Shown here one piece after another: positions 1 to 64,000 of a stretch of 64,000 nucleotides of DNA. The DNA comes from a virus. The notes below the pieces were generated by a model. That model had not been told where the DNA came from and searched no databases. It worked only from the letters and a program-made list of their open reading frames with translations. Position 1 is the first letter of the stretch. Each line of letters begins with the position of its first letter. The stretch is from IMG/VR virus record IMGVR_UViG_3300033233_000015, positions 46,082 to 110,081 of that record; one strand, given 5' to 3'. Position numbers and translations under genes: made by a program.

Positions 1-677
1 TGTCGGACAAGCGCGTCCTCTTCAGTTTCGCGTACGTCGGAACCAACTGGCTCCCGAATCACAAGCTCGCGGAGGTCTGCGCGGGCTCGCCTGAGGTGAT
101 GATCGATTCTGGCGTGTTCACGGCCTGGAAGCAGGGGAAGACCATCGAGCTCGAAACGTACGTCGATTGGCTCAAGAACACCGCGCCAGCGTTTCGGTGG
201 TGCATGGCGCTCGACGTCATCACGGACGCGAAGGCGTCGCTCGCGCAGTGGCGCAAGATGATCTCCTCGGCGCCGACGCTCGCCTCCAGCATCGTGCCGG
301 TGTGGCACGAAGGCGATCCGCTCGACATCCTCGACGAGTACGTCTCGCTCTCGGAGCTCGTCGCTCTCGGCCGCATCGAGGGTCGCCGATCGGAGCAGAA
401 GACGTACGAGTTCTACGACGCGGCGTTCAATGCCTACCCTGAGGGCAGGTTTCACGCGCTCGGTCAAGCGAACCCCGTGCACCTAGAGCCGTATCCGTTC
501 GCGTCGTTCGACTCGACGGGATGGCAGCGCGACGCAGCGTACTCGAACGCGGCGAGGTGGCCGTTCAACCGCTGCTCGAAGGAGACGCGGCTTCGCGCGT
601 ACATCGAGGCCATCGAAACGATCGAGCACAAGCCGCCGAAGCAGTTGAGCCTCGCGATGGGGAGGAGGACGGCGTGA
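1..677 (+). CDS. TGT/DpdA-like base-exchange protein, 5' end outside window
   Basis: The frame is open from the first base, so the start lies outside the window. The visible part (about 225 residues) has the layout of phage tRNA-guanine-transglycosylase-like proteins (DpdA-like): IDSGVFTAW near residue 35, ALDVI, VPVWHEGDP, ALGRIEG, and HALGQANPVHLEPYPFASF leading into DSTGW near the end. In that family the Asp residues of the DSG and DST motifs line the TIM-barrel active site, and the enzymes swap guanine for a 7-deazaguanine in DNA or RNA. The assignment rests on remembered motif order, not on a search. No queuosine or archaeosine precursor genes are seen here, so the substrate is unknown. 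It is followed by a GTGA overlap with the next gene. Confidence 0.55.
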   Translation, partial: SDKRVLFSFAYVGTNWLPNHKLAEVCAGSPEVMIDSGVFTAWKQGKTIELETYVDWLKNTAPAFRWCMALDVITDAKASLAQWRKMISSAPTLASSIVPVWHEGDPLDILDEYVSLSELVALGRIEGRRSEQKTYEFYDAAFNAYPEGRFHALGQANPVHLEPYPFASFDSTGWQRDAAYSNAARWPFNRCSKETRLRAYIEAIETIEHKPPKQLSLAMGRRTA

Positions 678-1045
678 GCAAGCACGAAGAACGCGCGCGG
701 CGGGTGAACGCATCGACTTGTCCCGCTCAGGAGAGCAACGATCCGAAGGATTGCAACTGCGTCGAAACACTCGTTGCCGAGTTCGACGCGGTAGAGGCGG
801 AGGCGAAGTCCGCCGAGCCTGGCGGAGTAGATCGCATCGTGCCGCTGTCGAACGGCGACATCGAAGTATGGAGCGACGGGCACGCGCATACTTACTCGCC
901 GACCTCACGACTCGTCGCTGCTGAGGATGATGTAGCGCGGTTGCGAACTGCGCTGACGAACATGCTGGAGACGCAACTCTCGAAGTCGAGCGAGGGTGAT
1001 CGGCATCGGGACCAGGCGCGCGACGTGATGAGGAGGACCGCGTGA
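674..1045 (+). CDS. hypothetical protein, 123 aa
   Basis: Starts at a GTG that overlaps the preceding stop (GTGA), the usual junction in this genome. The protein is acidic, with a Cys pair (CNC) near residue 25, a short beta-like stretch (IVPLSNGDIEVWSDG) and a helical C-terminal half (EDDVARLRTALTNMLETQL). I do not recognise the family. Its position between the base-exchange gene and a small membrane protein suggests an accessory phage gene. Confidence 0.6.
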   Translation: MSKHEERARRVNASTCPAQESNDPKDCNCVETLVAEFDAVEAEAKSAEPGGVDRIVPLSNGDIEVWSDGHAHTYSPTSRLVAAEDDVARLRTALTNMLETQLSKSSEGDRHRDQARDVMRRTA

Positions 1046-1167
1046 AAGATCGAGTGAGAGGCGCGCTCGTCATCGCTCTCGTGGTCGCGTACTGCATCGC
1101 GATCATGCACGACTTCTACTATCTGCGCACCGCGCGTCCGCACGAGATCGGGTGGTGTCTGCAATGA
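1042..1167 (+). CDS. small single-pass membrane protein, 41 aa
   Basis: GTG start in GTGA overlap with the gene before and ATGA overlap with the gene after. Residues about 7-22 (GALVIALVVAYCIAIM) form one hydrophobic segment after a basic N-terminus. Too short for a family assignment. The two coupled junctions are the main support that it is translated. Confidence 0.5.
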   Translation: MKDRVRGALVIALVVAYCIAIMHDFYYLRTARPHEIGWCLQ

Positions 1168-1673
1168 TGATCATTGGCATCGGGGGCTTGACATCGTCGA
1201 CCGTTCCGTGGCATTGGTGGTTGGTGCCGCGCGGAGCGAAGCCAAAAATCTACGACAAGGGTCTCGTTGCGCGCGTAACCGATTTGTACGCGGGTGGGAT
1301 GACGCAGACCGAAGTGGCCGCTGCGGTCGGGCTCACGCAGAAGGTCGTGTGGAAGTTGATGCTTCGTCACGGAATCAAGGCGCGCGTCGCGGCGAAACGA
1401 GATCAGCGAGGTCCGAAAAATTCCACATGGAAAGGTGGGCAGGCTCGATATGCAGCCCTGCATCTTCGGGTCGCGACCGTTCGCGGTAAGCCGAAGCGAT
1501 GCGGGGACTGCGGGACCACGAAGGCGAAACGATACGAGTGGGCAAACCTGACGGGTCGCTACGACGACGTGAACGATTACAGACGGCTATGCGTTTCCTG
1601 TCATCACAAGATGGACGGAACCGTCCGCAACCTTGGGGCGCACACCAAGAGAAAGGGTACTCGCCCGAGATGA
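1164..1673 (+). CDS. HNH endonuclease with N-terminal helix-turn-helix-like region
   Basis: About 169 aa. Residues 30-70 (GLVARVTDLYAGGMTQTEVA onward) look like a helix-turn-helix DNA-binding segment. The C-terminal third has the zinc-bound HNH arrangement: CGDCG, then YEWANL, then DVNDYRRLCVSCHHKMDG. This is the style of phage homing or group-I-type HNH enzymes. The start at 1164 (ATGA overlap with the small membrane gene) is preferred. It ends in an ATGA overlap with the methyltransferase reading frame, so it sits as a coupled neighbour, possibly as a freestanding homing endonuclease aimed at this locus (inference). Confidence 0.75.
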   Translation: MMIIGIGGLTSSTVPWHWWLVPRGAKPKIYDKGLVARVTDLYAGGMTQTEVAAAVGLTQKVVWKLMLRHGIKARVAAKRDQRGPKNSTWKGGQARYAALHLRVATVRGKPKRCGDCGTTKAKRYEWANLTGRYDDVNDYRRLCVSCHHKMDGTVRNLGAHTKRKGTRPR

Positions 1674-3071
1674 TGACGATTGGTTCATTGTTCTCGGGCA
1701 TAAGTAGGCGGCCTCGAGTTGGGGCTTGAGCGCTCGGGCTTCGGCCCCGTCGTCTTCCAGTGCGAGATCGATCCGTTCTGCCGCAGCGTGCTCGCAAAGC
1801 ACTGGCCCGACGCAAAGAGGTATGAGGATGTCCGATCCATTGACGAGTCCGCTCCACGAGTCGACGTCCTCTGCGGAGGATTCCCTTGCACGGACATCAG
1901 CGTCGCTGGAAGGGGAGCGGGACTCGAGGGAGAGCACTCCGGGCTCTGGTTCGAGTTCGCTCGCATCATTCGCGTTCTACGACCGCGGATCGTTGTTGCC
2001 GAAAACGTGGCAGCTCTCCTTGGTAGGGGAATCGATCGTATACTCGGAGACCTTTCCTCGCTCGGGTACGATGCGGAGTGGTCGACTCTACGAGCGAGCG
2101 ACTTGGGCGCGCCGCACCTCAGGGATCGCGTCTTCATCATCGCGTGGAGGGTGGCCGACGCCGACGGCGAACGACTGGAAGGGGCCGAACCTCAGCGGGA
2201 GCGGGACGGCGAGCTCGAACTCGCTGTCGACGAAGGTAGCGTTGTGGCCGACGCCGAACGCAGCGAGGGGGCAGACGCTCCCCGAGGAAGCGTCGGACAC
2301 GGGAGCGATGCCCGACGGCTCGAAGCGTCAGTTCGGTCTTCGCGAAGCGGTGAAGCGATCGACATGGCCGACGCCACGAGCTCACGATGCGGAGTCGCCG
2401 GGCGGATTCGATCGAGCGACGGAGGGCGGCCCGAGCTTGGCGACGGCGGTGCGATTGTGGCCGACGCCCGACGCTTCGATGGTGACGGGCGGTCGGACGC
2501 TGCCGTCGGACTGCTCGGATACGGGGCGCATGCCCGACGGGACGAAGAGACAGATGGGGCTGCGCGAGGCGGTGAAGCGCTCGACGTGGCCGACGCCGAC
2601 AGCGGGCGATGCGAAATCATCGGGATCGAGGAACCTCGAAGGCTCGGATGCACATCAGGGGATCTCGCTGACGGATCTGGTGCTGCACGGAGGCTCGACG
2701 ATCGGCCGCCGTGGGACGACGACGTGGCCGACACCGAGCGCGACGCCGTACGGATCGAGTCAGAACGGGGTGAACAGCGACAGACCGAGTGCGGGGACTC
2801 CGTCGCTCGAGACGAGCGCGAAGAAGGAGGGCGGCGTCCTGAATCCGTCGTGGGTCGAGTGCCTGATGGGATTTCCGATCGGGTACACCGATGGCCTGCC
2901 GGTCCCGACGAAGAGCAGTACGAGTGGGAGCCGCCGCGCGCGCTCCCCAAAGGCCGACACCCCAACCGAGCCGCACGACTGAAGGCGCTCGGCAACGCGG
3001 TCGTGCCGCAGCAGGGCGAGGTTGTCGGTCGAGAGGTGCATCGGATTCTTGCTGAGCGAGGTGTGATGTGA
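1670..3071 (+). pseudogene. C5 cytosine-specific DNA methyltransferase, frameshifted in motif I
   Basis: The N-terminus starts at ATG 1670 in one frame (MTIGSLFSGI) and the rest continues in another frame from about 1707 (GGLELGLERSGFG). Removing the four bases AGTA at 1703-1706 restores the standard SAM-binding motif I. Downstream motifs are intact in the second frame: GGFPCTDISVAGRG (catalytic Cys, motif IV), ENV (motif VI), APHLRDRVFI (motif VIII) and RLKALGNAVVPQ (motif X). The region between motifs VIII and X is a long VADA-repeat stretch that overlaps a second open frame (1828-2982). No stop interrupts about 450 codons after the frameshift, so the lesion is recent, a sequencing error, or bypassed by recoding. 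If functional it would methylate cytosine, possibly for host-restriction evasion. Confidence 0.8.
1828..2982 (+). CDS. WPTP-repeat protein overprinted on the methyltransferase gene
   Basis: 384 aa in the +1 frame relative to the methyltransferase body, with ATG 1828 after AGAGG. It has the order I associate with proteins encoded beside phage cytosine methyltransferases: SAEDSLARTSASLEG, SFAFYDRGS, YSETFPRSGTMRSGRLY, then six WPTP blocks (GGWPTPTANDWKG, LWPTPNAARG, TWPTPRAHDAE, LWPTPDAS, TWPTPTAGDA, TWPTPSATP) and a terminal WVECLMGFPIGYTD. Each WPTP is encoded by the same bases that give VADA in the methyltransferase frame (gtggccgacgcc). A hand count of 50 codons from 2152 gives about 94% G/C third positions here against 68% in the methyltransferase frame, supporting translation of this frame. 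Function unknown; a partner or recognition subunit of the methyltransferase is possible. Confidence 0.6.
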   Translation: MSDPLTSPLHESTSSAEDSLARTSASLEGERDSRESTPGSGSSSLASFAFYDRGSLLPKTWQLSLVGESIVYSETFPRSGTMRSGRLYERATWARRTSGIASSSSRGGWPTPTANDWKGPNLSGSGTASSNSLSTKVALWPTPNAARGQTLPEEASDTGAMPDGSKRQFGLREAVKRSTWPTPRAHDAESPGGFDRATEGGPSLATAVRLWPTPDASMVTGGRTLPSDCSDTGRMPDGTKRQMGLREAVKRSTWPTPTAGDAKSSGSRNLEGSDAHQGISLTDLVLHGGSTIGRRGTTTWPTPSATPYGSSQNGVNSDRPSAGTPSLETSAKKEGGVLNPSWVECLMGFPIGYTDGLPVPTKSSTSGSRRARSPKADTPTEPHD

Positions 3072-3460
3072 TCGCGCTGTTCAGGCGGGGCACCCTCAAG
3101 CTCGAAATGTATCTCGTGGACGCCTTCGGAAATAGGCTTCCAACGAACCAAGGAATCGCCGTCGCTGGCTATTTCCCGAGTCTTCCGCCGACACCAGCGC
3201 CGACGGGGATCCCCGTCTTGTCGCCAGGCAGGCGTCTCTGCTCTGGCTGCCAGCAGGTTCGACCCCTCGCCGAGTTCGGTTACGGCGGTCACGACGGCCA
3301 CGCGCGCGCCGCGCGATGCGCGTCGTGTCGCCGCGCGAATCCGTACGCTCGCATGGGTGAACGCGAGTGCGAACGATGTGGATGTCGAACCGACGCCGCT
3401 GGTGGCGTCTGTCGATTCTGTCAGGAACGAGAAGGTCAGAAGGAGAACGATCATGGATAA
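3068..3460 (+). CDS. zinc-ribbon protein, 130 aa
   Basis: GTG start overlapping the methyltransferase stop. Two metal-binding knuckle pairs are visible: CSGCQ with CASCR around residues 58-88, and CERCGC with CRFC near the C-terminus. The N-terminus is hydrophobic and Pro-rich. Probably a small DNA- or protein-binding zinc protein; the family is not recognised. Confidence 0.6.
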   Translation: MIALFRRGTLKLEMYLVDAFGNRLPTNQGIAVAGYFPSLPPTPAPTGIPVLSPGRRLCSGCQQVRPLAEFGYGGHDGHARAARCASCRRANPYARMGERECERCGCRTDAAGGVCRFCQEREGQKENDHG

Positions 3461-3629
3461 GAAAGAGTTGTGGCTCAGGTTTGCGTGTGCGGCTTTGGCG
3501 AACCTCGAGACGGGAGACGACATCGACGACGACGCGGAAGACGTCGCGAAGCTCGCCGACGCGATGGTCGAGGAGTACGAAGAGCGGTTCGCCACCCCCC
3601 GTCGGCGCCGCGGCAAAGAAGGAGACTGA
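3453..3629 (+). CDS. acidic small protein, 58 aa
   Basis: ATG at 3453 is preceded by AAGGAGAACG, a good ribosome-binding site, and the gene slightly overlaps the zinc-ribbon gene. The middle is very acidic (DDIDDDAEDVAKLADAMVEE) and helical, the tail basic (RRRRGK). Unknown function. Confidence 0.6.
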   Translation: MDKKELWLRFACAALANLETGDDIDDDAEDVAKLADAMVEEYEERFATPRRRRGKEGD

Positions 3630-3632
3630 TCG

Positions 3633-3818
3633 ATGGCTCAGTTCTTCGTGCCGATCGACGTCGCGATCGAAGCTCGTGATCGCGAAGACGCCTTTCGTCA
3701 GGCGAGCAGCGTCCAAGCGCTCGTGAAGAACCCCTTCGTCCGAGGTCAACTCGAGAACGAGGGGGTTCAGGTCAAGAAGATCACCGTCTTCATGCCGCAA
3801 GAGAAACCGAGGGTGTGA
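3633..3818 (+). CDS. small conserved-looking protein, 61 aa
   Basis: Start ATG 3633 with AAGGAG upstream. Sequence MAQFFVPIDVAIEARDREDA suggests a compact alpha/beta fold with a C-terminal strand (VQVKKITVFM). Not recognised. It lies directly before the ParB-like gene, probably in the same operon. Confidence 0.6.
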   Translation: MAQFFVPIDVAIEARDREDAFRQASSVQALVKNPFVRGQLENEGVQVKKITVFMPQEKPRV

Positions 3819-3820
3819 CC

Positions 3821-4684
3821 ATGGGAACGAAAGATACTCGCGCGGCACACGGGGCTTCGGGCAAGAGGGACGTCCTCTTGTTCGATCCCGACGACTTGGT
3901 GCTCGTCACCGATCCGAGCCACCCGCTCTACCAGCCGTCGGTCAACGCTCCGCCCGAAGAGGCCGACGTGCTCAACATCATGCACTACGGCATCATCGAA
4001 CCGATCGTCGTGCGCAAGAATCCCGAGACGGGCGAGACCGAGGTCGTCGCGGGACGGACGCGAACCAAGGCGCTTCGCGAGGCGAACCGCCGCCTCAAGG
4101 CGCGAGGCGACAAGCCGCACATGATGCCAGCCATCGCCAAGCGCGGTGAGATTTCGATGCTCGCGGGCGTCATGGTGAGCGAGAACGCCATCCGACGCAC
4201 GTACTCCCCCATGGAGCGCGCGAACGAGATGAAGAAGCTCGCCGACATGAACTTCTCGGACGAGGACATCGCCGTCACGTTCGGGCTGAAATCGGTCACG
4301 AGCGTCAAGACGGCGATGGCGGTCCTCGACGCGACCAAGACGGTGCGTGACGCCGTCGACTCGGGCAAGGTCACGTTCGCGCAGGCCGCGAAGCTGGCGT
4401 CACTGCCGCCCGACGATCAGCGCGCGAAGATCGAGGAGATCGACAAGATCGGCGCCGTCAACGGCAAGCGCAACGGCAGCGCGCGACAGCGAGCTCAGTT
4501 CGTCAACGATGGCCCCGTCGCTCGCGGCAAGCGAGAAGTCGAGAAGAAACTCGAAGCGCTCAAGGGAGAAGACGTTCCCGCGAAACTCGACGCTCACCGA
4601 GTTCGGCACTGGCGAGAGGCGCTTGAGTGGTATCTCGGCGAGGAGAACGCGCTCTGTTCGGTGGTGGCGAGCGATGGCGACTAG
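3821..4684 (+). CDS. ParB-like partition/nuclease-fold protein
   Basis: About 287 aa. ParB/sulfiredoxin-type N-terminal domain: NIMHYGIIEPIVVRKN followed by the phosphate-binding box VVAGRTRTKALREANRR (the GxRR-like motif), then SENAIRRTYSPMERA. A central helix-turn-helix (FSDEDIAVTFGLKSVTSVKT) and a charged C-terminal region follow. In plasmids and phages such proteins bind centromere-like sites or act as regulators. No ParA is seen in the window. GTG 3815 is an alternative start. Confidence 0.8.
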   Translation: MGTKDTRAAHGASGKRDVLLFDPDDLVLVTDPSHPLYQPSVNAPPEEADVLNIMHYGIIEPIVVRKNPETGETEVVAGRTRTKALREANRRLKARGDKPHMMPAIAKRGEISMLAGVMVSENAIRRTYSPMERANEMKKLADMNFSDEDIAVTFGLKSVTSVKTAMAVLDATKTVRDAVDSGKVTFAQAAKLASLPPDDQRAKIEEIDKIGAVNGKRNGSARQRAQFVNDGPVARGKREVEKKLEALKGEDVPAKLDAHRVRHWREALEWYLGEENALCSVVASDGD

Positions 4685-5057
4685 GCGCAAACCGTACGTC
4701 GCGCCGAAGATCGTCATCCTGCCGACGACGATGGTGGTTTCTCGTCCGCGCTGGAAGGAGTTCCTCTCTCGCATGGAGGGGAAAGAGGGCTGCAACTTCC
4801 GCGAGGATCCGAAGAAGCTAGAGACCCGCAAGGAGAGCGCGCGGTTCGGCAAGCCTCGGATCGTTTGGAACTGCGAGCACACCCTGAATATCGCCTCGCG
4901 ACTGCTTCGAAAGATGGGCTTCGATGTCGAATCGTCGCTCACTTACTTCCGCAGCCGCGGCGGCTACTGCGACTGCGAAGTGCTCTTCAACGTGCCGCGT
5001 CGACGTCGTCGCGGGCGACAGCGACGGCGCATTCGGAAGAAGGGATCACCGTCATGA
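4674..5057 (+). CDS. DUF2695-like protein
   Basis: 127 aa, overlapping the ParB-like gene by 11 bases. The core CEHTLNIASRLLRKMGFDVE followed by LTYFRSRGGYCDCEVLFNV matches the DUF2695 pattern of Cys-His at the start and GGYCDCEVLxNV at the end, which probably binds metal. The C-terminus is a polybasic tail (RRRRRGRQRRR). Function unknown; common as an orphan domain in phages and bacteria. Confidence 0.7.
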   Translation: MATRRKPYVAPKIVILPTTMVVSRPRWKEFLSRMEGKEGCNFREDPKKLETRKESARFGKPRIVWNCEHTLNIASRLLRKMGFDVESSLTYFRSRGGYCDCEVLFNVPRRRRRGRQRRRIRKKGSPS

Positions 5058-5365
5058 CGCGGCACTTTTCGTTCTGGTGCGAGTCATGCCCGACGCGCGT
5101 TCTGGTGGAGACGGAGGTGTCCGCAGCTTCCTGCTATCCCGATCCTGAGTACGTGGGCGCGATGGACGGAGTGGCCACCGCACGTATCCGTCCGCCTGTA
5201 GAACACGATGACGGGCTTGAGATCGCTGATCTCTGCCCCGCGGACGGCGGGCAGCTGCACTGCCTCGACGAACTGATCGGTCGAGGCCTCATCCCGCATC
5301 ACGACGACATCGACTCTCCGAATCTGCACGCAGGTTGGATCGAGAAAAGAAAGGCGAGTGCGTGA
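5054..5365 (+). CDS. zinc-finger-like protein, 103 aa
   Basis: ATG 5054 overlaps the previous stop. N-terminal CESCP and later CPADGGQLHC suggest a split metal site. The middle is acidic. No family recognised. Confidence 0.55.
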   Translation: MTRHFSFWCESCPTRVLVETEVSAASCYPDPEYVGAMDGVATARIRPPVEHDDGLEIADLCPADGGQLHCLDELIGRGLIPHHDDIDSPNLHAGWIEKRKASA

Positions 5366-5526
5366 ACTCGCGTCGCCCGTGCCCCGACTGCGGCGAACCG
5401 GTCGAGGTTCGCCGCTCGGAGTCGGAGGGGAACTATCCAGGCGCGATGGTGATCTTGGGCTTCGAGATCAAGTGCGGTCCCGAACACGAACGACGATGCC
5501 GATACTACAAGGAGAAGACATCATGA
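5362..5526 (+). CDS. zinc-ribbon mini-protein, 54 aa
   Basis: GTG start in GTGA overlap. CPDCGEPVEVRR near the N-terminus and a second Cys pair (KCG, RRC) near the C-terminus make one zinc ribbon. Part of a coupled run of small Cys-rich genes between 5.0 and 6.2 kb. Confidence 0.55.
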   Translation: MNSRRPCPDCGEPVEVRRSESEGNYPGAMVILGFEIKCGPEHERRCRYYKEKTS

Positions 5527-5810
5527 GCGCTCGAGGCAAGGCAAGGAAGTTGGTCCGTCTCGCTACGGACAAGGGGACACCGGACAACGAAGCGATGGCC
5601 GCCGCGATGACGGCATGCAGGATCATCAACGAGAACGATCTGCTCGACGACGAAGGCGAGGGTGGTATCGGATCGATCATCAGCGGCGCTGGTCTCGACG
5701 AAGATCAGGTCGAAGCCGCCACATCGATCTTCAAGAAGCTCTCCGATCCCGAGTTCGTCTCGTCGGTGAAGAAGATCGCGCGTTCGCTCATGCGGGGGAG
5801 GCGGAGGTGA
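5523..5810 (+). CDS. DUF2786-like small protein, 95 aa
   Basis: ATG 5523 overlaps the preceding stop. The N-terminal helix pair (GKARKLVRLATDKGTPDNEA, then MTACRIINENDLL) resembles the DUF2786 module found in phage and actinobacterial proteins. An acidic Gly-rich linker and a C-terminal helix ending in RGRRR follow. Function unknown. Confidence 0.6.
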   Translation: MSARGKARKLVRLATDKGTPDNEAMAAAMTACRIINENDLLDDEGEGGIGSIISGAGLDEDQVEAATSIFKKLSDPEFVSSVKKIARSLMRGRRR

Positions 5811-5962
5811 ACCGCGACACGCGACGACGTGCCGAGCGTCGCGCTGAAGGCGTCTGTATTCGGTGCGGCAAATGGGAGATCGCGCGCGAGCGATCACGAT
5901 CACGGTGCGGCGACTGCCTCGAATACCAACGGACACGAAACGAGCGAGCGAGGAGACGATGA
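5807..5962 (+). CDS. basic zinc-ribbon protein, 51 aa
   Basis: GTG start in GTGA overlap. Very basic, with CIRCG and CGDC forming one zinc knuckle pair (residues about 17-37). This is the shape of small phage DNA-binding proteins. Confidence 0.55.
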   Translation: MNRDTRRRAERRAEGVCIRCGKWEIARERSRSRCGDCLEYQRTRNERARRR

Positions 5963-6213
5963 GCTGGCACGCGCGATGGGGAAAACCCGATCCGTTCAAG
6001 AAGCCGGTCAAGGTCGGCGAGCGAATCGGACCATGGGAGGTGCTCGGCGAAGTTCGCGCGCACGCGCACTACGGTGTTCAAATCAAGGCGCGATGCATCG
6101 TCTGCGGGGTCACGCGCATCCACGTTCAGACGCGCTTGCGGTACGCGGCGAAGAAGGCGAAGCGCGGTGGCGTCGCGCTCGGTCACAAGGGATGCGGAAA
6201 GACGAAGCGATGA
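5959..6213 (+). CDS. hypothetical protein, 84 aa
   Basis: ATG 5959 is preceded by AGGAGACG and overlaps the prior stop. Strands around GERIGPWEVLGEVRAHAHYG, then CIVCG and a basic helix; the end (LGHKGCGK) may complete a metal site. This looks like the short phage proteins that begin with a beta-hairpin followed by a Cys pair; no function known. Confidence 0.55.
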   Translation: MSWHARWGKPDPFKKPVKVGERIGPWEVLGEVRAHAHYGVQIKARCIVCGVTRIHVQTRLRYAAKKAKRGGVALGHKGCGKTKR

Positions 6214-6737
6214 TCTCCACCACATGCATCGTGTGCGGCGGGTTCGCGACCGAGTGGTGTGCTCGGCTCGAGCATCGCGCGTTCGCGTCGAGCATCACGC
6301 CGAAGATGGAGCCGCACTGCCGCGAGCACGGGATGGTGAGATTCTTAGACGACTCGAAGCGTGTCGATTGGGCCGCGCGTCTCGCCGTCGTCAAGAGCGA
6401 CTGGTATCGCGTGCTCAAGTTCTGCAGCATCGAGCCCGCCTTCAACGACTCGATGACGGATTCGCTCGCGGTCGAACGGTACATCAAGGAGCTTCAGATC
6501 GCCCTCGACCTCGCGGGCACCGTCATGTGTCTCATGTGCACGCGCACCGATCACACGACAGCCGAGCACGAGCGGCTCGCGGAGATGAGCCCGCAGCCCT
6601 CTGGCGGCATCGAGGCGATGCGCAAGGGCGAGTTGAAGAAACTTCGCAAGATCGCAGAGGCGGCCCGAGACGTCGTCGATTCGACGGAGGACGTCTTCGC
6701 CGAGCTCAACGAACTGCTCCGAGAGGCTGGCTACTAG
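6210..6737 (+). CDS. hypothetical protein with N-terminal Cys/His cluster, 175 aa
   Basis: ATG 6210 in ATGA overlap. CIVCGG, then PHCREH, and later CLMC give a possible zinc site. The C-terminal 50 residues form an amphipathic helix (KKLRKIAEAARDVVDSTEDV). Not recognised. Confidence 0.55.
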   Translation: MISTTCIVCGGFATEWCARLEHRAFASSITPKMEPHCREHGMVRFLDDSKRVDWAARLAVVKSDWYRVLKFCSIEPAFNDSMTDSLAVERYIKELQIALDLAGTVMCLMCTRTDHTTAEHERLAEMSPQPSGGIEAMRKGELKKLRKIAEAARDVVDSTEDVFAELNELLREAGY

Positions 6738-6970
6738 TGGGCGCCGTAGATATCTTCTCCGCGACGGAGCCGTGCGAGTATGAGGGCTCGCGCAAGGTGA
6801 TCTCGCGCGACGGACACGCTTCACCGCTGCTCTGCGTCGCGCATGCGGAGGAGTGGTTCAAGAACGTGCCCGGCTGCACGCACATCGCGCGTCCGAGGCT
6901 CCTTCCGGGCGAGGGAGAATCGCACCCCTGCCAAGCGAACTGGCCGTTCACGGGGGCTGTACCAGGATGA
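6737..6970 (+). CDS. hypothetical protein, 77 aa
   Basis: GTG start overlapping the previous TAG by one base. Contains SRDGHASPLLCVAHAEEW, a pattern that may bind metal together with an upstream Cys. No family recognised. Confidence 0.5.
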   Translation: MGAVDIFSATEPCEYEGSRKVISRDGHASPLLCVAHAEEWFKNVPGCTHIARPRLLPGEGESHPCQANWPFTGAVPG

Positions 6971-6985
6971 AGAAAGGATCGGATC

Positions 6986-7195
6986 ATGACGCCTAGAGAA
7001 TTGGGTGGAGCAATCACGCGCGCGGAGGACGTGTTCGTTTGGGTGGGGTACACCCGAGACAAGGGGGTGTTCATTCGCGTCCCGAAGCCGGCGGCGAGAG
7101 AGATTGTGGACGAGGCGAAAGCCGAAGAGGTGACGAACGTCGAGGCGCACGCCTCCGGCAACGAAGTCTTCATTGGCCATTCGCCGCCGTACTGA
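6986..7195 (+). CDS. hypothetical protein, 69 aa
   Basis: Start after AAGAAAGGATCG. Small alpha/beta protein (DVFVWVGYTRDKGVFIRVPK). Its stop overlaps the ATG of the PP-loop enzyme by one base, so the two are probably co-translated. Confidence 0.55.
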   Translation: MTPRELGGAITRAEDVFVWVGYTRDKGVFIRVPKPAAREIVDEAKAEEVTNVEAHASGNEVFIGHSPPY

Positions 7196-8082
7196 TGCTC
7201 TCCCTACCTTCCGAACTCGCAGGTCTTCCGCTCGTCGCGTCCGTGAGCGGAGGCAAGGATTCGACGGCGCTCATCCTCGCGCTGCTCGAGGCGGGGCTCG
7301 TGACGCGCTACGTCTTCGCCGACACGGGATGGGAAGCGCCAGAGACGTACACGTACCTCGACACGCTCCGCACGAAGCTCGGGATCGTGATCGACGTAGT
7401 GGGCGTGCCAGGAGGGATGCTCGCCATCGCGACGAAGAAGGCGGGCTTCCCTCAGCGCAAGGGGCGGTGGTGCACCGAGAAGCTCAAGATGATTCCGATC
7501 CGCGAATACCACCGCGCGATCGGCGCCGACGTCGTCAACGTGGTCGGCGTCCGCGCGGAAGAGAGCGCGAAGCGGGCGGCGATGTCGGAACTCGAGGACG
7601 ACGCCGAATGGGGCGGGTGGGTGTGGAGACCGCTGCTTCGATGGAGCGTCGCGGAGGTGCTGGCGATCCACCATCGACACGGCGTCCCCGTGAACCCGCT
7701 CTACAAGCGCGGTCACAACCGCGTCGGCTGCTACCCGTGCATCAACGCCGACAAGGAAGAGATCCGCCTCGTCGCCGAACACTCGCCCGAGCGCATCGAC
7801 GAGATTCGGGCGCACGAGCTGGCGCAGAGCACCGAGCGCGCGCGCCGCAACACGAGCGGCGAAGGAAACTTCAAGCATCTGACCTCGACGTACTTCAGTG
7901 CGCGTGAGTCGCTCGGACCGCGCGGCATCGACGAGGTCGTGGAGTGGTCGCGCACCGACCACGGCGGCAAGCAGCTGCCGCTCCTCGCTTCCGTTCCGAG
8001 CGGCGGATGTATGCGATGGGGTCTCTGCGAACCGCCGACGACGGAAGGAGAAGGAGAAGACGATGCAGCACAAGGAAATTGA
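7195..8082 (+). CDS. PAPS-reductase-family PP-loop protein
   Basis: 295 aa. The PP-loop SVSGGKDSTALILALLE lies at residues about 17-33, followed by FADTGWEAPETY and the WCTEKLK element, as in the phage PAPS-reductase/CysH-like family. A Cys pair sits in NRVGCYPCINADKEE and a further Cys pair near the C-terminus (GGCMRWGLC). These proteins adenylate or reduce a sulfur- or amide-bearing substrate. In phages the role is unsettled; DNA or tRNA thiolation-type modification is a plausible link to the base-exchange gene at the window start. Confidence 0.75.
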   Translation: MLSLPSELAGLPLVASVSGGKDSTALILALLEAGLVTRYVFADTGWEAPETYTYLDTLRTKLGIVIDVVGVPGGMLAIATKKAGFPQRKGRWCTEKLKMIPIREYHRAIGADVVNVVGVRAEESAKRAAMSELEDDAEWGGWVWRPLLRWSVAEVLAIHHRHGVPVNPLYKRGHNRVGCYPCINADKEEIRLVAEHSPERIDEIRAHELAQSTERARRNTSGEGNFKHLTSTYFSARESLGPRGIDEVVEWSRTDHGGKQLPLLASVPSGGCMRWGLCEPPTTEGEGEDDAAQGN

Positions 8083-8284
8083 CTCGATGCCTACGGGGGT
8101 GGCTCACCCCGACGGCCGCACGTACAGCAACGCGACGCCCGACGACAAGAAGCCGATCGACAAGGACACCCCAAAGTGCGTCGGCTGCGGAAGCTGGCAT
8201 GGGGGTGTAGGGGCAGAGCATCTCTGCATGCAGGCGGAGATCCTCCGCCTACGAACGGAGAACCACGCACTGAGGCTGCGATGA
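8063..8284 (+). CDS. hypothetical protein, 73 aa
   Basis: ATG 8063 after AAGGAGAA, overlapping the end of the PP-loop gene by 20 bases in another frame. CVGCGSWHGGVGAEHLC is a possible metal site. The C-terminus is a short leucine-rich helix (AEILRLRTENHALRL). Confidence 0.55.
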   Translation: MQHKEIDSMPTGVAHPDGRTYSNATPDDKKPIDKDTPKCVGCGSWHGGVGAEHLCMQAEILRLRTENHALRLR

Positions 8285-8598
8285 CAGACGACGATCCGTT
8301 TTTCCCTACGACGATGACCACCGCAGCGAAGGCCGATCTCGAGCTGCTCGATCGCATCCTCGATCCGCGAAACGATCCCGAACTGTCACCCGCCGAGCGG
8401 CGCGCGTTCCACGACATGCGGTGCACGATTCGCGCGGGAGACCAGGGCAGGCTCACCGCGAAACAAGCGGCGTGGGCGAACGAGGTCAATGCGCGGCTCA
8501 GGCCGATCGATCTCAGTACGGTGCCTGGGCTGACGGGTCGCGTTCCAACGATGTCCGTGCTCGCGGCGCCGCTACCGAAAAGGCCACCCGGACGATGA
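8281..8598 (+). CDS. hypothetical phage protein, 105 aa
   Basis: ATG 8281 in ATGA overlap. A helical middle (SPAERRAFHDMRCTI then GRLTAKQAAWANEVNARL) resembles the small helical bundle proteins seen near replication genes of many phages. Function not assigned. Confidence 0.55.
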   Translation: MTDDDPFFPTTMTTAAKADLELLDRILDPRNDPELSPAERRAFHDMRCTIRAGDQGRLTAKQAAWANEVNARLRPIDLSTVPGLTGRVPTMSVLAAPLPKRPPGR

Positions 8599-9149
8599 AA
8601 ACGTGCGAGGTGTGCGGGTGCCAGGTTCCCGATCGCAGTCACCAGGACGCGACCGCGCGGACTTGCTCTCCGACGTGCGCGTCGACGCTGTTCAAGCGCG
8701 AACATCCCGACTGGTCTCGTCGTCTTCTCGTTGCGGACGAGGATCACCCGATGCTCGGGCTTCGGATAGTACGGCGCGAGCGTCCACTTCCCACCGAAGT
8801 AGGAGAAGAACGGCCTGAGCGGCGCGCTGAATCCGAAGCCGAGCTGTCGGGTTGGCTCTCTCATTGGTCGTCCTGCTTGCGGGACGAGTACGACGGACGT
8901 GGCGGCCGGCGGAGAGGCGAGGACGGCATGAACGAATGGGAAAAATTGCCAGCGGACACGTCTAAGACGTGCGGGTATTCCGAACTGCCGTTTCACGGCG
9001 GGACCATCGTGGTGTGGACCTCGAACGAAGATGCTTCAGGTCGATGCGGTAAGAAGGCAACGACGGCACGCATCTCTAGATGCGGATGCGGCAGGCGCGA
9101 CATGTCCACCTTCTGTTGCGACAAGCATCGGAAACACGCGGGTTCGTGA
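8595..9149 (+). CDS. Cys-rich protein, probably chimeric
   Basis: 184 aa, ATGA overlap at its start. The first 35 residues form a zinc knuckle (CEVCGCQVP then CSPTC) followed by TLFKREHPDW. The next section is odd: its antisense strand (8751-8864) reads as the start of a Dam-type methyltransferase, so the middle of this protein is probably imported sequence. The end again holds Cys clusters (CGCGRRDMSTFCCDKH). The downstream part may therefore be an independent unit fused by recombination. Confidence 0.45.
   Translation: MKTCEVCGCQVPDRSHQDATARTCSPTCASTLFKREHPDWSRRLLVADEDHPMLGLRIVRRERPLPTEVGEERPERRAESEAELSGWLSHWSSCLRDEYDGRGGRRRGEDGMNEWEKLPADTSKTCGYSELPFHGGTIVVWTSNEDASGRCGKKATTARISRCGCGRRDMSTFCCDKHRKHAGS
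8751..8864 (-). pseudogene. truncated N-terminus of a Dam-like adenine methyltransferase
   Basis: The minus strand from ATG 8864 encodes 38 residues containing LRPFFSYFGGKWTLAPYYPK, the SAM-binding start of the phage Dam/MTase D12 class (FxxYxGGK). After PEH the frame no longer follows the family. It lies antisense inside a + strand gene. A relic of an inversion or recombination event is the simplest reading. Confidence 0.65.
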
Positions 9150-9153
9150 TCCG

Positions 9154-9339
9154 ATGAGCAGGGGCGCCCAACGCGACGAGACGATCCTTCTCCAGCAGAT
9201 GGTCGACGCCATCCGCGAGTCGCGAGGCCAACCTCCTCTCTACGCGACCGATCGCGAGACGTACCACGTGTACCCCGATCCAACCGCGAGCCGAGATTTT
9301 CTTCCGTCCGGCATGAAGCGCAGTCGCGTCTATCAGTGA
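9154..9339 (+). CDS. hypothetical protein, 61 aa
   Basis: Small soluble protein starting MSRGAQRDETILLQQMVDAI and ending in a basic tail. It is the last + strand gene of the first block and converges, with a 7-base overlap, on a minus-strand mini-gene. Not recognised. Confidence 0.5.
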   Translation: MSRGAQRDETILLQQMVDAIRESRGQPPLYATDRETYHVYPDPTASRDFLPSGMKRSRVYQ

Positions 9340-9422
9340 CGAGCCCACACCCACGCGAGCGCGATGACGACCGCGATCGATCCCAAGATGACGATCGCGA
9401 CGAGGACCACGCCCTCCTTCAC
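9333..9422 (-). CDS. 29-residue membrane peptide
   Basis: GTG start (9422) overlaps the stop of the upstream minus gene as GTGA. The product is one transmembrane helix (VVLVAIVILGSIAVVIALAW) with a short basic end (ARH). This is typical of tiny virion or holin-like membrane peptides. Confidence 0.5.
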   Translation of the reverse strand: MKEGVVLVAIVILGSIAVVIALAWVWARH

Positions 9423-10390
9423 GAGAAGGCTCGGCGGAAGAAGTCGACGACACCGCCCACGACAGCGCCAACGAGGGCGCCGACGGGACCTCCGATCGCA
9501 GCTCCGACCGCTACGCCTCCCGCGATGATCGCCACGTCGCTAGCGCCCGATCCTTTCGTAGCGACCATCGGCGAACGAAGACCTGCCGTGCACATCATGC
9601 CGACCTTCGTCTGCACAGCGACGCAGTTGTACGGCGCGATTCCTGGCTGACGACCGACGAGCAGTGGCTTGCCGTCATGAACCATGAGACCGCAGAGCTC
9701 GGGATCGCTCATCACATCGACCGTGTCTCTTGGGGTGCCGTCCACGATGCAGTAGCGACTGAGGAGTCCCTGCGCGATCCCCACATAGTCGTCCTGATCG
9801 GTGCCGTGAAACGGGGGCCACCAGTAGCCTTGGATGACTCCGATGCTCGGTTCGCTCACCGTCTTCGCGACCTTGACCCCGAGCCAGGTCGTCCCTCCGG
9901 GCTGCGGCACGTACTGGCCGTAGTTCTCGGCCTTGCCAGGATAGCTGGCGAGCTGGTTGTCGATGATCCACGGCTTGCCGGGACCGAAGAAGAGCCCACC
10001 CGAGTAGCCCGCCTTCACGAGCGCGTCGTCGAGCATCTTCGAGTTCGTTCGCATCGTCGAAACGAACATCATCTCGTTCGTCGTGAGATGCATCATTCCG
10101 AGCGTGATCGGCGTCACCGTCACCGCGCGTTGCATGTACGCGAGGTCCGAGAGACGCGCGGTGAGGAACGTGCACTCAAGGATGTCCGCCACCCGCTGCA
10201 TGATGCGTGCGCCCATGCCCGGATAGAAGCCGTCGATCTTGATCGGCGTCGAGGTCACGTAGAACGTCGCGGTGTGGTTCTTGTACGAGCTCGTGATGGG
10301 CGTGAACGTGACCTGAGCCTGCCCGTTCTTCACGGCGTCGAGGACGAGAGCTTCGTAGGCGGGATCGCTTGCTGACTTGGGCCAGTTCAT
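9419..10390 (-). CDS. putative virion protein with C-terminal glycine-zipper membrane anchor
   Basis: 323 aa, start at 10390 in ATGA overlap with the upstream gene. The body is beta-rich with several aromatic motifs (GYSGGLFFGPGKPWIID; GVIQGYWWPPFHGTDQDDYV). The last 40 residues form a glycine-zipper membrane segment (GGVAVGAAIGGPVGALVGAV) ending in FFRRAFS. No enzyme motif is seen. The body-plus-anchor plan recurs in many genes of this window. I suggest a structural or entry protein; the family is unknown. Confidence 0.55.
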   Translation of the reverse strand: MNWPKSASDPAYEALVLDAVKNGQAQVTFTPITSSYKNHTATFYVTSTPIKIDGFYPGMGARIMQRVADILECTFLTARLSDLAYMQRAVTVTPITLGMMHLTTNEMMFVSTMRTNSKMLDDALVKAGYSGGLFFGPGKPWIIDNQLASYPGKAENYGQYVPQPGGTTWLGVKVAKTVSEPSIGVIQGYWWPPFHGTDQDDYVGIAQGLLSRYCIVDGTPRDTVDVMSDPELCGLMVHDGKPLLVGRQPGIAPYNCVAVQTKVGMMCTAGLRSPMVATKGSGASDVAIIAGGVAVGAAIGGPVGALVGAVVGGVVDFFRRAFS

Positions 10391-10806
10391 TTTTGCATCA
10401 ACTCCCATCCCGTAAACGCGAGGCCAGCACTGAGCGACACGATGGTGAGCACCGCAGCGGTCTTCGACAAGCTCGACATCTGCTGTACGGGCGGCGTCGG
10501 TTCTACGCCGCCCGTCGGAACGTACGCGCCGCACGCGTGGAAGCATCCCTCAAGGGGGTTGCCCTGCCGATCGCGCGTCCATGTGTGCGGCTCGACGAGG
10601 AGAAGCGCGGTCACTCCGGGCAGAGGGAAGCTCTCGGTTACGCCGAGCGGAATCGCCAGATCGTTCGCCAGGGCGTTCGCTCGAGCGACGAGCGCTGCAG
10701 GGATGGGGCCGTCTTCGCCCTCATTCCAGTAGCGGTATCCGCTCGGAATGACTCCGCGCGGGCACTTGGCGGCGTAGCCCGCTCCTGCTCCGTACGAGAC
10801 AGACAT
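10387..10806 (-). CDS. hypothetical membrane-anchored protein, 139 aa
   Basis: Start at 10806. The N-terminal half is globular (PSGYRYWNEGEDGPIPAALV), followed by a Cys pair (GCFHAC), a Pro-rich linker and a transmembrane segment (AVLTIVSLSAGLAFTGWELM) at the extreme C-terminus. It is transcribed divergently from 10823 with only 16 bases between the start codons, so both promoters must lie inside the coding regions. Confidence 0.55.
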   Translation of the reverse strand: MSVSYGAGAGYAAKCPRGVIPSGYRYWNEGEDGPIPAALVARANALANDLAIPLGVTESFPLPGVTALLLVEPHTWTRDRQGNPLEGCFHACGAYVPTGGVEPTPPVQQMSSLSKTAAVLTIVSLSAGLAFTGWELMQK

Positions 10807-10822
10807 CGCTCAGGAGCGTAAC

Positions 10823-11851
10823 ATGCGGGGCATGTACGTGCGCGACGGCTTCGAGGACGTGGCCTTCAACGGAAGGCGAGTCACGAGTCTCGGATACGGT
10901 CTCGGGTTCGATCTCAGCGACGTGGGCGACGCGGTTATGGATGTTGTTGACGCCGCCATCGATGCGGTCGCGTACTTTGGAAAGCACCTCGACTCGGTTG
11001 CCGAAATTGCGATCGTGGCCGGTCTCGTGATGGCGACTGGCGGCGGGGTCTTGCTCGCGAAGGGCGCGGTAGGTGCCGCAACACTCATCGCGGTGGGTGG
11101 TGCGCTGAGTTCTGCGGGGTACGCGATCGATCGGTTGGAAAAACAGTACGGACCGCAAATCAAGGCCGCGATCGATTGGGCTCAGACGGGAACTCACTCC
11201 GCGACCGACGCGCTCCGCAAAGCGATGCACGACATGCCTCCGAAGGAGCAGGCCGATCTCATCGCGTCGCAGGACTACCGTATCGCGATCAATCTGCTCA
11301 ACGACTACGGGGCTCACCCCGAACGCACTGCGGGAATGCCTGAGCCGACGTTTCGCGATCCGGATGTTGATGTGGCTGCGATCTTGAAGAAGGTCAGCGC
11401 GAACGAGCTGACGGGACGCGAAGCGTACGAAGCGTTCGCGAACAGCGGTCGCATGGCCGAGAGCGCGATCGAGCGTGCGAAGTGGGAGAACAGCCTTCGC
11501 TATTCACCGATCGGGGCGCTCATCCTCGCTGGCATCGCCGAGAACAGCAAGTCGGCTGTCGTGATGCTCGGCACGGCTCGAGATTTGGAGAACGCGGCAG
11601 CCGCACATCCATCCAACGAGTCGGAGCTCCTCGGTCTCGCGAAGACGTTGAGGGAACGTGCGAAGCAGACGGCTCGCGCTGCCGCTGGAGCGGGGGTCGC
11701 GAGCGCGGGGGTCGCGAGCACGAGCGGCAAGAAAAAACTCGTCGTCGGCACCGTCGTCGCGGGCGGCGCTGCGGCGGGCGGGCTCGCGTGGTACGCGAGC
11801 AAGCACGGCCTCACGATGATGCAGGCGCTTCGTCGGATCTTCGGTCATTGA
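10823..11851 (+). CDS. membrane-associated virion-like protein with GRRVxxLGYG motif
   Basis: 342 aa; ATG 10832 is an alternative start. An N-terminal AFNGRRVTSLGYGLGF element belongs to the recurring GGRxVxGFG-type tag. A hydrophobic Gly-rich stretch follows (IAIVAGLVMATGGGVLLAKG), then a long helical region and a C-terminal membrane segment (KLVVGTVVAGGAAAGGLAW) with a short basic tail. No catalytic motif. Probably a virion membrane protein. Confidence 0.55.
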   Translation: MRGMYVRDGFEDVAFNGRRVTSLGYGLGFDLSDVGDAVMDVVDAAIDAVAYFGKHLDSVAEIAIVAGLVMATGGGVLLAKGAVGAATLIAVGGALSSAGYAIDRLEKQYGPQIKAAIDWAQTGTHSATDALRKAMHDMPPKEQADLIASQDYRIAINLLNDYGAHPERTAGMPEPTFRDPDVDVAAILKKVSANELTGREAYEAFANSGRMAESAIERAKWENSLRYSPIGALILAGIAENSKSAVVMLGTARDLENAAAAHPSNESELLGLAKTLRERAKQTARAAAGAGVASAGVASTSGKKKLVVGTVVAGGAAAGGLAWYASKHGLTMMQALRRIFGH

Positions 11852-11876
11852 CGAGCGAGCGACTCACGCTTAGGCT
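11848..11876 (+). promoter_or_regulatory. sigma70-type promoter for a leaderless transcript
   Basis: TTGACG (11848-11853), 17-base spacer, TAGGCT (11871-11876). The GTG start of the next gene is only 6 bases after the -10 box, so transcription would begin at or next to the start codon. Confidence 0.6.
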
Positions 11877-11882
11877 ACTTCC

Positions 11883-12071
11883 GTGATCCCGAAGCTCACC
11901 GAGGTTTTCCACTTCAAGGCCACTCCCGAGCAGGCTCGCGCGATCAAGAGGATGGCCAAAGCCCGACGCATGCATGTCGGAGCGTGGCTCCGATCGGTCG
12001 TCGTCGCTGCGTCTGCTCCTCTCTCAAGCAACGGGTCGATGAATCTCGACACGCCGAGGCTACCGAAATGA
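11883..12071 (+). CDS. small ribbon-helix-helix-like protein, 62 aa
   Basis: GTG start directly after the promoter, with no Shine-Dalgarno, so probably leaderless. VFHFKATPEQARAIKRMAK followed by a second helix (MHVGAWLRSVVVAA) fits the strand-helix-helix pattern of Arc/CopG-like DNA binders. It heads an operon leading into the GroES-like gene and may regulate it. Confidence 0.55.
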   Translation: MIPKLTEVFHFKATPEQARAIKRMAKARRMHVGAWLRSVVVAASAPLSSNGSMNLDTPRLPK

Positions 12072-12550
12072 GCTCGCCCCAGGATCAGATTCTCGGCTTC
12101 CAGCCGGAATCCAAGGTTTCGATCGACGCCCGGCATTGGGAGTCTCTCAAGCGCATCGTGTGGCGCATGAAGACGTCGTGGGGCTTCGTCGAGAGCGAGT
12201 GCCGCGACCTCATCGCTTCGTGCCAGCACGCTGAGGGATGTTTGGGAGCCGACGACATTCGAGAGCCGTGCCTGTCGTCGTGTCCCGACAGGCAGACCCG
12301 CCTCTCGGCGCTCGTCATCTACGCCAACGCGCGCGAGTTCATCTCCGTGAACGCGCCCAAGCCCACCTCGATCGAGGGCGGCGGATACATCCCGCCGACG
12401 CGTGAGTTCTTCGATCTCGTTCTGAGCGAGCTCGTCGTCGCGCACGCCGAGCTCGACGACATGAAGAAGTTGATTCAGGAATCGGGCGCGACTCTTCCGC
12501 CCACCGTCAGTCCGCCCGTCCTCCCCCCAAAATCGGAGCCTCAACCGTGA
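12068..12550 (+). CDS. hypothetical protein, 160 aa
   Basis: ATGA overlap at its start. Contains a Cys cluster (CRDLIASCQHAEGCLG, CLSSCPD) in the middle, a helical segment and a Pro-rich C-terminus. Unknown family. Coupled to the GroES-like gene by GTGA. Confidence 0.55.
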   Translation: MSSPQDQILGFQPESKVSIDARHWESLKRIVWRMKTSWGFVESECRDLIASCQHAEGCLGADDIREPCLSSCPDRQTRLSALVIYANAREFISVNAPKPTSIEGGGYIPPTREFFDLVLSELVVAHAELDDMKKLIQESGATLPPTVSPPVLPPKSEPQP

Positions 12551-12903
12551 ACATCGAGCTCGATCCGCAAGCCAACATCATCATCGCCCGCCTCATCGAC
12601 ATGCAGCGCACCGAGAGCGGCATCATCATGCCCGACACGCAGATCAAGGGCGTCACCGTCTTCGCGCTCGTCGAGCGAATCGGTCCCGACGTCAAGCGAT
12701 GCAAGCCCGGCGATGTCATCCTTCCTCGAGCGGTGGAGCACTGCTGGCTTCGGGGTGGTACATTCCATCGCGCGCTCATTCAGGACGAGCACGTCGTCGC
12801 GATCGTCAAGAACGGCTTCAACCGCGAGCACATGAAGTTCGTGGACGAGCGCATCGCGGCGGGCGACGACGGCGGTGGTAAAGAAAAGAGGCTGGTCACG
12901 TGA
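12547..12903 (+). CDS. GroES-like co-chaperonin fold protein
   Basis: 118 aa. The order ANIIIARLIDMQRTESGIIM, FALVERIGPDVKRCKPGDVI and IQDEHVVAIV follows the GroES/Cpn10 beta-barrel: strand pair with an SGIIMPD mobile loop, a KPGD turn and a terminal DEHVVAIV strand. Phages encode such proteins (T4 gp31 type) to assist folding of the capsid protein with host GroEL. Its place in the virion operon supports that role. A C-terminal extension of about 25 residues is extra. Confidence 0.7.
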   Translation: MNIELDPQANIIIARLIDMQRTESGIIMPDTQIKGVTVFALVERIGPDVKRCKPGDVILPRAVEHCWLRGGTFHRALIQDEHVVAIVKNGFNREHMKFVDERIAAGDDGGGKEKRLVT

Positions 12904-14042
12904 AACTCGAAGCGGTGTACGAACGTCGCAGAGAAGTTCGCCGGCCACGCCGCGCAGCGTCGCCGTGCGGATGTGGATGCGCAGCGTCACCGCGAGGAGT
13001 CGTTCCGCCGCCAGCGCCGCGCGCGCGCGAGGTCCGACGAGAGGTTCGCGATTTCGGTTCGATGCTCGACGCGCTCGAGGCTGCGAAGGCTCAGGGCGCG
13101 ACACATGCGCTGCAGAGCGGATACGCCGTCTACTTCCCGATCTCCGCTGCGGCGGGGTACGACCACTGCGCCATCTATCAGAGACTCGGCAAGTGGCACA
13201 TCGAAGCGCCAGGCAAGAAGAGCAGAGGTCCGCTTCCCACGCTTGCGGTCCCGATCGGTGATCTGATCTTCTCTCTTCAAGGGCGCGGCGCGAGAGAGGC
13301 CGATCCGCCAGGCGGTCCAGTTCTGCGAGTCGGATCGACCATCGTTCTGCCCGCTGGACATCGCGTCGGTATGGGTCGTCTTCGCAAGGACACGACGGTT
13401 CGGATCGATCGAATCGAGAACGACTCCGAGGGAGCCCCGATCTACGGGTTCTCTTGGATGGATGAGAGAGGCAAGGCCCGAAGCGGGTGGCTCTCGCAGA
13501 GCGAAGCGCTTCAATACGTTCGACGTGGCGGTTTCTCTCACGAGTCACCCTCGCGCGAGATCGAGTCGGAGTGCCGTCCGTACCTGAAGATCGAGCGCGA
13601 CGAGAAGCGTTTCCGTGCGTGCCAAGCGATCGCCGATCGCATCGGGCCAATCGACTCGACCGAGAAGTCGTACGAGGTGCTTCGGCAGGCGGTTGGTCAC
13701 GAACTCGCCGAGCGGTTCGGTGTGATGACGATGGACACGCACTTGAAGCTCCGCGACATCGCCGAGACCGGGGCAGGCGAGACGGACGCCGTGATGGCGC
13801 CGAAGGTGCCGACGCTTCAGGCCGCTCTCCTCTCGTCGCCGACGTACGCGATCATCTATCACGTGCATCCCGCCGCGAGCGAGAGGCCGAGCGATGCGGA
13901 TGTCGAAGTGACCAAGGACTTCGCGAAAGCGTTCGCGGAGGTCGGTGTGCCGCTACTCGATCACATCATCATCTCGACGGGATCGAAGAAGGGGCACTAC
14001 TCGTTCGCCGAGTCGAAACCGAAGACGCTTCAAGTGGAGTGA
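12900..14042 (+). CDS. protein with C-terminal RadC/JAB (MPN) domain
   Basis: 380 aa from a GTG overlapping the GroES-like stop. The last 100 residues hold the JAMM metal motif of RadC proteins: YAIIYHVHPAASERPSDAD, then KAFAEVGVPLLDHIIIST and HYSFAE. The first 50 residues are Arg/Pro-rich and may not be real; ATG 13062 is an alternative start. The middle is a beta-rich domain not recognised. RadC-type JAB domains are metallohydrolase-like but their physiological reaction is unsettled; fused to a phage protein this could be a processing peptidase. Confidence 0.65.
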   Translation: MKLEAVYERRREVRRPRRAASPCGCGCAASPRGVVPPPAPRAREVRREVRDFGSMLDALEAAKAQGATHALQSGYAVYFPISAAAGYDHCAIYQRLGKWHIEAPGKKSRGPLPTLAVPIGDLIFSLQGRGAREADPPGGPVLRVGSTIVLPAGHRVGMGRLRKDTTVRIDRIENDSEGAPIYGFSWMDERGKARSGWLSQSEALQYVRRGGFSHESPSREIESECRPYLKIERDEKRFRACQAIADRIGPIDSTEKSYEVLRQAVGHELAERFGVMTMDTHLKLRDIAETGAGETDAVMAPKVPTLQAALLSSPTYAIIYHVHPAASERPSDADVEVTKDFAKAFAEVGVPLLDHIIISTGSKKGHYSFAESKPKTLQVE

Positions 14043-14045
14043 TCG

Positions 14046-14492
14046 ATGTCGAACCAACAGCAGCAGCAGACCAAGACGCTCGAGATTCCGAAGGCCGAGT
14101 ATCCGATCGTCAACAGGGTTATCACCGATCATCCGTTTCCGACGGAACCCGTACAGGGAGTGCCCGTCGATCCTCATCGCCCGGCAGCGCTGATCTGGAA
14201 TCTAGGGTCACCGCATCCGATCGTGAACAACCTCAAGATCGTGCGCATGTACGTGGTGCCCGGAATCAGTGCAGAGATTTACAGCGCGAGCGAGGACGGG
14301 AAAATGGGCGTGCGCAACGCGATCCCGTGGCCGCAAATTCGCGTCGTAGAAGAGGTGTGCGACGCCGAGTCGTTCGTCGCGGAGATTGTCGCGGCCGAGC
14401 GGGACGACGACGACGACGACGATCCCGATCCCGAGCCTGCGCCCACTCCGCTCGTGGCTCTTCAACCAATGCCGAACGGTGGAGTTTCCTGA
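14046..14492 (+). CDS. hypothetical protein with acidic tail, 148 aa
   Basis: Starts MSNQQQQQTK after GGAGTGATCG. A beta-rich core (IVRMYVVPGISAEIYSA) is followed by a polyaspartate run of seven residues and a Pro-rich tail. Such acidic tails occur on virion scaffold or decoration proteins. Not recognised. Confidence 0.55.
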   Translation: MSNQQQQQTKTLEIPKAEYPIVNRVITDHPFPTEPVQGVPVDPHRPAALIWNLGSPHPIVNNLKIVRMYVVPGISAEIYSASEDGKMGVRNAIPWPQIRVVEEVCDAESFVAEIVAAERDDDDDDDPDPEPAPTPLVALQPMPNGGVS

Positions 14493-14830
14493 TGCCTCCC
14501 ACGACCGCGACGCTCGTCTATAGAGTGACGCCGACGAACGTCCTTCCGACCGCGACGATGCAGGCGAAGATGGCGGCAGTTCCGCTCTACGCAAGCGCGC
14601 TGACCGACCCGGTGCTCAAGACGCTGTTCGACTGCACGGTGGCATCCGATGCGACCGCGCCCGCAGGACCGAACATCGATCGCACCATCGTGCTCAACTT
14701 GGGCGCGGGGTTCTTCTCTCTCTTCCCGACCGCTGCCGATTGGGCAACGGCGTTCAACGATCTCTTCGGCAGAACGCTCGCTCTTCTTCTTCCGGCGCAG
14801 GTGAAGAGCCTTCCGGTGGTGTTCGCATGA
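14492..14830 (+). CDS. hypothetical protein, 112 aa
   Basis: ATG shares one base with the previous stop. Beta-rich, low-charge sequence (TATLVYRVTPTNVLPTATM; IDRTIVLNLGAGFFSLF) typical of small virion components. No family recognised. Confidence 0.5.
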   Translation: MPPTTATLVYRVTPTNVLPTATMQAKMAAVPLYASALTDPVLKTLFDCTVASDATAPAGPNIDRTIVLNLGAGFFSLFPTAADWATAFNDLFGRTLALLLPAQVKSLPVVFA

Positions 14831-16263
14831 GCGGTGACGGCAGACGTGACGGCAGACGACACCGCGGCGTGGCCGCTCCTCCCGAGCACGAAATCGTCGA
14901 CGAACTCTCCGAAGAGATCGAGGACAACGGAGAGACGCGCGCGGTCGCAAACGAGGAGACCGTCAAGCGCGAAGGTGCGCTCAACGCGGAAGCGGTGCAA
15001 AGCAACCGCCGGCGGAAGTCCATCGAGAACAAGAAGAGGGGTGGTGCCGGGACAGTTCCCTGGAACGAGTCTCGAGCGCCGCTTCTCTACGACGACATCA
15101 TCGCGCTCTACCCGCCGAACACGTTGATGATCTACGTCGAGCGTCTCTCGGGCACGCTCGCGAGCTGGTACTTGTACGGACAGCCGAAGAGCGGTCACGA
15201 GCTCTATCAGGCGATCCTCAAGCAGTGTCACGGGCGAAAAGAGGAGACCGAGTACCGCGTCGTCTTCCGCGATGCGCAGCGGAAGTTCGAACGAGGCATC
15301 GGTCGGCTCACGCTTCCGTCGACGCTCGACGACGCTACGCTCCCCGTGCAGCCTCAGGGAATGGGGATGCCGAACGGCGTGCCGCCCGCGAACTACGGGC
15401 AGCAAAACGGCTACGGTCAGCCGAACGGATATCCGCCGCAACAGCCGCCGCAGAACAACGGCTACCCGCAACAGCAGCAGCCTCCGCCGCAGAACTATCC
15501 GCAGCAAGCACCGCAGTTCGCGCAGCAACCGATGCAGCCGATGCAGCCGCAGTACGCGGGTCACTCACCGCAGGAGACGCAGGTGCTCCTCGACATGCAG
15601 CGGCAGATCGCCGAGATGAGCGGGCGAGTGACCGCGTACCTGACGCAGCAACCGATGCAGACGCCGCCTCAGCAAGATCAGCATCGACCGATCTACGATC
15701 GGCCGTCGCCGCGCTACAACGGAAGCGTCGTACCGCCCGCTCCTCAGCCTCCGCCGCAACAGGCCATGCAGCCTCCGCCGGGGATGTACCACGTCCCCGG
15801 ATTCGGCTTCGTCCCCACCGCGAAGCTCATGGAAGCGATGGGAGTCGTCGGGCCTCAGCAGCAGCAGGCTCCAGCAGCTCCTCCGCAGCCCCCGAGGAAC
15901 GCTGCCGACGAGTTCCGAAGCGCGATCGGTCTCATGACCACGGTCGCCGATGCCGCGCGCACCGTGCAGTCGATTTTCCCTAGCGCAGCAAGCGCGCCCG
16001 CGGCGCCGGCCGCTAGAGAAGACGACGATCTGCCGATGAAGACGATCAAGTACGGCGACTTCAACACGGTCGTGAACAAGGAAGACGGCAGCCTGCGGAT
16101 TCCAGACACGATCGCCGCGAACGGCGAGAAGATCCTCGGTTGGATCGAGAAGCAGCGCAAAGACATCCAAGCCCAACGCCAGCAACCTCAGTCGATACCC
16201 GAGCAACCGCCTCAGAACGGCATGATGCCGATGCCGCAGTATCCCGGAGAACAGCAGCGATGA
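14827..16263 (+). CDS. Gln/Pro-rich scaffold-like protein, 478 aa
   Basis: ATGA overlap start. Residues 1-70 are charged; residues 75-160 form a folded domain (TLMIYVERLSGTLASWYLYG then HELYQAILKQCHGRKEE). Residues 170-400 are low-complexity with Pro, Gln, Tyr, Asn and Gly repeats, interrupted by a helix (QETQVLLDMQRQIAEMSGRV). The C-terminal 90 residues are folded again. The layout recalls scaffolding or linker proteins; I cannot name a family. Confidence 0.55.
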   Translation: MSGDGRRDGRRHRGVAAPPEHEIVDELSEEIEDNGETRAVANEETVKREGALNAEAVQSNRRRKSIENKKRGGAGTVPWNESRAPLLYDDIIALYPPNTLMIYVERLSGTLASWYLYGQPKSGHELYQAILKQCHGRKEETEYRVVFRDAQRKFERGIGRLTLPSTLDDATLPVQPQGMGMPNGVPPANYGQQNGYGQPNGYPPQQPPQNNGYPQQQQPPPQNYPQQAPQFAQQPMQPMQPQYAGHSPQETQVLLDMQRQIAEMSGRVTAYLTQQPMQTPPQQDQHRPIYDRPSPRYNGSVVPPAPQPPPQQAMQPPPGMYHVPGFGFVPTAKLMEAMGVVGPQQQQAPAAPPQPPRNAADEFRSAIGLMTTVADAARTVQSIFPSAASAPAAPAAREDDDLPMKTIKYGDFNTVVNKEDGSLRIPDTIAANGEKILGWIEKQRKDIQAQRQQPQSIPEQPPQNGMMPMPQYPGEQQR

Positions 16264-16715
16264 AGGCGAACGTCACGATCGAATTTACCGACGAGGAGTT
16301 GAAGGACTACGGGTGGGGTCTTCTCGTCCGCGGGATCCAGTCTCTCGGCAAGATCAAGGTGTTCGACGATCCGCAGTCGGTGAGCATGATCCAAGGCATG
16401 ATCAACCAGCTCATCAACGGTGCGAACGCCGCGAGATCGGGTACGCGCGTCCCGCCCGCGTGGGGTCCTCAGCCACCGATCGGATACGGACCGATGCCCA
16501 CGCAACAAGCGCGCGTCGTTCCGATTCAACCGCAGATCGTTCACGACAAGTGCTTCGTGATCGAGGAGACGCGTGCGAACGAAGCAGGAATCGGGTGTCA
16601 CGTCTGCGCGTCGTTCAACGCTGCGGGACGAACCGTGTGTCGTCACTGCGGTCACGAGCTCTGCTGCGATATCCCCGGTCCCGTGATCACTCCGCCACCG
16701 AAAACACAAATGTGA
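16260..16715 (+). CDS. zinc-ribbon protein, 151 aa
   Basis: ATGA overlap start. N-terminal alpha/beta part (VTIEFTDEELKDYGWGLLV), a Pro-rich linker and a C-terminal zinc ribbon (CHVCASFNAAGRTVCRHCG). The gene ends at the next promoter. Function unknown. Confidence 0.55.
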   Translation: MKANVTIEFTDEELKDYGWGLLVRGIQSLGKIKVFDDPQSVSMIQGMINQLINGANAARSGTRVPPAWGPQPPIGYGPMPTQQARVVPIQPQIVHDKCFVIEETRANEAGIGCHVCASFNAAGRTVCRHCGHELCCDIPGPVITPPPKTQM

Positions 16716-16740
16716 CGACCGCGCGCGCATCGCGTACGAT
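16712..16740 (+). promoter_or_regulatory. promoter for a leaderless transcript (LysM gene)
   Basis: GTGACG (16712-16717), 17-base spacer, TACGAT (16735-16740), then 6 bases to the ATG at 16747. Same geometry as the promoter at 11848. It overlaps the last codon of the previous gene. Confidence 0.5.
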
Positions 16741-16746
16741 GCGCTC

Positions 16747-17304
16747 ATGCGGGTCTACAACGTGCAGCCCGGCGACAGCCCGGCGTCGATCGCAATTTCG
16801 TACGCTGGATGCCCAAAATGTTCGATCGATCTCGTCTCCGTGAATCCGCACAAGCCGACCGTTCGCTATCCGAACGGCTACGTGACGTTCAAGGATCTGC
16901 GCGCGGGTGAGCGGCTCTGGCTCCCCGACAAGTGGTTCAGCGGCGCGCTCGATGATTTGCCGAGCGAATATTTCGCATCGCTGCCGAGCGCCGACGGATT
17001 TCTGGCCGATCCACGGCCGAACCTGCCGCCGCCGCAAAAGGGGCCGTCCGGTCCTCCGGACTATCCGAAACCTCCTCCTCTGATCATCTCGCCCGTGGCA
17101 CCGTATCGGCCGCCGCCCTTGGCGCCGGTGCCCGATCCGTCCAAGCAGAAGCCGCCGAACGCTGGTGGCGGAGGATCGGCGGGCGGCGGAACCCCAGGAG
17201 AGACGACGCCGTCGGAGTCGGGCATGAGCACCGGAGCGAAGGTCGCCATCGGATTCGCAGTCGCCGCAGCAGGAGGGTTCGCACTATGGACTTTGGCGAA
17301 GTAA
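16747..17304 (+). CDS. LysM-domain protein with Pro-rich linker and C-terminal membrane anchor
   Basis: 185 aa. Residues 1-60 form a LysM-like wall-binding domain (YNVQPGDSPASIA ... GERLWLP) carrying a CPKC insertion. Residues 85-160 are Pro/Gly-rich and extended. The C-terminus is a transmembrane helix (VAIGFAVAAAGGFALWTLAK). The product would bind peptidoglycan while fixed in a membrane, fitting a virion spike or entry factor. A related LysM domain lies at 27082. Confidence 0.7.
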   Translation: MRVYNVQPGDSPASIAISYAGCPKCSIDLVSVNPHKPTVRYPNGYVTFKDLRAGERLWLPDKWFSGALDDLPSEYFASLPSADGFLADPRPNLPPPQKGPSGPPDYPKPPPLIISPVAPYRPPPLAPVPDPSKQKPPNAGGGGSAGGGTPGETTPSESGMSTGAKVAIGFAVAAAGGFALWTLAK

Positions 17305-17504
17305 GCATCCACGGTCGTTCGGTCGCCGAGCTCGGAATGCTCGGTGCTGACGTCAACGTCACGAACTGCCCCGCCTGCTCGTGCAGCGGGTATTTTTGGG
17401 CGGGCATGTTCCTCGGAGCGGGCACGCTCTACATCACGACCGCAGTGCTCGGCGCTGCTGCGATCTTCGGATCGACGGTCGCGTACAAGCGGATGAATCC
17501 GTGA
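17286..17504 (+). CDS. small membrane protein with HGRSVAELG tag, 72 aa
   Basis: Overlaps the LysM gene by 19 bases. N-terminal MDFGEVSIHGRSVAELGML is a form of the recurring tag. CPACSC and two hydrophobic stretches (YFWAGMFLGAGTLYITTAVL; GAAAIFGSTVAY) follow. No function assigned. Confidence 0.6.
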   Translation: MDFGEVSIHGRSVAELGMLGADVNVTNCPACSCSGYFWAGMFLGAGTLYITTAVLGAAAIFGSTVAYKRMNP

Positions 17505-17511
17505 GCTCGTG

Positions 17512-18153
17512 ATGGACTTCGGGAGCGAACTCTCTTTCGGTGGTCGTTCCGTCGAAGGATTCGGGCTCGGCACGTTTCTTCGCCAGCCGTCCGTCGAGGA
17601 TCTTCGCAACCTCATCAACGCCAAAGACTACGAGCTGAATCAAATCTACAAGCACTACATGGCCTTCTGGCAGATGTGGGAGACCGTAGATTTGCCGGCC
17701 AAGCTCGATTGGGCCAACGACTGGAACGCGCTTCTCGCAAGATACAAGAAGGCAAAGGAGACCGCGCAGTGGGCGTTCGACAAGGCGGCGGGGCAGCCGT
17801 GGCCGGACTCGGTCATCCTGGCTCCCGACGAATGGAACACCGTGCTTCGAGCGCTGAGAAAAAATTGGGACGGCAAGACGGGGGGTACGCTGGAGAAGGG
17901 TGATGAGGCCGATCTCGAATTTCGCCTTTCGGCTGCGAGCCACAAGAGCAGCGACTTCTCGCACGAGCCGCAACCGACGGGCGACGTCGATCTCGAGATT
18001 TTCAAAGCCGCCGACAAGGCGACCAAGGGGATCGAAACCGTCGCGGGTAAAATCGCCAACTACGTCCCGATCGGACTCGCCATCGGGGCAGGCATCTTGG
18101 TGCTCGTAGCGGGGGCCTACGTCATCGCTCTCTTGCCCAAGTCGAGATCATGA
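17512..18153 (+). CDS. membrane-anchored protein with GGRSVEGFG tag, 213 aa
   Basis: Starts MDFGSELSFGGRSVEGFGLG, the clearest copy of the N-terminal tag. A helical body with many aromatic residues (YKHYMAFWQMWETVDLPAK) follows, then a C-terminal transmembrane segment (IGLAIGAGILVLVAGAYVIA) and the tail LLPKSRS. Likely a virion membrane protein. Confidence 0.6.
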   Translation: MDFGSELSFGGRSVEGFGLGTFLRQPSVEDLRNLINAKDYELNQIYKHYMAFWQMWETVDLPAKLDWANDWNALLARYKKAKETAQWAFDKAAGQPWPDSVILAPDEWNTVLRALRKNWDGKTGGTLEKGDEADLEFRLSAASHKSSDFSHEPQPTGDVDLEIFKAADKATKGIETVAGKIANYVPIGLAIGAGILVLVAGAYVIALLPKSRS

Positions 18154-18497
18154 AGTCCAGCACGAAGACCCTCATCGCGGCCGGCGCGGGCGCGGCGATC
18201 GTCGGATTGATCGCGGTGATCGCTTCTCCGAAGTCGAACGCCAGCTCGGGACAGGTTCAAGTCCTGCACGGTCACCGATACCGACTCTCGCACGTGTACC
18301 CATCGGGAACGCAGCCTCCGAGCGTCGCGGTGATGCAGCAGAAGATCGATGTTCTGATGCCGAACACGTGGAGAGTTGTCTCCTCGTCGTTCGACATAGA
18401 CAGATCGGTCGGGACGTTCATCGCCGACATGATCGGTCAGACGCACTACGAAATGACGGTCGGCGGATCGATCGAAGACATGGGGCCGACGCCATGA
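18150..18497 (+). CDS. signal-anchored protein, 115 aa
   Basis: ATGA overlap start. The N-terminal hydrophobic segment (TLIAAGAGAAIVGLIAVIAS) is a signal anchor. The soluble part begins LHGHRYRLSHVYPSG, resembling the KTGHRYVAGGIFLY stretch of the next gene, so the two may be distantly related. Confidence 0.55.
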   Translation: MKSSTKTLIAAGAGAAIVGLIAVIASPKSNASSGQVQVLHGHRYRLSHVYPSGTQPPSVAVMQQKIDVLMPNTWRVVSSSFDIDRSVGTFIADMIGQTHYEMTVGGSIEDMGPTP

Positions 18498-19198
18498 CCA
18501 TTTTTTTCGGAGGTAGACCCGTACGCGGCTTCGGTCTCGAGGATTCGGGACCGACACCGATCCCTCTCTGCGGTTTTCCGAACACGCCCGACTGCGACAG
18601 GTTCACGCTCAAGACGGGCCACCGCTACGTCGCTGGAGGCATCTTCCTCTATCGCTACAAGCCCGACTTCCCGATGGCGGAGGAAGAGAAGCAGGATTTC
18701 ATCTCGAGCTTCGGCGGCGCGATGATGGTCGATTGGGTGAAAGCGCTTGGGCCGCCGAACGATCTCGGTGCAGCAGCGCCTCAGGGATTTCAGTGGGCTC
18801 TTTCGGTGATCTTCCAGGGCTACGCCAAGCGCGATCAGATCCTCATCAACGGACAGACGGAGACGTGGCTCGTTGCTGCGCAGGTGCCCGACAACGTCAC
18901 GCCTCCGCCCGAACCTCCTGCGCCGACACCGCCGAGCGTCACGGAGCACCGAGGCGTGAAGATCATCTACCAGCTGGTGCCTGGTGGCGGATGCGTCGCT
19001 GCGTTCGTTACGCAGCAGGGGAGCTTCGACGTGCAAGACGTCGACTGCGACGGTGCCATCGCGAAGGCGAAGGCGAAACTCGACTCGATGATGGGCGGCG
19101 GCGCGAGCCCCTCTTCCTCGAGCCACACCGGCATCATCGTCGGCATCGCGGCGGGCGTCGTCCTCGCGGGAGCTGCCCTGATCGCAACATCGAGATGA
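18494..19198 (+). CDS. membrane-anchored protein with GGRPVRGFG tag, 234 aa
   Basis: Starts MTIFFGGRPVRGFGLED. Contains Cys-spaced motifs (CGFPNTPDC; CVAAFVTQQGSFDVQDVDC) that may form disulfides, a Pro-rich linker, and a C-terminal transmembrane helix (IIVGIAAGVVLAGAALIA) with TSR tail. Disulfides plus an anchor suggest an extracytoplasmic virion component. Confidence 0.6.
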   Translation: MTIFFGGRPVRGFGLEDSGPTPIPLCGFPNTPDCDRFTLKTGHRYVAGGIFLYRYKPDFPMAEEEKQDFISSFGGAMMVDWVKALGPPNDLGAAAPQGFQWALSVIFQGYAKRDQILINGQTETWLVAAQVPDNVTPPPEPPAPTPPSVTEHRGVKIIYQLVPGGGCVAAFVTQQGSFDVQDVDCDGAIAKAKAKLDSMMGGGASPSSSSHTGIIVGIAAGVVLAGAALIATSR

Positions 19199-19872
19199 AG
19201 CGTGCATGGATCGTCGCCGGCGGAGCGGGAATCGCCATCGCGACGGTAGCGATCGTGAGGTCTCGACACGCGCGCGCGCAGTCGAGACCAGACTTCAATC
19301 GCTCCGTGCTTGCTCGAGCCGAAAGCGATCTCGGTGTCATCGAGACGTCACCCAACAGCGGGCCACGCGTGGACGAGATGCTGAGATCGGTCGGGATCAA
19401 CGTACCCGCCAACTGGTGCGCGGCGGCCGTGTCGACATGGGTTCGGGAAGCAGCGCGCGAGCTCGGCGTTGGCGTGCCCATCGCGGGGTCTGCGAGCGTG
19501 CTTTCGATCGTTCAAGAGATGCGCGATCCGAACAACCCAAAGGTCGGATGGATCGAAACAACAGACCTGCGCGCGCATCCTGAGCGCGTGCGGCCAGGGA
19601 TGATCGTGGCGTGGACGCGCGGTCTGCCTGGCAGCGGCTTGGGACACATCGGTATCGTCGAGAGCAGCGACAGCCGAGGCGCGTTCGTACACATCGACGG
19701 CAACGCGGGCGCTAACGCTGATCGCGTCGCCAAAGGCACAAGCGATCTCTCGAGCGCGTCGCTGATCGGGATGGGGTTCTTCCGCGACATCGCTGTCGGA
19801 CTCGGCGACTACAACTTCGCGCTCGGCTACTACAACGATCCGCCGGGGGCTCTCCTTTTTCCGCTATCCTGA
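19195..19872 (+). CDS. CHAP/NlpC-like peptidoglycan hydrolase with N-terminal membrane anchor
   Basis: 225 aa. Residues 4-22 form a transmembrane segment. The catalytic layout is cysteine-amidase/endopeptidase-like: NWCAAAVSTWVREAA provides the Cys, GHIGIVES the His, and VHIDGNAG a possible third residue. Such enzymes cut cross-bridges or the amide bond in the wall. A membrane-tethered lytic enzyme beside capsid genes fits genome delivery through the cell wall rather than lysis, but either is possible. Confidence 0.7.
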   Translation: MKRAWIVAGGAGIAIATVAIVRSRHARAQSRPDFNRSVLARAESDLGVIETSPNSGPRVDEMLRSVGINVPANWCAAAVSTWVREAARELGVGVPIAGSASVLSIVQEMRDPNNPKVGWIETTDLRAHPERVRPGMIVAWTRGLPGSGLGHIGIVESSDSRGAFVHIDGNAGANADRVAKGTSDLSSASLIGMGFFRDIAVGLGDYNFALGYYNDPPGALLFPLS

Positions 19873-19877
19873 AGATC

Positions 19878-20537
19878 ATGATCGAGAAGCCCGTACCTGG
19901 CGTCCTCGCGAGACCTCACCCCGGCGGCAAACGCGGAGCGATGATCTCGCTCGACGAGACCGCGAAAGGCGCGTGGCGCGATCGGATGTCGCCGCGGCTT
20001 CGCGCGTGGGCTACGCAGCAGCTCGACAAGTGTGGCCGTCCCACGGGGAAACGCGCACGCGTGCAGTGCCTCCTCGACGCCTTCCGCAAGAAGGTGCCCT
20101 ATCTGGCCGATCCGAAGTGGGGTGAGTTCATCGCGAGCTCCGACCAGCTTCTCTGCGTGGACGAAGACAAGAACCTCTGCTTCATCGGCGCCGACTGCGA
20201 AGAGCACGCTCGAGCGATGGCGGCCCTCTGTCTCTGCATCGGGATTGACGCGATGATCGTGGGCCAGTCGTCACGAGATCCCGCCGACGTCCCCACGCAC
20301 GTCTACTTCGCGTTCAAAGACGATCTCGATTCGTGGGTCCGAGGCGACTCGACGACGACGTATCCGGTGGGCAGGGTCGCTCCGTACCTTCGCGAGTGGT
20401 GGGTCGATCCGTCCGAGGGTGTCGCTGAGGCGGGGCTCGGCGACATCGTCGTGATGGGCGCCACGGATGGTTTGCAGGATGCACCTAAAAATGGTGCGGT
20501 CTACACGGGTCGATACGCGGGGCTGTTCTCGAAATGA
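19878..20537 (+). CDS. transglutaminase-like cysteine protease fold protein
   Basis: 219 aa. The triad pattern is clear: CVDEDKNLCFIGADCEEHA gives the Cys-Glu-Glu-His element (compare GDCxDxA), THVYFAF the His, and WVRGDSTTTYP the Asp. In phages such domains act as proteases or crosslinking enzymes near head genes. TATCCT ends 7 bases before the ATG, another possible leaderless start. Confidence 0.65.
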   Translation: MIEKPVPGVLARPHPGGKRGAMISLDETAKGAWRDRMSPRLRAWATQQLDKCGRPTGKRARVQCLLDAFRKKVPYLADPKWGEFIASSDQLLCVDEDKNLCFIGADCEEHARAMAALCLCIGIDAMIVGQSSRDPADVPTHVYFAFKDDLDSWVRGDSTTTYPVGRVAPYLREWWVDPSEGVAEAGLGDIVVMGATDGLQDAPKNGAVYTGRYAGLFSK

Positions 20538-20968
20538 GCCGTTCGCGGCGAAGAGTGAAAATTCTCGGTGACGACGTCGCTCTGTCGATTGTCGATCGTG
20601 AGCCGTTGGTGTTCCCTAAGGATCACGTACTCATCTTCGATCCGAGTGGGCGATCGATCGGGAAATGCTGCCTCGTCATCGGCCCCGCGCGCTTCACCAA
20701 CGATCCGATTTCTAATTTTTCCAAATTCGATCGCGGTTGGTACGGCGACGACTACGAACGTCGATTGGCTTTCGTTGACGTTCCCGAAGATCACTGGCAC
20801 TCTTTCGATCGCGTGGACGAGATCACCTACTTCCGATACGGAGAGCTCGAGGGAGATTTCACGCATCCCTTCCGCGAACCGCAGCAGCTCTTGAAGAGCA
20901 GGAAGTGGCACATGCTCGTCCTCTCGTCCGATTGCAGAATCACTCGTCGCGGGATCGAGGAACCGTGA
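20534..20968 (+). CDS. hypothetical protein, 144 aa
   Basis: ATGA overlap start. Beta-rich (VALSIVDREPLVFPKDHVLI; CCLVIGPARFT) with a basic N-terminus. Perhaps a small SH3-like barrel. Its stop is directly followed by the ATG of the arginine-rich protein. Confidence 0.55.
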   Translation: MSRSRRRVKILGDDVALSIVDREPLVFPKDHVLIFDPSGRSIGKCCLVIGPARFTNDPISNFSKFDRGWYGDDYERRLAFVDVPEDHWHSFDRVDEITYFRYGELEGDFTHPFREPQQLLKSRKWHMLVLSSDCRITRRGIEEP

Positions 20969-22387
20969 ATGGCGTCCTACGCGGATTGGCTCTCAGAGAT
21001 GTCTCGACGGCGACCTCGCCGTCGTCGCGCTCGACGATCCGCCGCGCCCGTCGCCTCTTCCCGATCCTCTACATCCCGAACGTCGCCGAAGCGTCCTGCG
21101 AAAAAAAAGAAGACCAAGCAAACCGCCGGCTCCGGCGGACGTAAAACGAAACAAGGAGTGACCATGGCCCGTCGCCGTCGCCGAAAGCACGCCAAGAGCC
21201 CCGTCGCAGAGACCCGTCGTCGTCGCCGGCGAGCCGCAGCCCCGAAACGTCGTCGCCGTCGGGCGCGAGAAGCGGCGGTGGCGCAAGCTCCGCGTCGGCG
21301 TCGTCGCGCGCGTCGTCGCGCGGCACGGTCGTGGTTCGGCAACGCCCCCGGACATCGTCGAGCCGCGAAGAAGGGCTGGCGTAAGAAACGCAGCAGCGGT
21401 CGTCGGCGTCGAAGCCGCGAGGTGAGCGAGGCTCCGCGCCGCCGCCGCCCGAGCCGTCGTCGGGGTCGTCACTACCGAGAGGCCGCGCACGAGGCGCGTC
21501 GCGGCGGGTACTCCCGACGTCGGCGCCACGCGCGCAACAACCCGGCGATGAACGGAGGCGAGCTCGCCATCGCGTTCATCGCGGGCGGTCTCGGCTTCAC
21601 GCTCGCCGACTTCGCCGATCGGTACTTCGCCACGTACGATCCGTCGGCGACGGGCGAACTGCCGAAGGACAAGTTCACGGGCGGCAACGGCACGATGGCG
21701 AACACGCTCAACATCGCCGCGCCGCCAGGCTTCCTTCGAATCGGCGTCGGCGTCGCGCTGACGGCTCTTCCGGGGGTCGGCGCGTACCTCGTCAAGAACT
21801 CGATGGCGAAGGCCGCGCTCCACGGCATGATGATCGGCGCGGGCATCAAGCTCTTCTCGACGCTCTTCAATGCGTTCGTGATGGGCAACCTGCTCAAGCC
21901 GGGACCGCAGGACGATCCGAAGAAGTCGCTCGGAGCGCGCCTCTACCCGGCCGAGATCACCGCGGCGCAGAACATGTCGAACAGCCCCGCGACGATGGCC
22001 TCGCCGTTCAACCCCGGCCTCGCGGCTCGTCCTCAGCAACGCGACGTCGGACCCTTCGCACTCGCGCAGGATCCGAGCGCGTTCGCTCCCGCACCGAGCG
22101 CGCCGCCCGTGAACGTCGCGCCGAGCCCTCCGCCCGTGAACGTGGACAGACCGCCATCGAACGGCGGCGGTCCGCCCGTGAACGTGGACAGACCGCCATC
22201 GAACGGCGGCGGTCCGCCCGTCGTCATGAGCCCGCCCATGGGTCCGCCGCCCTCGAGCGGACCGCCCGCGCGATCGGGCGGATCCTGCCCCGCCTGCAAA
22301 GGCGAGAGCGGGGCGTGCGGCTGCCTCGGATCGCAACCTCAAGCGCAGACGAACTACGCCTACCTCGGCGTCATCAACGAATCGTGA
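20969..22387 (+). CDS. arginine-rich DNA-condensing membrane protein
   Basis: 472 aa; an internal ATG at 21164 with a strong AAGGAGTGACC site may be the main start. Residues 10-190 are protamine-like, with dozens of Arg in RRRR clusters. Then come two membrane segments (GELAIAFIAGGLGFTLADFA; VGVALTALPGVGAYLV) and a further hydrophobic helix. The C-terminal third is Pro/Gly-rich with a perfect 42-bp tandem repeat and ends in a Cys-rich CPACKGESGACGC. The protein could tie genome DNA to an internal membrane. It precedes the capsid gene. Confidence 0.65.
   Translation: MASYADWLSEMSRRRPRRRRARRSAAPVASSRSSTSRTSPKRPAKKKKTKQTAGSGGRKTKQGVTMARRRRRKHAKSPVAETRRRRRRAAAPKRRRRRAREAAVAQAPRRRRRARRRAARSWFGNAPGHRRAAKKGWRKKRSSGRRRRSREVSEAPRRRRPSRRRGRHYREAAHEARRGGYSRRRRHARNNPAMNGGELAIAFIAGGLGFTLADFADRYFATYDPSATGELPKDKFTGGNGTMANTLNIAAPPGFLRIGVGVALTALPGVGAYLVKNSMAKAALHGMMIGAGIKLFSTLFNAFVMGNLLKPGPQDDPKKSLGARLYPAEITAAQNMSNSPATMASPFNPGLAARPQQRDVGPFALAQDPSAFAPAPSAPPVNVAPSPPPVNVDRPPSNGGGPPVNVDRPPSNGGGPPVVMSPPMGPPPSSGPPARSGGSCPACKGESGACGCLGSQPQAQTNYAYLGVINES
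22131..22214 (+). repeat. perfect 42-bp tandem duplication
   Basis: Two identical 42-base units (22131-22172 and 22173-22214) encode PVNVDRPPSNGGGP twice within the Pro-rich part of the arginine-rich protein. Exact identity points to recent duplication or slippage. Confidence 0.9.
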
Positions 22388-22393
22388 TGGAGA

Positions 22394-22427
22394 GAGCCTG
22401 CGGCTGACCGACTGAAACGGCAGGCTC
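22394..22427 (+). promoter_or_regulatory. hairpin in the capsid-gene leader
   Basis: GAGCCTGC (22394-22401) pairs with GCAGGCTC (22420-22427), an 8-bp stem with an 18-base loop, just upstream of the capsid-gene ribosome-binding region (GGAAAGAAAG). No U-run follows, so mRNA stabilisation or a processing site is more likely than termination. Confidence 0.5.
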
Positions 22428-22443
22428 GGAAAGAAAGACGACC

Positions 22444-23694
22444 ATGGAAGCTCAAGTGAAGAAGTCGATGACGAAAGCTCGGTTCGGCCAGGACCGCGAT
22501 CGGGTGAAGCGCGTTCCCTTCGGTCTCGGCGACGCGCCAAGCTCCGACGCGCTCAACAAGACGCTCCGTTGCTCCTTCGGCAACGTGCCCGTCATCGAGG
22601 AGGTCGTTTGGACGATTCCTCTCCCGCTCTCCGAAGCGGAAGCGCAGAGCACGTTCGGCGACATCATCAACGTGCTCACCTCGCAGGCGAACGTGCCGGG
22701 TGTCGCGTCGATCGACTCGACGTTCCTGCTCAACGGCATCCTGCAGACGGACCTCTACACGCAGGGCGTCGGCGTGCACGTCTTCTGCGAGCCGATGCAG
22801 CTCGCGACGATCGGCAACGCTTGGACGTCGCCGCCCACGGCCGGCGCCGTTCCGCCGCCGTCCCCCGACGTCTTCACGCTGAACGATGTCGCCGGCGGCG
22901 CGCTCGGTCTCGCGCAAGGCACCACGATGGTGCCCGCCGCCTTCGATTGGGGCGGCGAGGTGTGGCGCGCGGGCTGGAACTTCATCAACGCGTACCAGTT
23001 CCAGTGGAAGACGAGCCAGCGCGAGCTCGTCTTGAACGAGCTGGCGGCCGACGTCTCGTACTTCGGCAGCTTCGCGGACGCGGAGGCGGCGGGCACCAGC
23101 GAGTTCCCGATCGCGGAGCTCGTCGCGCGCACGAACGCCGTCTACCGCTCGAAGGCGTCGGGGTTCACCTTCCTCCCCGTGAACTTCCGCCGCGTCGGAA
23201 GCGTCACGGTGGCGGCGGCCAACGTCGGCATCTTCCACCCGACGCGCGACTTCGACCTCGCGCCCGTCACCTGGGGCGGTCTCCGCTGGCAGGGGTACGG
23301 CTGCAAGGGTCAGATGTACCGGATGATCGAGAACCCGTGCTTCCTCGAGCGCGCGATTCCGATCGGCATGCAGTTCATCGTGCAGGATCCGGTGCACCAG
23401 GCCGCGATGCTCGAAGCGCTCACGATGGACAACTCGCTGCTCGGGACGAACATCAGCCCCGACACGAACATCAGCTGCGCGAACACGACGACGGGCGCGA
23501 ACGTCATGCTCGAGCAGACGCTCGACTCGCCGCCCGTGAACACGCCGCAGCAGGTGACGCTCTGCCGTCAGGTCTTCAAGGGCGGCATCCTCAAGATCGG
23601 CATCAAGCTCAAGGGGTGGGAGTTCCCCGCTCCGTGGCGTCTCTGGTGCCAGCAGAACGCGCCGCAGCTCGTCTCCTGCCCCGCGCAGAGCTGA
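22444..23694 (+). CDS. candidate major capsid protein, 416 aa
   Basis: A beta-rich protein of uniform composition with very G/C-rich third codon positions, as expected for the most expressed gene. Landmarks: CSFGNVPVIEEVVWTIPLPL, VGVHVFCEPMQL, NAYQFQWKTSQRELVLNELA, SKASGFTFLPVNFRRVGSVT, LKGWEFPAPWRLW. It is flanked by a 5' hairpin and a strong 3' terminator-like hairpin, and followed by two paralogous beta-barrel-like proteins. There is no HK97-type prohead protease or delta-domain signature. The length suits a double jelly-roll protein, but the fold cannot be proven from sequence alone. Confidence 0.55.
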   Translation: MEAQVKKSMTKARFGQDRDRVKRVPFGLGDAPSSDALNKTLRCSFGNVPVIEEVVWTIPLPLSEAEAQSTFGDIINVLTSQANVPGVASIDSTFLLNGILQTDLYTQGVGVHVFCEPMQLATIGNAWTSPPTAGAVPPPSPDVFTLNDVAGGALGLAQGTTMVPAAFDWGGEVWRAGWNFINAYQFQWKTSQRELVLNELAADVSYFGSFADAEAAGTSEFPIAELVARTNAVYRSKASGFTFLPVNFRRVGSVTVAAANVGIFHPTRDFDLAPVTWGGLRWQGYGCKGQMYRMIENPCFLERAIPIGMQFIVQDPVHQAAMLEALTMDNSLLGTNISPDTNISCANTTTGANVMLEQTLDSPPVNTPQQVTLCRQVFKGGILKIGIKLKGWEFPAPWRLWCQQNAPQLVSCPAQS

Positions 23695-23718
23695 GCCAAG
23701 CAGCGTGACTAGACCGCG

Positions 23719-23748
23719 ACGGGCGGCGCGGATTTCTGCGCCGCCCGT
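23719..23748 (+). terminator. strong hairpin after the capsid gene
   Basis: ACGGGCGGCGC (23719-23729), 8-base loop, GCGCCGCCCGT (23738-23748): an 11-bp perfect GC-rich stem followed by TGCCGTTT. It probably attenuates or protects the 3' end, making capsid mRNA more abundant than downstream messages. Confidence 0.7.
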
Positions 23749-23768
23749 TGCCGTTTCAGGAGAGCCCG

Positions 23769-24455
23769 ATGCTGCCGCGTGACCTCCAGATAAAGAATCT
23801 CGCTTGGATCTCCCCCAAGATCGCCTACGGTCTCGTGGCGCAGGTTCCCCGTGTGCCGTTCGTCGGTCCCATCACGACGAACCCCGGCGTTCCGTCGCCC
23901 GTCGTACCGATTCAGTTCACCGCGAACTGGCTCGCTCCGCCCGCGCTGCCTCCGGGCAATCCGCCGAACAACATCGGCATCAACCCGATCATCCAAGGCA
24001 CGCTTCAGAACAACGTGACGCAGGACACGCTGATCGAGCGCATCGTGTACTCGCTCTGGCAACCGAACGCGTTCTCGACGCCGCCGTCTCCGTTCCAGAC
24101 GCTATACCTGTCGCAGCTCAAGAGCTCCACGGGCGTCGATGTCCTGCTCGATGTCTACGGAAGCCCGAAGTACCGCGTGTGCGACTTCTTGCCGCTCGAG
24201 AACCTCGCTGACGTGCTCGCCGTCACGTGGCCCAACGGATGGCCGCTGCGCAAGCAGGAGAACGTCAAAGTGCAGGCCGTGCTCACCAGACCGCAGCCCG
24301 GAACGGTCGAAGCCCCCGTCGGCATCCCGTACTTCGTGAACATGGCGCTCGTCGGATGGCAGTTCGTCGGGAAGGAGATCGACGACATGTCCGACGACGA
24401 GGCGCGTCGGCGTCTCAAAGCGATGGGGATCGAAGTCCCTGAGGTGCCGCGATGA
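23769..24455 (+). CDS. probable beta-barrel virion protein, paralogue A
   Basis: 228 aa, ATG 23769 after CAGGAGAG. It aligns along its length with the next gene: RDLQIKNLAWISPKIAYGLV against RDYNVKNLALYAPRVAWAMI, then NVTQDTLIERIVYSLWQ, FQTLYLSQLKSSTGVDVLLD, WPNGWPLRKQENVKV, ALVGWQFVGKEIDDMSDDEA and RRRLKAMGI. Regular beta-strand spacing and a charged C-terminal helix suggest a single jelly roll with a docking tail. Probably a second capsid or penton-type component. Confidence 0.6.
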   Translation: MLPRDLQIKNLAWISPKIAYGLVAQVPRVPFVGPITTNPGVPSPVVPIQFTANWLAPPALPPGNPPNNIGINPIIQGTLQNNVTQDTLIERIVYSLWQPNAFSTPPSPFQTLYLSQLKSSTGVDVLLDVYGSPKYRVCDFLPLENLADVLAVTWPNGWPLRKQENVKVQAVLTRPQPGTVEAPVGIPYFVNMALVGWQFVGKEIDDMSDDEARRRLKAMGIEVPEVPR

Positions 24456-25075
24456 TCGACCGCGACTACAACGTGAAGAACTTGGCGCTCTACGCGCCGC
24501 GCGTCGCGTGGGCGATGATCGCGGGCATTCCGCGCGTCGCGTTCGCGGTGGACGTGCCGATTCAGTTCTCGTCGGCGACCGTCAACGCTCCCCCCGTCGT
24601 CGGGAGCTTTCAGAACTCGCTCACGCAGGACACCGTCATCGAACGTGTCTCGTTCTCGCTCTTCCAGCAGAACACGTTTCCGGGCTCTCCCTTCCAGACG
24701 CTCTACTTCGCGATGGCGAAGGCGATCAGTGGCGTCGGCGTGCAGATGAGCGTCTACGGGGGGCCGAAGTACAACGTGAACGACACGTTCACGGCGCTAG
24801 AGAACATGGCCGACGTGCTCGCGATCACGTGGCCGAGCGGATGGCCGCTCTACAAGGGCAGCAACGTCAAGGTGACGGCGGCGCTCCTCCAGACGCCGTT
24901 CTCGACGCCGTACGACGTGAACCTCACGTTCCTTGGCTGGCAGTTTCTCGACGCCGAGCTCGACGCGATGAGCGACTCGGAAGCTCGTCGTCGTTTGCGG
25001 GCGCTCGGACTCGAGTCACCCGATCTCGCATCGCTCATCGGATCAGGGGGCGCGACGGCGCCACACAAGGAGTGA
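24452..25075 (+). CDS. probable beta-barrel virion protein, paralogue B
   Basis: 207 aa, ATGA overlap with paralogue A. Shared blocks: SLTQDTVIERVSFSLFQ, FQTLYFAMAKAISGVGVQM, WPSGWPLYKGSNVKV, LTFLGWQFLDAELDAMSDSE and RRRLRALGL. It lacks the Pro-rich insertion near residue 60 of paralogue A. The tandem pair arose by duplication and diverged, as in viruses with two related small capsid proteins. Confidence 0.6.
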   Translation: MIDRDYNVKNLALYAPRVAWAMIAGIPRVAFAVDVPIQFSSATVNAPPVVGSFQNSLTQDTVIERVSFSLFQQNTFPGSPFQTLYFAMAKAISGVGVQMSVYGGPKYNVNDTFTALENMADVLAITWPSGWPLYKGSNVKVTAALLQTPFSTPYDVNLTFLGWQFLDAELDAMSDSEARRRLRALGLESPDLASLIGSGGATAPHKE

Positions 25076-25078
25076 GTC

Positions 25079-25561
25079 ATGGCATTTCGAATCGGTAGAA
25101 AGCACGCGCAGCACACGTACCCGGAGCCGAACAGGGGCAGCCAGGCGTTGTCGCTGGCACATGGGTGGGCGGACAACCCGACCGACGTAGCGATCGGGGT
25201 GGGAAATACCACCGTCGCGAGCGTGCCCGTAACCCCCAAAGTCACCGGCAAGTTTCGTGTGACGGCGACGTTCACGCCGACGAACACGGACACGGGCGTG
25301 CCGCACAACATCGTGCCGCTTCTGCGCCACGCGGGAGCACCGCCCGTCACCGACTACACGCCGGGGACGCCTACGCGCCTCGAAGTGGCGGCCGCGGGCA
25401 ACGAGGCCATCGCGACGGGCGCGTTCACGTTCGAGTACACCGTCGCGTTTCCGGTAGGTCAACCGGTCACGCTTCTCCTCACGCTCTCGGACGCGGCCTC
25501 GCCTGGGGTGACGGTCTTCGCGCACTCCGCGCAGCTCCTCGTCGAAGAAGTGGGGAACTGA
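25079..25561 (+). CDS. beta-rich virion-like protein, 160 aa
   Basis: ATG 25079 after AAGGAGTGAGTC. From residue 35 it reads as an immunoglobulin-like beta sandwich (GNTTVASVPVTPKVTGKFRV; AFTFEYTVAFPVGQPVTLLL). Likely a small decoration protein. Confidence 0.55.
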   Translation: MAFRIGRKHAQHTYPEPNRGSQALSLAHGWADNPTDVAIGVGNTTVASVPVTPKVTGKFRVTATFTPTNTDTGVPHNIVPLLRHAGAPPVTDYTPGTPTRLEVAAAGNEAIATGAFTFEYTVAFPVGQPVTLLLTLSDAASPGVTVFAHSAQLLVEEVGN

Positions 25562-25574
25562 GGTCCACGCTCGC

Positions 25575-26453
25575 ATGAACAACGTCATTCGCCTTCAAGA
25601 CAAGCGCGGCGGTGTGGGGACGAACCTCCCCGGCGCGGCGGTGTGTCGAGGGCGATACGAAATCGTGTCCGCGTCGCTCGATCCCGATCTCGCGTTCATC
25701 GGAAGCGATCCGTACAACACGAGCGACTTCACGGGCGTCATCGTTCCTGCGGTGCCGTCGTCCTTTCTTGGCACCGGTCAGCGCTATCTCTTCATGCTCG
25801 CGCGCGCGCAGTTCAGTTCGGGACAAGAGGGGGTTCATCTAGTTGGTGTCCGCCTCTACGCTGATCTCGTCGCGCGCGTTCCGCAAGAGGACGCTCCCAC
25901 GCTCGTCTTTCACAAGGAGATCACGCACCCGATGTTCCATCCACCCGATGGCAACATCTCGTTCCATGTGATGGTCCTCGACAAGACGTGGCGCGACAGA
26001 AGGAACGCGTTCAACGCAGACACGAGGACGTTCCAAGACAGCTTCTCTCCATCGCTGCTCTTTCAGACGCCCGAAGCTGCGGGCTACACGCCGCCGAACG
26101 GCGGACGAGCCTGGGGAACTCCGCTCGACGCCTCACTCGGCAACATCCACGAGCTCCGATGGCCGTGGCGAGACAGCAAGATCGAGCACACCCTGCGCGT
26201 GCCCATCCCCATCCCGAGCGACATCGCCATCTTCGCGTCGGTCAGGCAGAACGATCCCGCTATGAACCCGAGCGCGGCCGGGTTGTCCGCGCAGCAGTTC
26301 GCGGCGCTCGATCCTGAGGAGCAGTTCCTCACTTCGTTCTTTACGGTCGCGCAGTACGGGCGCATCTCCGCATCGCTCGTCTTCGAGGGGGATTCGTTTT
26401 TGTACGGCAGCGAGGGATGCAAGTCCGAGGACTCGCGGGAGAAGTGCCGATGA
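25575..26453 (+). CDS. beta-rich virion-like protein, 292 aa
   Basis: No membrane segment or catalytic motif. Beta-rich with aromatic and Pro motifs (HPMFHPPDGNISFHVMVLD; LRVPIPIPSDIAIFASV). Its position in the capsid operon suggests a structural role. The C-terminus is Cys-containing and charged. Stop overlaps the next ATG. Confidence 0.55.
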   Translation: MNNVIRLQDKRGGVGTNLPGAAVCRGRYEIVSASLDPDLAFIGSDPYNTSDFTGVIVPAVPSSFLGTGQRYLFMLARAQFSSGQEGVHLVGVRLYADLVARVPQEDAPTLVFHKEITHPMFHPPDGNISFHVMVLDKTWRDRRNAFNADTRTFQDSFSPSLLFQTPEAAGYTPPNGGRAWGTPLDASLGNIHELRWPWRDSKIEHTLRVPIPIPSDIAIFASVRQNDPAMNPSAAGLSAQQFAALDPEEQFLTSFFTVAQYGRISASLVFEGDSFLYGSEGCKSEDSREKCR

Positions 26454-27082
26454 GGTGCCCGTACGTGCAGAACATGGTGACGGGGCAGGTCGAGAGCGAA
26501 CCTGCTGGACCCAATGATGCGGGCATCGAGCGTTCGCTCCGATGTTTCGCCGAGTACATCAACAGCATGGGGCTCGGAGACGGAGGAAACATGATTTCGT
26601 ACGGTGGACGCCCCGTAGCGGGCTTCGGTGTGCTCGACAACCTCGGCCTCTCGGGTGCCGACATCTACAACGCTCTGTCCAGCGATCAGCGGACGTGGCT
26701 CGCCTCGGCGATGCAGACGTTCGAAGGAGCTCGCAGGGACGCTGGCGCGTCGGCGTGCCCGGAGTGGCCGCAGACGTTTCAGACGGTCGCGGACTTCCAG
26801 GCAGCCGTCGCGTGCACGCAGGCGTGGATCAACGCCGGCAACCCCGGCCTTCTTCGCACCGACGGCGTCATGGACGAATCCACGCTCTGCGCGATCCAGT
26901 TCGAGGCGTACAAGATGCCCCCCTACGCGCAGAACAGATTCCCCGATCCGTCGGGCAAGTTCTGCAAGTCGATGACGACGACGGAGAAGAAGTCGAACAC
27001 CGTCTACTACGTCGCTGGCGGCGTCGCGGCGGCGCTGGCCGTCGGCGCGGCGATCGTCTACTCGAGAAAGCGAGCTGCGTGA
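26450..27082 (+). CDS. membrane-anchored protein with GGRPVAGFG tag and PG-binding-like region
   Basis: 210 aa from ATG 26450; an in-frame ATG at 26591 with a perfect GGAGG site would give the shorter form MISYGGRPVAGFGVLDN, putting the tag at the N-terminus as in its relatives. Residues about 115-160 (TQAWINAGNPGLLRTDGVMD, then STLCAIQ) recall peptidoglycan-binding repeats. The C-terminus is a transmembrane helix (VAGGVAAALAVGAAIVY) with the tail SRKRAA. Confidence 0.6.
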   Translation: MRCPYVQNMVTGQVESEPAGPNDAGIERSLRCFAEYINSMGLGDGGNMISYGGRPVAGFGVLDNLGLSGADIYNALSSDQRTWLASAMQTFEGARRDAGASACPEWPQTFQTVADFQAAVACTQAWINAGNPGLLRTDGVMDESTLCAIQFEAYKMPPYAQNRFPDPSGKFCKSMTTTEKKSNTVYYVAGGVAAALAVGAAIVYSRKRAA

Positions 27083-28233
27083 TGCTCGACTACAAGGTCC
27101 GTCATGGCGACTCGCCCGCCGCCATCGCGCGCCGCTACGGCGTGTCGGTGACCTCGCTCGTCGGGGCGAACCCGCAGAAGCACACGACCGTCGTCGCGGG
27201 TCAGCAGACGTGGCGCTCCTTGCACATCGGAGAGGTCGTGCGCGTTCCGTCGGCTCGAGTCGGGCTCGCGGGACAGACTTCGGTGGACGTCGGTGCGTCA
27301 CCCATCGGATCGAAGACGCCGACGATCACCGCGTTCATTACGAACTCGGATCAAGCAACCATCGGCGGCGACGTGCAGTTCTTCGTGGACGGGAACTTCG
27401 TTGGCGCCGCTTCGGTCATCCCTCAAGGCGGCGGCAGTTCGACCGCAAGCGTGACCCTCGCCGACGAGCTCTCGCCCGGTAACCACACGTTCGATGCCGC
27501 GTACTCGGGAGATCCTTCGAACGACGCGGGCCGAGGATCGGTGACGTTCTCGGTCGCAGGCGGCGGTGGCGGAGGCGGCGGAGGTCGCTACTCGAGCACG
27601 ATCGTCGCTGCCGCGCAGGCGCTCGACGCGCAACTCGTCGCGAAAGGCTGCTGCGGCTGCGGCGATGCGGCGTCTGCCCTCAGCGCAGTGGTCATGGCCT
27701 TCAAGAGATCGATCCTCACGAACCCCTCGCAGTGGGGCGTCCCTGGCATCGGAAACGCTGCCACCGTGACGGGCAGCACGATCGACGTCTCGAACGATCA
27801 GTGTCAGCACGCGTTCGGCAACGGCACGATCAACGATCTGCGTGCCGTGCTCGGATCGGGCATGCGGTACTCAGGCGGTCCGTGCGCGACGTGGAACGGA
27901 GCAGGTAACTGCCCGTGCACGAACACGGGCTCGAACTGCGGACAGCAGCCGCCTTCGCAGACGTTCCCGTGTCCGGCAGGAACCGTCAAAGAGGGTCAGC
28001 AGGTCGCGAACATCCTCACCGACTGCGGCGGCCCGAAGCAGCCTCCGCGCGGCTGCTCGACGAACAACCCCTGCCCGTCAGGTCAGCAGTGCCAAAGCGG
28101 CCAGTGCATCACGCCTCCGAGCTCGGGCGGAGGCGGCGGAAGCGCGGGCGCGCTTCTCGCTGGCGTCCTGCTCGTTGGCGGCGGCATCGCAGCCACCACG
28201 ATCGCCATGAAGAGAAAGAAGCGTCACCCGTGA
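27082..28233 (+). CDS. LysM / Ig-like (Big) protein with C-terminal membrane anchor
   Basis: 383 aa. Residues 1-55: LysM (YKVRHGDSPAAIARRYGV ... GEVVRVP). Residues 60-160: a bacterial Ig-like repeat (GGDVQFFVDGNFVGAAS; LSPGNHTFDAAYSGDPSND). A polyglycine hinge and a Cys-rich region follow (CCGCG, CPCTNTGSNC, CPSGQQCQSGQC), then a transmembrane helix and basic tail KRKKRHP. A wall-binding stalk fixed to a membrane fits a receptor-binding or penetration spike. Confidence 0.7.
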   Translation: MLDYKVRHGDSPAAIARRYGVSVTSLVGANPQKHTTVVAGQQTWRSLHIGEVVRVPSARVGLAGQTSVDVGASPIGSKTPTITAFITNSDQATIGGDVQFFVDGNFVGAASVIPQGGGSSTASVTLADELSPGNHTFDAAYSGDPSNDAGRGSVTFSVAGGGGGGGGGRYSSTIVAAAQALDAQLVAKGCCGCGDAASALSAVVMAFKRSILTNPSQWGVPGIGNAATVTGSTIDVSNDQCQHAFGNGTINDLRAVLGSGMRYSGGPCATWNGAGNCPCTNTGSNCGQQPPSQTFPCPAGTVKEGQQVANILTDCGGPKQPPRGCSTNNPCPSGQQCQSGQCITPPSSGGGGGSAGALLAGVLLVGGGIAATTIAMKRKKRHP

Positions 28234-28418
28234 AGAAGACCGTTCACGAAGAGACGATCTGCTGCAACTCGAAGCGTTGCCCAACGCTTCGCGTCTTCGA
28301 AGATGGATCGATCGAGATCCGCGACAACGACGCAGAGAACGAGTCAGTCGGCGTGGTGAAGTTTGATCGCGAGCAGGCGCTTCTGCTCGCGAAACGGATC
28401 GTGGAGAAGAGCGGATGA
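28230..28418 (+). CDS. hypothetical protein, 62 aa
   Basis: GTG start in overlap. CCNSKRC near the N-terminus and a short alpha/beta body (LRVFEDGSIEIRDND). It is followed at 28415 by an 8-codon ORF (MTYEVRRS) whose codons hold the AAGGAG site of the next gene. Confidence 0.5.
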   Translation: MKKTVHEETICCNSKRCPTLRVFEDGSIEIRDNDAENESVGVVKFDREQALLLAKRIVEKSG

Positions 28419-28442
28419 CGTACGAAGTAAGGAGATCCTGAG

Positions 28443-28766
28443 ATGACGTACGTCGCGCTCATCGGTCTCGTGCTCGTCCTCGTGCGGAGCTCGATCTTCA
28501 ATCGGCTCAGGCCGAAGCTGAAGATTCTCGCATGCGCGCAATGCACCGGATGGTGGGTGGGCCTCTTCGCGTGGAAACTGGTCCCGTCCGTCTCGGACAT
28601 CTCGTTCATGGGTGTGCGTTACGTCGACGCCCTCGTGAGCGCGTTCTCGATGAGCGCGATGGCCTTCCTAGCGAACTCGGTTCTCACGCATCTCGTGGGT
28701 GAGGTGCTGACCGTCTCAGAAGCGGAGAAGAAACATGCGACGCAAGCTGACAACGCTCAGAAGTAA
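28443..28766 (+). CDS. DUF1360-like membrane protein
   Basis: 107 aa. N-terminal transmembrane helix (YVALIGLVLVLVRSSIF), then ILACAQCTGWWVGLFAWKLV, the Cys-x2-Cys-x-Gly-x-Trp-x-Gly box typical of DUF1360, then further hydrophobic helices. DUF1360 proteins occur in phages and sporulation loci; role unknown. Ribosome-binding site AAGGAGATCCTGAG. Confidence 0.65.
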   Translation: MTYVALIGLVLVLVRSSIFNRLRPKLKILACAQCTGWWVGLFAWKLVPSVSDISFMGVRYVDALVSAFSMSAMAFLANSVLTHLVGEVLTVSEAEKKHATQADNAQK

Positions 28767-28959
28767 GCAGGGGCACTCGCAGAACGGAGCTCCGCGGACG
28801 CTCATCGACCTCGCGCTCTACCGAGAGCATCGCGCGGCGATCAATTTTTTGATCTTCCCCCCGAGGCGTTACGACTCGGAGTATTCGGGGTGGAGCAACG
28901 CCTCACGTCCTCGAGATCAGGCGATCAGTCTTCGGGGCACGTTCCCGAACCAAGGGTGA
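28735..28959 (+). CDS. hypothetical basic protein, 74 aa
   Basis: ATG 28735 lies inside the end of the DUF1360-like gene (32-base overlap). Basic N-terminus, then LIDLALYREHRAAINFLIFP. No family recognised. Confidence 0.4.
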   Translation: MRRKLTTLRSKQGHSQNGAPRTLIDLALYREHRAAINFLIFPPRRYDSEYSGWSNASRPRDQAISLRGTFPNQG

Positions 28960-28969
28960 GGCATAGGCC

Positions 28970-30331
28970 ATGAGGGGAAACGCGGTCCCGTTCGCGGCGC
29001 AGACATATCCTCAAGCGAGACCGGGATCTCCGCTCACGCCCAACATCCTTTCGCAGCCGTCGATCTTCATCGATCGCGTCAATGGCAGCGACTCGAACGG
29101 AGGCACAACAGCGCTCACGCCGTTGAAGACGTGGCGCGAATACTGGAAGCGGATGTCGCTTGCAGCGGTGCCATTTCTAGCGATCTTCTTGCAAGCCGAT
29201 CAGGCGGTGCAGTACCTCGACACGCTCACTGCCGCCGACGCGCGCGTGACGTCCGATCCTGTCTTTCTATCTGGCTACTGCATCAACAATCAGCGCTTGC
29301 TCACGATTCGTGGGACGTTCAAGGAAGAGCGCGCGAGCACGTTCACCGCAGCGACGCAGCACGTGCTCGGTGGCAACGTCCCCTTCCAAGCAACGGATCC
29401 GACCGTCGTCAGTTGGGCTACGGACGTCGGAAAGATCGTGCTCCAAGCAGGGCCTAAAGCCTTCCTCGTCGACAAGGATCTCGGGGCGGGTGCTGCACGC
29501 TTCTCGCAACCGATGACCGACGCCGACGTCTTCTTCGCGGCGCTCACCACGATCACGGTCGGCGCCTACCAGATGGGCACGTACACGTCGATCATCACGA
29601 GCGATCTTTGCGTCAGCGGTGGCGGCCAAGCGTTCGCAGGTGAAGTGCGCTTCGACAAGTTCGCGTTCGGCGACGGCTCCAACGAGGTCGCGCCGACTGT
29701 AAACGCGCCACTGTCGGGCGTCATCACGTTCACGCAATGCATCTTTCACGACTACGTGTCCGCGGGTCACGACGTATGGATGCAGAACTGTTGGTTCGGG
29801 CTTGGTTTCGGCTCCGTGTTCGCAGCCTCGTCCGACAATGCGATCATCCTTGGCGGCTCGCACGATCCGGCCGGCTTCTTCACGCTCTCGGGCGGCATCA
29901 TCGTGGACGGCAACTTCTATCTGAAGAGCCCCACCAGTGTGTTCACGATCATCCCGGCGCGCATTGGCCTCCTCGCGCTGCTCGACAACGCGGCGCTCAA
30001 TCTTCAGTTCGGCACCACGATGCTCTTCAAAATCTACGCCTTCGGTGCGCGATCGATTTGGGGCAACACCGCTGCTGCGAGCGTGTTCATCAGTAACAAC
30101 GGATCGTCGTTCATTTGGGGTGGCGCCGGCTTCGTGGTCGCCGACTGCCCGATCGTTGGCGCGCAGGTGTCGAACGACAAGTTCGGCGCGACGTCGTTTC
30201 CGTTCGATCCGGCTGGTCCGGGGTTCGCGGCGGCAGCAGCGACGACGCTCGCGAACATCGCCGCCGCTCCTCCGGGGGGCTACGGCGGCACGCTCGCGGA
30301 CCCTCGTCTGAACAGCAGCTTCGGAGACTGA
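28970..30331 (+). CDS. parallel beta-helix fibre/spike-like protein, 453 aa
   Basis: N-terminal block (TYPQARPGSPLTPNILSQPS) then IDRVNGSDSNGGTTALTPLK and TWREYWKR, the NGSDxNxG...PxKT opening of pectate-lyase-like beta-helix proteins. The rest is repeated short strands rich in Gly, Asn and Phe with no catalytic motif seen. Fits a host-binding fibre or vertex spike. A shortened copy of its N-terminus lies at 30668. Confidence 0.65.
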   Translation: MRGNAVPFAAQTYPQARPGSPLTPNILSQPSIFIDRVNGSDSNGGTTALTPLKTWREYWKRMSLAAVPFLAIFLQADQAVQYLDTLTAADARVTSDPVFLSGYCINNQRLLTIRGTFKEERASTFTAATQHVLGGNVPFQATDPTVVSWATDVGKIVLQAGPKAFLVDKDLGAGAARFSQPMTDADVFFAALTTITVGAYQMGTYTSIITSDLCVSGGGQAFAGEVRFDKFAFGDGSNEVAPTVNAPLSGVITFTQCIFHDYVSAGHDVWMQNCWFGLGFGSVFAASSDNAIILGGSHDPAGFFTLSGGIIVDGNFYLKSPTSVFTIIPARIGLLALLDNAALNLQFGTTMLFKIYAFGARSIWGNTAAASVFISNNGSSFIWGGAGFVVADCPIVGAQVSNDKFGATSFPFDPAGPGFAAAAATTLANIAAAPPGGYGGTLADPRLNSSFGD

Positions 30332-30334
30332 TCG

Positions 30335-30661
30335 ATGAACCCCGACAAGCGATTTCAACTCGTGTGCCGCGGCCATATCGTCGACAGCGAAGACGAGCTC
30401 GAGGTCGCGGAATCGAATCTCGCGCACCGCAAGGAGTTCGGCTGCACCGCAGTGGAAGCGGAAGCGCGGGCCGAGCGCATTGCCTCACGGTCGCAAGACC
30501 CCGAAGATCACGAGGTCATCCTCGCACGACTTCTCGAACAGCTCCGCGAAGAGACTAAGTTCGACGAGCGCCGCATTAGTCGTTTACGCAAGGATGATCC
30601 GTGGACGATCGTGGACGCGATGACCAACGAGATCGTTTTTCCCGCAAGCCTTCAGGAGTAA
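30335..30661 (+). CDS. hypothetical protein, 108 aa
   Basis: Acidic helical protein (DELEVAESNLAHRKEFGCTA; EVILARLLEQLREETKFDER). It sits between two fibre-type genes; a chaperone or attachment role is possible but unsupported. Confidence 0.5.
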   Translation: MNPDKRFQLVCRGHIVDSEDELEVAESNLAHRKEFGCTAVEAEARAERIASRSQDPEDHEVILARLLEQLREETKFDERRISRLRKDDPWTIVDAMTNEIVFPASLQE

Positions 30662-30667
30662 CGAACC

Positions 30668-30901
30668 ATGGGATCCATCATCGGTCGAGGCAGATACGCA
30701 CGCGAGACGTACCCCCAGGTGCCCACGTCGGGGTCTCCGCTGACGCCGAGCATCCTGACGCAAGCGGCCCTCTTCTTGAAGCCGCAGACAGGGAGCGACG
30801 CGGCAGACGGCCTCACGCCCGCTACGGCGATCAAGACCTGGCGCGAATACTGGCGCCGCATGTGCGTCGCGCCGAACGCCATCACGGTGCCTGGTAGTTG
30901 A
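30668..30901 (+). CDS. N-terminal-only paralogue of the beta-helix fibre, 77 aa
   Basis: Repeats the first 77 residues of the fibre at 28970 in order: ETYPQVPTSGSPLTPSILTQ, LKPQTGSDAADGLTPATAIK, TWREYWRRM, then stops at ITVPGS. Either a truncated duplicate or a separate virion-docking module working with the 418-residue protein that follows. Confidence 0.6.
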   Translation: MGSIIGRGRYARETYPQVPTSGSPLTPSILTQAALFLKPQTGSDAADGLTPATAIKTWREYWRRMCVAPNAITVPGS

Positions 30902-30923
30902 GTTACAATCAGGGAGAACGCGC

Positions 30924-32180
30924 ATGAAGTCGAGCCTCGAAGAAGCGCACTACAGCGAACTGCTCTATCTCGTTCAGATGGCGCTCGCGCGCGCGTCATC
31001 CGCCAGCGGGCTCTTGCTGGCCGGCAACGTCGTCGGGCCGCTCGGAGCAAACCGCGTCGTCGAGCTGAGTGGCGACTCGATCACGAAGCTCGTCGCGCTC
31101 GATTCGGGAGCTACGATCAGGCAAATGCAAACCGGGACAGCGGCAGCCCCCTCGACGGAAGTGCCACTCGTCCTTCAGCCGCGCCTGACGACGGACGGCT
31201 TAGCGAAGTCGCCGTTCGTGATGGAGATGGCTTCGTATCTGTTCGCGACAACCTACGATGAGGTCGTCGACTTCGGCTGGAACATGAACAGCGCAGAGCC
31301 GACGCTCCCAACGATCCGTGATAGCTGGGAAACCGACTACGAGATTTTCCCCGGCATTCATCAAGCCGAGATGCACAAGCAGTTCAGTCGGCTCGGTGGT
31401 GGTGGTGGCGACACGTACCGCTGGATCACCTCCGGTTTTCGATACGCCTCGCATCGTGGAACGTCTGCTCTTCAGTGGCGCGACGGTACGGGCGGCACCG
31501 ATCCCGATGGCGGCGACGCTGGCTACACCAACATTGGTGAAGTCACCGGCAACCCGACGATGACGTTCGCGACCGCTGGAATCACGACGAACACGAAGAA
31601 CATCAACTTCCTCGCGGTAGGGACGTGGCTGCTCGACGGCGGGACGAAGACCGACAACATCGCCGCCCCCAACAGCATGGTCTTCAAGCCGCAAGCCCCG
31701 TTCGCGGGCGCCACGCTCGGGAATCGGAATCCAGGCAACTACGAGATCGACCTGGCCGTTCCCATCGCGGGAGGGAGCGAAGCGAACGTCATCGTCCGGC
31801 GAGGCGTCAACATCATCTACGAGCTGTCAGCGGGATCGACGACGTGGGCGGACGCGACCGGAGCGTCTTACTTCGAGATCGTTCTTTCTGGCGTCTCGAC
31901 TCAACTCGTCGGCCTTTCGCCAGGCACGATGTACGTGTCAAACAATGCTGGCGCTCTGCAACTCACGGCGACGACCGGCGTCTATCTCCTCGCGGGCGCG
32001 GGGGACCAGTGTCACTTTTACGTAGCCGGTGTAGAGCTGGCGCAAGTGGCCGCTAACGGCGTCGCGAATCAGACGTCGCTCGTCGTGGCATGCGACGCTG
32101 CAAACACGTTGAGCCGAGTGACACTGGGTGCGGCCAACTCGGGCGGCGCTGGGTTCCGCGTACTTCGTGTCCCGAACTGA
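30924..32180 (+). CDS. fibre-like protein, 418 aa
   Basis: ATG after GGGAGAACGC. A helical start (EEAHYSELLYLVQMALARA) precedes a long beta-rich region with Gly/Asn/Thr repeats (GGTDPDGGDAGYTNIGEVTG; STQLVGLSPGTMYVSNNAGA). No enzyme motif. Probably the receptor-binding part paired with the short adapter before it. Confidence 0.6.
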   Translation: MKSSLEEAHYSELLYLVQMALARASSASGLLLAGNVVGPLGANRVVELSGDSITKLVALDSGATIRQMQTGTAAAPSTEVPLVLQPRLTTDGLAKSPFVMEMASYLFATTYDEVVDFGWNMNSAEPTLPTIRDSWETDYEIFPGIHQAEMHKQFSRLGGGGGDTYRWITSGFRYASHRGTSALQWRDGTGGTDPDGGDAGYTNIGEVTGNPTMTFATAGITTNTKNINFLAVGTWLLDGGTKTDNIAAPNSMVFKPQAPFAGATLGNRNPGNYEIDLAVPIAGGSEANVIVRRGVNIIYELSAGSTTWADATGASYFEIVLSGVSTQLVGLSPGTMYVSNNAGALQLTATTGVYLLAGAGDQCHFYVAGVELAQVAANGVANQTSLVVACDAANTLSRVTLGAANSGGAGFRVLRVPN

Positions 32181-32190
32181 GGAGAGATCG

Positions 32191-32415
32191 GTGTCTAGCA
32201 AAAAGTCTGCGGCGCAAATCGAACACGAGAAGGCTTCAGCGAGGCTCGCGCAAGCGCACGGGGCGACCAGCAAGGCGCACAAGGCTTGGCAAGATGCCGT
32301 GAGTGCCGAGCAAGCGGCCGATCACGCGCTCCGCGACGCGAAAAAAGCTGCGTCCGACGAGAGGCGCCGACAGATGCCGAAAGATCACGCCGCCGAGATC
32401 GAGATCAAGTCGTGA
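32191..32415 (+). CDS. coiled-coil protein, 74 aa
   Basis: GTG start after GAGGAGAG. Almost entirely helical and charged, Ala/Lys/Glu/Gln-rich (AAQIEHEKASARLAQAHG). Forms a pair with the next helical gene through a GTGA overlap. Confidence 0.55.
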   Translation: MSSKKSAAQIEHEKASARLAQAHGATSKAHKAWQDAVSAEQAADHALRDAKKAASDERRRQMPKDHAAEIEIKS

Positions 32416-32747
32416 CCGACATCAAGCTCACGCAGAAAGAAGCCGACGAACTTCGTACGCGCCAGCAGATGCTCAACGAAGCAACGCTGCGCGTGGGCCA
32501 GATCGACCTCGCGATGGCCGAGCTCGAAGGGCAGCGTCATCAGGCGCGCACGGAAGCGATGCGCCAGACGCAGGAACTTCGATCAGCAGCCGAGCGCGCG
32601 GGGACGGCACACGGCATCGTCAACCCGATTGGGTGGAAGCTGGACATTCAAGAGGGCGTCCTGCGCTCAAACGCGCCGTCGTCTTCGGCGACCGTCACGC
32701 CCATTCGTCCCAACGGGAAGAAGAACGGGCATCCGCAACCAAGGTGA
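32412..32747 (+). CDS. coiled-coil protein, 111 aa
   Basis: GTG start. Long helix (LTQKEADELRTRQQMLNEAT; LAMAELEGQRHQARTEAMRQ) then a short C-terminal region with GIVNPIGWKLDI. Possibly a trimeric chaperone or spacer of the fibre locus. It converges on the minus gene at 32751. Confidence 0.55.
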   Translation: MTDIKLTQKEADELRTRQQMLNEATLRVGQIDLAMAELEGQRHQARTEAMRQTQELRSAAERAGTAHGIVNPIGWKLDIQEGVLRSNAPSSSATVTPIRPNGKKNGHPQPR

Positions 32748-32750
32748 AGT

Positions 32751-33167
32751 TCACCGCCGCGGCGGATCGCTCGTCGGCGACGTCACGCGCGGGATGCCTC
32801 CAGACGGATACCGCTGCATCGCTTGAAGGATCTGCGCGAGCTGCGCGCGCACGCTCTGCATCGCAGCGTCGAACAGATCGCGCGTCACGACCGTGCGCTT
32901 GATCTCGGCCACGTCTTCCGAGAGCGCATCGTGGTTCGCCTTGACGCCGTTCACTTCGCCCTGAAGCCGCGTCGTTGCCACTTCGTCGGCGTGGAGTTGC
33001 TCTCGCAAGATGTCGCGACTCGCCTCGAGAAGCGCGATGCGTCGCTCGAGCTCGCGCTTGTCGTTGCCGTAGGCGTACCGAGAAACCACGAAGAGCACGC
33101 CGAGGAGCGCCGAGAGGATCGCCGTTCCCACCGATACGACCAGCGACAGCGGCACCTGCGTCTCCAC
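32751..33167 (-). CDS. membrane-anchored coiled-coil protein, 138 aa
   Basis: GTG start at 33167. N-terminal transmembrane helix (SLVVSVGTAILSALLGVLFV) followed by a 75-residue coiled coil (KRELERRIALLEASRDILRE) and a Pro-rich tail. The plan of a spanin-like or phage membrane tether; no lipobox. Confidence 0.6.
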   Translation of the reverse strand: METQVPLSLVVSVGTAILSALLGVLFVVSRYAYGNDKRELERRIALLEASRDILREQLHADEVATTRLQGEVNGVKANHDALSEDVAEIKRTVVTRDLFDAAMQSVRAQLAQILQAMQRYPSGGIPRVTSPTSDPPRR

Positions 33168-33169
33168 GG

Positions 33170-33322
33170 CTACAACTCGTCGAGGTGTTCAGCGTGAAGC
33201 GGAATCGACCACCCATCCTCTTCGTCGACGGTCGGCGGCCACTCTTCGGGCACGTCGTAGTCCACCTGCGTCACATCGGAGAAGAACGGGGAAGGGGCGG
33301 GGATCGTGTCGCGGGGATGCAC
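33170..33322 (-). CDS. acidic mini-protein, 50 aa
   Basis: Just upstream of the coiled-coil gene on the same strand. Composition is protein-like (FFSDVTQVDYDVPEEWPPTV) but the start is uncertain: GTG 33322 lacks a clear ribosome-binding site. Confidence 0.35.
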   Translation of the reverse strand: MHPRDTIPAPSPFFSDVTQVDYDVPEEWPPTVDEEDGWSIPLHAEHLDEL

Positions 33323-33351
33323 TCGGCAAGCATACCACCGTGAGGTAGACT
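33323..33351 (+). promoter_or_regulatory. promoter with start codon 7 bases after the -10
   Basis: TCGGCA (33323-33328), 17-base spacer, TAGACT (33346-33351), then 7 bases to ATG 33359. A weak -35, but the same geometry as the other leaderless-type promoters here. It reads into the wall-hydrolase group. Confidence 0.45.
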
Positions 33352-33358
33352 GATCCCG

Positions 33359-33592
33359 ATGATCGATGAGGCGGAATTGAAGGAGCGCGCGAACGCGGCC
33401 CTCGCCGGCAAGAGCAAGAACTACGTCGACGATGTGACGTACTTCGCTCGCGCCATCGAAGAACTTCTCGGAGAGCGTGCTTCTCTGAATCTGGAAAACA
33501 AGACGCTCAATGACAACGTGACCGCGTTGCAGATCGCCGGCACCGCGCTCGTGCGCGAGAACCGTCGCCTGAAGGGAATCGAGGACACATGA
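33359..33592 (+). CDS. helical protein, 77 aa; paralogue of 46677-46901
   Basis: LKERANAALAGKSKNYVDDV and the following helix match LLQRAQACLDGKSRSYVDDA in the minus-strand gene at 46677. Both have a leaderless-type promoter. Leucine-rich helix in the second half. Possibly a regulator or a small assembly factor. Confidence 0.6.
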   Translation: MIDEAELKERANAALAGKSKNYVDDVTYFARAIEELLGERASLNLENKTLNDNVTALQIAGTALVRENRRLKGIEDT

Positions 33593-34257
33593 TCGCAAAG
33601 ACCGTCGGGCCCGGCTTGTGGGCTGATACGAGTGAAACGCTCACGCTCGCGCACTACCAGTTTCTCGCGAAGGCGGGCTACCGCGGCGTCTTCCGCTACG
33701 TGCCGCTTGCTGGAGGAGGCGGAGGCATCAAGCTCGCCGAGCTCCAACTCGCGCTCAGCGTGACGTGCCCCGACGGATCTCCGTTCGGGATTCAGTTCGT
33801 GCAGTTCGCGCGATCGAACGGCATCAACGCCGCGAACGGCGCTGCCGACGGGCAAGCCGCAGCCGACTACGTGCTCAAGACGCTCGGCGTTCCGAACAAC
33901 GTGTGCGTGTGGCAAGACCTTGCGCCCGGTCCGAAACAAGCGTGCATCGACTACTCGAACGCGAACTACGCCGCGATGCAGGCACACGGCATCGCCTCGA
34001 GCGCACCAGGCATGTACGCCGAGCCCGGCTACCCGCTCACGGCTGACGAACGCTACGCGCTGCTCCACCTCCACCGCTATTGGGCGACGGCCGCGAACGA
34101 TCCGCAGAAGTTTCCCGCTCACCGCGGTTGCCAAGTGATCCAGCTTTGGGAGAGCTCGCAGGGGCAGTTCTTCCCCGAGCCTGGATTGGTGATCGATGCT
34201 GACGCGATCCAGCGCGATTACTTCGGCGACTTCCCTGTCGCGGTCGTGGCGGGATGA
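33589..34257 (+). CDS. DUF1906/Rv2525c-like glycoside-hydrolase-like protein
   Basis: 222 aa, ATGA overlap. Order of elements: GLWADTSETLTLAHYQFLAK, AGYRGVFRYVPL, IKLAELQLAL, a helix with DGQAAADYVLKTLGVP, VCVWQDLAPG, PGMYAEPGYPL and GCQVIQLWESSQG ... LVIDADAIQRDYF. This is the TIM-barrel plan of GH25-like DUF1906 domains, which probably act on the cell wall. No signal peptide, so export would need a holin or virion packaging. Confidence 0.65.
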   Translation: MIAKTVGPGLWADTSETLTLAHYQFLAKAGYRGVFRYVPLAGGGGGIKLAELQLALSVTCPDGSPFGIQFVQFARSNGINAANGAADGQAAADYVLKTLGVPNNVCVWQDLAPGPKQACIDYSNANYAAMQAHGIASSAPGMYAEPGYPLTADERYALLHLHRYWATAANDPQKFPAHRGCQVIQLWESSQGQFFPEPGLVIDADAIQRDYFGDFPVAVVAG

Positions 34258-34502
34258 GCGACGACACCCCCAGGCAGTCAGGCAGCCTCGCCGTCTTCGA
34301 GACGACGTGCGAGGAAGCCATCTCGAGGCTCTCGGGACGCGATTCCGTCGAAGCCGACGAGCTCCGTCACGAAGCGCGCGAACTGATTTCGACCTTGCGC
34401 TCATGGAAGATCATCCCTCCGTCGACTGATGACAGATCGCTCGTCGCGGCGCGTGTGCTTGCTCTGCATCGGGCGTCGCTCGAGTTGGTGTCCTCCTCAT
34501 GA
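34254..34502 (+). CDS. hypothetical protein, 82 aa
   Basis: ATGA overlap on both sides. Helical, acidic (CEEAISRLSGRDSVEADELR). It lies between two hydrolase genes. No family recognised. Confidence 0.5.
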   Translation: MSDDTPRQSGSLAVFETTCEEAISRLSGRDSVEADELRHEARELISTLRSWKIIPPSTDDRSLVAARVLALHRASLELVSSS

Positions 34503-35056
34503 AGCCCTGGCTGAAAGCGGCATCCGCGCTCTTCGGCGTCGGCGCCGTCGCGCTCACGCTGACCGCAGCGTCGCGCGCGTCGAAGTCCTCAGCAGCTCCA
34601 CGCCACTCGCGCATCGCTCTCATCGGTGACTCGTACGCGGTAGGTCTTGGTCCCGAGCTCGCCAAACTCCTGCCTGACTTCAAGGCTGAGGGCCACGTCG
34701 GAACGAACACATCGCAGTGGGCTCATCACGATCGTGCGTGCGGAACGTGCGGAGACTGGCTGACGGCGTTCGCGCCCACCCTCGTGCTCGTATCGCTCGG
34801 CGTCAACGACGACGGATCCCCACACATCGAGAACTACCAAGCCATCGTGCGCGCGCTGCACGGAATCGGTGCGCGTGTCGTGTGGATCGAGCCGCCGGCG
34901 AACGTGACGGTGAACGTGGCAGCGGTACGGAGGATCATCGCGTCGCTCGGCGTCGAGACGGTGCCGGCGACGCAGACCGCGCTGAGCTCGGATGGAGTGC
35001 ATCCTCAGAGCTACGCTCCGTGGGCGCGGGAGGTGGCGGGGCATGTTGTGGCCTGA
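34499..35056 (+). CDS. SGNH/GDSL hydrolase with signal anchor
   Basis: 185 aa. Residues 1-20 form a hydrophobic signal segment (ASALFGVGAVALTLTAAS). The SGNH blocks are complete: ALIGDSYAVG (block I, nucleophile Ser), VLVSLGVNDDG (block III, Asn) and SSDGVHPQSYAPWA (block V, Asp and His). Such enzymes remove ester groups from polysaccharide, lipid or peptidoglycan. In this cluster, deacetylation of wall or surface glycan is likely. Confidence 0.8.
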   Translation: MKPWLKAASALFGVGAVALTLTAASRASKSSAAPRHSRIALIGDSYAVGLGPELAKLLPDFKAEGHVGTNTSQWAHHDRACGTCGDWLTAFAPTLVLVSLGVNDDGSPHIENYQAIVRALHGIGARVVWIEPPANVTVNVAAVRRIIASLGVETVPATQTALSSDGVHPQSYAPWAREVAGHVVA

Positions 35057-35909
35057 CAAGCGAGAGAAGAAGATCCGCTTCACCATCTACCTCCATCGCA
35101 ACCGAGTCACCGGCAAGCCGTACGTCGGGCAGACGAAGAAGACGATGCAGAGACGATGGAGCGACCACGTAAGCGACGCCAAAAAGAATCGCGGTTGCCG
35201 TCTTCTCGGCGCCGCCATTCGCAAGTACGGATCCGACGCATTCGATCACGAAGTCCTCGACGTCGTGACCTCGCAGAGCGGAGCTGACATCGCTGAGGCG
35301 GTGTGGATCAAGCAGCGGCGGGCGCTCACTCCGGACGGGTACAACCTGGACTCAGGTCGCTACCAGGGCGCAGAGAGATCGTTTTCGCATAGCGAAGAGA
35401 CGAAGCGGCTGATGAGCGAGAAGGCGAAGGCGCGCGAGGTGCGGATGACGCCTGAAGAGAGAAGCGCGCGAAGGCTCGGGACGTCCACGCAGGAAGATCG
35501 AAACGAAGTCGCGCGAAATAGATGGGCGTCGTACACACCCGAGAAGCGGGCAGACATTGCGAAGAGGGTGAGCGAATCTCTGTCTGCTTCGGAGAAGAAC
35601 ACTGCTGCGATTCGGGCTCGATGGGCGAAGACGACGCCAGAGCAGCGGAGCGACATCGCGCGCAAAGTTCATGAAGCGCAGACACCTGAGCAGCGAAGCG
35701 AACGGCAGCGCAAATCGTGGAACTCGATACCGATCGATCGACGCATCGAGATGATCGCGACCCTCGCAGCAGCAAGGCGAAAACCTCGTGGCCCGAACGG
35801 AAGGAAGATCGGGTGCTCAAGGTGCGGAGCCGACGTGGAGGTATCATCGGGATCTTGGTGTAAAAACTGTCGTCGCGAATACAGCAGGAATTGTCGCCAT
35901 GGCACTTGA
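35043..35909 (+). CDS. GIY-YIG endonuclease with repeated DNA-binding motifs
   Basis: 288 aa. The GIY-YIG domain spans residues 10-100: FTIYLHRNRVTGKPYVGQTK gives the two half motifs (IYL and YVG), RRWSDHV the Arg, and AEAVWIKQ the Glu. Then come NUMOD-like units (SHSEETKRLMSEKAKAREVR; TPEKRADIAKRVSE; TPEQRSDIARKVHEA; TPEQRSERQRKSW) and a terminal Cys-x2-Cys pair. This is a homing endonuclease layout. It is wedged between the SGNH and transglycosylase genes and overlaps both, so it is probably a late insertion. Confidence 0.8.
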   Translation: MLWPDKREKKIRFTIYLHRNRVTGKPYVGQTKKTMQRRWSDHVSDAKKNRGCRLLGAAIRKYGSDAFDHEVLDVVTSQSGADIAEAVWIKQRRALTPDGYNLDSGRYQGAERSFSHSEETKRLMSEKAKAREVRMTPEERSARRLGTSTQEDRNEVARNRWASYTPEKRADIAKRVSESLSASEKNTAAIRARWAKTTPEQRSDIARKVHEAQTPEQRSERQRKSWNSIPIDRRIEMIATLAAARRKPRGPNGRKIGCSRCGADVEVSSGSWCKNCRREYSRNCRHGT

Positions 35910-36582
35910 TTGGCCCGCATTCGGCGATGCGCTCTGGAAGGTCTACGACCAGACGGGCATTCGTCCCGAGTGGCAGATCCCCGTGATGTCGCTCGAGACG
36001 GGCGGCACGTTCGATCCGGCGATCTGCAATCCATCGAATTGTTGCGGACTTAACCAGTTCTGCGGCTCCACGTACACGCACTACGTCCACGTCCCCATCA
36101 GCGAGTACCGCACGTGGCTGGCGAGTCAGCAGCTCGCCGGTCCGGTGCTCGCGTACTGGAAGGACGCGCTCAACTTCGGCAAGATCCGCTCGAGCGCCCG
36201 CCTCATGGTCGCGCAGCTCGGTCAAGGGCTCCTCCGAACCCCCGCGAGCCTCGAGCGCGTCGTCTTCCGATCGCCTAGCATCGAGTACAAGAGCAACTCG
36301 GGCTTCGACACGCAGAAGAAAGGGACCATCACCGAGCAGGACATCGCGAACTCGATGGCGCGGCAGGTGCCGCGCGCTTCGGTGAAGGACGCCATCGCGA
36401 AGGCGTACGCGATGCGTCCTGGCGAAGTGGTGCGCGATCCCGTGTACGGCGAAGACTACGGAGGAGGCGGCGTCACACCCCCCGTGCGTCGCGCCGCGAG
36501 CTCGACGTCGTGGATCGCTCCCGTGCTCGTCGTCGGGACGCTTCTTGGCGGCGGCGCGGCCCTCGCGTACGTTTGGAAATAG
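35899..36582 (+). CDS. lytic transglycosylase-like protein with C-terminal membrane anchor
   Basis: 227 aa from ATG 35899. Catalytic region: PVMSLETGGTFDPAICNPSN followed by CCGLNQF gives the Glu and the GLxQ motif of SLT/lysozyme-like folds. A disordered linker leads to a C-terminal transmembrane helix (WIAPVLVVGTLLGGGAALAY) with VWK tail. The anchor is unusual for an endolysin and suits a virion membrane enzyme. Confidence 0.65.
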   Translation: MALDWPAFGDALWKVYDQTGIRPEWQIPVMSLETGGTFDPAICNPSNCCGLNQFCGSTYTHYVHVPISEYRTWLASQQLAGPVLAYWKDALNFGKIRSSARLMVAQLGQGLLRTPASLERVVFRSPSIEYKSNSGFDTQKKGTITEQDIANSMARQVPRASVKDAIAKAYAMRPGEVVRDPVYGEDYGGGGVTPPVRRAASSTSWIAPVLVVGTLLGGGAALAYVWK

Positions 36583-36819
36583 ATGTCGGCCGCGCTCCGA
36601 TACCAAGACTTCGATCACCTCGCAGTATCGGTGCGCGAACTCCTCGAGCAAACCGATGCGTTCACAAGAACGATGTCGGCTCGCGATCAGATGCTCGTGC
36701 ATCTCGGCCTCGAGAGCGCGCACGCGGAGGAAGCCATCTCTCAAGGTGATCTCTCACGCGCGGAGATCCACCTGACGACGCTCTCGAAAATCGTAGACGC
36801 ACTCGGAGGTTCGAGATGA
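36583..36819 (+). CDS. helical protein, 78 aa
   Basis: Adjacent to the previous stop. All-helical (HLAVSVRELLEQTDAFTRTM; SAHAEEAISQGDLSRAEIHL). Unknown function. Confidence 0.5.
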   Translation: MSAALRYQDFDHLAVSVRELLEQTDAFTRTMSARDQMLVHLGLESAHAEEAISQGDLSRAEIHLTTLSKIVDALGGSR

Positions 36820-36932
36820 ATAAGATGATCTTGCTGGCCGCTATCGCGGCGTGCGGCGCCGCGCTCGTGGGGGAGGACGGAACCGCGCGCGCGATCTGCA
36901 CGCACTGCTTCATCGCGCAGGTCGCTTCGTGA
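36816..36932 (+). CDS. signal-peptide mini-protein, 38 aa
   Basis: ATG 36816 in ATGA overlap. Reads MNKMILLAAIAACGAALVGE, a signal peptide or lipobox-like segment (AIAAC), followed by a CTHC pair. GTGA overlap with the next gene. Could be a small secreted lysis factor. Confidence 0.45.
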   Translation: MNKMILLAAIAACGAALVGEDGTARAICTHCFIAQVAS

Positions 36933-37105
36933 ACTGGCTCACGAACAACCGAGCCGTCGGGCTCGTGCTCATTCTCGCGACGCTGGCCGTCGACGTCGTG
37001 CTCACCCTATACGGACACGCGATCCCCGCGACCATCGCGTCGATCACGGTGGCTGGCGTTGGCCTCGTCACGAGGTCGATTGTAAAGTCCAAACCGAAGG
37101 GGTAG
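36929..37105 (+). CDS. two-helix membrane protein, holin-like, 58 aa
   Basis: GTG start. Two transmembrane helices (AVGLVLILATLAVDVVLTLY; ATIASITVAGVGLVT) and a basic C-terminus (RSIVKSKPKG). Size and topology fit a class II holin, and the place after the wall hydrolases supports that. The function is inferred from context only. Confidence 0.5.
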   Translation: MNWLTNNRAVGLVLILATLAVDVVLTLYGHAIPATIASITVAGVGLVTRSIVKSKPKG

Positions 37106-37108
37106 GCT
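37080..37108 (+). promoter_or_regulatory. promoter for a leaderless transcript
   Basis: TTGTAA (37080-37085), 17-base spacer, TAGGCT (37103-37108), 5 bases to GTG 37114. It overlaps the end of the holin-like gene and starts the 37.1-41.7 kb operon. Confidence 0.55.
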
Positions 37109-37113
37109 GAATC

Positions 37114-37482
37114 GTGTCCAGCGACGTCCTGCCCGAGTGTCGCGCGCGAGATCGCAAAGGCGCGATCCACACGCCGAACGGATGGTTCGTCCCCGTCTAC
37201 TGCGCCAACTGCGGCAAGATCGCTGGCATGGTGCCCGAGAGCCACATCACGCACGTATTCGCGCTCTGCGACAACGGATGCGCGGGGAAATACGGCGACA
37301 CTGCGCATGAGTACGTAGACCCCGATGCCATCTACCGCGAACGCGCGACCGCGGAAGCGTTGAAGAAGTACGGTCGCGCGCTCACGCCTGCGGAGGTCGA
37401 GCGCGAGCTCGACAACGTGTCGTCACCCATCGCCAAGATCGCCAAGGAATGGCAGGATCGCGTTCGCAAGGAGAGTCGATAG
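37114..37482 (+). CDS. zinc-binding protein, 122 aa
   Basis: GTG start directly behind the promoter. Metal site: VPVYCANCGKIAGM then CDNGC with HVFALC. C-terminal helical half (AEVERELDNVSSPIAKIAKE). Small zinc proteins like this are common in phages; role unknown. Confidence 0.6.
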   Translation: MSSDVLPECRARDRKGAIHTPNGWFVPVYCANCGKIAGMVPESHITHVFALCDNGCAGKYGDTAHEYVDPDAIYRERATAEALKKYGRALTPAEVERELDNVSSPIAKIAKEWQDRVRKESR

Positions 37483-37743
37483 ATGCCCGCTCCGAAACTC
37501 GTTCCCGCTCAATGCGACGTCCCCGGATGCGGGATGCCCGCGATCATGTCCACCGACGGCACCGAGAAGGACATCGCCAAGAAGCGCGTCACCAACAAGG
37601 ACGGTGACACGCGCGATGAGCTCCTCAACCGACCCGCCGCCAAAGACGTCAACGTGTGCGACCGCCATCGCAACTGGCCGCACTCCGACGACGCGCACCG
37701 ATTCGTCGCGAGCGACGACTTCAAGAAGCAGAAGCGAGGCTAA
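37483..37743 (+). CDS. zinc-finger-like protein, 86 aa
   Basis: Starts immediately after the preceding stop. CDVPGCGMPAIMS and VNVCDRHRNWPH form a Cys2-Cys-His type site. The spacing differs from the previous protein. Basic C-terminus. Confidence 0.55.
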   Translation: MPAPKLVPAQCDVPGCGMPAIMSTDGTEKDIAKKRVTNKDGDTRDELLNRPAAKDVNVCDRHRNWPHSDDAHRFVASDDFKKQKRG

Positions 37744-37746
37744 GCC

Positions 37747-38238
37747 GTGCTCTACTACACCGACGTCCCCGGCGCGACGATCACCACGAACGCGGCGATC
37801 AATACCGCCAACGACTGCACCTTCATCAAGTCGGGATCTGCGCGCACCTGCTGGCTCAACGCGATCTATCCCCAAGGACGCGGCGCGCTCCTCACGTCGA
37901 TCAGCGGCATCAGCTACCGACTCGAGAAGTGGACGACGACAGCGAGCTCTGGCGGAAGCGCGATCACGCCGAGCCCTGACGATCCTGGTTTTCAGGCCGC
38001 GAAGCACACGGCGGGATTCTCGGCCACCACCGTCACAAGCGGTACGGGCGGCCCCACGCTGATGATCTCGATCGGATCGGGGACCACGAGCCCCGGCAAC
38101 TGGCTCGCTGCTGACAGCAACGGTCCGAACAGCATGGGGTACTCGCTCGAAGCGGGTGCCAACCAATCGCTCGACATCTTCAACATCGCGAGCGCGACGG
38201 CGCTCACGTTCGAAATCAGCTGGGGCGTCGCCGAGTGA
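37747..38238 (+). CDS. beta-rich virion-like protein, 163 aa
   Basis: GTG start. Low-charge, Thr/Ser/Gly-rich strands (YTDVPGATITTNAAINTAND; SLDIFNIASATALTFEISWG). Probably a head-fibre or decoration protein; no family recognised. Confidence 0.5.
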   Translation: MLYYTDVPGATITTNAAINTANDCTFIKSGSARTCWLNAIYPQGRGALLTSISGISYRLEKWTTTASSGGSAITPSPDDPGFQAAKHTAGFSATTVTSGTGGPTLMISIGSGTTSPGNWLAADSNGPNSMGYSLEAGANQSLDIFNIASATALTFEISWGVAE

Positions 38239-38468
38239 TGATCAAGCAGAACCCGAAAGATCCAATCTGGCTCGTCGTCTTGCAGGTTCGTTGCTCCAAC
38301 GAGCCAAGCCGCATCGTCGGCGCGGACGGTCGCTCAGCGATGCTGAGCGCGACGTACGAAGAGCCGAGTGAGATCACGGTTCACGCGCCCGATGAATCGA
38401 CCGCGAAGGCGTACGTCGAACAGCAAAACCCCGGCGCGAAAGTCGCCTCCGCGGAGATGGTCAAGTGA
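38238..38468 (+). CDS. hypothetical protein, 76 aa
   Basis: ATG shares one base with the previous stop (GTG 38235 is an alternative). Compact alpha/beta (IWLVVLQVRCSNEPSRIVGA; HAPDESTAKAYVEQQNPGAK). Not recognised. Confidence 0.5.
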   Translation: MIKQNPKDPIWLVVLQVRCSNEPSRIVGADGRSAMLSATYEEPSEITVHAPDESTAKAYVEQQNPGAKVASAEMVK

Positions 38469-38779
38469 CCCAACCGGCCGAGAGCTTCATCCCCGTATCG
38501 CCGAGCGTCGATACGACGGCGCCGAAGGTGCGGCAGCTTCTCGTCTTCGAGTTTCAGCCAGCAACGCAGACGTACGTGCAGGTCCAGACAGAGGTCGTGG
38601 CGCTAGCCGATCCGCTCACCGGACTAACCGTGCGCGCCGCGAGCGAAGAGTCGTTGGATAGCATCGCTCTTCTTTTGCGTGCGAATCTACGAGCGCTAAC
38701 GGCCATCGCCAACGAGCTTGGCGGACGCGAGCGCAGCTACGACGTGGACGAGTTTTACACCGACGCGCAAGAGGACTAG
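38465..38779 (+). CDS. hypothetical protein, 104 aa
   Basis: GTG start in overlap. Beta-rich first half (VRQLLVFEFQPATQTYVQVQ) and a helical second half (LLLRANLRALTAIANELG) with an acidic end. Not recognised. Confidence 0.5.
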   Translation: MTQPAESFIPVSPSVDTTAPKVRQLLVFEFQPATQTYVQVQTEVVALADPLTGLTVRAASEESLDSIALLLRANLRALTAIANELGGRERSYDVDEFYTDAQED

Positions 38780-38782
38780 CCG

Positions 38783-39502
38783 ATGGCCGATCTCGTTCTC
38801 AAAGGCGGAGCCCCCAACTCCACAACGATCGGTGTCCCGTTCACGCCCTTGATGGTGGACGCGACATACAACGCCGCTCGCGTCACGTTGAAGCCGGACG
38901 AGTACAACTTCGGATCGTTCAACGGGGGTCACTACCGTACCGCGCAAGTATCAGGCGCGCTGACTGGCGTAGGCGCAGCGGGTGCCGTCTTCTCGATGCG
39001 GTGGGCGAACACGAACGGTCTCTTTCTTCTGAAGCGCCTCCTCGTCGGCTACGCGATCACGACCGCGTTTACCGCGGGGCAGCTCGTAGACTTCGATGTC
39101 GTGCGCGACAGCGCGTTCACTGCGGCCGACACGGGCGGAACGGCGCTCACGCCGTTCATCGGAAACAACGCGAAGAAGCGCTCCTCCACCATGGCTACGA
39201 GCCAGGTAGCTGACATGCGTATCTCTTCAACCGCAGCGCTCGGAGCGGGCACGAAGACCGCGGACACGAATCCGTTCGGATACGCGACGACCGCTCCGAC
39301 CAATCTCGCTGTCCCTACAGCCACCGTCGCTGGCGGCTTCATGCAGCTCACGGAGATGTACGTTCAGGACGCGAACGCGGCCCACCCTGAGATGTTCGGC
39401 GCGAACGAGGGCTTCAACATCCGTAACGTGACCGCGATGGGTGCTGCAGGTGTCATCAAGCTCTACGTCGTCTGCGATTGGGCCGAGGTGCCGGGCCTGT
39501 AG
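38783..39502 (+). CDS. beta-rich virion-associated protein, 239 aa
   Basis: Style seen in uncharacterised phage surface proteins: FSMRWANTNGLFLLKRLLVG, FDVVRDSAFTAADTGGTALT, GNNAKKRSSTMATSQVADMR, TKTADTNPFG. Few Cys residues, no membrane segment. Likely a surface fibre component; the recognition is from memory of similar phage sequences. Confidence 0.5.
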   Translation: MADLVLKGGAPNSTTIGVPFTPLMVDATYNAARVTLKPDEYNFGSFNGGHYRTAQVSGALTGVGAAGAVFSMRWANTNGLFLLKRLLVGYAITTAFTAGQLVDFDVVRDSAFTAADTGGTALTPFIGNNAKKRSSTMATSQVADMRISSTAALGAGTKTADTNPFGYATTAPTNLAVPTATVAGGFMQLTEMYVQDANAAHPEMFGANEGFNIRNVTAMGAAGVIKLYVVCDWAEVPGL

Positions 39503-39522
39503 TCGGCTCGGCGTAGCGCGCC

Positions 39523-41715
39523 GTGCTCGACAATCTACTCGGCGGAATAGGACTCGAAGAAGTCGGCCAACCGCCGACGACGCTTCGATCGCAAAGACCC
39601 GTAGCGCCGTCGAGCGGTGAGGACTTCGTAGGATCTCTCCCGCCGCTTGAGGAGCAGTCGACACCGACGCGCGTGTGGAAATCGCGCGCGCAGCTGCCGG
39701 CAAATCGTGACGAAGACTTCGTCTCCACGACTGTCGTTGCTCTCGACGAGGATCCCGCACTGGCCCGATCCAGGGCTCGAGCGATCGTCTCGATCGTCAC
39801 AAGAGGAGAAGACTTCGCAGGATCGCTTCCGCTAGAGGAAGATCCCTCTCGAGTCACGCAGCGCCGTCGACAACCGGTGATCGCTTTCGCTCGAGAGGAG
39901 GAGTTCGGGCTTCCGCACCCCGTCGATGAGTCGGCGCTCATCGCGCGCGCGCGCCCTCGTTCGCCAGCCCCGATCACTTCTCGTGGAGAGGACTTCGCAG
40001 GCAGCCTCCCGCTCGAGGAGATCGGCACGCTCGCGGCAGTTCGGCGTCGATCGGCATCGATCGCGGTATCGCGTGACGAGGAGTTCGGCGCGACGCATCC
40101 ATCGGAAGACTCTCCACTGCTCGCGCGGTTGGCCCGCCGAGCGCTGCGATGGGTGCTTGGTCAGAGCGAAGACTTCGCGGGCAGTTTGCCCCTGGAGGAG
40201 CTCGCCCCGCCTGTTCAGATCACGGCTCGCAAGCGATCGATCGTCTGGACGGTCGGCGAAGACTTCGCGGGAAGCCTGCCGCTCGAAGAGGACGCAGCGA
40301 GATCGCTGATCACGCCGCGCAAGCGCTGGATCAGCTGGACGGTCGGTGAAGATTTCGCCGGATCGTTGCCTCTCGAAGAGTTCTCACCGATCGTTCGCGG
40401 AGGCTCTCCGCGTCGCCACGCGACGACGATCGTCGCAGAGGATTTCGCGGGATCTCTTCCGCTAGAAGAGCTCAGTTCGTTCTCATCGACACCGACGACG
40501 AAGCGCACGCACTCGCCGACCTTCGGGCACGAAGACTTCGCGGGATCGCTTCCGTTCGAGGAATCGTCTTCCGTCGTTCGTCGGGAGACGTTGCGTCGAT
40601 TTTCGCTACCGACCTTCGGGGAGGACTTCGCCGGCGCGTTGCCGACAGAAGATCCCGTACCTGGGGCGGTAGTTCGAGCTCGACAACGGATTCCGCCGAT
40701 CTCTACGGACGAAGAGTTTGGGGCTTCGCACCCAATAGAGGATCAGCCATCGAGCGCGATTGTTCTGTCGCTCGCGCGCGCAAGGGGCCGTGCACCTATC
40801 GTCGAGGATTTCGCAGGATCGCTTCCGCTAGAGGAAGAGACCACGAGCGCGCGAGTGATCGCCAGGGTGAGGATTTCGACCGTAGAGTCGATCGGCGAAG
40901 AGTTCGGCTCCGCTCATCCGATCGAAGAAGAGGCCGCGCCGCCCATCTCCCGCCGCATCCGTCGGTGGTTCACGATCACGGTCGAGGAGCATTTCGCTCC
41001 CGCGCCCCCACCACCGCCTCCGCCACCGCCTCCGCCCCCGACACCATCTCAACTGAGCGGCGGAGGTACGGGATGGTTTGGGCCGCGCGAGCTCCCTCCG
41101 ATTCCGTACTGCCCTCCCGGATGGCTGCCGAAGCCCATCAACGAGTACGAGTACGAGTGCGAGGCTGATCTCGCGATCCTGCACGAACAAGGGGCCATCG
41201 TCCGCGCGTTCGCGGACGGCATCGTCGAATCGTTCGTCGATGACAAGGGCCGCACTACGATGGTGCTCACGGACGACGGAGGCACCCGCTACTGGTACGC
41301 CGACATCGGGGAGAAGATCGCCAAAGATGGCGCGCGCGTGAAGAGCGGGCAGATCATCGCTCGCGTCAGGCCGAACGCGGCAACCGCGCCAGCGATCACT
41401 CCGCGCACTGCATCGCGCGCGCTGCCTTCTGCCACGTCGATCTCGGAGCCTGAACCAAAGCCGAAGCCCGTTCAGATCGTGTTCGTAGAGCCGCCGCATC
41501 CGCCGATTTCAAACTTCGTGATTCGGATGCCATCGACACCGCCGCCTCTACCGATTCCGCCACCAGCGCCGCCTAGACCGAACGAGTGGGGCGTGCAGTC
41601 GCCGACGCTGCGCCGCGGTCAAGAGACCGAGATCGTTCGGGCGGTCGTTTACATCGGAGGGGTGGCCGCTCTTCTCTACGCGCTCACGCTGCTCGATCCA
41701 TCGAGACGGAAGTAA
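39523..41715 (+). CDS. EDFAGSLPLEE-repeat protein with M23-like domain and membrane anchor, 730 aa
   Basis: GTG start. Residues 32-490 are about 16 units of near-constant 30 residues. Ten are of the type GEDFAGSLPLEE, four of the type EEFGxxHPxEE, each followed by a basic 15-18 residue stretch (RxRRR). A polyproline run follows, then residues about 540-610 resemble a lysostaphin/M23 or lipoyl-type barrel (VRAFADGIVESFVDDKGRTT; GEKIAKDGARVKSGQIIARV) lacking the catalytic HxH. A Pro-rich linker and a C-terminal transmembrane helix (VYIGGVAALLYALTLL) with SRRK end it. Possibly a long flexible spacer or multivalent binder fixed in the virion membrane. Confidence 0.65.
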   Translation: MLDNLLGGIGLEEVGQPPTTLRSQRPVAPSSGEDFVGSLPPLEEQSTPTRVWKSRAQLPANRDEDFVSTTVVALDEDPALARSRARAIVSIVTRGEDFAGSLPLEEDPSRVTQRRRQPVIAFAREEEFGLPHPVDESALIARARPRSPAPITSRGEDFAGSLPLEEIGTLAAVRRRSASIAVSRDEEFGATHPSEDSPLLARLARRALRWVLGQSEDFAGSLPLEELAPPVQITARKRSIVWTVGEDFAGSLPLEEDAARSLITPRKRWISWTVGEDFAGSLPLEEFSPIVRGGSPRRHATTIVAEDFAGSLPLEELSSFSSTPTTKRTHSPTFGHEDFAGSLPFEESSSVVRRETLRRFSLPTFGEDFAGALPTEDPVPGAVVRARQRIPPISTDEEFGASHPIEDQPSSAIVLSLARARGRAPIVEDFAGSLPLEEETTSARVIARVRISTVESIGEEFGSAHPIEEEAAPPISRRIRRWFTITVEEHFAPAPPPPPPPPPPPPTPSQLSGGGTGWFGPRELPPIPYCPPGWLPKPINEYEYECEADLAILHEQGAIVRAFADGIVESFVDDKGRTTMVLTDDGGTRYWYADIGEKIAKDGARVKSGQIIARVRPNAATAPAITPRTASRALPSATSISEPEPKPKPVQIVFVEPPHPPISNFVIRMPSTPPPLPIPPPAPPRPNEWGVQSPTLRRGQETEIVRAVVYIGGVAALLYALTLLDPSRRK
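39616..40998 (+). repeat. 90-bp-period coding repeats (about 16 units)
   Basis: Units of about 90 bases encode the alternating GEDFAGSLPLEE and EEFGxxHPxE blocks. Nucleotide identity is partial (gaagacttcgcgggatc-type cores) with synonymous differences, so the array is old and kept by protein-level selection. Confidence 0.8.
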
Positions 41716-41804
41716 GGCTTCTTCTCCCTCCGTAATATTTCTTCTCCTCGATCGCGTGCTAACCGCGCGACTTCGCATGCGTGCGCGATGGCCGCGCTCT
41801 TGCG

Positions 41805-42071
41805 ATGAGGCCAGGCATGCTGCGCGAATACGAGTGGGAGCCGAACGGTCGCTGCGACGGGTGCCGCAAGAAGATCGAGGTCGTCCTCGGTCCGATGTTC
41901 AACCGCACCGCGCGCGGGTGGGACAACTGGATCCCACGCGTTCGCGCTCAGGAGCTCGCGCGCGAGGGCGTCTGTCCGTGGTGCGGACAGCGAACGACTA
42001 CGCCGTCGCGCACGCTGCTCGGACGGTTCGAGCGCATCTTGCGTGCGTACGAGAGGGAGTCCTGCTCATGA
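41805..42071 (+). CDS. zinc-ribbon protein, 88 aa
   Basis: ATG 41805 overlaps the stop of a 6-codon ORF (MAALLR, 41788-41808); GTG 41781 is an in-frame alternative. Zinc pairs CDGCRKK and CPWCG flank a helical middle. TAATAT at 41734 may be its -10 element. Confidence 0.55.
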   Translation: MRPGMLREYEWEPNGRCDGCRKKIEVVLGPMFNRTARGWDNWIPRVRAQELAREGVCPWCGQRTTTPSRTLLGRFERILRAYERESCS

Positions 42072-42361
42072 TCCAGGCCGAGTACGACTGGCTAGTCAAT
42101 GTGATCGCCGAGTGGAACGGCTTCGACGCGCGTGCTGTCCGTGAGCGCATCGAGCGCGCTCTTTGGGAGGGCGACGTCGACACGCTCTTCGATTTGGCGC
42201 CGTGTCGATGTTGCTGCCACGAGCACACGTTCGAAGACTGCTTCGCGCGGATCTGGAACGACTGCCGCGGCCAGTACACGATGACGCGCGCTGAGATCGA
42301 ATCGTGGGCGTCGCACTACGAACGGTTCCACGGAATGACGCGCGACGAGTTCTACGGGTGA
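42068..42361 (+). CDS. Cys-rich small protein, 97 aa
   Basis: ATGA overlap. Helix (YDWLVNVIAEWNGFDARAVR), then CRCCCHEH and DCFARIWNDC, a dense metal site, then a helical end. Not recognised. Confidence 0.55.
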   Translation: MIQAEYDWLVNVIAEWNGFDARAVRERIERALWEGDVDTLFDLAPCRCCCHEHTFEDCFARIWNDCRGQYTMTRAEIESWASHYERFHGMTRDEFYG

Positions 42362-42370
42362 GGGTAGAAT
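42342..42370 (+). promoter_or_regulatory. promoter for a leaderless mini-ORF
   Basis: GCGACG (42342-42347), 17-base spacer, TAGAAT (42365-42370), then 7 bases to ATG 42378. Same class as the other promoters with the start codon next to the transcription start. Confidence 0.5.
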
Positions 42371-42377
42371 CGCAAGC

Positions 42378-42416
42378 ATGTTCGGGAACTACACGAGACC
42401 CCCGTATCGTCGATGA
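42378..42416 (+). CDS. 12-residue leader peptide (MFGNYTRPPYRR)
   Basis: Short ORF starting 7 bases after a -10 box and ending in an ATGA overlap with the next gene (42413), which has no ribosome-binding site of its own. It probably works as a leader cistron that delivers ribosomes to the next start codon. Confidence 0.45.
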   Translation: MFGNYTRPPYRR

Positions 42417-42811
42417 CGAACCTGAGTCCCTATTACGACGATTACGTCGACCACGATCACTCCTTCTACCGCACGCGCAAATCCGCGCCATCGCTGTCAC
42501 CGTGGCCTCAATTCGAACGCTTGGCACCCGACGAAGGGTACGTCCCGAAGCTCGGCAGTCGTCCGCAGCCGCCGCCGTGTCCCATCGAGCTCGCGATGAT
42601 CGACGTCTTGCGTGAGCGCATCGCCGTGTCCGACGTGCAGCCGTCGTCGACGTTTCTCGCGTGGGCGCAGAGCGGAGCTCGGGAGCGCAAGTCGCGTCGA
42701 CGTCGCGCGCGGCCGAGCGGGTTCGAGGAGCGCAACTATCGCCCCTCGTCGATCTCGATCTCGCGCTTGTTGCGCCCGCATCCGAGGCAGCGCCCTCTGA
42801 GCTTGCCGTGA
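42413..42811 (+). CDS. hypothetical protein, 132 aa
   Basis: Starts MTNLSPYYDDYVDHDHSF, acidic and aromatic, then a helix (CPIELAMIDVLRERIAVSDV) and a very basic C-terminus (RKSRRRRARPSGFEERN). Its last 76 bases overlap the 3' end of a minus-strand gene, so the true C-terminus may be shorter in function. Confidence 0.5.
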   Translation: MTNLSPYYDDYVDHDHSFYRTRKSAPSLSPWPQFERLAPDEGYVPKLGSRPQPPPCPIELAMIDVLRERIAVSDVQPSSTFLAWAQSGARERKSRRRRARPSGFEERNYRPSSISISRLLRPHPRQRPLSLP

Positions 42812-42969
42812 CGACTGCAATCGTACTGCCGCGTGATGCTCAGACCGTCGCTCACGCCGCCGCCAGTGCCGAGCAGCTCCTCGACTTGCACGAACGCTCC
42901 GTCACCCGATCGTCTCGCGAACTTCGGGCCGTTCCTCCAAAGCTGATCTCGCTTCACGTCGTCGTCCAT
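42736..42969 (-). CDS. zinc-binding protein, 77 aa
   Basis: ATG 42969 overlaps the stop of the upstream gene. Acidic start (MDDDVKRDQLWRNGPKFARR), C-terminal zinc site (CSRHGKLRGRCLGCGRNK). Coupled to the T5orf172-like gene. Confidence 0.55.
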   Translation of the reverse strand: MDDDVKRDQLWRNGPKFARRSGDGAFVQVEELLGTGGGVSDGLSITRQYDCSRHGKLRGRCLGCGRNKREIEIDEGR

Positions 42970-43565
42970 CACGCCACCTTCCTCTTGAGATCGTCGATGA
43001 ACGCCAGGAGATCGGGCGTCGCACGGAACCATTCGCCCCTGATGCGCGCGTGGGCGAAGCGCTTGTGCAGCGCGCTCTCTACTTCTCGGTTGCCCTCGAT
43101 GATTGCTAGCACCGACAGAAGATGCGGGGTGCCGACCACCATGGCTTTCACGCGCCTGTCGACGTTCTTCGCGGTGCCGATCTTGATCGCGTGCATGCCG
43201 CTCTCTTGAACGAAGTAGACCTTGTGAACGCCGAATGCCCGAAGCGTGAGCTGGCGACATGGCGCCACCGAAATCGGACGCGACCGAACCGAGCGCGAAT
43301 CGGTGCGCCCCGTGTTCGGATCAACCTCGTGAAGAAAGCACCAATCCCTCGCGCATTCGAAGACCGAGTCTTCGCGCGGTGACCAGAGTCCCCACGCGGG
43401 ATCCAGCCAGACCTGCCCCTGACGATCGCTGCCAATCGCAATTTGGCGACGCATCATTAGATCGTTGATGATGCTGACGCGCGCAGCGCAAGCGGCGACG
43501 GGACCACCGAGAAGGGCGGCTCGCTGCGCTTTGAGCCATGCGAGGGTCTTCGTTTCTTGATTCAC
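42969..43565 (-). CDS. T5orf172/MUG113-type GIY-YIG-related protein
   Basis: 198 aa. The C-terminal 80 residues follow the T5orf172 pattern: VYFVQESGMHAIKIGTAKNV, DRRVKAMVVGTPHLLSVLAI, EGNREVESALHKRFAHARIR, GEWFRATPDLLAFI. This family is a GIY-YIG relative seen in phage and host DNA-binding proteins. The N-terminal 110 residues are a separate helical and Trp-rich domain. Coupled upstream to the recombinase by ATGA. Confidence 0.7.
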   Translation of the reverse strand: MNQETKTLAWLKAQRAALLGGPVAACAARVSIINDLMMRRQIAIGSDRQGQVWLDPAWGLWSPREDSVFECARDWCFLHEVDPNTGRTDSRSVRSRPISVAPCRQLTLRAFGVHKVYFVQESGMHAIKIGTAKNVDRRVKAMVVGTPHLLSVLAIIEGNREVESALHKRFAHARIRGEWFRATPDLLAFIDDLKRKVA

Positions 43566-44722
43566 CGAAAATCTCCTTGCAGCACCTTCAGCCAGTCGTC
43601 GAACGTACGCTCCGAGCTCTCAGCCTTCGGTGTCGCGGGTCGCGCGGGCCGCATCGCGAGCGCTTCGTCGATCGCGCCCTTCGCGACAGACTCTTCGACC
43701 AACTCCGCACGACGGATGTACCCCAACACCTCGCGCGCATTGCGATGCCCGGACGCTTCCATGATGTCGGGGATCTTGCGGCCCATCTTGTACATCGTGG
43801 TGATGAACCCGCTTCTCAGGGAGTGGCCCCCGAAGTCGCTTGGATCGAGGCTTGGATCGATCTTCGCGAGCTTCGCGACGTAGTGCTGGATGCGCAGCGA
43901 GACCCCTTTCGCCATCAGCGCCCCGTCCATGACGGCGAGTCCGTTGGGGGAGATGCCTCGGAAGACGGGTCCGCTCGAGATGTGCGAAGCCGAGAGCCAC
44001 GCGCGCAGCGCGCGCACGGGGCAGTAGCGCACGTCTTCACCGAGCGTGATGGGGACGTCGAGTCCCTTGCCCGTCTGATCGGCTTTGCTGCGCGGGATCT
44101 TCCACCGAAAGTGGCCGCCAGCCAGAGGCGCAAAGTGTTCGACGCGAGCAGCGACGATCTCGCTGCGGCGCCGACCACCCCCCTGCCATCCGACGAGGAG
44201 CATCGCGCGGTCGCGTACGCCGCGCAGATCGTCCTCTATCGCGTCGCACACGCGGAACAGCAGCGATTCCGCCGCGCCAAGGTCGCGCTTCTGCTTTTTC
44301 GGTCCCGTCCCCTTCTCCCGAGCGAGCGTGTCGCGATCGACAATGATAAGTGGATGATTCCAGACGCTTGCGCGCCCTGAGGTGATTTCGCTCGTACAGA
44401 TGGCCGCGAGAGCGCGCATGAGCGCACTGAACCCGAGCGGCCCCTTAGGTCGGCCGCTTGGGACATCGTCGGTGTGACGTCCCGAGTCGGCGAGCTCGCG
44501 CAGGTACAAGCGGACGAGCTTTGGTTCTACAGGCGCGGCTCGAGCCCCGTGGCGGGTGCACCAAGAGGCAAAGCAGGCCAATTCGAACTCGTACGCCCGC
44601 CGCGTGTTCGGCGGTACGGCCGCGTCCGCTGCTTTCTCCGCGCGCGCGTTGAGCGCAAGCAGCTCCGTGCGCGCGGTCTCGATGGCGACGGGCAATGTAG
44701 GCATAGGTAGTAGAGAACGCAT
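43562..44722 (-). CDS. tyrosine recombinase/integrase
   Basis: 386 aa from ATG 44722 (internal ATG 44704 possible). N-terminal SAM-like core-binding domain (NTRRAYEFELACFASWCTRH). Catalytic residues: GGGRRRSEIVA (Arg I), HSLRSGFIT (His-x2-Arg), GHRNAREVLGYIRR (second His and Tyr nucleophile). The late C-terminal tail has KLVEES-like spacing after the Tyr. It could integrate the element, resolve dimers or invert a segment; an att site is not identified. Genes for the T5orf172-like and zinc proteins follow in the same operon. Confidence 0.85.
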   Translation of the reverse strand: MRSLLPMPTLPVAIETARTELLALNARAEKAADAAVPPNTRRAYEFELACFASWCTRHGARAAPVEPKLVRLYLRELADSGRHTDDVPSGRPKGPLGFSALMRALAAICTSEITSGRASVWNHPLIIVDRDTLAREKGTGPKKQKRDLGAAESLLFRVCDAIEDDLRGVRDRAMLLVGWQGGGRRRSEIVAARVEHFAPLAGGHFRWKIPRSKADQTGKGLDVPITLGEDVRYCPVRALRAWLSASHISSGPVFRGISPNGLAVMDGALMAKGVSLRIQHYVAKLAKIDPSLDPSDFGGHSLRSGFITTMYKMGRKIPDIMEASGHRNAREVLGYIRRAELVEESVAKGAIDEALAMRPARPATPKAESSERTFDDWLKVLQGDFR

Positions 44723-44736
44723 TGGCCGATAACGAC

Positions 44737-44767
44737 ACCTTATCACCCACGCTCTGGACTTGTCCAG
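44737..44767 (-). promoter_or_regulatory. recombinase promoter with palindromic operator
   Basis: On the minus strand TGGACA (44766-44761), 18-base spacer and TAAGGT (44742-44737) lie upstream of ATG 44722. A perfect palindrome CTGGACTTGTCCAG (44754-44767) covers the -35 box, a natural repressor site. Confidence 0.55.
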
Positions 44768-45052
44768 AAGTCGTCGATCGCGACGCGCGGCGCCGGCCGC
44801 GCGCGCGTCGAGTTCGCGAAATCGCGAAAATCGCGCTGCGCACCCATGTTTCCCCGCTGCGCGCGGCCTCTGCGCAGGGGGTTCCTGGGCGGTTCGCGCG
44901 GCGGGTACGCCCCCACCCACTGGATCGCGCCGTTCGTTACGATTTCGCTCGAAATTCGCTCCGCGTTCGCTCCCGACCGTGTAGCGCGTCGATTTTTTGC
45001 CCCGAGCGGCATCGATGGCTACGCTCTCCACCTTCAACGGAGGTCCGGTCCA
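44768..45052. other. 285-bp intergenic region next to the recombinase
   Basis: No credible gene. It contains a GC-rich palindrome-prone stretch (44785-44805), direct repeats of the type TCGCGAAAATCGCG around 44815-44835, and an ATTTCG-CT-CGAAAT inverted repeat at 44942-44955. These could hold the recombinase core/arm sites or the promoter of the next gene, whose ribosome-binding site GGAGGT is at 45039-45044. Confidence 0.4.
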
Positions 45053-45862
45053 ATGGCAACGACGCAAAAGTGGGTGCTCCTCAACATCGATGGCGTTCCG
45101 CTCGACCCGAGCGACGCGCAGAAGCTCGTCGACGCGCTCAACGAGGACAACGGCGAGTGCGGTCCGTTCGCTCAGGCGACAGGTCGATCGGCCAGCGTGC
45201 GACTCGGCGCGAGCTCCGACGATCGGCAGGTGGACGAGTACGCGATGAACATCCGCCACTCGATCCCTGAAGCGCCCGGCGCGCTCGCTTACCACTACGT
45301 CACCAACGGCGTCCCCGACATCGAGCTCGGATGGGACCTATTCGACGGCGTGATCGACGGCCCCGACCCGTTCAGCGTCGGCGTGGACCATGAGCTGAAA
45401 GAGGCTCTGCGCGATCCCGGTGCGAACGGGTGGAAGGACGGCGTCAACTCGAACGGCAAAGCGAGCGCCGACGAAGCCTGCGACAAGGTGCAGAACACCT
45501 TCCGCAAGGCGAGCAACGGCGTCACGCTGTCGAACTTCCTCCTCGAGTCGGCGTTCATTCCGGGAGCTGCCGCGCCGTACGACGCGCTCGGCGTGATGAC
45601 ATCGCAGGACGATCTCTCGAACGGCTACGACATCGAGGCCGACGTCGAGAACGTGACGCAGGTGCATAGCGACGCGGATACGGACGGATCACGGGCGCTG
45701 ATCGCGATCGAGAAGCACGCGACGAAGCGCAAGGTCACGATGCGCAACGCGACGAACCTCACACCGAAGCAGCTCAAGAGGAAGACGCACCCATGGAGCC
45801 GCGCGCACCGTCGCGGGTTTCGGCACTTTCACGAATCCGCCAGCGAAGGCGGTGAGGTGTGA
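45053..45862 (+). CDS. putative zinc metallopeptidase (HELKE type), 269 aa
   Basis: ATG 45053. Elements in order: SVGVDHELKEALRDPGANGW (HExxE zinc motif in the context of the phage HELLEMLVDP-type proteins), DEACDKVQNTF, SNFLLESAFIPGAAAPYDAL, then a basic C-terminus (KQLKRKTHPWSRAHRRGF). The N-terminal half (VPLDPSDAQKLVDALNED) is an alpha/beta domain. These proteins are widespread in phages but unproven; a processing protease is plausible. Confidence 0.6.
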   Translation: MATTQKWVLLNIDGVPLDPSDAQKLVDALNEDNGECGPFAQATGRSASVRLGASSDDRQVDEYAMNIRHSIPEAPGALAYHYVTNGVPDIELGWDLFDGVIDGPDPFSVGVDHELKEALRDPGANGWKDGVNSNGKASADEACDKVQNTFRKASNGVTLSNFLLESAFIPGAAAPYDALGVMTSQDDLSNGYDIEADVENVTQVHSDADTDGSRALIAIEKHATKRKVTMRNATNLTPKQLKRKTHPWSRAHRRGFRHFHESASEGGEV

Positions 45863-46680
45863 TGACGCGCGAGCACTGGCGCCGCGCGACGATCGGAGAA
45901 TGGTTTCAGATCGTTCTGCTCACCGTCGTCTTCGCGGTCGCGGCGGTGCAATACTCGCCGATCGCTACCGCGCTCGACAGCGTTGCGGCGTCCGCGTCGG
46001 TCGCTGCTGCGGCACTGCCCGAGCCAAGCGCGTCTGCGACAGCAGATCCTCCTCCCGCACCTCGGGTGGCGGTATCCGCCAACCTCGCGGCGTACGTGCT
46101 CGAGGCGTTCACCGCATGGAAGAAGCCGGGACGCGACGCGGTGTCGTACATCGATGTCGCGAACGACATCGCTGAAGCGTGCCTCGCGACCGAACCGCTA
46201 TGGCCGAACGACGCGAGGGGCGCGCGTTGCGCGATCTTGCTCGCATCGCTCGCCTACTACGAAGGCGCTCTACTCGCGTACGTCGACGACGGCCGCGTGA
46301 ACGACGGCAAGTGGCGCGAGCGGGAGTTCAAGAAGGGCCTCATCTGGAGCCCGAACATCTCCGACGACGGAGAGGCGTACTCGCTCTGGCAGATCCACCC
46401 CGAGAAGGGGATCGTGCTCACGAGCGATGGCGAGTGGAAGCACTCCGAGGGTGCCGTCACCGACACGCAGGGCAATCGAAAGTCGGGCGTCATCATCGGC
46501 TCGGACCTCACGAAGAATCGGAAGCTCGCCGTGCGCGTCGCCATCGCGTTCATCCGCAAGAGCCTGCGCGTGACACACTCGCTCGTCGGTTACACGGGCG
46601 AGACGGCGGCAACGGGCTACGGCAAGGCGCGCTCGCGCGAGCTCTTCGCGTCGAATTGGGTGAAGCGTCACCCGCTCTAG
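45859..46680 (+). CDS. lysozyme/lytic transglycosylase-like protein with signal anchor
   Basis: 273 aa (GTG 45859 or ATG 45862). N-terminal membrane segment (WFQIVLLTVVFAVAAVQYSP), an Ala/Pro-rich linker, then a lysozyme-like core: AILLASLAYYEGALLAYVDD (candidate catalytic Glu) and DGEAYSLWQIHPEKG (the GLxQI-type motif). No classical lipobox. It is the second such enzyme in the window after 35899. Confidence 0.6.
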   Translation: MMTREHWRRATIGEWFQIVLLTVVFAVAAVQYSPIATALDSVAASASVAAAALPEPSASATADPPPAPRVAVSANLAAYVLEAFTAWKKPGRDAVSYIDVANDIAEACLATEPLWPNDARGARCAILLASLAYYEGALLAYVDDGRVNDGKWREREFKKGLIWSPNISDDGEAYSLWQIHPEKGIVLTSDGEWKHSEGAVTDTQGNRKSGVIIGSDLTKNRKLAVRVAIAFIRKSLRVTHSLVGYTGETAATGYGKARSRELFASNWVKRHPL

Positions 46681-46901
46681 GGATCGAGCGCGGCGGCTCG
46701 GTCCGCTCGGATCTCGTTCAGCAGATCGGTGCATCGCTTCTGCACGCTGGTGAGGTTCTCGTTGAGAAGTCGTCGATCCTCTACGAGCTCGACGACCGCT
46801 TTCGCAAGCGTCTTGGCGTCGTCCACGTAGCTTCGGCTCTTTCCGTCGAGACACGCTTGTGCGCGTTGGAGCAACCCCGCTTCGTCGGACGCTGTGATCA
46901 T
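46677..46901 (-). CDS. helical protein, 74 aa; paralogue of 33359-33592
   Basis: RAQACLDGKSRSYVDDAKTL parallels RANAALAGKSKNYVDDVTYF at 33359. ATG 46901 lies 6 bases after a TATACT box. Single gene on the minus strand inside a + block, convergent with the lysozyme-like gene and divergent from 46953. Confidence 0.6.
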   Translation of the reverse strand: MITASDEAGLLQRAQACLDGKSRSYVDDAKTLAKAVVELVEDRRLLNENLTSVQKRCTDLLNEIRADRAAALDP

Positions 46902-46907
46902 AGCTGG

Positions 46908-46915
46908 AGTATACT
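46908..46915. promoter_or_regulatory. palindromic AGTATACT, shared divergent -10
   Basis: AGTATACT reads TATACT on both strands: 6 bases before the minus-strand ATG 46901, and 14 bases before a + strand 9-codon ORF (MSREGVSRW, 46930-46959) that overlaps ATG 46953. One site may serve two divergent, mutually exclusive promoters. Confidence 0.5.
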
Positions 46916-46952
46916 TCAGGCGTCAGAAGATGAGCCGCGAGGGCGTTTCGAG

Positions 46953-47291
46953 ATGGTGAACACCTACCACTGGCTGATGCACCAAGACCCGAGCTCGGGC
47001 GCGTGGGACACGCTCTACCAGGGATGGGAGACGTGGCGAGTTCTCGCGATCACCGAAGAGCGCAAGTACCGCAACGAGAACATCGGCGAGTTCACGATCA
47101 CCGATGAGCCAGGCGCGCACTGGCAACCGTTTCACTTTCTCGTCATGCGAGGCGGCACCAACGACTATGGCGACGTGACGCCACCGCAGCCGACCTCTTC
47201 TCCGGGCTCAGGGAGTCACGGCGGCGCGATCATGTTGGGCGTCGCGGCGGTCGCTGCGGTCGGTCTCGTCTTCGTAGCGGTATCGCGATGA
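46953..47291 (+). CDS. membrane-anchored protein, 112 aa
   Basis: Starts MVNTYHWLMHQDPSSGAWDT. Trp-rich beta-type body (DEPGAHWQPFHFLVMRGG), Pro/Gly/Ser linker and a C-terminal transmembrane helix (IMLGVAAVAAVGLVFVAV) with SR end. Same body-linker-anchor plan as the virion-like proteins at 16-28 kb. Confidence 0.55.
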   Translation: MVNTYHWLMHQDPSSGAWDTLYQGWETWRVLAITEERKYRNENIGEFTITDEPGAHWQPFHFLVMRGGTNDYGDVTPPQPTSSPGSGSHGGAIMLGVAAVAAVGLVFVAVSR

Positions 47292-47509
47292 GCCGTCGCG
47301 ATCGCCGAGCTGCCGCGGCGCGGAAGCGCCGCGAGAAGCATCCGAAGATCGACTTCAAGTGCCCGTTCTGCGGTCTCGCCGTCAGCGCTGATGCGGGCCG
47401 CATGTCCGTCGCGCACGCCGAGCCGACCTGCGAGACGTTCAAGGGCCTCAATCCGCTTGCGTTTATGCAGGCCGTCCGCGAGAGAGTTGCGCCCGAAGCC
47501 GAAGGCTAG
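47288..47509 (+). CDS. basic zinc-finger protein, 73 aa
   Basis: ATGA overlap. Basic start (MSRRDRRAAAARKRREKHPK), then FKCPFCGLAVSADAGRMSVA, with HAEPTC completing a Cys3His-type finger. Probably DNA-binding. Confidence 0.6.
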   Translation: MSRRDRRAAAARKRREKHPKIDFKCPFCGLAVSADAGRMSVAHAEPTCETFKGLNPLAFMQAVRERVAPEAEG

Positions 47510-47513
47510 GACA

Positions 47514-47852
47514 ATGCTCGCGATGGATGAGGCCGACGAGGCGGAGGAAGCGGAGGACGCGGCGATGGACGACGACGAGACGAGCGAAGAGATCCACCCC
47601 GATGTCGAGTTCGCGGTCGACGACGCCTCTGGTCGAGAACGCATCTTCAAGACCTTCGACGAGGCGGCGGGGTTCGCGGTTTCCCTCGCAGCATCAGGTC
47701 GCGAGTCGGCGATCGACGTGCTCATCTGGAGCGAAGAGGGAGCCGAAGCGTACGGCGGCGACGATGCGGTGGAGCAGTATCTCGAAGATCCCGACGCGAG
47801 CGTCTTCGAACGGCTCGAGATCAAGGTCAACAACGCGGGGAGCGTGCCGTGA
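47514..47852 (+). CDS. acidic protein, 112 aa
   Basis: First 35 residues are almost all acidic (DEADEAEEAEDAAMDDDETS). An alpha/beta part follows (IFKTFDEAAGFAVSLAASGR, then IDVLIWSEEGAEAYGGDDAV). A DNA-mimic or anti-defence role is conceivable for such composition but unsupported. Confidence 0.5.
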   Translation: MLAMDEADEAEEAEDAAMDDDETSEEIHPDVEFAVDDASGRERIFKTFDEAAGFAVSLAASGRESAIDVLIWSEEGAEAYGGDDAVEQYLEDPDASVFERLEIKVNNAGSVP

Positions 47853-48805
47853 AGCGGCGTCACCCGAACCGATCGCACGGAGAAGTCCAGGGGACAGTCC
47901 GCTCGAACGAGCACAAGCAGATCGGCACGATCGGCGACGTGAACTTCCCTGAGTACGATGGCGGTCCCGTCTACGATCGGGGCGACGGCACGTACTACAT
48001 GGAGTACGTCGAGATCCCGTCCGACGATCTCGACTTCGGTGATCCGAACGCACGCTGGACCGTATACGGCGTCGAACTCGACCCCGGCGTTCCCTCGTGG
48101 GGCAGCCTGAAGGACGTTGCGCGCACCGTCGGCGCCGATCCGAAGGAGTTGAAGGCCGCCTTCGAGAGCGACGATCCGATGGCGCGCGCGGGCGCGTACA
48201 TGGATTGGGCTGGTCACTACGGCTGGCACGAGTTCGACTCCTATCCGCTCACGCTCACGTGCGCGGAGACCGCGAAGCGGTACGACACCGATCTCGGCTG
48301 CTTCAACAAGATTCACGAAGCGATCGAGGAGATCGTTCAGGAGGAAAGCATGCGACGACGACCGACGATGGCTGCTCGACGACGAATCCCCGCACCGCCT
48401 CCACCCCCTCCTCCTCCGCCCGAACCCGCACGCGTTCGCAAGCCGATCGCGGACATGATCGAGGAGCTGCGCTCTTGGATCCCCAACTACGATCGCGGCG
48501 AGAAGGAGTTCCCGACGCTGCTCTTCCGCGTGATCGCGAGCCTGCCGGGCGGCGATCGCCTCGAAGACATGGGGTACGAGACGTTCAATCTCGGATGGCA
48601 GGAGGCCGACATGCTCGGCCGCACGCTCGAGGCGATTCAGGACACGCGCGACGTCGAAGACCTCGTGAACGGCCTGATGGACGAGGAGGAAGAGGGCGCG
48701 GGCGAGGCGAGGAGAGCACACGCGAACGCTCCGCTCGACCGCAACGCGCAACCGATGCGTCGCAACGTCGCCACGCCGCCGAGGCGACGCTCAAGGAAAC
48801 GCTGA
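47849..48805 (+). CDS. hypothetical phage protein, 318 aa
   Basis: GTG start in overlap. Domain 1 (to residue 165): VYDRGDGTYYMEYVEIPSDD, SWGSLKDVARTVGADPKELK, YMDWAGHYGWHEFDSYPLTL. A polyproline run divides it from a helical domain 2 (ADMIEELRSWIPNYDRGEKE) and a basic tail. Domain 1 recurs in phage genomes from memory; the function is unknown. Confidence 0.5.
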   Translation: MKRRHPNRSHGEVQGTVRSNEHKQIGTIGDVNFPEYDGGPVYDRGDGTYYMEYVEIPSDDLDFGDPNARWTVYGVELDPGVPSWGSLKDVARTVGADPKELKAAFESDDPMARAGAYMDWAGHYGWHEFDSYPLTLTCAETAKRYDTDLGCFNKIHEAIEEIVQEESMRRRPTMAARRRIPAPPPPPPPPPEPARVRKPIADMIEELRSWIPNYDRGEKEFPTLLFRVIASLPGGDRLEDMGYETFNLGWQEADMLGRTLEAIQDTRDVEDLVNGLMDEEEEGAGEARRAHANAPLDRNAQPMRRNVATPPRRRSRKR

Positions 48806-50031
48806 TGGCTCGCCGTCGCGCTCTCGACGTGATGAAGCTCGCGGCCGATCTGTCGAAGGCCGTCGGCGGAACAACGCCCGCGGCGATCGCCGGTGGCTTT
48901 CGATGGAGTGATCGAAACGAGGCCGCGAAGTTCACTACGTACAGCCCTGAGCACAATCAGAAGGTCGTCGTCGTCGTCGCTGTCTTCGAAGACGGGAATG
49001 TGTCGGTCGACTTCTTCTCCGACGAGCACCTGTCGGGCAGGTTCGAGAACATCGGGAACTTCCTCTACGGACCCGACGGATACACGTCGCGAAAGATCGA
49101 CGTGAACGAGATGAAGGGTGACGTCGAGTGGGTCTGGAAGACCGTCGACGGGTACGCCGCTAGCTGGCAGCAGGATGATGATCAGGTCGACGAACGCGCC
49201 CACGAAGCGCGCGGCGGATCGATCCGCGAACGGTTCGATCGATTGCGCGCTTCCTGCCTGAAGACCTACGAAGAGAGATCGCAGATCAGGCGCGACATGC
49301 ACGTGAAGTACGGTCCCGAGTTTCAAACGCGATGGGCCTCACGAGGTGAACAGACGAAGTTGGAGAAGGCTCGGGCGCGGCAAAACAAGGCCGACGACGC
49401 CATGTTTGCCTTCATCCAAGAGATTTCCCCTCGCGATTGGAGCGGCGGTGTTCCCGTGGGTTGGGTGGTGCGGGAACTGACGTTCGAGGATGCCGTGCGC
49501 CCCAAGGGCGAACCACTGTCGGTCGTCCCTCCGCTGTCGTACGGCGCCACACGCCCTCTCGCGGCGCCGCGCGAATCTCGCGTCGTGCACTCGACCGCGA
49601 TGGACCACTTCATCAACGGCTACTTTGACGCAGCTCTTTGGGCCGAGACCGACGACAACGATCAACCGTTCGACAAGAACTACAGTTCGGACGACATCGA
49701 CGAAGCCACCGCCGACAAGATGCAGAAGGACTGCGAAGACTTCGTTCGCCGCTTCGGCAGTCTGATCGACGACGACGAGCCCACGCACGGCGGCGGATTC
49801 GACAGGTGGGAGGTCGCTGGCCACGACTTCTGGCTTACGCGCAACGGTCACGGCGCTGGATTTTGGGACGGCGACTGGCCGAAGCACGGTGACGAGCTCA
49901 CGAAGGCGTCGAAGGAGTACGGCGAGTTCTACCTCTACGTCGGCGACGACGGGAAAATTCACGGACCGCCGCCCGGCGCATACGGTGTACGCGAGCGGCG
50001 CCGACCTCGACGCAGGACTCCACGCCGATGA
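48805..50031 (+). CDS. phage protein with C-terminal GHGAGFWDGD domain, 408 aa
   Basis: ATG shares one base with the previous stop. Residues 10-140: beta-rich region (FRWSDRNEAAKFTTYSPEHN). Middle: charged coiled coil. C-terminal 130 residues: DHFINGYFDAALWAETDDND, CEDFVRRFGSL, DFWLTRNGHGAGFWDGDW and YGEFYLYVGDDGKIHG, a module common in phages. Function unknown; here fused to an extra N-terminal part and a basic tail. Confidence 0.6.
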   Translation: MARRRALDVMKLAADLSKAVGGTTPAAIAGGFRWSDRNEAAKFTTYSPEHNQKVVVVVAVFEDGNVSVDFFSDEHLSGRFENIGNFLYGPDGYTSRKIDVNEMKGDVEWVWKTVDGYAASWQQDDDQVDERAHEARGGSIRERFDRLRASCLKTYEERSQIRRDMHVKYGPEFQTRWASRGEQTKLEKARARQNKADDAMFAFIQEISPRDWSGGVPVGWVVRELTFEDAVRPKGEPLSVVPPLSYGATRPLAAPRESRVVHSTAMDHFINGYFDAALWAETDDNDQPFDKNYSSDDIDEATADKMQKDCEDFVRRFGSLIDDDEPTHGGGFDRWEVAGHDFWLTRNGHGAGFWDGDWPKHGDELTKASKEYGEFYLYVGDDGKIHGPPPGAYGVRERRRPRRRTPRR

Positions 50032-50693
50032 GCCGCGCCGAATGGGAAGACCTCGAGACGCTGACCGACGCCGAGCTCGAAGCGGAAGTGCGCGCGATGT
50101 CGCGCGACGCCATCCTGCAGATGCTCTGGTGGAACGATCCGAACGGCGACTACGAGCCTGAGCGTCACGGGGATGAAGATCCCGTCGACACCGCGGATCT
50201 CGCCGACATGCTGATCGATCAGGTCAAGGACAACCGGCCGGCGAACCCGCCTCCGCGTCCGCCGCCCACGCCCGCCAAGCCGACGGGGCTCGCGACGCTC
50301 TCTCGAGCCGAAGTCGAACGTACAGCTCGTAACGTCGAGGCCATCCACGCATGGGAGACCGCGCGCGTGGTCGCCAAAGCGTTCGCCAAGGTCTTCAGAT
50401 CACCGATCGAGAAGGTCGCGCGCGTCGTCATCAGCGAGTATTGGGAGGGCGAGAGCCGCAGGTGGTCGAGCGCCACGATGAAGCCCACGACGGTGCTCAT
50501 CATGACCGAGCCGCCGTCGCCCATCGAGGATCCCTACAGCGAGTACCAGGGTGACGACGGGGACAGCGCGAGCGATCTTTGGGAGCGAACGCTCGACATG
50601 ATTCGCAAGGATCCGTTCATCGAGGACGCGGGGTGGGAGAGCATCAACCCCGCGGTGCAGTACGTGTGGATCGTGCCGAAGATCGTTGGCTAG
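50028..50693 (+). CDS. hypothetical protein, 221 aa
   Basis: ATGA overlap. Acidic start, Pro-rich linker (PPPRPPPTPAKPTG) and a C-terminal alpha/beta domain (AIHAWETARVVAKAFAKVF; TTVLIMTEPPSPIEDPYSEY). It ends the + operon. A 13-base inverted repeat CTAGCG-T-CGCTAG (50690-50702) covers its stop, facing the convergent minus operon. Confidence 0.5.
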   Translation: MSRAEWEDLETLTDAELEAEVRAMSRDAILQMLWWNDPNGDYEPERHGDEDPVDTADLADMLIDQVKDNRPANPPPRPPPTPAKPTGLATLSRAEVERTARNVEAIHAWETARVVAKAFAKVFRSPIEKVARVVISEYWEGESRRWSSATMKPTTVLIMTEPPSPIEDPYSEYQGDDGDSASDLWERTLDMIRKDPFIEDAGWESINPAVQYVWIVPKIVG

Positions 50694-50709
50694 CGTCGCT
50701 AGTGCGCGG

Positions 50710-50916
50710 TCATCGAGCGCCTCTCGTCTCGGCGCAAGGGCATAGCGGAATCCTCGGCCAGTACGTGAGCGCGACGTTCTCCGCTCGCCCGGCAACGTTC
50801 GTGTAGACGAAGCTGAGCGCGGGCTCGCGGGTAGCCACGGCAAGCTCGGAGAAGCCGACGAGGACGACGGTAAGGCCGATCCCCGTGATTGCGACGCTGT
50901 AACCCCGCGTGTTCAT
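50710..50916 (-). CDS. small membrane protein, 68 aa
   Basis: ATG 50916 in overlap with the upstream gene. N-terminal transmembrane helix (YSVAITGIGLTVVLVGFSEL), soluble remainder. Last gene of the 56.3-50.7 kb minus operon. Confidence 0.5.
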   Translation of the reverse strand: MNTRGYSVAITGIGLTVVLVGFSELAVATREPALSFVYTNVAGRAENVALTYWPRIPLCPCAETRGAR

Positions 50917-51203
50917 CGCCGTTTGCTCATCTTCTTCGTGGCGCGCTTGATGCGCTCCTCGACCTCTAGGATCGCGTGGACGAACGCCGGTATGTGCTCG
51001 GCGCTGATCGCTAACTCCTGGACGGCGAACCGCCCGCGCTCCTCTGCGGTGATCAAAACGTCGCCGTCTTCGGCATCGACTGTGATGGTCACCGCCTTGT
51101 CGGTCGACACGAGAAGGAACGGGCCGCGCGAACGCGGGCGCTTTTTCCGGTTCTGGTCACCGGACGGCGGGCTCACGGCTCCCTCTGCACGAGGTTTGCG
51201 CAT
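50913..51203 (-). CDS. hypothetical protein, 96 aa
   Basis: Basic N-terminus, then a beta hairpin (FLLVSTDKAVTITVDAEDGD) and a helix (HIPAFVHAILEVEERIKRAT) with basic tail. Overlaps the upstream zinc gene by 31 bases in another frame. Confidence 0.5.
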   Translation of the reverse strand: MRKPRAEGAVSPPSGDQNRKKRPRSRGPFLLVSTDKAVTITVDAEDGDVLITAEERGRFAVQELAISAEHIPAFVHAILEVEERIKRATKKMSKRR

Positions 51204-51349
51204 TCATCGCAGAGCGCCGGGGTGTCATCGAAAGCGCCGATGCACCATCCGAACGAACGATCGCAGCGATTGCAGACGTACACGCCGCCGCACTCGTAGG
51301 CCGGCTTGTCGCCGATGAGGACGCGCGCGCAGTCCGGTGTGTGAGCCAC
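51173..51349 (-). CDS. zinc-finger protein, 58 aa
   Basis: GTG 51349. Cys pattern: YECGGVYVCNRCDRSFGWC, then CDECANL. Six Cys in 45 residues with C-x2-C pairs, as in treble-clef or zinc-ribbon folds. The frame overlaps a longer low-quality frame, but the Cys pairing supports this one. Confidence 0.55.
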   Translation of the reverse strand: MAHTPDCARVLIGDKPAYECGGVYVCNRCDRSFGWCIGAFDDTPALCDECANLVQREP

Positions 51350-51373
51350 CGCCGTCAGTCTGGTTTTCGGCGT

Positions 51374-51751
51374 TCATCGGTACCCCATGAGGTCGTCGAC
51401 GATGCCCTTCATCGTCCCTTCGATGACGGGACTTTCGAGTCCGCTCAGCACGTCCGCGGTCTCCTCCTCGCCGAGCCGCGCGAGCAGGCATGCACGGGCG
51501 CGCGTGTAGTAGCGAGGTCGCGCACTCAATGACGCCGCGACCGGCACGGAGATCGTCAGAAACGAGAGCACGGTCGCCGTGTCTGCCAGGCGCGTGACGT
51601 CGATCGAGTCGATGATCGCGTCAGCTGTTGCCCAATCTTTCGCAGCGAACAATTCGTGCATCCGCGCGTAGACGAGATCGATCGCCGCGTCGACGTCCTC
51701 GCCGTCGAGGCGATAGACGTCCGCCACCCAAATTGAAGACCCGGCGTTCAC
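51374..51751 (-). CDS. helical protein, 125 aa
   Basis: ATG 51751 in overlap. Helical with motif YARMHELFAAKDWATADAII and RARACLLARLGEEETADVLS, similar in feel to small helical phage proteins with repeat helices. No family named. Confidence 0.5.
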   Translation of the reverse strand: MNAGSSIWVADVYRLDGEDVDAAIDLVYARMHELFAAKDWATADAIIDSIDVTRLADTATVLSFLTISVPVAASLSARPRYYTRARACLLARLGEEETADVLSGLESPVIEGTMKGIVDDLMGYR

Positions 51752-52446
51752 GGCTCCTCCTTTTGAAAGGAGTGCTCGACGCGAAACGGGAGCGCAGCGA
51801 ATGCTTCGCGAGCGCGTGTGGTTTGCCCGTTGCGCCAGTCACGGATCCCCAACAGCGTTTCCCCAATGCGACGATCTACTTCGCGATCGTCGGCCGAGAG
51901 CTGCTCCCACGGCAGAAGATGATGCGGCTTGCCACCGTCGCGATCGTGCGCCCACACGACCCACACCTCCCTGACAAGCCGACCCAATGCTTCGCGAACG
52001 AGCGTCGAGCGCGGATTGTAGTGACCGTGTTTGCAGCGCCACGATGTGTCCGCCCATTCGTCCAACGGCTCATCGCAAACGTTCGTGACGTCCGCGGCGG
52101 AGTGAGGGAGCAAGCATCGTTTCCAGATCGGAAGGTTCATCGCGCACTCCGGGTGTTTGAACTTGGTGTTCACTTCGGTTCTCCCTCGGTCGCTGGGGTT
52201 ACAGACCGTTGCTCCAGTGCCGCGAGGAAGCCGCAATCGCACGGCCCGGCCTCGCCCCATGCGCTCCTCGGCAACCAAGTTTCGTGCGCACTCGACGGCG
52301 CGGCAGTCCGACATCGGACAGAGCTTCATCGTAGCAATCTTCATCAGCGCCTCGCGTAGCCGCGCGCTCTCCGCTTCGAGCCAATCGATCCGCCGTAGCC
52401 TGCGAAGGATCTCCGCCTCTATCTCGGTGACGGTCGGGTGATTCAT
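51748..52446 (-). CDS. hypothetical phage protein, 232 aa
   Basis: ATG 52446 in overlap. N-terminal helix (EIEAEILRRLRRIDWLEAES), a Cys segment (KLCPMSDC) and a Cys/His centre (KRCLLPHSAAD, CKHGHYNPR). The C-terminal part (WVVWAHDRDGGKPHHLLPWE then DREVDRRIGE) matches a short phage module I recall as VWVxWAR...SWLVPWxxLSE..KEVDRRIG. It may be a fusion of two small genes. Confidence 0.5.
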   Translation of the reverse strand: MNHPTVTEIEAEILRRLRRIDWLEAESARLREALMKIATMKLCPMSDCRAVECARNLVAEERMGRGRAVRLRLPRGTGATVCNPSDRGRTEVNTKFKHPECAMNLPIWKRCLLPHSAADVTNVCDEPLDEWADTSWRCKHGHYNPRSTLVREALGRLVREVWVVWAHDRDGGKPHHLLPWEQLSADDREVDRRIGETLLGIRDWRNGQTTRAREAFAALPFRVEHSFQKEEP

Positions 52447-52933
52447 TGCTTCTCCGTTCCTCGCTGCGCGCCGAACTTGAGATCCGTTTGAAGCCGCGCG
52501 TTCTCTGCCTCAGCCGCTTCGGCGCGCGTGCGAAGCAGCGCCCCCATTGCCGTCAACACGCGCGACTCTTCCTGAGCCTCTTCGGCCCGACGCAGGAGCC
52601 GCGCGTTCTCCACTTCGAGATCCGTCCTCTGACCAACCAACAACAAGACTTCTTCGTCGCGCCTACAGACGGCCTCGCGAAATTTAGCGTTCTCTGCTTC
52701 GAGCGCGGCGACACGATCAAGCAGATCGGGGACCACCGCGCGTGCAGCGGCCGTGAATCGCGCGTTCGCGATCGTGAACGTCTCGTCGTTGTAGGTGACC
52801 CATGTGCGGCCGTCACCGCAGTAGAACTTGCCGTCCAACAAGCCTTGTCGCCAAGATGCGGATCGTCGATGTCTGCCGTCCATGGCGCTGGCTGCGCTGC
52901 GTCGCAGAGTGCTCGAATCTCTTCGTTCGTCAT
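52443..52933 (-). pseudogene. phage coiled-coil protein split by a frameshift
   Basis: The expected start MTNEEIRALCDAAQPAPWTA lies at ATG 52933, but the family-like body (TWVTYNDETFTIANARFTAA, ARAVVPDLLDRVAALEAENA) is in another frame of the same strand; the switch is near 52838-52846. The body continues as a coiled coil to 52443. A single-base indel explains it: recent decay or a sequence error. The frame starting further upstream (52955) has a poor N-terminus. Confidence 0.55.
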
Positions 52934-53415
52934 CGCTTTCGATCCTCGGTAGCAAGTTCGTCGAACTCTTGAATCGCGTGCGCCGCCTCTTGGATCGCGC
53001 TGCACGCTGGATTCAACGAGAAACCGGCGCGCGGACGAAGTTCTCTCAGCGCCTCGACGCATCTGGCCATCTTCGTGTTCTGTAGCCGAGCCTCTTGTCG
53101 CTGCGCGATGATCTTCGTGCGTTCTTCTCGGATGCGTTGGAGTTTCACGTTCTGCGCCTGAACCTGCGCGCGCAGTTTCGAGATCAATGCGTCATCAGCC
53201 TTCGCCGCCGAACGGATCCCCACAACCAACACGACGAGCGCTTTGGCGTCGTCGGCGAGAGCGTTCAAGCCGTGTTCGCTGCACGCGACCGACACTTTGC
53301 CGCCCTTCCAGTGGATCTCCTCGACCGCGATCGACTCGCAGGCCCGCCCTCTCGGCGCAAGCGTCACCGGATCGTGATCGTATCGGAACGAGCAGACCTC
53401 CTCTTTCGTCGCCAT
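52930..53415 (-). CDS. hypothetical protein, 161 aa
   Basis: ATG 53415 in ATGA-type overlap. Starts with an alpha/beta segment with Cys (EVCSFRYDHDPVTLAPRGRA; KVSVACSEHGL), then a long coiled coil (ISKLRAQVQAQNVKLQRIRE) and a C-terminal helix. Unknown function. Confidence 0.55.
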   Translation of the reverse strand: MATKEEVCSFRYDHDPVTLAPRGRACESIAVEEIHWKGGKVSVACSEHGLNALADDAKALVVLVVGIRSAAKADDALISKLRAQVQAQNVKLQRIREERTKIIAQRQEARLQNTKMARCVEALRELRPRAGFSLNPACSAIQEAAHAIQEFDELATEDRKR

Positions 53416-53618
53416 CACTTGCCCTTCTTTCCGCGCCGCAGCCAGTCGCCCCTCGGATCGTTGTGCCTGTCGAGCGCCAAGCGGACGAGCGAGCGCACCA
53501 TCTCGCTCTTGTTCTGATAGCCGAGCGCGACGCACGCCTCCTTGAAGAGACGCGACTCGTGAGAGTTGAGGTGAACCACGAACACGTCGTTCCGACCGTC
53601 TTTGCGCAGCATTCTCAT
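53415..53618 (-). CDS. ribbon-helix-helix-like protein, 67 aa
   Basis: ATG 53618 after AAAGGATCG. DVFVVHLNSHESRLFKEACV, then NKSEMVRSLVRLALDRH, is a strand-helix-helix pattern of CopG/Arc type. Basic C-terminus. Second such regulator in this operon. Confidence 0.6.
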   Translation of the reverse strand: MRMLRKDGRNDVFVVHLNSHESRLFKEACVALGYQNKSEMVRSLVRLALDRHNDPRGDWLRRGKKGK

Positions 53619-53629
53619 CGTCGATCCTT

Positions 53630-54160
53630 TCACGGAAACGGACACTCCACGACGAGCAGCGTTCCAACCCACGAGCAGCCCGTCGGCACGTTGTCCGACG
53701 GGCACGCCGTTGTAGATCCCGAACTGACGAAGTTAGCAAGCAGGCACACGCACGTGTACGTCGCGGCGCACTGGCACGAGATCGGCGTCGCGCGCGTCAC
53801 GCACGTACCCGAGTTGTTCATGTGCTGGCGGAAGTTCATCGGCACGTCGGCGTTGCCGCACGATGTCGAGCTCACGCGGCCGCCGTCGAACGCGCACGTG
53901 TTCGAGTCGGGCGGCGGCGATGCGTCGTGCAGCTCCGCGTCGAGGCCGACGTCGACGAGAGGATTGGCGTCCGCGCGCGCGTCGCTCGAGGAGTCGCCTT
54001 CGGTGTCGGCGCCGCTGTCGGGGGCGACGCGCTCCTCGAGCGCGGTGAACTCCGCGCCGCAGCCGATGATCATCTGCGCGCAGACGATCACGCGCCACCT
54101 GGAATCAGGCCACTGCCGATGTGACAGACCGCCGAGCGAAATCAGATACCCGATCATCAT
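53630..54160 (-). CDS. secreted lipoprotein with acidic linker, 176 aa
   Basis: ATG 54160 (or 54157). A signal segment leads to the lipobox-like MIIGC|GAEF. Then an Asp/Ala/Ser/Pro-rich linker (DSGADTEGDSSSDARADANP) and a Cys-rich domain (CVTRATPISCQC, YTCVCLL, CPSDNVPTGC). Acidic linkers after a lipobox are common in myxobacterial outer-membrane lipoproteins, so this gene may be host-derived and could alter the host surface. Confidence 0.6.
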   Translation of the reverse strand: MMIGYLISLGGLSHRQWPDSRWRVIVCAQMIIGCGAEFTALEERVAPDSGADTEGDSSSDARADANPLVDVGLDAELHDASPPPDSNTCAFDGGRVSSTSCGNADVPMNFRQHMNNSGTCVTRATPISCQCAATYTCVCLLANFVSSGSTTACPSDNVPTGCSWVGTLLVVECPFP

Positions 54161-54822
54161 TTTCGACCTCGCTTTCGACGCGGCGTGGGCGCGTTGTACT
54201 CGTAACGCTTGGCGCACTTCGTACAGATCCACGCGCCGCCACTGAATAGCTTTCGTGGCGTCTCCTCAGTCGAAACCTGGATCCGCACCGCTCTCCATCC
54301 CTCGCCCGTCAGGTGTCCACACCATCCACCCCTGCCGCTCGGGCAGTTTTCTCCGGTAACGGGATGAAGGAACCTCGCACCGCACCCGACGCAGACGAAC
54401 TCCTCGCGTTCTTCGGCCGACTCGTGTTCTCCAGTCAGTTCGCCCGCCGCGAGCATGAAGGCGGAACCGATCTGCACCGCAAATCCGCGTGTGAGCTCGA
54501 ATCGCTCGTCGACCACGACCTCGCGCATGCCGCTCTCGTGCTGAACACGAATCTCGACACGATCTCCGAGGTGAAACCGCATACCGCGCGCGACACGCTC
54601 GAGATCGGCGAGATCCGTGGCAAGTGCCGAGATGGGCACATCGCCCGTCAATGCCTCGCGCAGTGTCTCCCTCGATCGCTTTGCGTTCGTCTTCGTCCAG
54701 GGCTCGCCGTCTTGGCAACTTTCTGAGACATCGCGCCACCACACCTCGCCCTCGTCATCGAGTGCGTAGAGGCACTCGCTGGTGTCGTCTTTGACGGCGA
54801 CGATCTGGATGAACTTGCTCAT
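54157..54822 (-). CDS. hypothetical protein with zinc-ribbon end, 221 aa
   Basis: ATG 54822 in overlap. Begins with a beta-type module (KFIQIVAVKDDTSECLYALD, GEVWWRDVSESC) like short phage tail/accessory modules. Two Cys sites follow (CVGCGARF; WCGHL) and a third CTKCAKRYEY at the C-terminus with a basic tail. Confidence 0.5.
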   Translation of the reverse strand: MSKFIQIVAVKDDTSECLYALDDEGEVWWRDVSESCQDGEPWTKTNAKRSRETLREALTGDVPISALATDLADLERVARGMRFHLGDRVEIRVQHESGMREVVVDERFELTRGFAVQIGSAFMLAAGELTGEHESAEEREEFVCVGCGARFLHPVTGENCPSGRGGWCGHLTGEGWRAVRIQVSTEETPRKLFSGGAWICTKCAKRYEYNAPTPRRKRGRK

Positions 54823-55226
54823 CGATTGCTCGTGCGTACGGGGATCTTTCCGCTGCGTGTCGTGACGTCACGAATCTTGGCGAACTCGGGCTCTCCGAAC
54901 GTAGCGATCGATCGGCGAAGCGCATTCGCATACGACTTGTTGTCCGAGTCGAGCTCGCGCTGGAACGCTGCGCGCCACTTCTCGGGGATCGCGCGGCCGG
55001 CCTCGATGTAGAGGCGAGCCCACCCTGCGTAGTTCGGGCCGTCGTCGTCACCATGCGTGAGCTGGCACTTGCCGCAGTTGTCGACCTCGAGACGACTGCG
55101 ATGCGCGCAGCGCTCGGCGAAGATCGCGAGCGCGATGCTCTTCCAGCGCCGAGCTTCGTCGGGGGACCACTTCTCGACGGCAACAGGAAAACCGCCCGTC
55201 ACGTCAGCCTGATCAATTTCCGTCAT
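54819..55226 (-). CDS. hypothetical protein, 135 aa
   Basis: ATG 55226 after GAGGCAGGAAG; a GTG at 55265 overlapping the preceding stop is an alternative. Contains SPDEARRWKSIALAIFAERC, a Cys pair (CGKCQLTHG) and a helical end. Not recognised. Confidence 0.5.
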   Translation of the reverse strand: MTEIDQADVTGGFPVAVEKWSPDEARRWKSIALAIFAERCAHRSRLEVDNCGKCQLTHGDDDGPNYAGWARLYIEAGRAIPEKWRAAFQRELDSDNKSYANALRRSIATFGEPEFAKIRDVTTRSGKIPVRTSNR

Positions 55227-55261
55227 GACTTCCTGCCTCTCTTCTTCTTCTTCAAGTGCTC

Positions 55262-55888
55262 TCACTCCTCCGCGTCGGCTTCGTTCTCAATCCGAAGAAA
55301 CATTTCTTCGTCGAGGAGCTCGCGAGCCTTCCTCTTGAAGCGCTCGAGCCGAGACTCGCCGTCGGCGATGTTGCGCGCTTTTTCGATCTTCCTCAGTTCC
55401 CCAAGTCGAGACTGAATCGCTTGGGATTCTTGCTTCAACTCCTCGAGGCTCGCCTCTTTCTGCCTGAACCGATGAGGGTCTTCGTACTCACCGTGAGAGA
55501 CCACCCTCGCCTTCGCGTTGCCGATCCATTCCTTCAAGTCGCGGATCTGGCCATCGACATTTTGCTTGTGCAGCAGGAGTACCGATCGTTCACGGACATC
55601 GGCATGAGATGCGCCACGAAGCATCGCGGCTTGAGTCGCCTCAGCTTGGTTCTGCTGCGATCGGCGTGCGGCACGCTCCGAGTTCATCGCCTTCGACATC
55701 GCTTGCGTCCATCGACCGGGGACCGTTTCGAAGACGTCGACACGCGGTATCCCCTGAGCGCGCAGGGCTTCAGAGATCATCGACTTCGTAAAAGGCGGTC
55801 GCATCTCGGGCAACTGAATGCACTCGTCTTCGGGGACGAAGAAGAGAACGCACTCCGGACGATCCGGAAAGACGGCGACACGAATCAT
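55262..55888 (-). CDS. coiled-coil protein, 208 aa
   Basis: ATG 55888 in overlap with the upstream gene. N-terminal alpha/beta domain (IRVAVFPDRPECVLFFVPED) followed by long charged helices (EYEDPHRFRQKEASLEELKQ; LERFKRKARELLDEEMFLR). Function unknown. Confidence 0.55.
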   Translation of the reverse strand: MIRVAVFPDRPECVLFFVPEDECIQLPEMRPPFTKSMISEALRAQGIPRVDVFETVPGRWTQAMSKAMNSERAARRSQQNQAEATQAAMLRGASHADVRERSVLLLHKQNVDGQIRDLKEWIGNAKARVVSHGEYEDPHRFRQKEASLEELKQESQAIQSRLGELRKIEKARNIADGESRLERFKRKARELLDEEMFLRIENEADAEE

Positions 55889-56094
55889 TGCGTCTCCTCT
55901 TCGCTGCGCGCGTCGATCTCGTCGAACTGCCGAGCGACGTCCTCGATGGTCCTGAACGTGTACGGCTTCTCGTTGTCCCGTACGACGAGGCCGCGCTCCC
56001 AAAGACTGAGGAGCATCGGCGTCGGCTCGAACGACGTCAGACCGATGCCGCGTGCGTAGCGGAGCGTCTCGATCTCGGTGTCGGTGAGTTCCAT
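55885..56094 (-). CDS. small winged-helix-like protein, 69 aa
   Basis: ATG 56094 (GTG 56097 possible). ELTDTEIETLRYARGIGLTS, then LLSLWERGLVVRDN, resembles the short winged-helix proteins of phage operons. Overlaps the regulator gene by ATGA. Confidence 0.5.
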   Translation of the reverse strand: MELTDTEIETLRYARGIGLTSFEPTPMLLSLWERGLVVRDNEKPYTFRTIEDVARQFDEIDARSEEETQ

Positions 56095-56279
56095 CACTTC
56101 TTCTTTCCCTCCGTCTCGTACGCAACGAGCCCTCGGTGCGCCGCCAACCGAAGAGCCTCCGCTCTGGTGACGCGCATACCCGGTTGCGACAGACGGTCAG
56201 CGAGCCCGTCGAGCCGCTCTAGCCACGATTCGGGGATGCGAACGGCCGTCTGAACCTGATTCTCTTGTTTTTCGGTCAT
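56094..56279 (-). CDS. ribbon-helix-helix regulator at the operon head, 61 aa
   Basis: ATG 56279. QVQTAVRIPESWLERLDGLA and RVTRAEALRLAAHRGL form the RHH strand and helices. It heads the minus operon and lies beside a mirrored promoter/operator pair, so it probably represses both directions (inference). Confidence 0.65.
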   Translation of the reverse strand: MTEKQENQVQTAVRIPESWLERLDGLADRLSQPGMRVTRAEALRLAAHRGLVAYETEGKKK

Positions 56280-56300
56280 TTCGTTGGTCTCCAGGCGATA

Positions 56301-56383
56301 GACGACCGTATCACTGCGGTATTCATTACGCCATGAAAAAAGATTCTTGGTTGACGATGAATACCATAGTGCTAGGGTACGTC
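56301..56383. promoter_or_regulatory. mirrored divergent promoters with operator-like inverted repeat
   Basis: The minus-strand reading of 56327-56301 (AATGAATACCGCAGTGATAC...) aligns with the + reading from 56356 (GATGAATACCATAGTGCTAG...), sharing ATGAATACC and AGTG in phase. The + copy holds TTGACG (56351-56356), 16-base spacer, TAGGGT (56373-56378) for the gene at 56392. The minus copy holds TACGGT for the regulator at 56279. This is the pattern of one repressor controlling two divergent operons. Confidence 0.6.
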
Positions 56384-56391
56384 TTACGAAC

Positions 56392-56976
56392 ATGAAGACG
56401 AAGCGCCTCCCCCGCGGGTTCCGAAAAGGCCACGACGGCTCCCTCGCCTGCCCGCATCGAGACATCTCGTGCTGCGGCGAGTGCGCGAAGGCGCACGAAG
56501 AGATCGTGGACGTGGTGGGTTGTCACTTTTGGGTGCCGAACCCTGCCGATCGCGCGCAGCTGCTCGCGGAGTGCAAGAGCAAGAGCGAGTCGGACACGCC
56601 GCACGATTTCCAACCCTCGACCGCGAAGGGCTACGATCCCAACATCTGCGGCGAGTGCGGCGAGACCGAAGCGAACGGCGAGCACACGGCCGCTGTCGAG
56701 ATCGAGGTCGTCAGCGATCTCGACTACGCCGTCGGCGCCGCCGTCGTGCAGTTCGAAGACCTCGACGAGAAGGATCAGATCGAGGCTGCGGTGCGGGTAC
56801 TCGCATCGATCTCGGGCGTCGATGCGAACCTCATCAAGAAGTCGATCGCCGCTTCGACCCCTCCCGATGTGTCGGCGTTGATGAAGGAGGCGCATCGCCA
56901 ACTCGACCAGCGCACCGAGTCGTCCACACTCGTGCGTCCGCTGCTCGACGCGCTCGAACGCCAGGTGCTCCGATGA
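56392..56976 (+). CDS. Cys-rich protein, 194 aa
   Basis: ATG 56392 behind the mirrored promoter. Zinc sites: LACPHRDISCCGECAKAHEE and NICGECGETEANGEH. The C-terminal half is helical (QIEAAVRVLASISGVDANLI). First gene of the + operon that the IS element later interrupts. Confidence 0.55.
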   Translation: MKTKRLPRGFRKGHDGSLACPHRDISCCGECAKAHEEIVDVVGCHFWVPNPADRAQLLAECKSKSESDTPHDFQPSTAKGYDPNICGECGETEANGEHTAAVEIEVVSDLDYAVGAAVVQFEDLDEKDQIEAAVRVLASISGVDANLIKKSIAASTPPDVSALMKEAHRQLDQRTESSTLVRPLLDALERQVLR

Positions 56977-57326
56977 TCGCGCCCTGGACCGACGTGGACG
57001 ACGCGGAGGGAGCCTTCCCGTCCGACTGGCGCGCGCAGTGCGACATCGCGGAGGAGGCCGCGATCGATGGTTGGCCCGCGTCCTCGCACGATGGTCTTCG
57101 CGAGAAGGCGACGATCCCCCTCTGGCTCGGCGTGATGGAGCGCGCGGAGATCCCCGAGACGCGCACGATCAAGATCACCGCGCGCCGCAGCATCAAGTGC
57201 GACACGGCGTTCAGCGACGGCGGCTCGTACGCCACGCGGTCCGACGGCACTGAGGTGCCCGCGCTGGACGTCTACGTGATCGTGAAGTGCTCGCAGCTTC
57301 GCAAAATGATCGGGAGCGCACGATGA
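56973..57326 (+). CDS. hypothetical protein, 117 aa
   Basis: ATGA overlap. Helical start (FPSDWRAQCDIAEEAAIDGW) and a beta end (ETRTIKITARRSIKCDTAFS; PALDVYVIVKCSQL). Not recognised. Confidence 0.5.
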   Translation: MIAPWTDVDDAEGAFPSDWRAQCDIAEEAAIDGWPASSHDGLREKATIPLWLGVMERAEIPETRTIKITARRSIKCDTAFSDGGSYATRSDGTEVPALDVYVIVKCSQLRKMIGSAR

Positions 57327-57403
57327 TCGCGGCGTGGCTCTCGGTGCTCGTCGTCGGATGCGCGCCGTTCGTGTGGATCGCTTGCTCGAGGGGGTGGCGA
57401 TGA
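57323..57403 (+). CDS. 26-residue membrane peptide
   Basis: ATGA overlaps at both ends. Reads MIAAWLSVLVVGCAPFVWIA then CSRGWR: one hydrophobic helix and a basic end. The coupled junctions support translation. Confidence 0.45.
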   Translation: MIAAWLSVLVVGCAPFVWIACSRGWR

Positions 57404-57603
57404 AGGCGCGCGATCCCCGCGAGGACGCCCCCGTCGTCGGGATGGATCTCTCGCGATCTACCGAAGACATCCACCGAGACCTCCGCAAGCGGTACCCGCA
57501 GTACCCGTTCCTCTGGTGGGAGTTGGAGACCGACGAGAAGAGCGGTTGGGTCTACCAGGCCCGTACGAAGATCGTCTGCAAGATCGTCCACGTGAAGGAG
57601 TGA
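57400..57603 (+). CDS. hypothetical protein, 67 aa
   Basis: ATGA overlap. PQYPFLWWELETDEKSGWVY suggests a small beta fold. No family recognised. Confidence 0.5.
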   Translation: MKARDPREDAPVVGMDLSRSTEDIHRDLRKRYPQYPFLWWELETDEKSGWVYQARTKIVCKIVHVKE

Positions 57604-57605
57604 GG

Positions 57606-57842
57606 ATGGATACGCCGACCGAGGTGTGCTGCTTCATCGTGTCCGACCACGGCGAATACGAATCGTTGTGGTTCTACTTGTGCGCGGCGTTTTGCCTGGA
57701 TCACGCTGCGAAGCTCGCGCGCATCAAGGGCATCGTGTCCGTCGAACTGTTCGCCGAGCGGTACGCATCGTCACGCGCTATTTGTTGGCGTTGGGAGAGA
57801 CCGAGACCCATTCGTCGCGCGCGCTTGAGGAGGACCGCATGA
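57606..57842 (+). CDS. hypothetical protein, 78 aa
   Basis: ATG after AAGGAGTGAGG. EVCCFIVSDHGEYESLWFYL and AAFCLDHAAKLARI suggest a compact Cys/His protein with a basic tail. Its stop overlaps the start of the split gene. Confidence 0.5.
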   Translation: MDTPTEVCCFIVSDHGEYESLWFYLCAAFCLDHAAKLARIKGIVSVELFAERYASSRAICWRWERPRPIRRARLRRTA

Positions 57843-57931
57843 AAGAAGTCACCGTCACGCTGACGCCCGAGCAGGTGAAGATGCTTCTGCTCGTCGTCGA
57901 GCGCGGCATGTCGATTCCATGCTTATCCGGT

Positions 57932-58951
57932 TCATGCACTTTCACGGATCTCCCCGGCGTGCTCGGGGTGTCCCGAGTACAGGCCCGCGTATGTATGCGC
58001 CTCCGAATCTGCCGCAATGCCGAGCAGCGAACGGAAGCTGTTGAAAGGATAGAAACGCCTGTTGAAGCGAAACGTGAACTCGTTGCAGTACGCCTGCAAA
58101 TGCTGGGGGTCGACGCCGTGGTGAACGCCGTTGATCCAAGTCTTCAAGTTGGAGAACACCAAGTGAATCATGGGCAAATACTCTTCGGCGATCCGCGCCT
58201 CGTCGCGCTCGGCGACCGGCAAGTGATCGAAGCCGCGCTCAGCGAGGCTCGCGTATCCGGACCAGGCGTCGGTCACGACGAACGTGCCGCTCTCCACGGA
58301 GTCCTCGACGAAGCGGCAGAGGCTCTTCGCGGTGCGGTTCGGCACGACGGAGAGGCGAAGACGACCGGCGTAGCGACCGCCGCGACGCGGCACGGCTTTG
58401 GACTGCGGGCTCACGTTGAGCACCTTCGCTTGTCGGTTCCGCACTTCGACCGCGCCCGCGACGACGATGCCGTGGTGAACGCCTTTGCCCTCTCCGCGAG
58501 TCTTTCCGCCGACGTAGGTCTCGTCAACCTCGACGGGAAGCGCGCCGCCGATGCGGTCGCGGCCGGGGCGCACCATACCGGCGCGGAGCTTGTGGAGGAT
58601 CTGGAAGGCCGTCTCGTAGCGCGTGAGCCCGAGCTGCCTCTGGAACTGGACGGCGCTCATGCCAGGCGTGAGGCTCGTGAGCAGGTACGCGCCCCAAAAC
58701 CAAACGCTCATCGGTGTGTGCGAGTCCTGCATGACGGTGCCGGACATCAATCGCGTTTCCTTCCGGCAACTTCGACACCGGAGGACGTGCGGTCGCGTGG
58801 CGATGCGGCCAGGCTCGCCCTTGGCTTTGCATGTCGGGCACTCGAAGCCGGTACGAAAGCGGATCTGCTCCAAGTAACTGGCGCACGCGGCATCGTCGGG
58901 GAAGAGACGCTGGAAGTCGGGGAGCGACTTCGGGAAGGGGAGATCGGCCAT
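57932..58951 (-). CDS. IS1595-family (ISXO2-like) transposase
   Basis: 339 aa. N-terminal zinc ribbon (RTGFECPTCKAKGEPGRIAT; LRCRSCRKETRLMSGTVMQD), then SVWFWGAYLLTSLTPGMSAV, the helix-turn-helix RQLGLTRYETAFQILHKLR, and a DDE/DDN-type core: VEVDETYVGGK (first Asp), VVTDAWSGYASL (second Asp), IHLVFSNLKTWINGVHHGVD (final residue region). It stops 14 bases inside the left end. The start follows a TAGATG junction with passenger 1. Confidence 0.92.
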   Translation of the reverse strand: MADLPFPKSLPDFQRLFPDDAACASYLEQIRFRTGFECPTCKAKGEPGRIATRPHVLRCRSCRKETRLMSGTVMQDSHTPMSVWFWGAYLLTSLTPGMSAVQFQRQLGLTRYETAFQILHKLRAGMVRPGRDRIGGALPVEVDETYVGGKTRGEGKGVHHGIVVAGAVEVRNRQAKVLNVSPQSKAVPRRGGRYAGRLRLSVVPNRTAKSLCRFVEDSVESGTFVVTDAWSGYASLAERGFDHLPVAERDEARIAEEYLPMIHLVFSNLKTWINGVHHGVDPQHLQAYCNEFTFRFNRRFYPFNSFRSLLGIAADSEAHTYAGLYSGHPEHAGEIRESA

Positions 58952-59194
58952 CTATGCACCCTCCTGAGGTCCGGCAGACTCGCGACCGGAAGGCGTGATC
59001 GTGACTACGGTGCCGCCTTGAATGACGTCCTGATCGGCCTTCACGAGGCCGTAGCGATGCAGCGCGCGCAGCGTGGGGAGACTCGCGAAGCGCTTCAAGT
59101 TTCCGGCGTACGCCGATCCCGAAGCCGTCTCGCGAAGAGCGCGCAGAGCTTTTCTCTGCGCTGGCGAGATGTCGTCCCAATCTCCGCGCGGCAT
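58952..59194 (-). CDS. IS passenger 1: winged-helix-like protein, 80 aa
   Basis: Stop TAG is directly followed by the transposase ATG. SPAQRKALRALRETASGSAY, TLRALHRYGLVKAD and GTVVTITPSGRESA fit a small winged-helix plan (helices, GLV, beta wing). It may regulate the element or travel as cargo. Confidence 0.6.
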   Translation of the reverse strand: MPRGDWDDISPAQRKALRALRETASGSAYAGNLKRFASLPTLRALHRYGLVKADQDVIQGGTVVTITPSGRESAGPQEGA

Positions 59195-59710
59195 CTACGC
59201 CCCCTCACGAATGAGGAGGGCAGCGAGACGCTCGCGAATGTGATCAGCCGTTACGTGTGTCGCCGAAGCGCGCTCGCACGCATCGAGCGAATCGCACGCC
59301 TCTCTGAGCATATCGAGCAACTCGGGCGCGGCGGCGATGAGATAACCGTCAGCGGCGTTGATCTGGTAGGTAGCCACGTGGCGCCCACGCCCGCCGTCCG
59401 CTCGGATCTGCACACCACGGAGTCCCCACGGACCGCTCGTGCGCTTGCCCTCGAACGCGGTCTCTTGCGCCGGACGAGCGTCACCAGGTCCGCCCAGGCG
59501 CGTCAAGTGCGCTTCCAGTTTCACGAGGTGCTCCGCGTCGGCCGCGTAGATTGCCTCACCGCCATCGCCCGAGTGCTTCTCGTCGTCTCGCGACCCGTAG
59601 TTCGCGACGTACCCAGCGAGGTCGCCGCCGCACCGCTCGATCCAACGCTTCTGCTGGTCAATCTCGCTGACCAACCACGCGACTTTGCTGTCCCTGCTAG
59701 CCTTGTCCAT
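59195..59710 (-). CDS. IS passenger 2: phage-type protein, 171 aa
   Basis: ATG 59710 after GAAAGGAGCTACGAAC near the right end; TAGATG junction with passenger 1. N-terminal helix (WLVSEIDQQKRWIERCGGDL) and a C-terminal half (YQINAADGYLIAAAPELLDM, LREACDSLDACERA) that strongly resembles small proteins common in phage genomes. An IS that carries phage-type cargo is unusual. Confidence 0.65.
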   Translation of the reverse strand: MDKASRDSKVAWLVSEIDQQKRWIERCGGDLAGYVANYGSRDDEKHSGDGGEAIYAADAEHLVKLEAHLTRLGGPGDARPAQETAFEGKRTSGPWGLRGVQIRADGGRGRHVATYQINAADGYLIAAAPELLDMLREACDSLDACERASATHVTADHIRERLAALLIREGA

Positions 59711-59932
59711 GTTCGTAGCTCCTTTCAGTTACGGACCACGGCCGGGGCGGCGCCAACCGCGCCCGGCTACTTCATCCAATGTAGCACCGGGCTCTGGTGT
59801 GTCAACCGGATAAGCATGGTCGATTCATCCCGCCGACGCCGACATCATCGCGAGGCGGCTCCGAAAGTCTCTCCCTGACTTCGATCCGTGCGACGAGTCT
59901 CTCGTCGCGACACCGTTCACGAGAGGAAGAAA

Positions 59933-60307
59933 ATGAGGCTCGTCGTCATCGAATCTCCGTACGCCTCACCGCTCAACGGTGGTGTTGCGGCGAACATCCA
60001 CTACGCGCGCCGATGCCTGCGCGACTGCCTTCGTCGTGGCGAAGCTCCGCTTGCGAGCCATCTCCTCTACACGCAGGACGACGTGCTTGACGACTCGAAA
60101 CCCGAAGAACGAGCGATCGGCATCCGCGCGGGACACGCGTGGTATGTCGCTGCAAAAGCATGCATCGTCTACGTCGATCAGGGGATCTCGAACGGCATGC
60201 GCGCAGGCGTCGCGGCTGCGAAGGGGGCAGGTGTCGTCGTGGAGTTCCGATCGCTGCACGGCGATCGCGAGAAGGTGACAGCGGCGATGGGGGAATTTTC
60301 GTGGTGA
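59933..60307 (+). CDS. DUF7768-like protein, 124 aa
   Basis: Start ATG 59933, overlapping the stop of the split gene. Pattern: VVIESPYASPLNGGVAANIH, YARRCLRDCLRRGEAPLASH, LLYTQDDVLDDSKPEERAIG, YVDQGISNGMRAGV. It has the Rossmann-like layout of the DUF7768/nucleoside-deoxyribosyltransferase-like group common in phages; likely a nucleotide-linked enzyme, not proven. Confidence 0.7.
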   Translation: MRLVVIESPYASPLNGGVAANIHYARRCLRDCLRRGEAPLASHLLYTQDDVLDDSKPEERAIGIRAGHAWYVAAKACIVYVDQGISNGMRAGVAAAKGAGVVVEFRSLHGDREKVTAAMGEFSW

Positions 60308-60329
60308 CGGAGACGATCACTTCCGAATC

Positions 60330-60358
60330 TTGACGTGACCATCGCGCCTCGGTAGAGT
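60330..60358 (+). promoter_or_regulatory. sigma70-type promoter of the replication gene
   Basis: TTGACG (60330-60335), exactly 17 bases, TAGAGT (60353-60358). Unlike the leaderless promoters here it is followed by an untranslated leader of nearly 200 bases. Confidence 0.7.
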
Positions 60359-60554
60359 CGTCGTTGAGGCAACGGGGTGTAGCAGCCCTGACGTCTCCAC
60401 CGTCCCGCGAGAAGTCGCGCGGCACGCGCTCGTCGGGCCGGGCTCTCCCTTTCCGGCGACTGCTACCGCGCGAGCAGCGCCGAGCGGCCTCTCGCGGGGC
60501 GGTGCGGATGAAAACTCAAAGGGAGAACGGGACCATGCTCGGTCGCGTACAGGG
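60359..60554 (+). promoter_or_regulatory. structured leader with a mini-ORF before the primase-helicase
   Basis: Contains CGCGA-GAAG-TCGCG (60406-60419), GCCGG...CCGGC (60437-60457) and a CGCGAG...CTCGCG pairing (60469-60496). A 16-codon ORF from ATG 60508 (or 7 codons from 60535, after GGGAGAACGGGACC) stops at 60558 in ATGA overlap with the primase start. The layout suggests control by antisense RNA, a leader peptide or folding, as in plasmid rep genes. Confidence 0.5.
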
Positions 60555-63212
60555 ATGATGTCGCTTTCGTTGCCCGCAACGCTCGGCATCATCGACACCG
60601 TAGAACACGCCATCGAGACCTACCTCGCGTCTGGTCTGAGGCCGATCCTCATCCACGCGCCCGTCGAAGGCGGCGGATGCACGTGCGGACGATCGAACTG
60701 CGGCAAGAGCGCCGGCAAGCACCCGATCGCCAAGAACTGGCAGAGCCGCGCCGCGACGCGCGACGAGCTCTACGATCAACTCGCCCGTCTGAAGTTCATC
60801 CCGAACGTGGGCACCGTGCTCGGAGACCAACCGGGCGGCCAGTACCTCATCGCGGTCGACATCGACGACGCGGATCGCTTCAAGATGCTCGAGGACGAGC
60901 TCGGCACGCTTCCCGAGACGCCGCAGTGCGATTCGGGACGCGGAACGCGCCTCTTCTTCGAATCTCCACCCGAGGTCGACGCGAGCACGTTCGTCAACGT
61001 CACGGGGCTACGCGACGAGCCCGGTGTCGACGTCAAGATCAAGGGCGGTCAAGTCGTCGTCGCGCCGAGCCGTCACCAAAGCGGACGAACGTACAAGTGG
61101 TCGCGCGTCGGTCCGATCGCGACGCTCCCCGTCGCGTGGGCGCTCGAGCTCGTTCGAACGCCGACGCCGAAGTGGGTGCAGAGCTTCACGCCGCAGACGA
61201 TGAACGCGGACAAGCGCGCGAAGAAGCGCGCCGAGGCATACCTCGAGACCGCCGTCATCCGCGACACGGCCGCGCTCGCGGCGTGCGGCGAGGGCATGCG
61301 CAACACGACGCTCCATAACCGCACCGTGTCGCTCCTATCGCTCTGCGCGGGGATGCACCTCGGAGCGAGCTGGTCGTACGTCATCGATCAACTCCACAAG
61401 GCCGCGCGCGCGTGCGGACTTCAAGAGACTGAGGTTCAGCGAACAATCGCGAGCGCGGAGAAGTACGTGCGCGAGTCGGGCGCAGTGCGCATGCCCGTGG
61501 GGCTCGCCGAGCCTCCGCCCGTCGAGCGACCGACCGAGGCGTCCGCCGTTTCGACGACGGCACCGACCGAGCCTCCGCCCGCCGCCTCAACGCCTCAGCG
61601 TCCCGTCATCCTGGTCACGTCGGAGCTGCACGAAAACGTCGACGCCTCCGTCATCGCGATCAAGTCGGACCCGAACCTCTACCAGCGCGACGGCAAGCTC
61701 GTGTTCGTCACGCGCGTCTCGCGCGAGGAGAGCGACTCCTCACCCGTCATAAAGACCGATGACGGCGAAGTGCATCGCCAGCTCGTCGAGGGCAGTCCGC
61801 AGATCCGCGAGATGGGGATCTCCACGCTTCGCGAGCGGCTCACGCGCGTGGCTGTCTTTCAGAAGTTCGTCGGATCGACGGGCAAGTGCAAACCGATCCT
61901 CCCGACCGACGCCATCGTGGGCGCCGTGCGCGAGCGCGGCGAGTGGCCAAGCATTCGTCACATCGTCGGCGTGGTGGAGACGCCGATGCTGCGATCGGAC
62001 GGAACGGTGATGCAGACGCCTGGTTATGATCCGCACACGAACTACCTCTATCTGCCTGGCGAGAGCTTCCCCGCGATCCTTGATGAAGCGGCGACGCAGG
62101 ATCACGCGAAGTGGGCTTTCAAATACTTGTGCGAGGTCTTCCACGATTTTCCGTACGTGAACGCGGCGCATCGATCGGTTCCCATCGCCGCGATCCTGAC
62201 GCTCGTGGCGCGGCCGGCAATCATCGGTTCCGTGCCGGCGTTCCTCTTCGACGCCTCAACACGCGGGAGCGGCAAGACGCTCCAGACCGATGCCATCGCG
62301 ACGATCGCGACGGGGCGCGGAGCGCCGCGCATGAACTACACGACGAACGAGGAGGAGCTCGAGAAGATCCTCGGCGGCTACGCGCTCATGGGCTCGCCGT
62401 TCATCTGCCTGGACAACGTGCCCGCCATGCGTCCGTTCGGCGGCGGTCCGCTCGATCGCGTCATCACCGCGCGCGACAAGGTGCACCTGCGCGTGCTCGG
62501 CAGAACGCAGGTTCTCGAGCTCGTATGGCGCGCGATCGTCATGGCGACGGGCAACAACCTCACCTGCTTCGGCGACACCGCGCGGCGCGTGATCATGGCT
62601 CGCCTCGAGCCCGCGGAAGAGAATCCAGAGCGACGAACGAACTTCCTTCACCATCCACTGCTACCGTGGGTGAGCTCGCAGCGCACGCGGCTCGTCAGTG
62701 CAGCGCTCCTCCTCCTGCGCGCGTACTTCCGTGCGGGTCGACCCGACATGGGCTGCGCGCAGTGGGGCAGCTTCGAGGAATGGGCGCGGATCATTCCGCA
62801 CGCGATCGTGTTCGCCGGCGGAACCGATCCGATGCTCGCGCGTCCCGAGAGCGACGAGGAGGTCGACGTCGAAACGCAGGCGCTCGCGTGTCTGCTCGAG
62901 CAGCTTCCGAAGCTGCACACGAAGCTCCACGACCTGGCTCCCGAAAGCGTCAACGGGATCGGCGTCGCGGCTCGCACCATCATCGCGGCGCTCTACGAGC
63001 AGTCGCCCGAGTGGCCCGAGTTCGAACCGATGAGGGATGCGGTCGAGACGCTCTGCAAGCCCAAAGGGAACAACAGCCCCGACGCCAACGCGCTCGGCTA
63101 CAAGCTCCGCGCGCTACGCGCGCGCCCCATCGCGGGTCGAAAGCTCGTCGGGACCATGAGCCGCACCCACGTGATGATGTGGAAGGTGGACAGCGCATCG
63201 GCGCCGTCGTGA
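60555..63212 (+). CDS. primase-polymerase / helicase fusion, replication protein
   Basis: 885 aa. Residues 10-190: bifunctional primase-polymerase domain (LRPILIHAPV; CTCGRSNCGKSAGKHPIAKN with a Cys cluster; GQYLIAVDIDDADRFK for the catalytic acidic pair; CDSGRGTRLFFESP; VDVKIKGGQVVVAPSRHQSG). Residues 200-330: helical linker of the primase-C type. Residues 350-885: a helicase-like ATPase with Walker A FDASTRGSGKTLQTD, Walker B-like SPFICLDNVPAM and ATGNNLT. This is the replication initiator/helicase type of phages, plasmids and satellites. Iterons lie just downstream. Confidence 0.85.
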   Translation: MMSLSLPATLGIIDTVEHAIETYLASGLRPILIHAPVEGGGCTCGRSNCGKSAGKHPIAKNWQSRAATRDELYDQLARLKFIPNVGTVLGDQPGGQYLIAVDIDDADRFKMLEDELGTLPETPQCDSGRGTRLFFESPPEVDASTFVNVTGLRDEPGVDVKIKGGQVVVAPSRHQSGRTYKWSRVGPIATLPVAWALELVRTPTPKWVQSFTPQTMNADKRAKKRAEAYLETAVIRDTAALAACGEGMRNTTLHNRTVSLLSLCAGMHLGASWSYVIDQLHKAARACGLQETEVQRTIASAEKYVRESGAVRMPVGLAEPPPVERPTEASAVSTTAPTEPPPAASTPQRPVILVTSELHENVDASVIAIKSDPNLYQRDGKLVFVTRVSREESDSSPVIKTDDGEVHRQLVEGSPQIREMGISTLRERLTRVAVFQKFVGSTGKCKPILPTDAIVGAVRERGEWPSIRHIVGVVETPMLRSDGTVMQTPGYDPHTNYLYLPGESFPAILDEAATQDHAKWAFKYLCEVFHDFPYVNAAHRSVPIAAILTLVARPAIIGSVPAFLFDASTRGSGKTLQTDAIATIATGRGAPRMNYTTNEEELEKILGGYALMGSPFICLDNVPAMRPFGGGPLDRVITARDKVHLRVLGRTQVLELVWRAIVMATGNNLTCFGDTARRVIMARLEPAEENPERRTNFLHHPLLPWVSSQRTRLVSAALLLLRAYFRAGRPDMGCAQWGSFEEWARIIPHAIVFAGGTDPMLARPESDEEVDVETQALACLLEQLPKLHTKLHDLAPESVNGIGVAARTIIAALYEQSPEWPEFEPMRDAVETLCKPKGNNSPDANALGYKLRALRARPIAGRKLVGTMSRTHVMMWKVDSASAPS

Positions 63213-63298
63213 ACAAGTCGTCGGCTCGCACGTGCGGAGCGACGAAATCTTCACGCGAAGATCCCCATCCTGAAAAACTCAATGATTCTATGATCTGA
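63209..63298 (+). CDS. 29-residue peptide after the primase
   Basis: GTG start in GTGA overlap with the primase stop. Reads VNKSSARTCGATKSSREDPH and runs into the iteron region, one iteron being part of its codons. Hydrophilic; low certainty that it functions. Confidence 0.3.
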   Translation: MNKSSARTCGATKSSREDPHPEKLNDSMI

Positions 63299-63892
63299 TG
63301 ATGGGGATGATGGGGATGATGGGGATCGTACCGCCGTGGTTCTTGAAAAATCTTGGAGATGGGGATTGCACAACGGGCTATCTGCGCTGCGTGTGCGCGC
63401 GCCACGCTCCCGATTTCTCGGTAACTGCTGCGGCAGGATCCCCATCATCGCCATCATCCCCTGCACCTCTACCGAACGGGAGGAAACGATGGCTAGGGTG
63501 AAAATCGGTCTCTGCCCGGCGTGCGCCATCCTGCTGCGCCGAGCCCGCGACGACGCGCGCGCGGCGGGCCGCGACGCCAACGCCGCCATCGCGGCGGCGA
63601 CCAAAGACCTCTGCGCGACGTGCCTGTCGGCGCTCCCGCCGCCGGCCGCAGCGGCGGTCCGCGCGCGAGGGTCGTGGTGGAGAGGACGATGACGGAGGCG
63701 GAAGCGCTCGAGCGATGGGAGAGCGAATGCGCGGAGTGGAGCGCGATCGGTCGCGAGCTCGTACTGCGAAGCAGTGACACCGGCTGCTTCCGACAGGTCG
63801 CGTAGCCACGACACCTCGTCAGGCGTCATCCGAACACGGAGCGTGAACGTCTTAGGTGCAGGACGCACGAAGAGTCCGTTCTTTTTCTTCAC
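63251..63892 (-). CDS. ribbon-helix-helix-like protein with uncertain C-terminus
   Basis: GTG 63892 overlaps the stop of the minus gene before it (GTGA), supporting the start. The first 45 residues (PKTFTLRVRMTPDEVSWLRD, LSEAAGVTASQY) match the RHH type of mobilisation and plasmid-control proteins. Beyond residue 50 the frame is low-quality and antisense to two + genes and the iterons, so the gene may be truncated or frameshifted. Confidence 0.4.
   Translation of the reverse strand: MKKKNGLFVRPAPKTFTLRVRMTPDEVSWLRDLSEAAGVTASQYELATDRAPLRAFALPSLERFRLRHRPLHHDPRARTAAAAGGGSADRHVAQRSLVAAAMAALASRPAARASSRARRSRMAHAGQRPIFTLAIVSSRSVEVQGMMAMMGILPQQLPRNRERGARTRSADSPLCNPHLQDFSRTTAVRSPSSPSSPSSDHRIIEFFRMGIFA
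63261..63446. repeat. iteron cluster, candidate replication origin
   Basis: Six exact copies of the 9-mer GATGGGGAT or its complement: direct at 63300-63308, 63309-63317, 63318-63326 and 63358-63366; inverted at 63261-63269 and 63438-63446. A partial copy (CATCATCCCC) follows at 63452. Between the first two lies an A/T-rich stretch (63271-63299), rare in this GC-rich genome. Iterons with an A/T-rich segment beside a rep gene are typical of plasmid and phage origins. Confidence 0.6.
63489..63692 (+). CDS. zinc-knuckle protein, 67 aa
   Basis: ATG after GGGAGGAAACG. CPACAILLRRARDDARAAGR and LCATCLSALPPP give a split zinc knuckle around an Ala-rich helix. It overlaps a minus-strand frame (63251-63892), so only one of the two may be used over this stretch. 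Confidence 0.5.
   Translation: MARVKIGLCPACAILLRRARDDARAAGRDANAAIAAATKDLCATCLSALPPPAAAAVRARGSWWRGR
63689..63805 (+). CDS. 38-residue protein
   Basis: ATGA overlap with the zinc-knuckle gene. Acidic helix (EAEALERWESECAEWSAIGR) and a short end. Antisense to the minus-strand regulator-like gene. Confidence 0.4.
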   Translation: MTEAEALERWESECAEWSAIGRELVLRSSDTGCFRQVA

Positions 63893-64000
63893 GACGGTTC
63901 TTCTGCATCAGGCGGAATGCTTCCCGGTGCATCGAAGATCGATTTGCGGTCGAGCCAACGATGTCCAATCCACTCGCCTTCTTTCGACATCCATTTTTGT
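63889..64000 (-). CDS. C-terminus of a minus-strand gene running off the window
   Basis: The frame reads QKWMSKEGEWIGHRWLDRKS then IFDAPGSIPPDAEEPS and stops at 63889-63891, overlapping the next GTG. The start lies beyond the window. The Trp-rich sequence resembles short phage proteins; no assignment. Confidence 0.5.
   Translation of the reverse strand, partial: QKWMSKEGEWIGHRWLDRKSIFDAPGSIPPDAEEPS

Follow-up and report, generated by a model that had tools for sequence, protein, structure and literature searches.

Gene content and a conserved virion-like module of a putative lineage of large tailless, membrane-containing viruses

The virion-like module and its capsid candidate

The window analysed here, a stretch of 64,000 nucleotides, is part of a 110,081-bp IMG/VR virus record (positions 46,082 to 110,081 of IMGVR_UViG_3300033233_000015). 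Coordinates are those of the window, and genes lie on the plus strand unless stated otherwise. The gene at 22444-23694 encodes a major capsid protein candidate of 416 amino acids with the N-terminal motif KRVPFGLG. It is the most conserved protein of the lineage, present in 19 of 19 compared genomes and also encoded in about 33 other IMG/VR records at 43-71% identity. One syntenic virion-like module is common to all 19 genomes and contains a RadC/JAB peptidase, a transglutaminase-like peptidase, the capsid candidate, a second beta-type protein, and LysM and tail-anchored membrane proteins. Accessory genes differ between the genomes of the lineage. Exact end repeats of 87-127 bp were found in 11 related records; furthermore, the virion-like module of G012 and the gene order c124|c125-c126 of G011 each run on across the record ends. 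The 11 records thus appear complete, with circular maps of about 60-127 kb. This size, together with the 110-kb record from which the block comes, corrects the preliminary description of this DNA, which had spoken of a genome above 64 kb.

Upstream of the capsid candidate lies a GroES-like co-chaperonin (12547-12903; phrog_3188, E 0.0016), detected by profile in 12 of 18 relatives, followed by a RadC-like JAB (JAMM metallopeptidase) protein (13062-14042; Pfam RadC, E 5e-21) that is present in 19/19 genomes with its HxH...PSxxD motif conserved. Three core proteins follow, one with an acidic C-terminus (14046-14492; 19/19 genomes), a second at 14492-14830 (18/19) and a third that is Pro/Gln-rich with a basic N-terminus (14827-16263; 19/19) and possibly DNA-associated. 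The CHAP-domain wall hydrolase at 19195-19872 has an N-terminal transmembrane helix, the Pfam CHAP match (E 6e-5) being below the family cut-off. A transglutaminase-like cysteine peptidase (19878-20537; Pfam Transglut_core, E 1e-6), whose Cys and His are kept in the 19 genomes, is a candidate maturation protease. The core protein immediately upstream of the capsid candidate (20969-22387; start at 20969 or 21548) has a hydrophobic N-terminal part and a Pro-rich tail and is found in all 19 genomes.

Downstream lie two copies of the second beta-type capsid-associated protein. The preliminary description had listed tandem beta-barrel-like proteins in this block, and the tandem arrangement was borne out: the proteins at 23769-24455, a penton or minor capsid candidate, and 24452-25075 are paralogues matched by a single profile. 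Most relatives have one copy, adjoining the capsid candidate. The 24452-25075 protein occurs in 19/19 genomes, with 57-68% identity within group 1, and had no match in the phage records. One or both proteins probably fill the vertices or gaps of the shell. A small predicted virion protein, assigned from its sequence and position (25079-25561), has an N-terminal HTYPEP resembling the spike docking motif described below, and is followed by a syntenic core virion-module protein of unassigned fold (25575-26453; 19/19 genomes).

The capsid candidate matched nothing in Pfam, PHROGs, PDB sequences or 50,697 phage records, nor any solved capsid sequence. AlphaFold was run on two proteins. The model of the window's own protein was too weak (mean pLDDT 54.7); the run on L091, a shorter homologue for which more sequences were aligned, gave a better, though not decisive, strand-rich fold (AF2; mean pLDDT 68.6, pTM 0.71). 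A structural comparison of this protein with jelly-roll folds had been suggested in the preliminary description. In three Foldseek searches, nearly all matches listed were jelly-roll capsids, but none reached significance (lowest E 0.14; no TM-score above 0.19 among the matches listed). The highest-probability match in the top 50 was the PRD1-type capsid protein P3 of PR772, and the lists also include PRD1 P3 and the STIV MCP, none of them significant; no HK97 structure was among the matches listed. Alignment of the capsid profile with PRD1 P3 and PM2 P2 by hhalign gave no signal, but neither did the P3-versus-P2 control; no internal repeat was found between the two halves of the protein. In the preferred reading, the 22444-23694 protein would form the shell, probably with a fold of the jelly-roll type.

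Membrane proteins, wall hydrolases and N-terminal motifs

Genes were called on the whole 110-kb record and one uniform hydropathy rule was applied for C-terminal transmembrane helices. Nine of the ten terminal-helix proteins named in the preliminary description (9419, 16747, 17512, 18494, 26450, 27082, 35899, 39523 and 46953) have a single C-terminal helix, followed in most of them by a short basic tail; the 39523 protein is called from 40855. In the tenth, at 10387, the C-terminus is less hydrophobic and falls short of the cut-off. Over the 19 genomes, 114 of 561 genes (20%) no more than 12 kb from the capsid candidate encode C-terminal single-helix proteins, versus 103 of 2233 elsewhere (Fisher p = 7e-29). 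The same rule found 8 of 25 proteins in PRD1 and 3 of 14 in PM2, versus 0 of 21 in lambda and 0 of 24 in T7. The membrane-protein profile near the capsid gene, as known from genes alone, resembles that of PRD1 and PM2 and is unlike that of lambda and T7.

Among these proteins, the LysM-family protein with a C-terminal anchor at 16747-17304, assigned by profile, has family copies in 19/19 genomes. Tail-anchored proteins are encoded at 17512-18153, 18494-19198 and 26450-27082 with the N-terminal motifs GGRSVEGFGLG, GGRPVRGFGLE and GGRPVAGFGVL, respectively, and the family of the last is present in 13 of 18 relatives. A LysM plus Ig-like protein with a C-terminal helix and basic tail (27082-28233; Pfam LysM, 2e-5, and Big_3_5, 4e-7) is a candidate wall-binding virion protein. 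With the CHAP protein at 19195, it upholds the earlier claim of membrane-linked wall hydrolases. A candidate transglycosylase-like hydrolase with a C-terminal helix (35899-36582), whose enzyme class was assigned by eye with no Pfam match, belongs to a family in 10 of 18 relatives, and there is a weak Rv2525c-like wall-hydrolase match at 33589. The wall hydrolases point to bacterial hosts. Like their counterparts in PRD1 and PM2, the tail-anchored single-pass proteins may reside in an internal membrane beneath the shell, and the LysM, CHAP and transglycosylase-like proteins, themselves membrane-anchored, would open the host wall.

The capsid candidate and the membrane proteins have a short, new motif near their N-termini in common, in most cases R-x-[VI]-x-G-[FL]-G (11 observed versus 0.15 in shuffled sequences). 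One sub-group has the version RGLGQ, which is present in its MCP, transmembrane and wall-hydrolase proteins. The motif most likely marks a site of maturation cleavage or sorting that would be recognised by one of the two universally conserved peptidases, the transglutaminase-like or the JAB enzyme. A second new motif, the docking motif, is common to the N-termini of collagen-like spikes in 10 genomes (27 observed versus 1.6 in shuffled N-termini). In the window, the spike or receptor-binding candidate at 28970-30331 carries the docking sequence PFAAQTYP. The second spike candidate (30668-32180) consists of an N-terminal ORF at 30668-30901 (IIGRGRYARETYP) and a C-terminal ORF at 30924-32180, which matches the tail protein family phrog_38452 at E 4e-4. 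Such spikes would dock through a conserved peptide at the N-terminus (GRGRYARETYP) and carry collagen-like shafts with variable heads that bind the host.

The possibility was considered that the particle is membrane-based and non-icosahedral (pleomorphic, vesicle-like or other), with the conserved protein not forming a jelly-roll shell. The very numerous single-pass membrane proteins, a capsid candidate whose predicted fold matches nothing significantly and the lack of a recognised packaging motor are in line with it. However, the predicted fold is strand-rich and its matches, none significant, are overwhelmingly icosahedral jelly-roll capsids. Moreover, the extreme conservation of a 400-residue protein and its beta-type partner fits a regular shell, and a non-icosahedral particle is judged quite improbable.

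Tailed-virus hallmarks, packaging and replication genes

Of the tailed-phage genes, TerL is the best conserved. The preliminary description had seen neither terminase nor portal in this block, and their absence extends over 32 related records: no TerL match with phrog_2 was accepted, and portal (PF04860; controls positive) and HK97 capsid (PF05065) were each found in 0/32. Three weak phrog_2 matches were considered as terminases and rejected, the two inspected being ResIII/SF2 helicases. The terminase family PF03237 was not found in the window's 110-kb record. A gene-by-gene scan of a complete 63-kb relative likewise gave no terminase, portal or HK97 capsid, and there was no tail tube, tape measure or baseplate among the Pfam matches of the complete G028 or the PHROG matches listed. 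Neither of the findings named beforehand as speaking against a tailless virus, an HK97 fold or a terminase, portal and tail module in the rest of the genome, was encountered.

These results bear on the alternative that the lineage is a highly diverged member of Caudoviricetes whose genes for capsid, portal, terminase and tail have changed too much to be recognised. Some PHROG matches are named tail or tail fiber, among them one to the phrog_4577 'tail protein' at E 4e-7. JAB plus peptidase proteins are also found in tailed-phage tail-tip proteins, with which the wall hydrolases and RadC/JAB protein would be compatible, and the jelly-roll fold of the capsid candidate is a prediction. On the other hand, TerL was missing from all 32 records, 11 of them complete, as were portal and HK97 capsid; the membrane-protein density differs from that of lambda and T7; the multi-member tail-fiber matches probably reflect collagen-like repeats; and the Foldseek matches listed include no HK97 fold. 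Such a diverged tailed-phage lineage is considered quite unlikely.

An FtsK/HerA packaging ATPase had been proposed as a target for searches of the flanking DNA. A HerA-like ATPase is present only in G005, G011, G012, G019, G022 and probably G001, and never beside the capsid gene. No packaging ATPase was found in at least five complete genomes (G020, G025, G027, G028 and G030), and none is universal. The HerA-like ATPase was rejected as the packaging motor, being confined to a minority of genomes, distant from the capsid gene and missing from several complete ones. The Sak4-like AAA_24 ATPase was also rejected, since it adjoins a Cas4-like exonuclease, which makes a role in recombination likelier. 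Replication may proceed via the primase-polymerase/D5-like helicase protein (60558-63212; phrog_29234, E 3e-61; phrog_1156 primase, E 1e-20) and the Sak4 and exonuclease genes. A tyrosine recombinase is encoded on the minus strand at 43562-44704 (phrog_1 integrase, E 1e-10); its family occurs in 17/19 genomes and, among the complete genomes that were fetched, in 8/8.

Alternatively, the lineage might consist not of classical viruses but of extrachromosomal elements, large and circular, that carry a module of capsid-like or cell-surface genes and invite comparison with the archaeal Borgs. This would agree with a packaging ATPase that is not universal, a tyrosine recombinase in 17 of 19 genomes and variable accessory genes, and the Borgs provide a precedent (PMC12660748). 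Conserved lysis or wall-penetration genes and docking-motif collagen-like spikes, however, fit particles. Moreover, two GTDB scans for proviruses or hosts found no relatives of the capsid candidate among 84,980 genomes of bacteria and archaea, and none was present among 72,556 plasmids, unlike a resident element; the Borgs, furthermore, are linear and archaeal. An extrachromosomal element is thought unlikely.

Interpretation and comparison with known systems

The stretch appears to belong to an unrecognised group of large (60-127 kb) bacterial-type viruses; no description of the lineage was found in the literature searched for large tailless phages, the coverage of which is incomplete. The virion genes of a large virus with a circular dsDNA genome, and some of its replication genes, would lie in the window. 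The preferred reading, with a probability of roughly 0.6, is that these are large viruses of a new lineage, with circular dsDNA and a tailless particle that contains a membrane. The same particle type had been put forward in the preliminary description, and it is in large part supported by the lack of tailed-virus hallmarks in 32 records, the PRD1/PM2-like membrane profile and the conserved module, while the capsid fold has no significant match. A more far-reaching proposal, which we advance only tentatively and consider doubtful, is a new realm- or kingdom-level group of bacterial viruses with 60-127 kb circular genomes, in which a tailless membrane-containing shell of an unrelated capsid family would be filled without terminase or FtsK/HerA motor and the virion proteins would be matured at R-x-V-x-G-[FL]-G by the viral transglutaminase-like or JAB peptidase.

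To our knowledge, all large bacterial DNA viruses known so far are tailed, with a terminase and an HK97 shell. If the preferred reading is correct, bacteria also host large tailless viruses, a niche held elsewhere by giant viruses and Borgs, and the question is raised of how a 100-kb genome is packed without a recognised motor. The lineage was invisible to hallmark-gene surveys because its proteins match no database family; the profile assembled here makes it searchable.

The lineage resembles Caudoviricetes in genome size, Sak4, helicases, primase, integrase and collagen-like fibre genes, and differs in that terminase, portal, HK97 capsid and tail module were not found. The Borgs of Methanoperedens archaea are likewise large elements with jelly-roll capsid-like genes, few recognisable viral genes and unsettled packaging (PMC12660748). 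They are linear and archaeal with single jelly-roll capsid-like proteins resembling those of archaeal HCIV-1, whereas the lineage has circular maps, wall hydrolases and a capsid family with no detectable relative. Helvetiavirae are defined by two single-jelly-roll capsid proteins and an ATPase; the lineage has two adjacent conserved beta-type proteins of unsolved fold, and its ATPase is not universal. The FtsK/HerA-type packaging ATPase that marks Varidnaviria (Bamfordvirae), usually near the capsid gene, was found only in some relatives and nowhere beside that gene. Other marks of Varidnaviria are a single jelly-roll penton or minor capsid protein, for which 23769-25075 offers a candidate, and an internal membrane with many small membrane proteins, with which the lineage can be compared through its gene-level profile. 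A packaging ATPase was likewise not detected in the Odin and FLiP groups of prokaryotic double-jelly-roll viruses (PMC5894146, PMC8328091). The genomes of these groups are small, 7-11 kb for Odin, and passive encapsidation of a motor-less genome of the size seen here is hard to imagine.

Surveyed genomes of tailless double-jelly-roll viruses from prokaryotes measure about 10-15 kb (PMC5894146), a range shared by Tectiliviricetes and well below that of the complete relatives. PRD1 (Tectiviridae) and PM2 (Corticoviridae), with genomes of 10-15 kb, differ from the lineage in this respect and in having capsid proteins with no detectable sequence similarity to its candidate. Further differences are the lack of an FtsK/HerA ATPase next to the capsid gene, and anywhere in several complete genomes, and the collagen-like spikes with a docking peptide. 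The replication genes of the lineage are of the D5/primase type, versus a protein-primed polymerase in PRD1 and a replication-initiation protein in PM2. Both viruses nevertheless share with the lineage the absence of tail genes, a capsid (or capsid candidate) gene amid many single-pass membrane proteins, separate spike genes and a membrane-anchored wall hydrolase.

Relatives, circular maps and the conserved core

The window extends from base 46082 to base 110081, the last, of a virus record 110,081 bp long; gene calling over the full record gave 191 genes. When IMG/VR was scanned with the capsid candidate (window 22444-23694, +) and its distant homologues, the searches settled on about 33 further records, which fall into three groups. 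No relative turned up when 84,980 bacterial and archaeal genomes were scanned twice. Eighteen relatives, taken essentially whole, and additional pieces were used for comparison. This placed the block that a preliminary description had assigned to a possible large tailless, membrane-containing virus within a module spanning about 12,000 (its start) to about 32,000 in the window.

Eleven records (G007, G008, G011, G012, G020, G022, G025, G027, G028, G030 and G031) begin and end with exact direct repeats of 87-127 bp. A contig with such ends is usually a circular assembly. Furthermore, the module of G012 is split across both ends, with the transglutaminase-like gene at 3.2 kb and the following module gene at the opposite end; the order of gene families c124|c125-c126 runs on from one end of G011 into the other. 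Because of the end repeats and the gene order across the ends, the 11 records are apparently complete circular maps of about 60 to 127 kb. No end repeat was found in the window's own record, which is probably incomplete. Its last 240 bases (record 109842-110081) recur internally (19186-19425) with 98.8% identity, so the assembly probably broke at this repeat.

Iterated profile searches across 19 genomes identified the core. The RadC/JAB peptidase (13062-14042), the LysM and transglutaminase-like (19878-20537) proteins, the capsid candidate, the second beta-type protein (23769-24455 and its paralogue 24452-25075) and families c104, c106, c116 and c121 occur in 19/19, c105 in 18/19 and a tyrosine recombinase in 17/19, with gene order mostly kept. 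The transglutaminase-like protein conserves DC and H where a papain-like active site would have them, and the JAB protein its HxH...PSxxD signature. Pfam detected RadC/JAB, transglutaminase-like, LysM, CHAP and Ig-like domains, the last two under curated cut-offs; the CHAP and LysM domains fit the wall hydrolases proposed earlier for the block. GroES was a weak PHROG match. In G013, a 213-aa gene upstream of the capsid gene duplicates part of the capsid candidate within the same module.

Several features outside the module were also noted. A RecD-like helicase upstream of the window (record 21590-23863) has its N-terminal region broken after TFAGYAG, ahead of TGKTT, by an insert resembling an intein with an HNH-type insert (CLSGDTVV ... 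GIIVHN). By eye, record 45359-46036 (window -722 to -45) encodes a QueC-like (7-cyano-7-deazaguanine synthase) protein, which suggests possible DNA base modification, and window 57932-58951 (-) an ISXO2/IS1595-like transposase, present among the first ten relatives only in G020 (55% identity).

Tailed-phage genes and packaging ATPases

TerL (phrog_2), portal (PF04860) and HK97 capsid (PF05065) were sought in 32 records by searches that gave matches in control genomes. Neither portal nor HK97 capsid was found in the 32 records, and TerL gave three weak matches, of which the two inspected were ResIII-type helicases and were rejected as terminases. The 20 Pfam families found in proteins of at least 95 aa from the complete G028 include no capsid, portal, terminase or tail protein; among the 25 of 31 PHROG families listed for this genome there is one 'tail protein' match (phrog_4577, E 4e-7). 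The earlier observation that no portal or terminase gene is visible was confirmed over the 32 records.

Called genes and six frames of complete genomes were scanned for P-loops. In G020, G025, G027, G028 and G030 the P-loop proteins were helicases, a kinase-like protein, a Sak4-like AAA_24 protein, primase/D5 and AAA+ only, with no FtsK/HerA or terminase, although a very diverged motor could escape these scans. In some terminases the Walker A motif deviates and would be missed by a P-loop pattern. P-loop strings in G028_070 and G025_082 lie in proteins unlike ATPases and were taken as chance. A minority of genomes (G005, G011, G012, G019, G022 and probably G001) encode a HerA-like ATPase, possibly an alternative packaging motor or a defence or segregation protein. 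It carries C-terminal GGGFNN-type repeats.

Capsid candidate, membrane proteins and shared motifs

The capsid candidate and its neighbours had no convincing Pfam or PHROG family. The candidate matched no PDB sequence, also when searched as a profile, and had no tblastn match in 50,697 phage genomes; its shorter homologue L091 had none in 72,556 plasmids. AlphaFold gave pLDDT 54.7 and pTM 0.55 for the window protein with 25 homologues, and 68.6 and 0.71 for L091 with 30 rows. The L091 model is strand-rich, with two strand-helix-strand units and a longest helix of at most 14 residues. When it was compared with the PDB by Foldseek, 48 of the 50 matches listed (counted by hand) were jelly-roll viral capsids, including papillomavirus L1, AAV, picornavirus, nodavirus and PR772 P3, in a database rich in near-duplicate AAV and papillomavirus entries. 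However, the best E-value was 0.14 and TM-scores were below 0.2. The weaker window-protein model gave a similar, more mixed list, and no HK97 structure was among the matches listed for either model. The predicted models are therefore only suggestive of a jelly-roll fold.

Of the ten proteins described as having a terminal transmembrane helix, nine have a single C-terminal helix when one rule is applied throughout, in most cases followed by a short, positively charged tail, but the protein at 10387 falls just under the cut-off. Such proteins account for 20% of the genes lying up to 12 kb from the capsid gene versus 4.6% elsewhere. The same rule selected 8/25 annotated genes in PRD1 and 3/14 in PM2, but 0/21 in lambda and 0/24 in T7. 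The profile thus matches that of tailless phages that contain a membrane. From this gene content we infer a lipid layer.

The preliminary description did not include the shared short motifs, which are new here. Tail-anchored proteins begin with [GN]GRxVxGFGxG; the strict form was observed 11 times versus 0.15 in shuffled N-termini and zero times elsewhere in the proteins. The capsid candidate carries RVPFGLG at the matching place. In group 3 it carries GRLIGLGQ, and transmembrane or transglycosylase-like proteins carry RGLGQ; this variant occurs in 20/517 proteins of group 3 versus 5/2055 of group 1. That the motif varies jointly in proteins of the shell, the membrane and the lytic set is consistent with one shared signal for processing or sorting, perhaps read by a viral peptidase. 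A second motif, NPL[ST], lies just ahead of the transmembrane helix in 24 proteins. A second set of membrane proteins with this motif, often with an Arg-rich N-terminus, lies upstream of the window (record 741-19141) and in G027/G028.

Spike candidates begin with IIGRGRYARETYP, seen 27 times as against 1.6 in shuffled N-termini. Behind it come repeats, collagen-like (GPTGPTG) or of other kinds, and heads that vary, the predicted layout of receptor-binding spikes with a conserved docking peptide. At window 30668-32180, an ORF with this N-terminus (30668-30901) stops 22 bases before a 418-aa ORF resembling a spike body; these may be one split gene or two genes.

Proposed virion and comparison with known viruses

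The genomes of the lineage, some of them apparently complete, carry a coherent virion-like module and none of the parts of a tailed phage. A tailless, membrane-containing virus lineage is the best explanation, with a probability of roughly 0.6; the missing tailed-phage parts and the PRD1/PM2-like membrane profile favour it, whereas the jelly-roll matches fall short of significance. The shell would be built from the capsid candidate and the second beta-type protein, around an internal membrane lined by tail-anchored proteins, with spikes attached via the GRGRYARETYP docking peptide. Membrane-anchored hydrolases would penetrate the wall, the conserved peptidases would mature virion proteins at the shared N-terminal motif, and primase/D5 helicase, Sak4 and exonuclease would replicate the genome.

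No description of the lineage was met in the literature searched, coverage of which was incomplete. The Odin and FLiP groups lack a packaging ATPase, like several complete genomes here, but their genomes are small (PMC5894146, PMC8328091); because of this size difference, passive encapsidation appears less likely here than an unrecognised or host motor. The tectivirus-like double-jelly-roll genomes that were surveyed measure 10-15 kb (PMC5894146), compared with about 60 to 127 kb here. Borgs, whose packaging is unresolved, are likewise large and have single-jelly-roll capsid-like genes, but they are linear and archaeal (PMC12660748).
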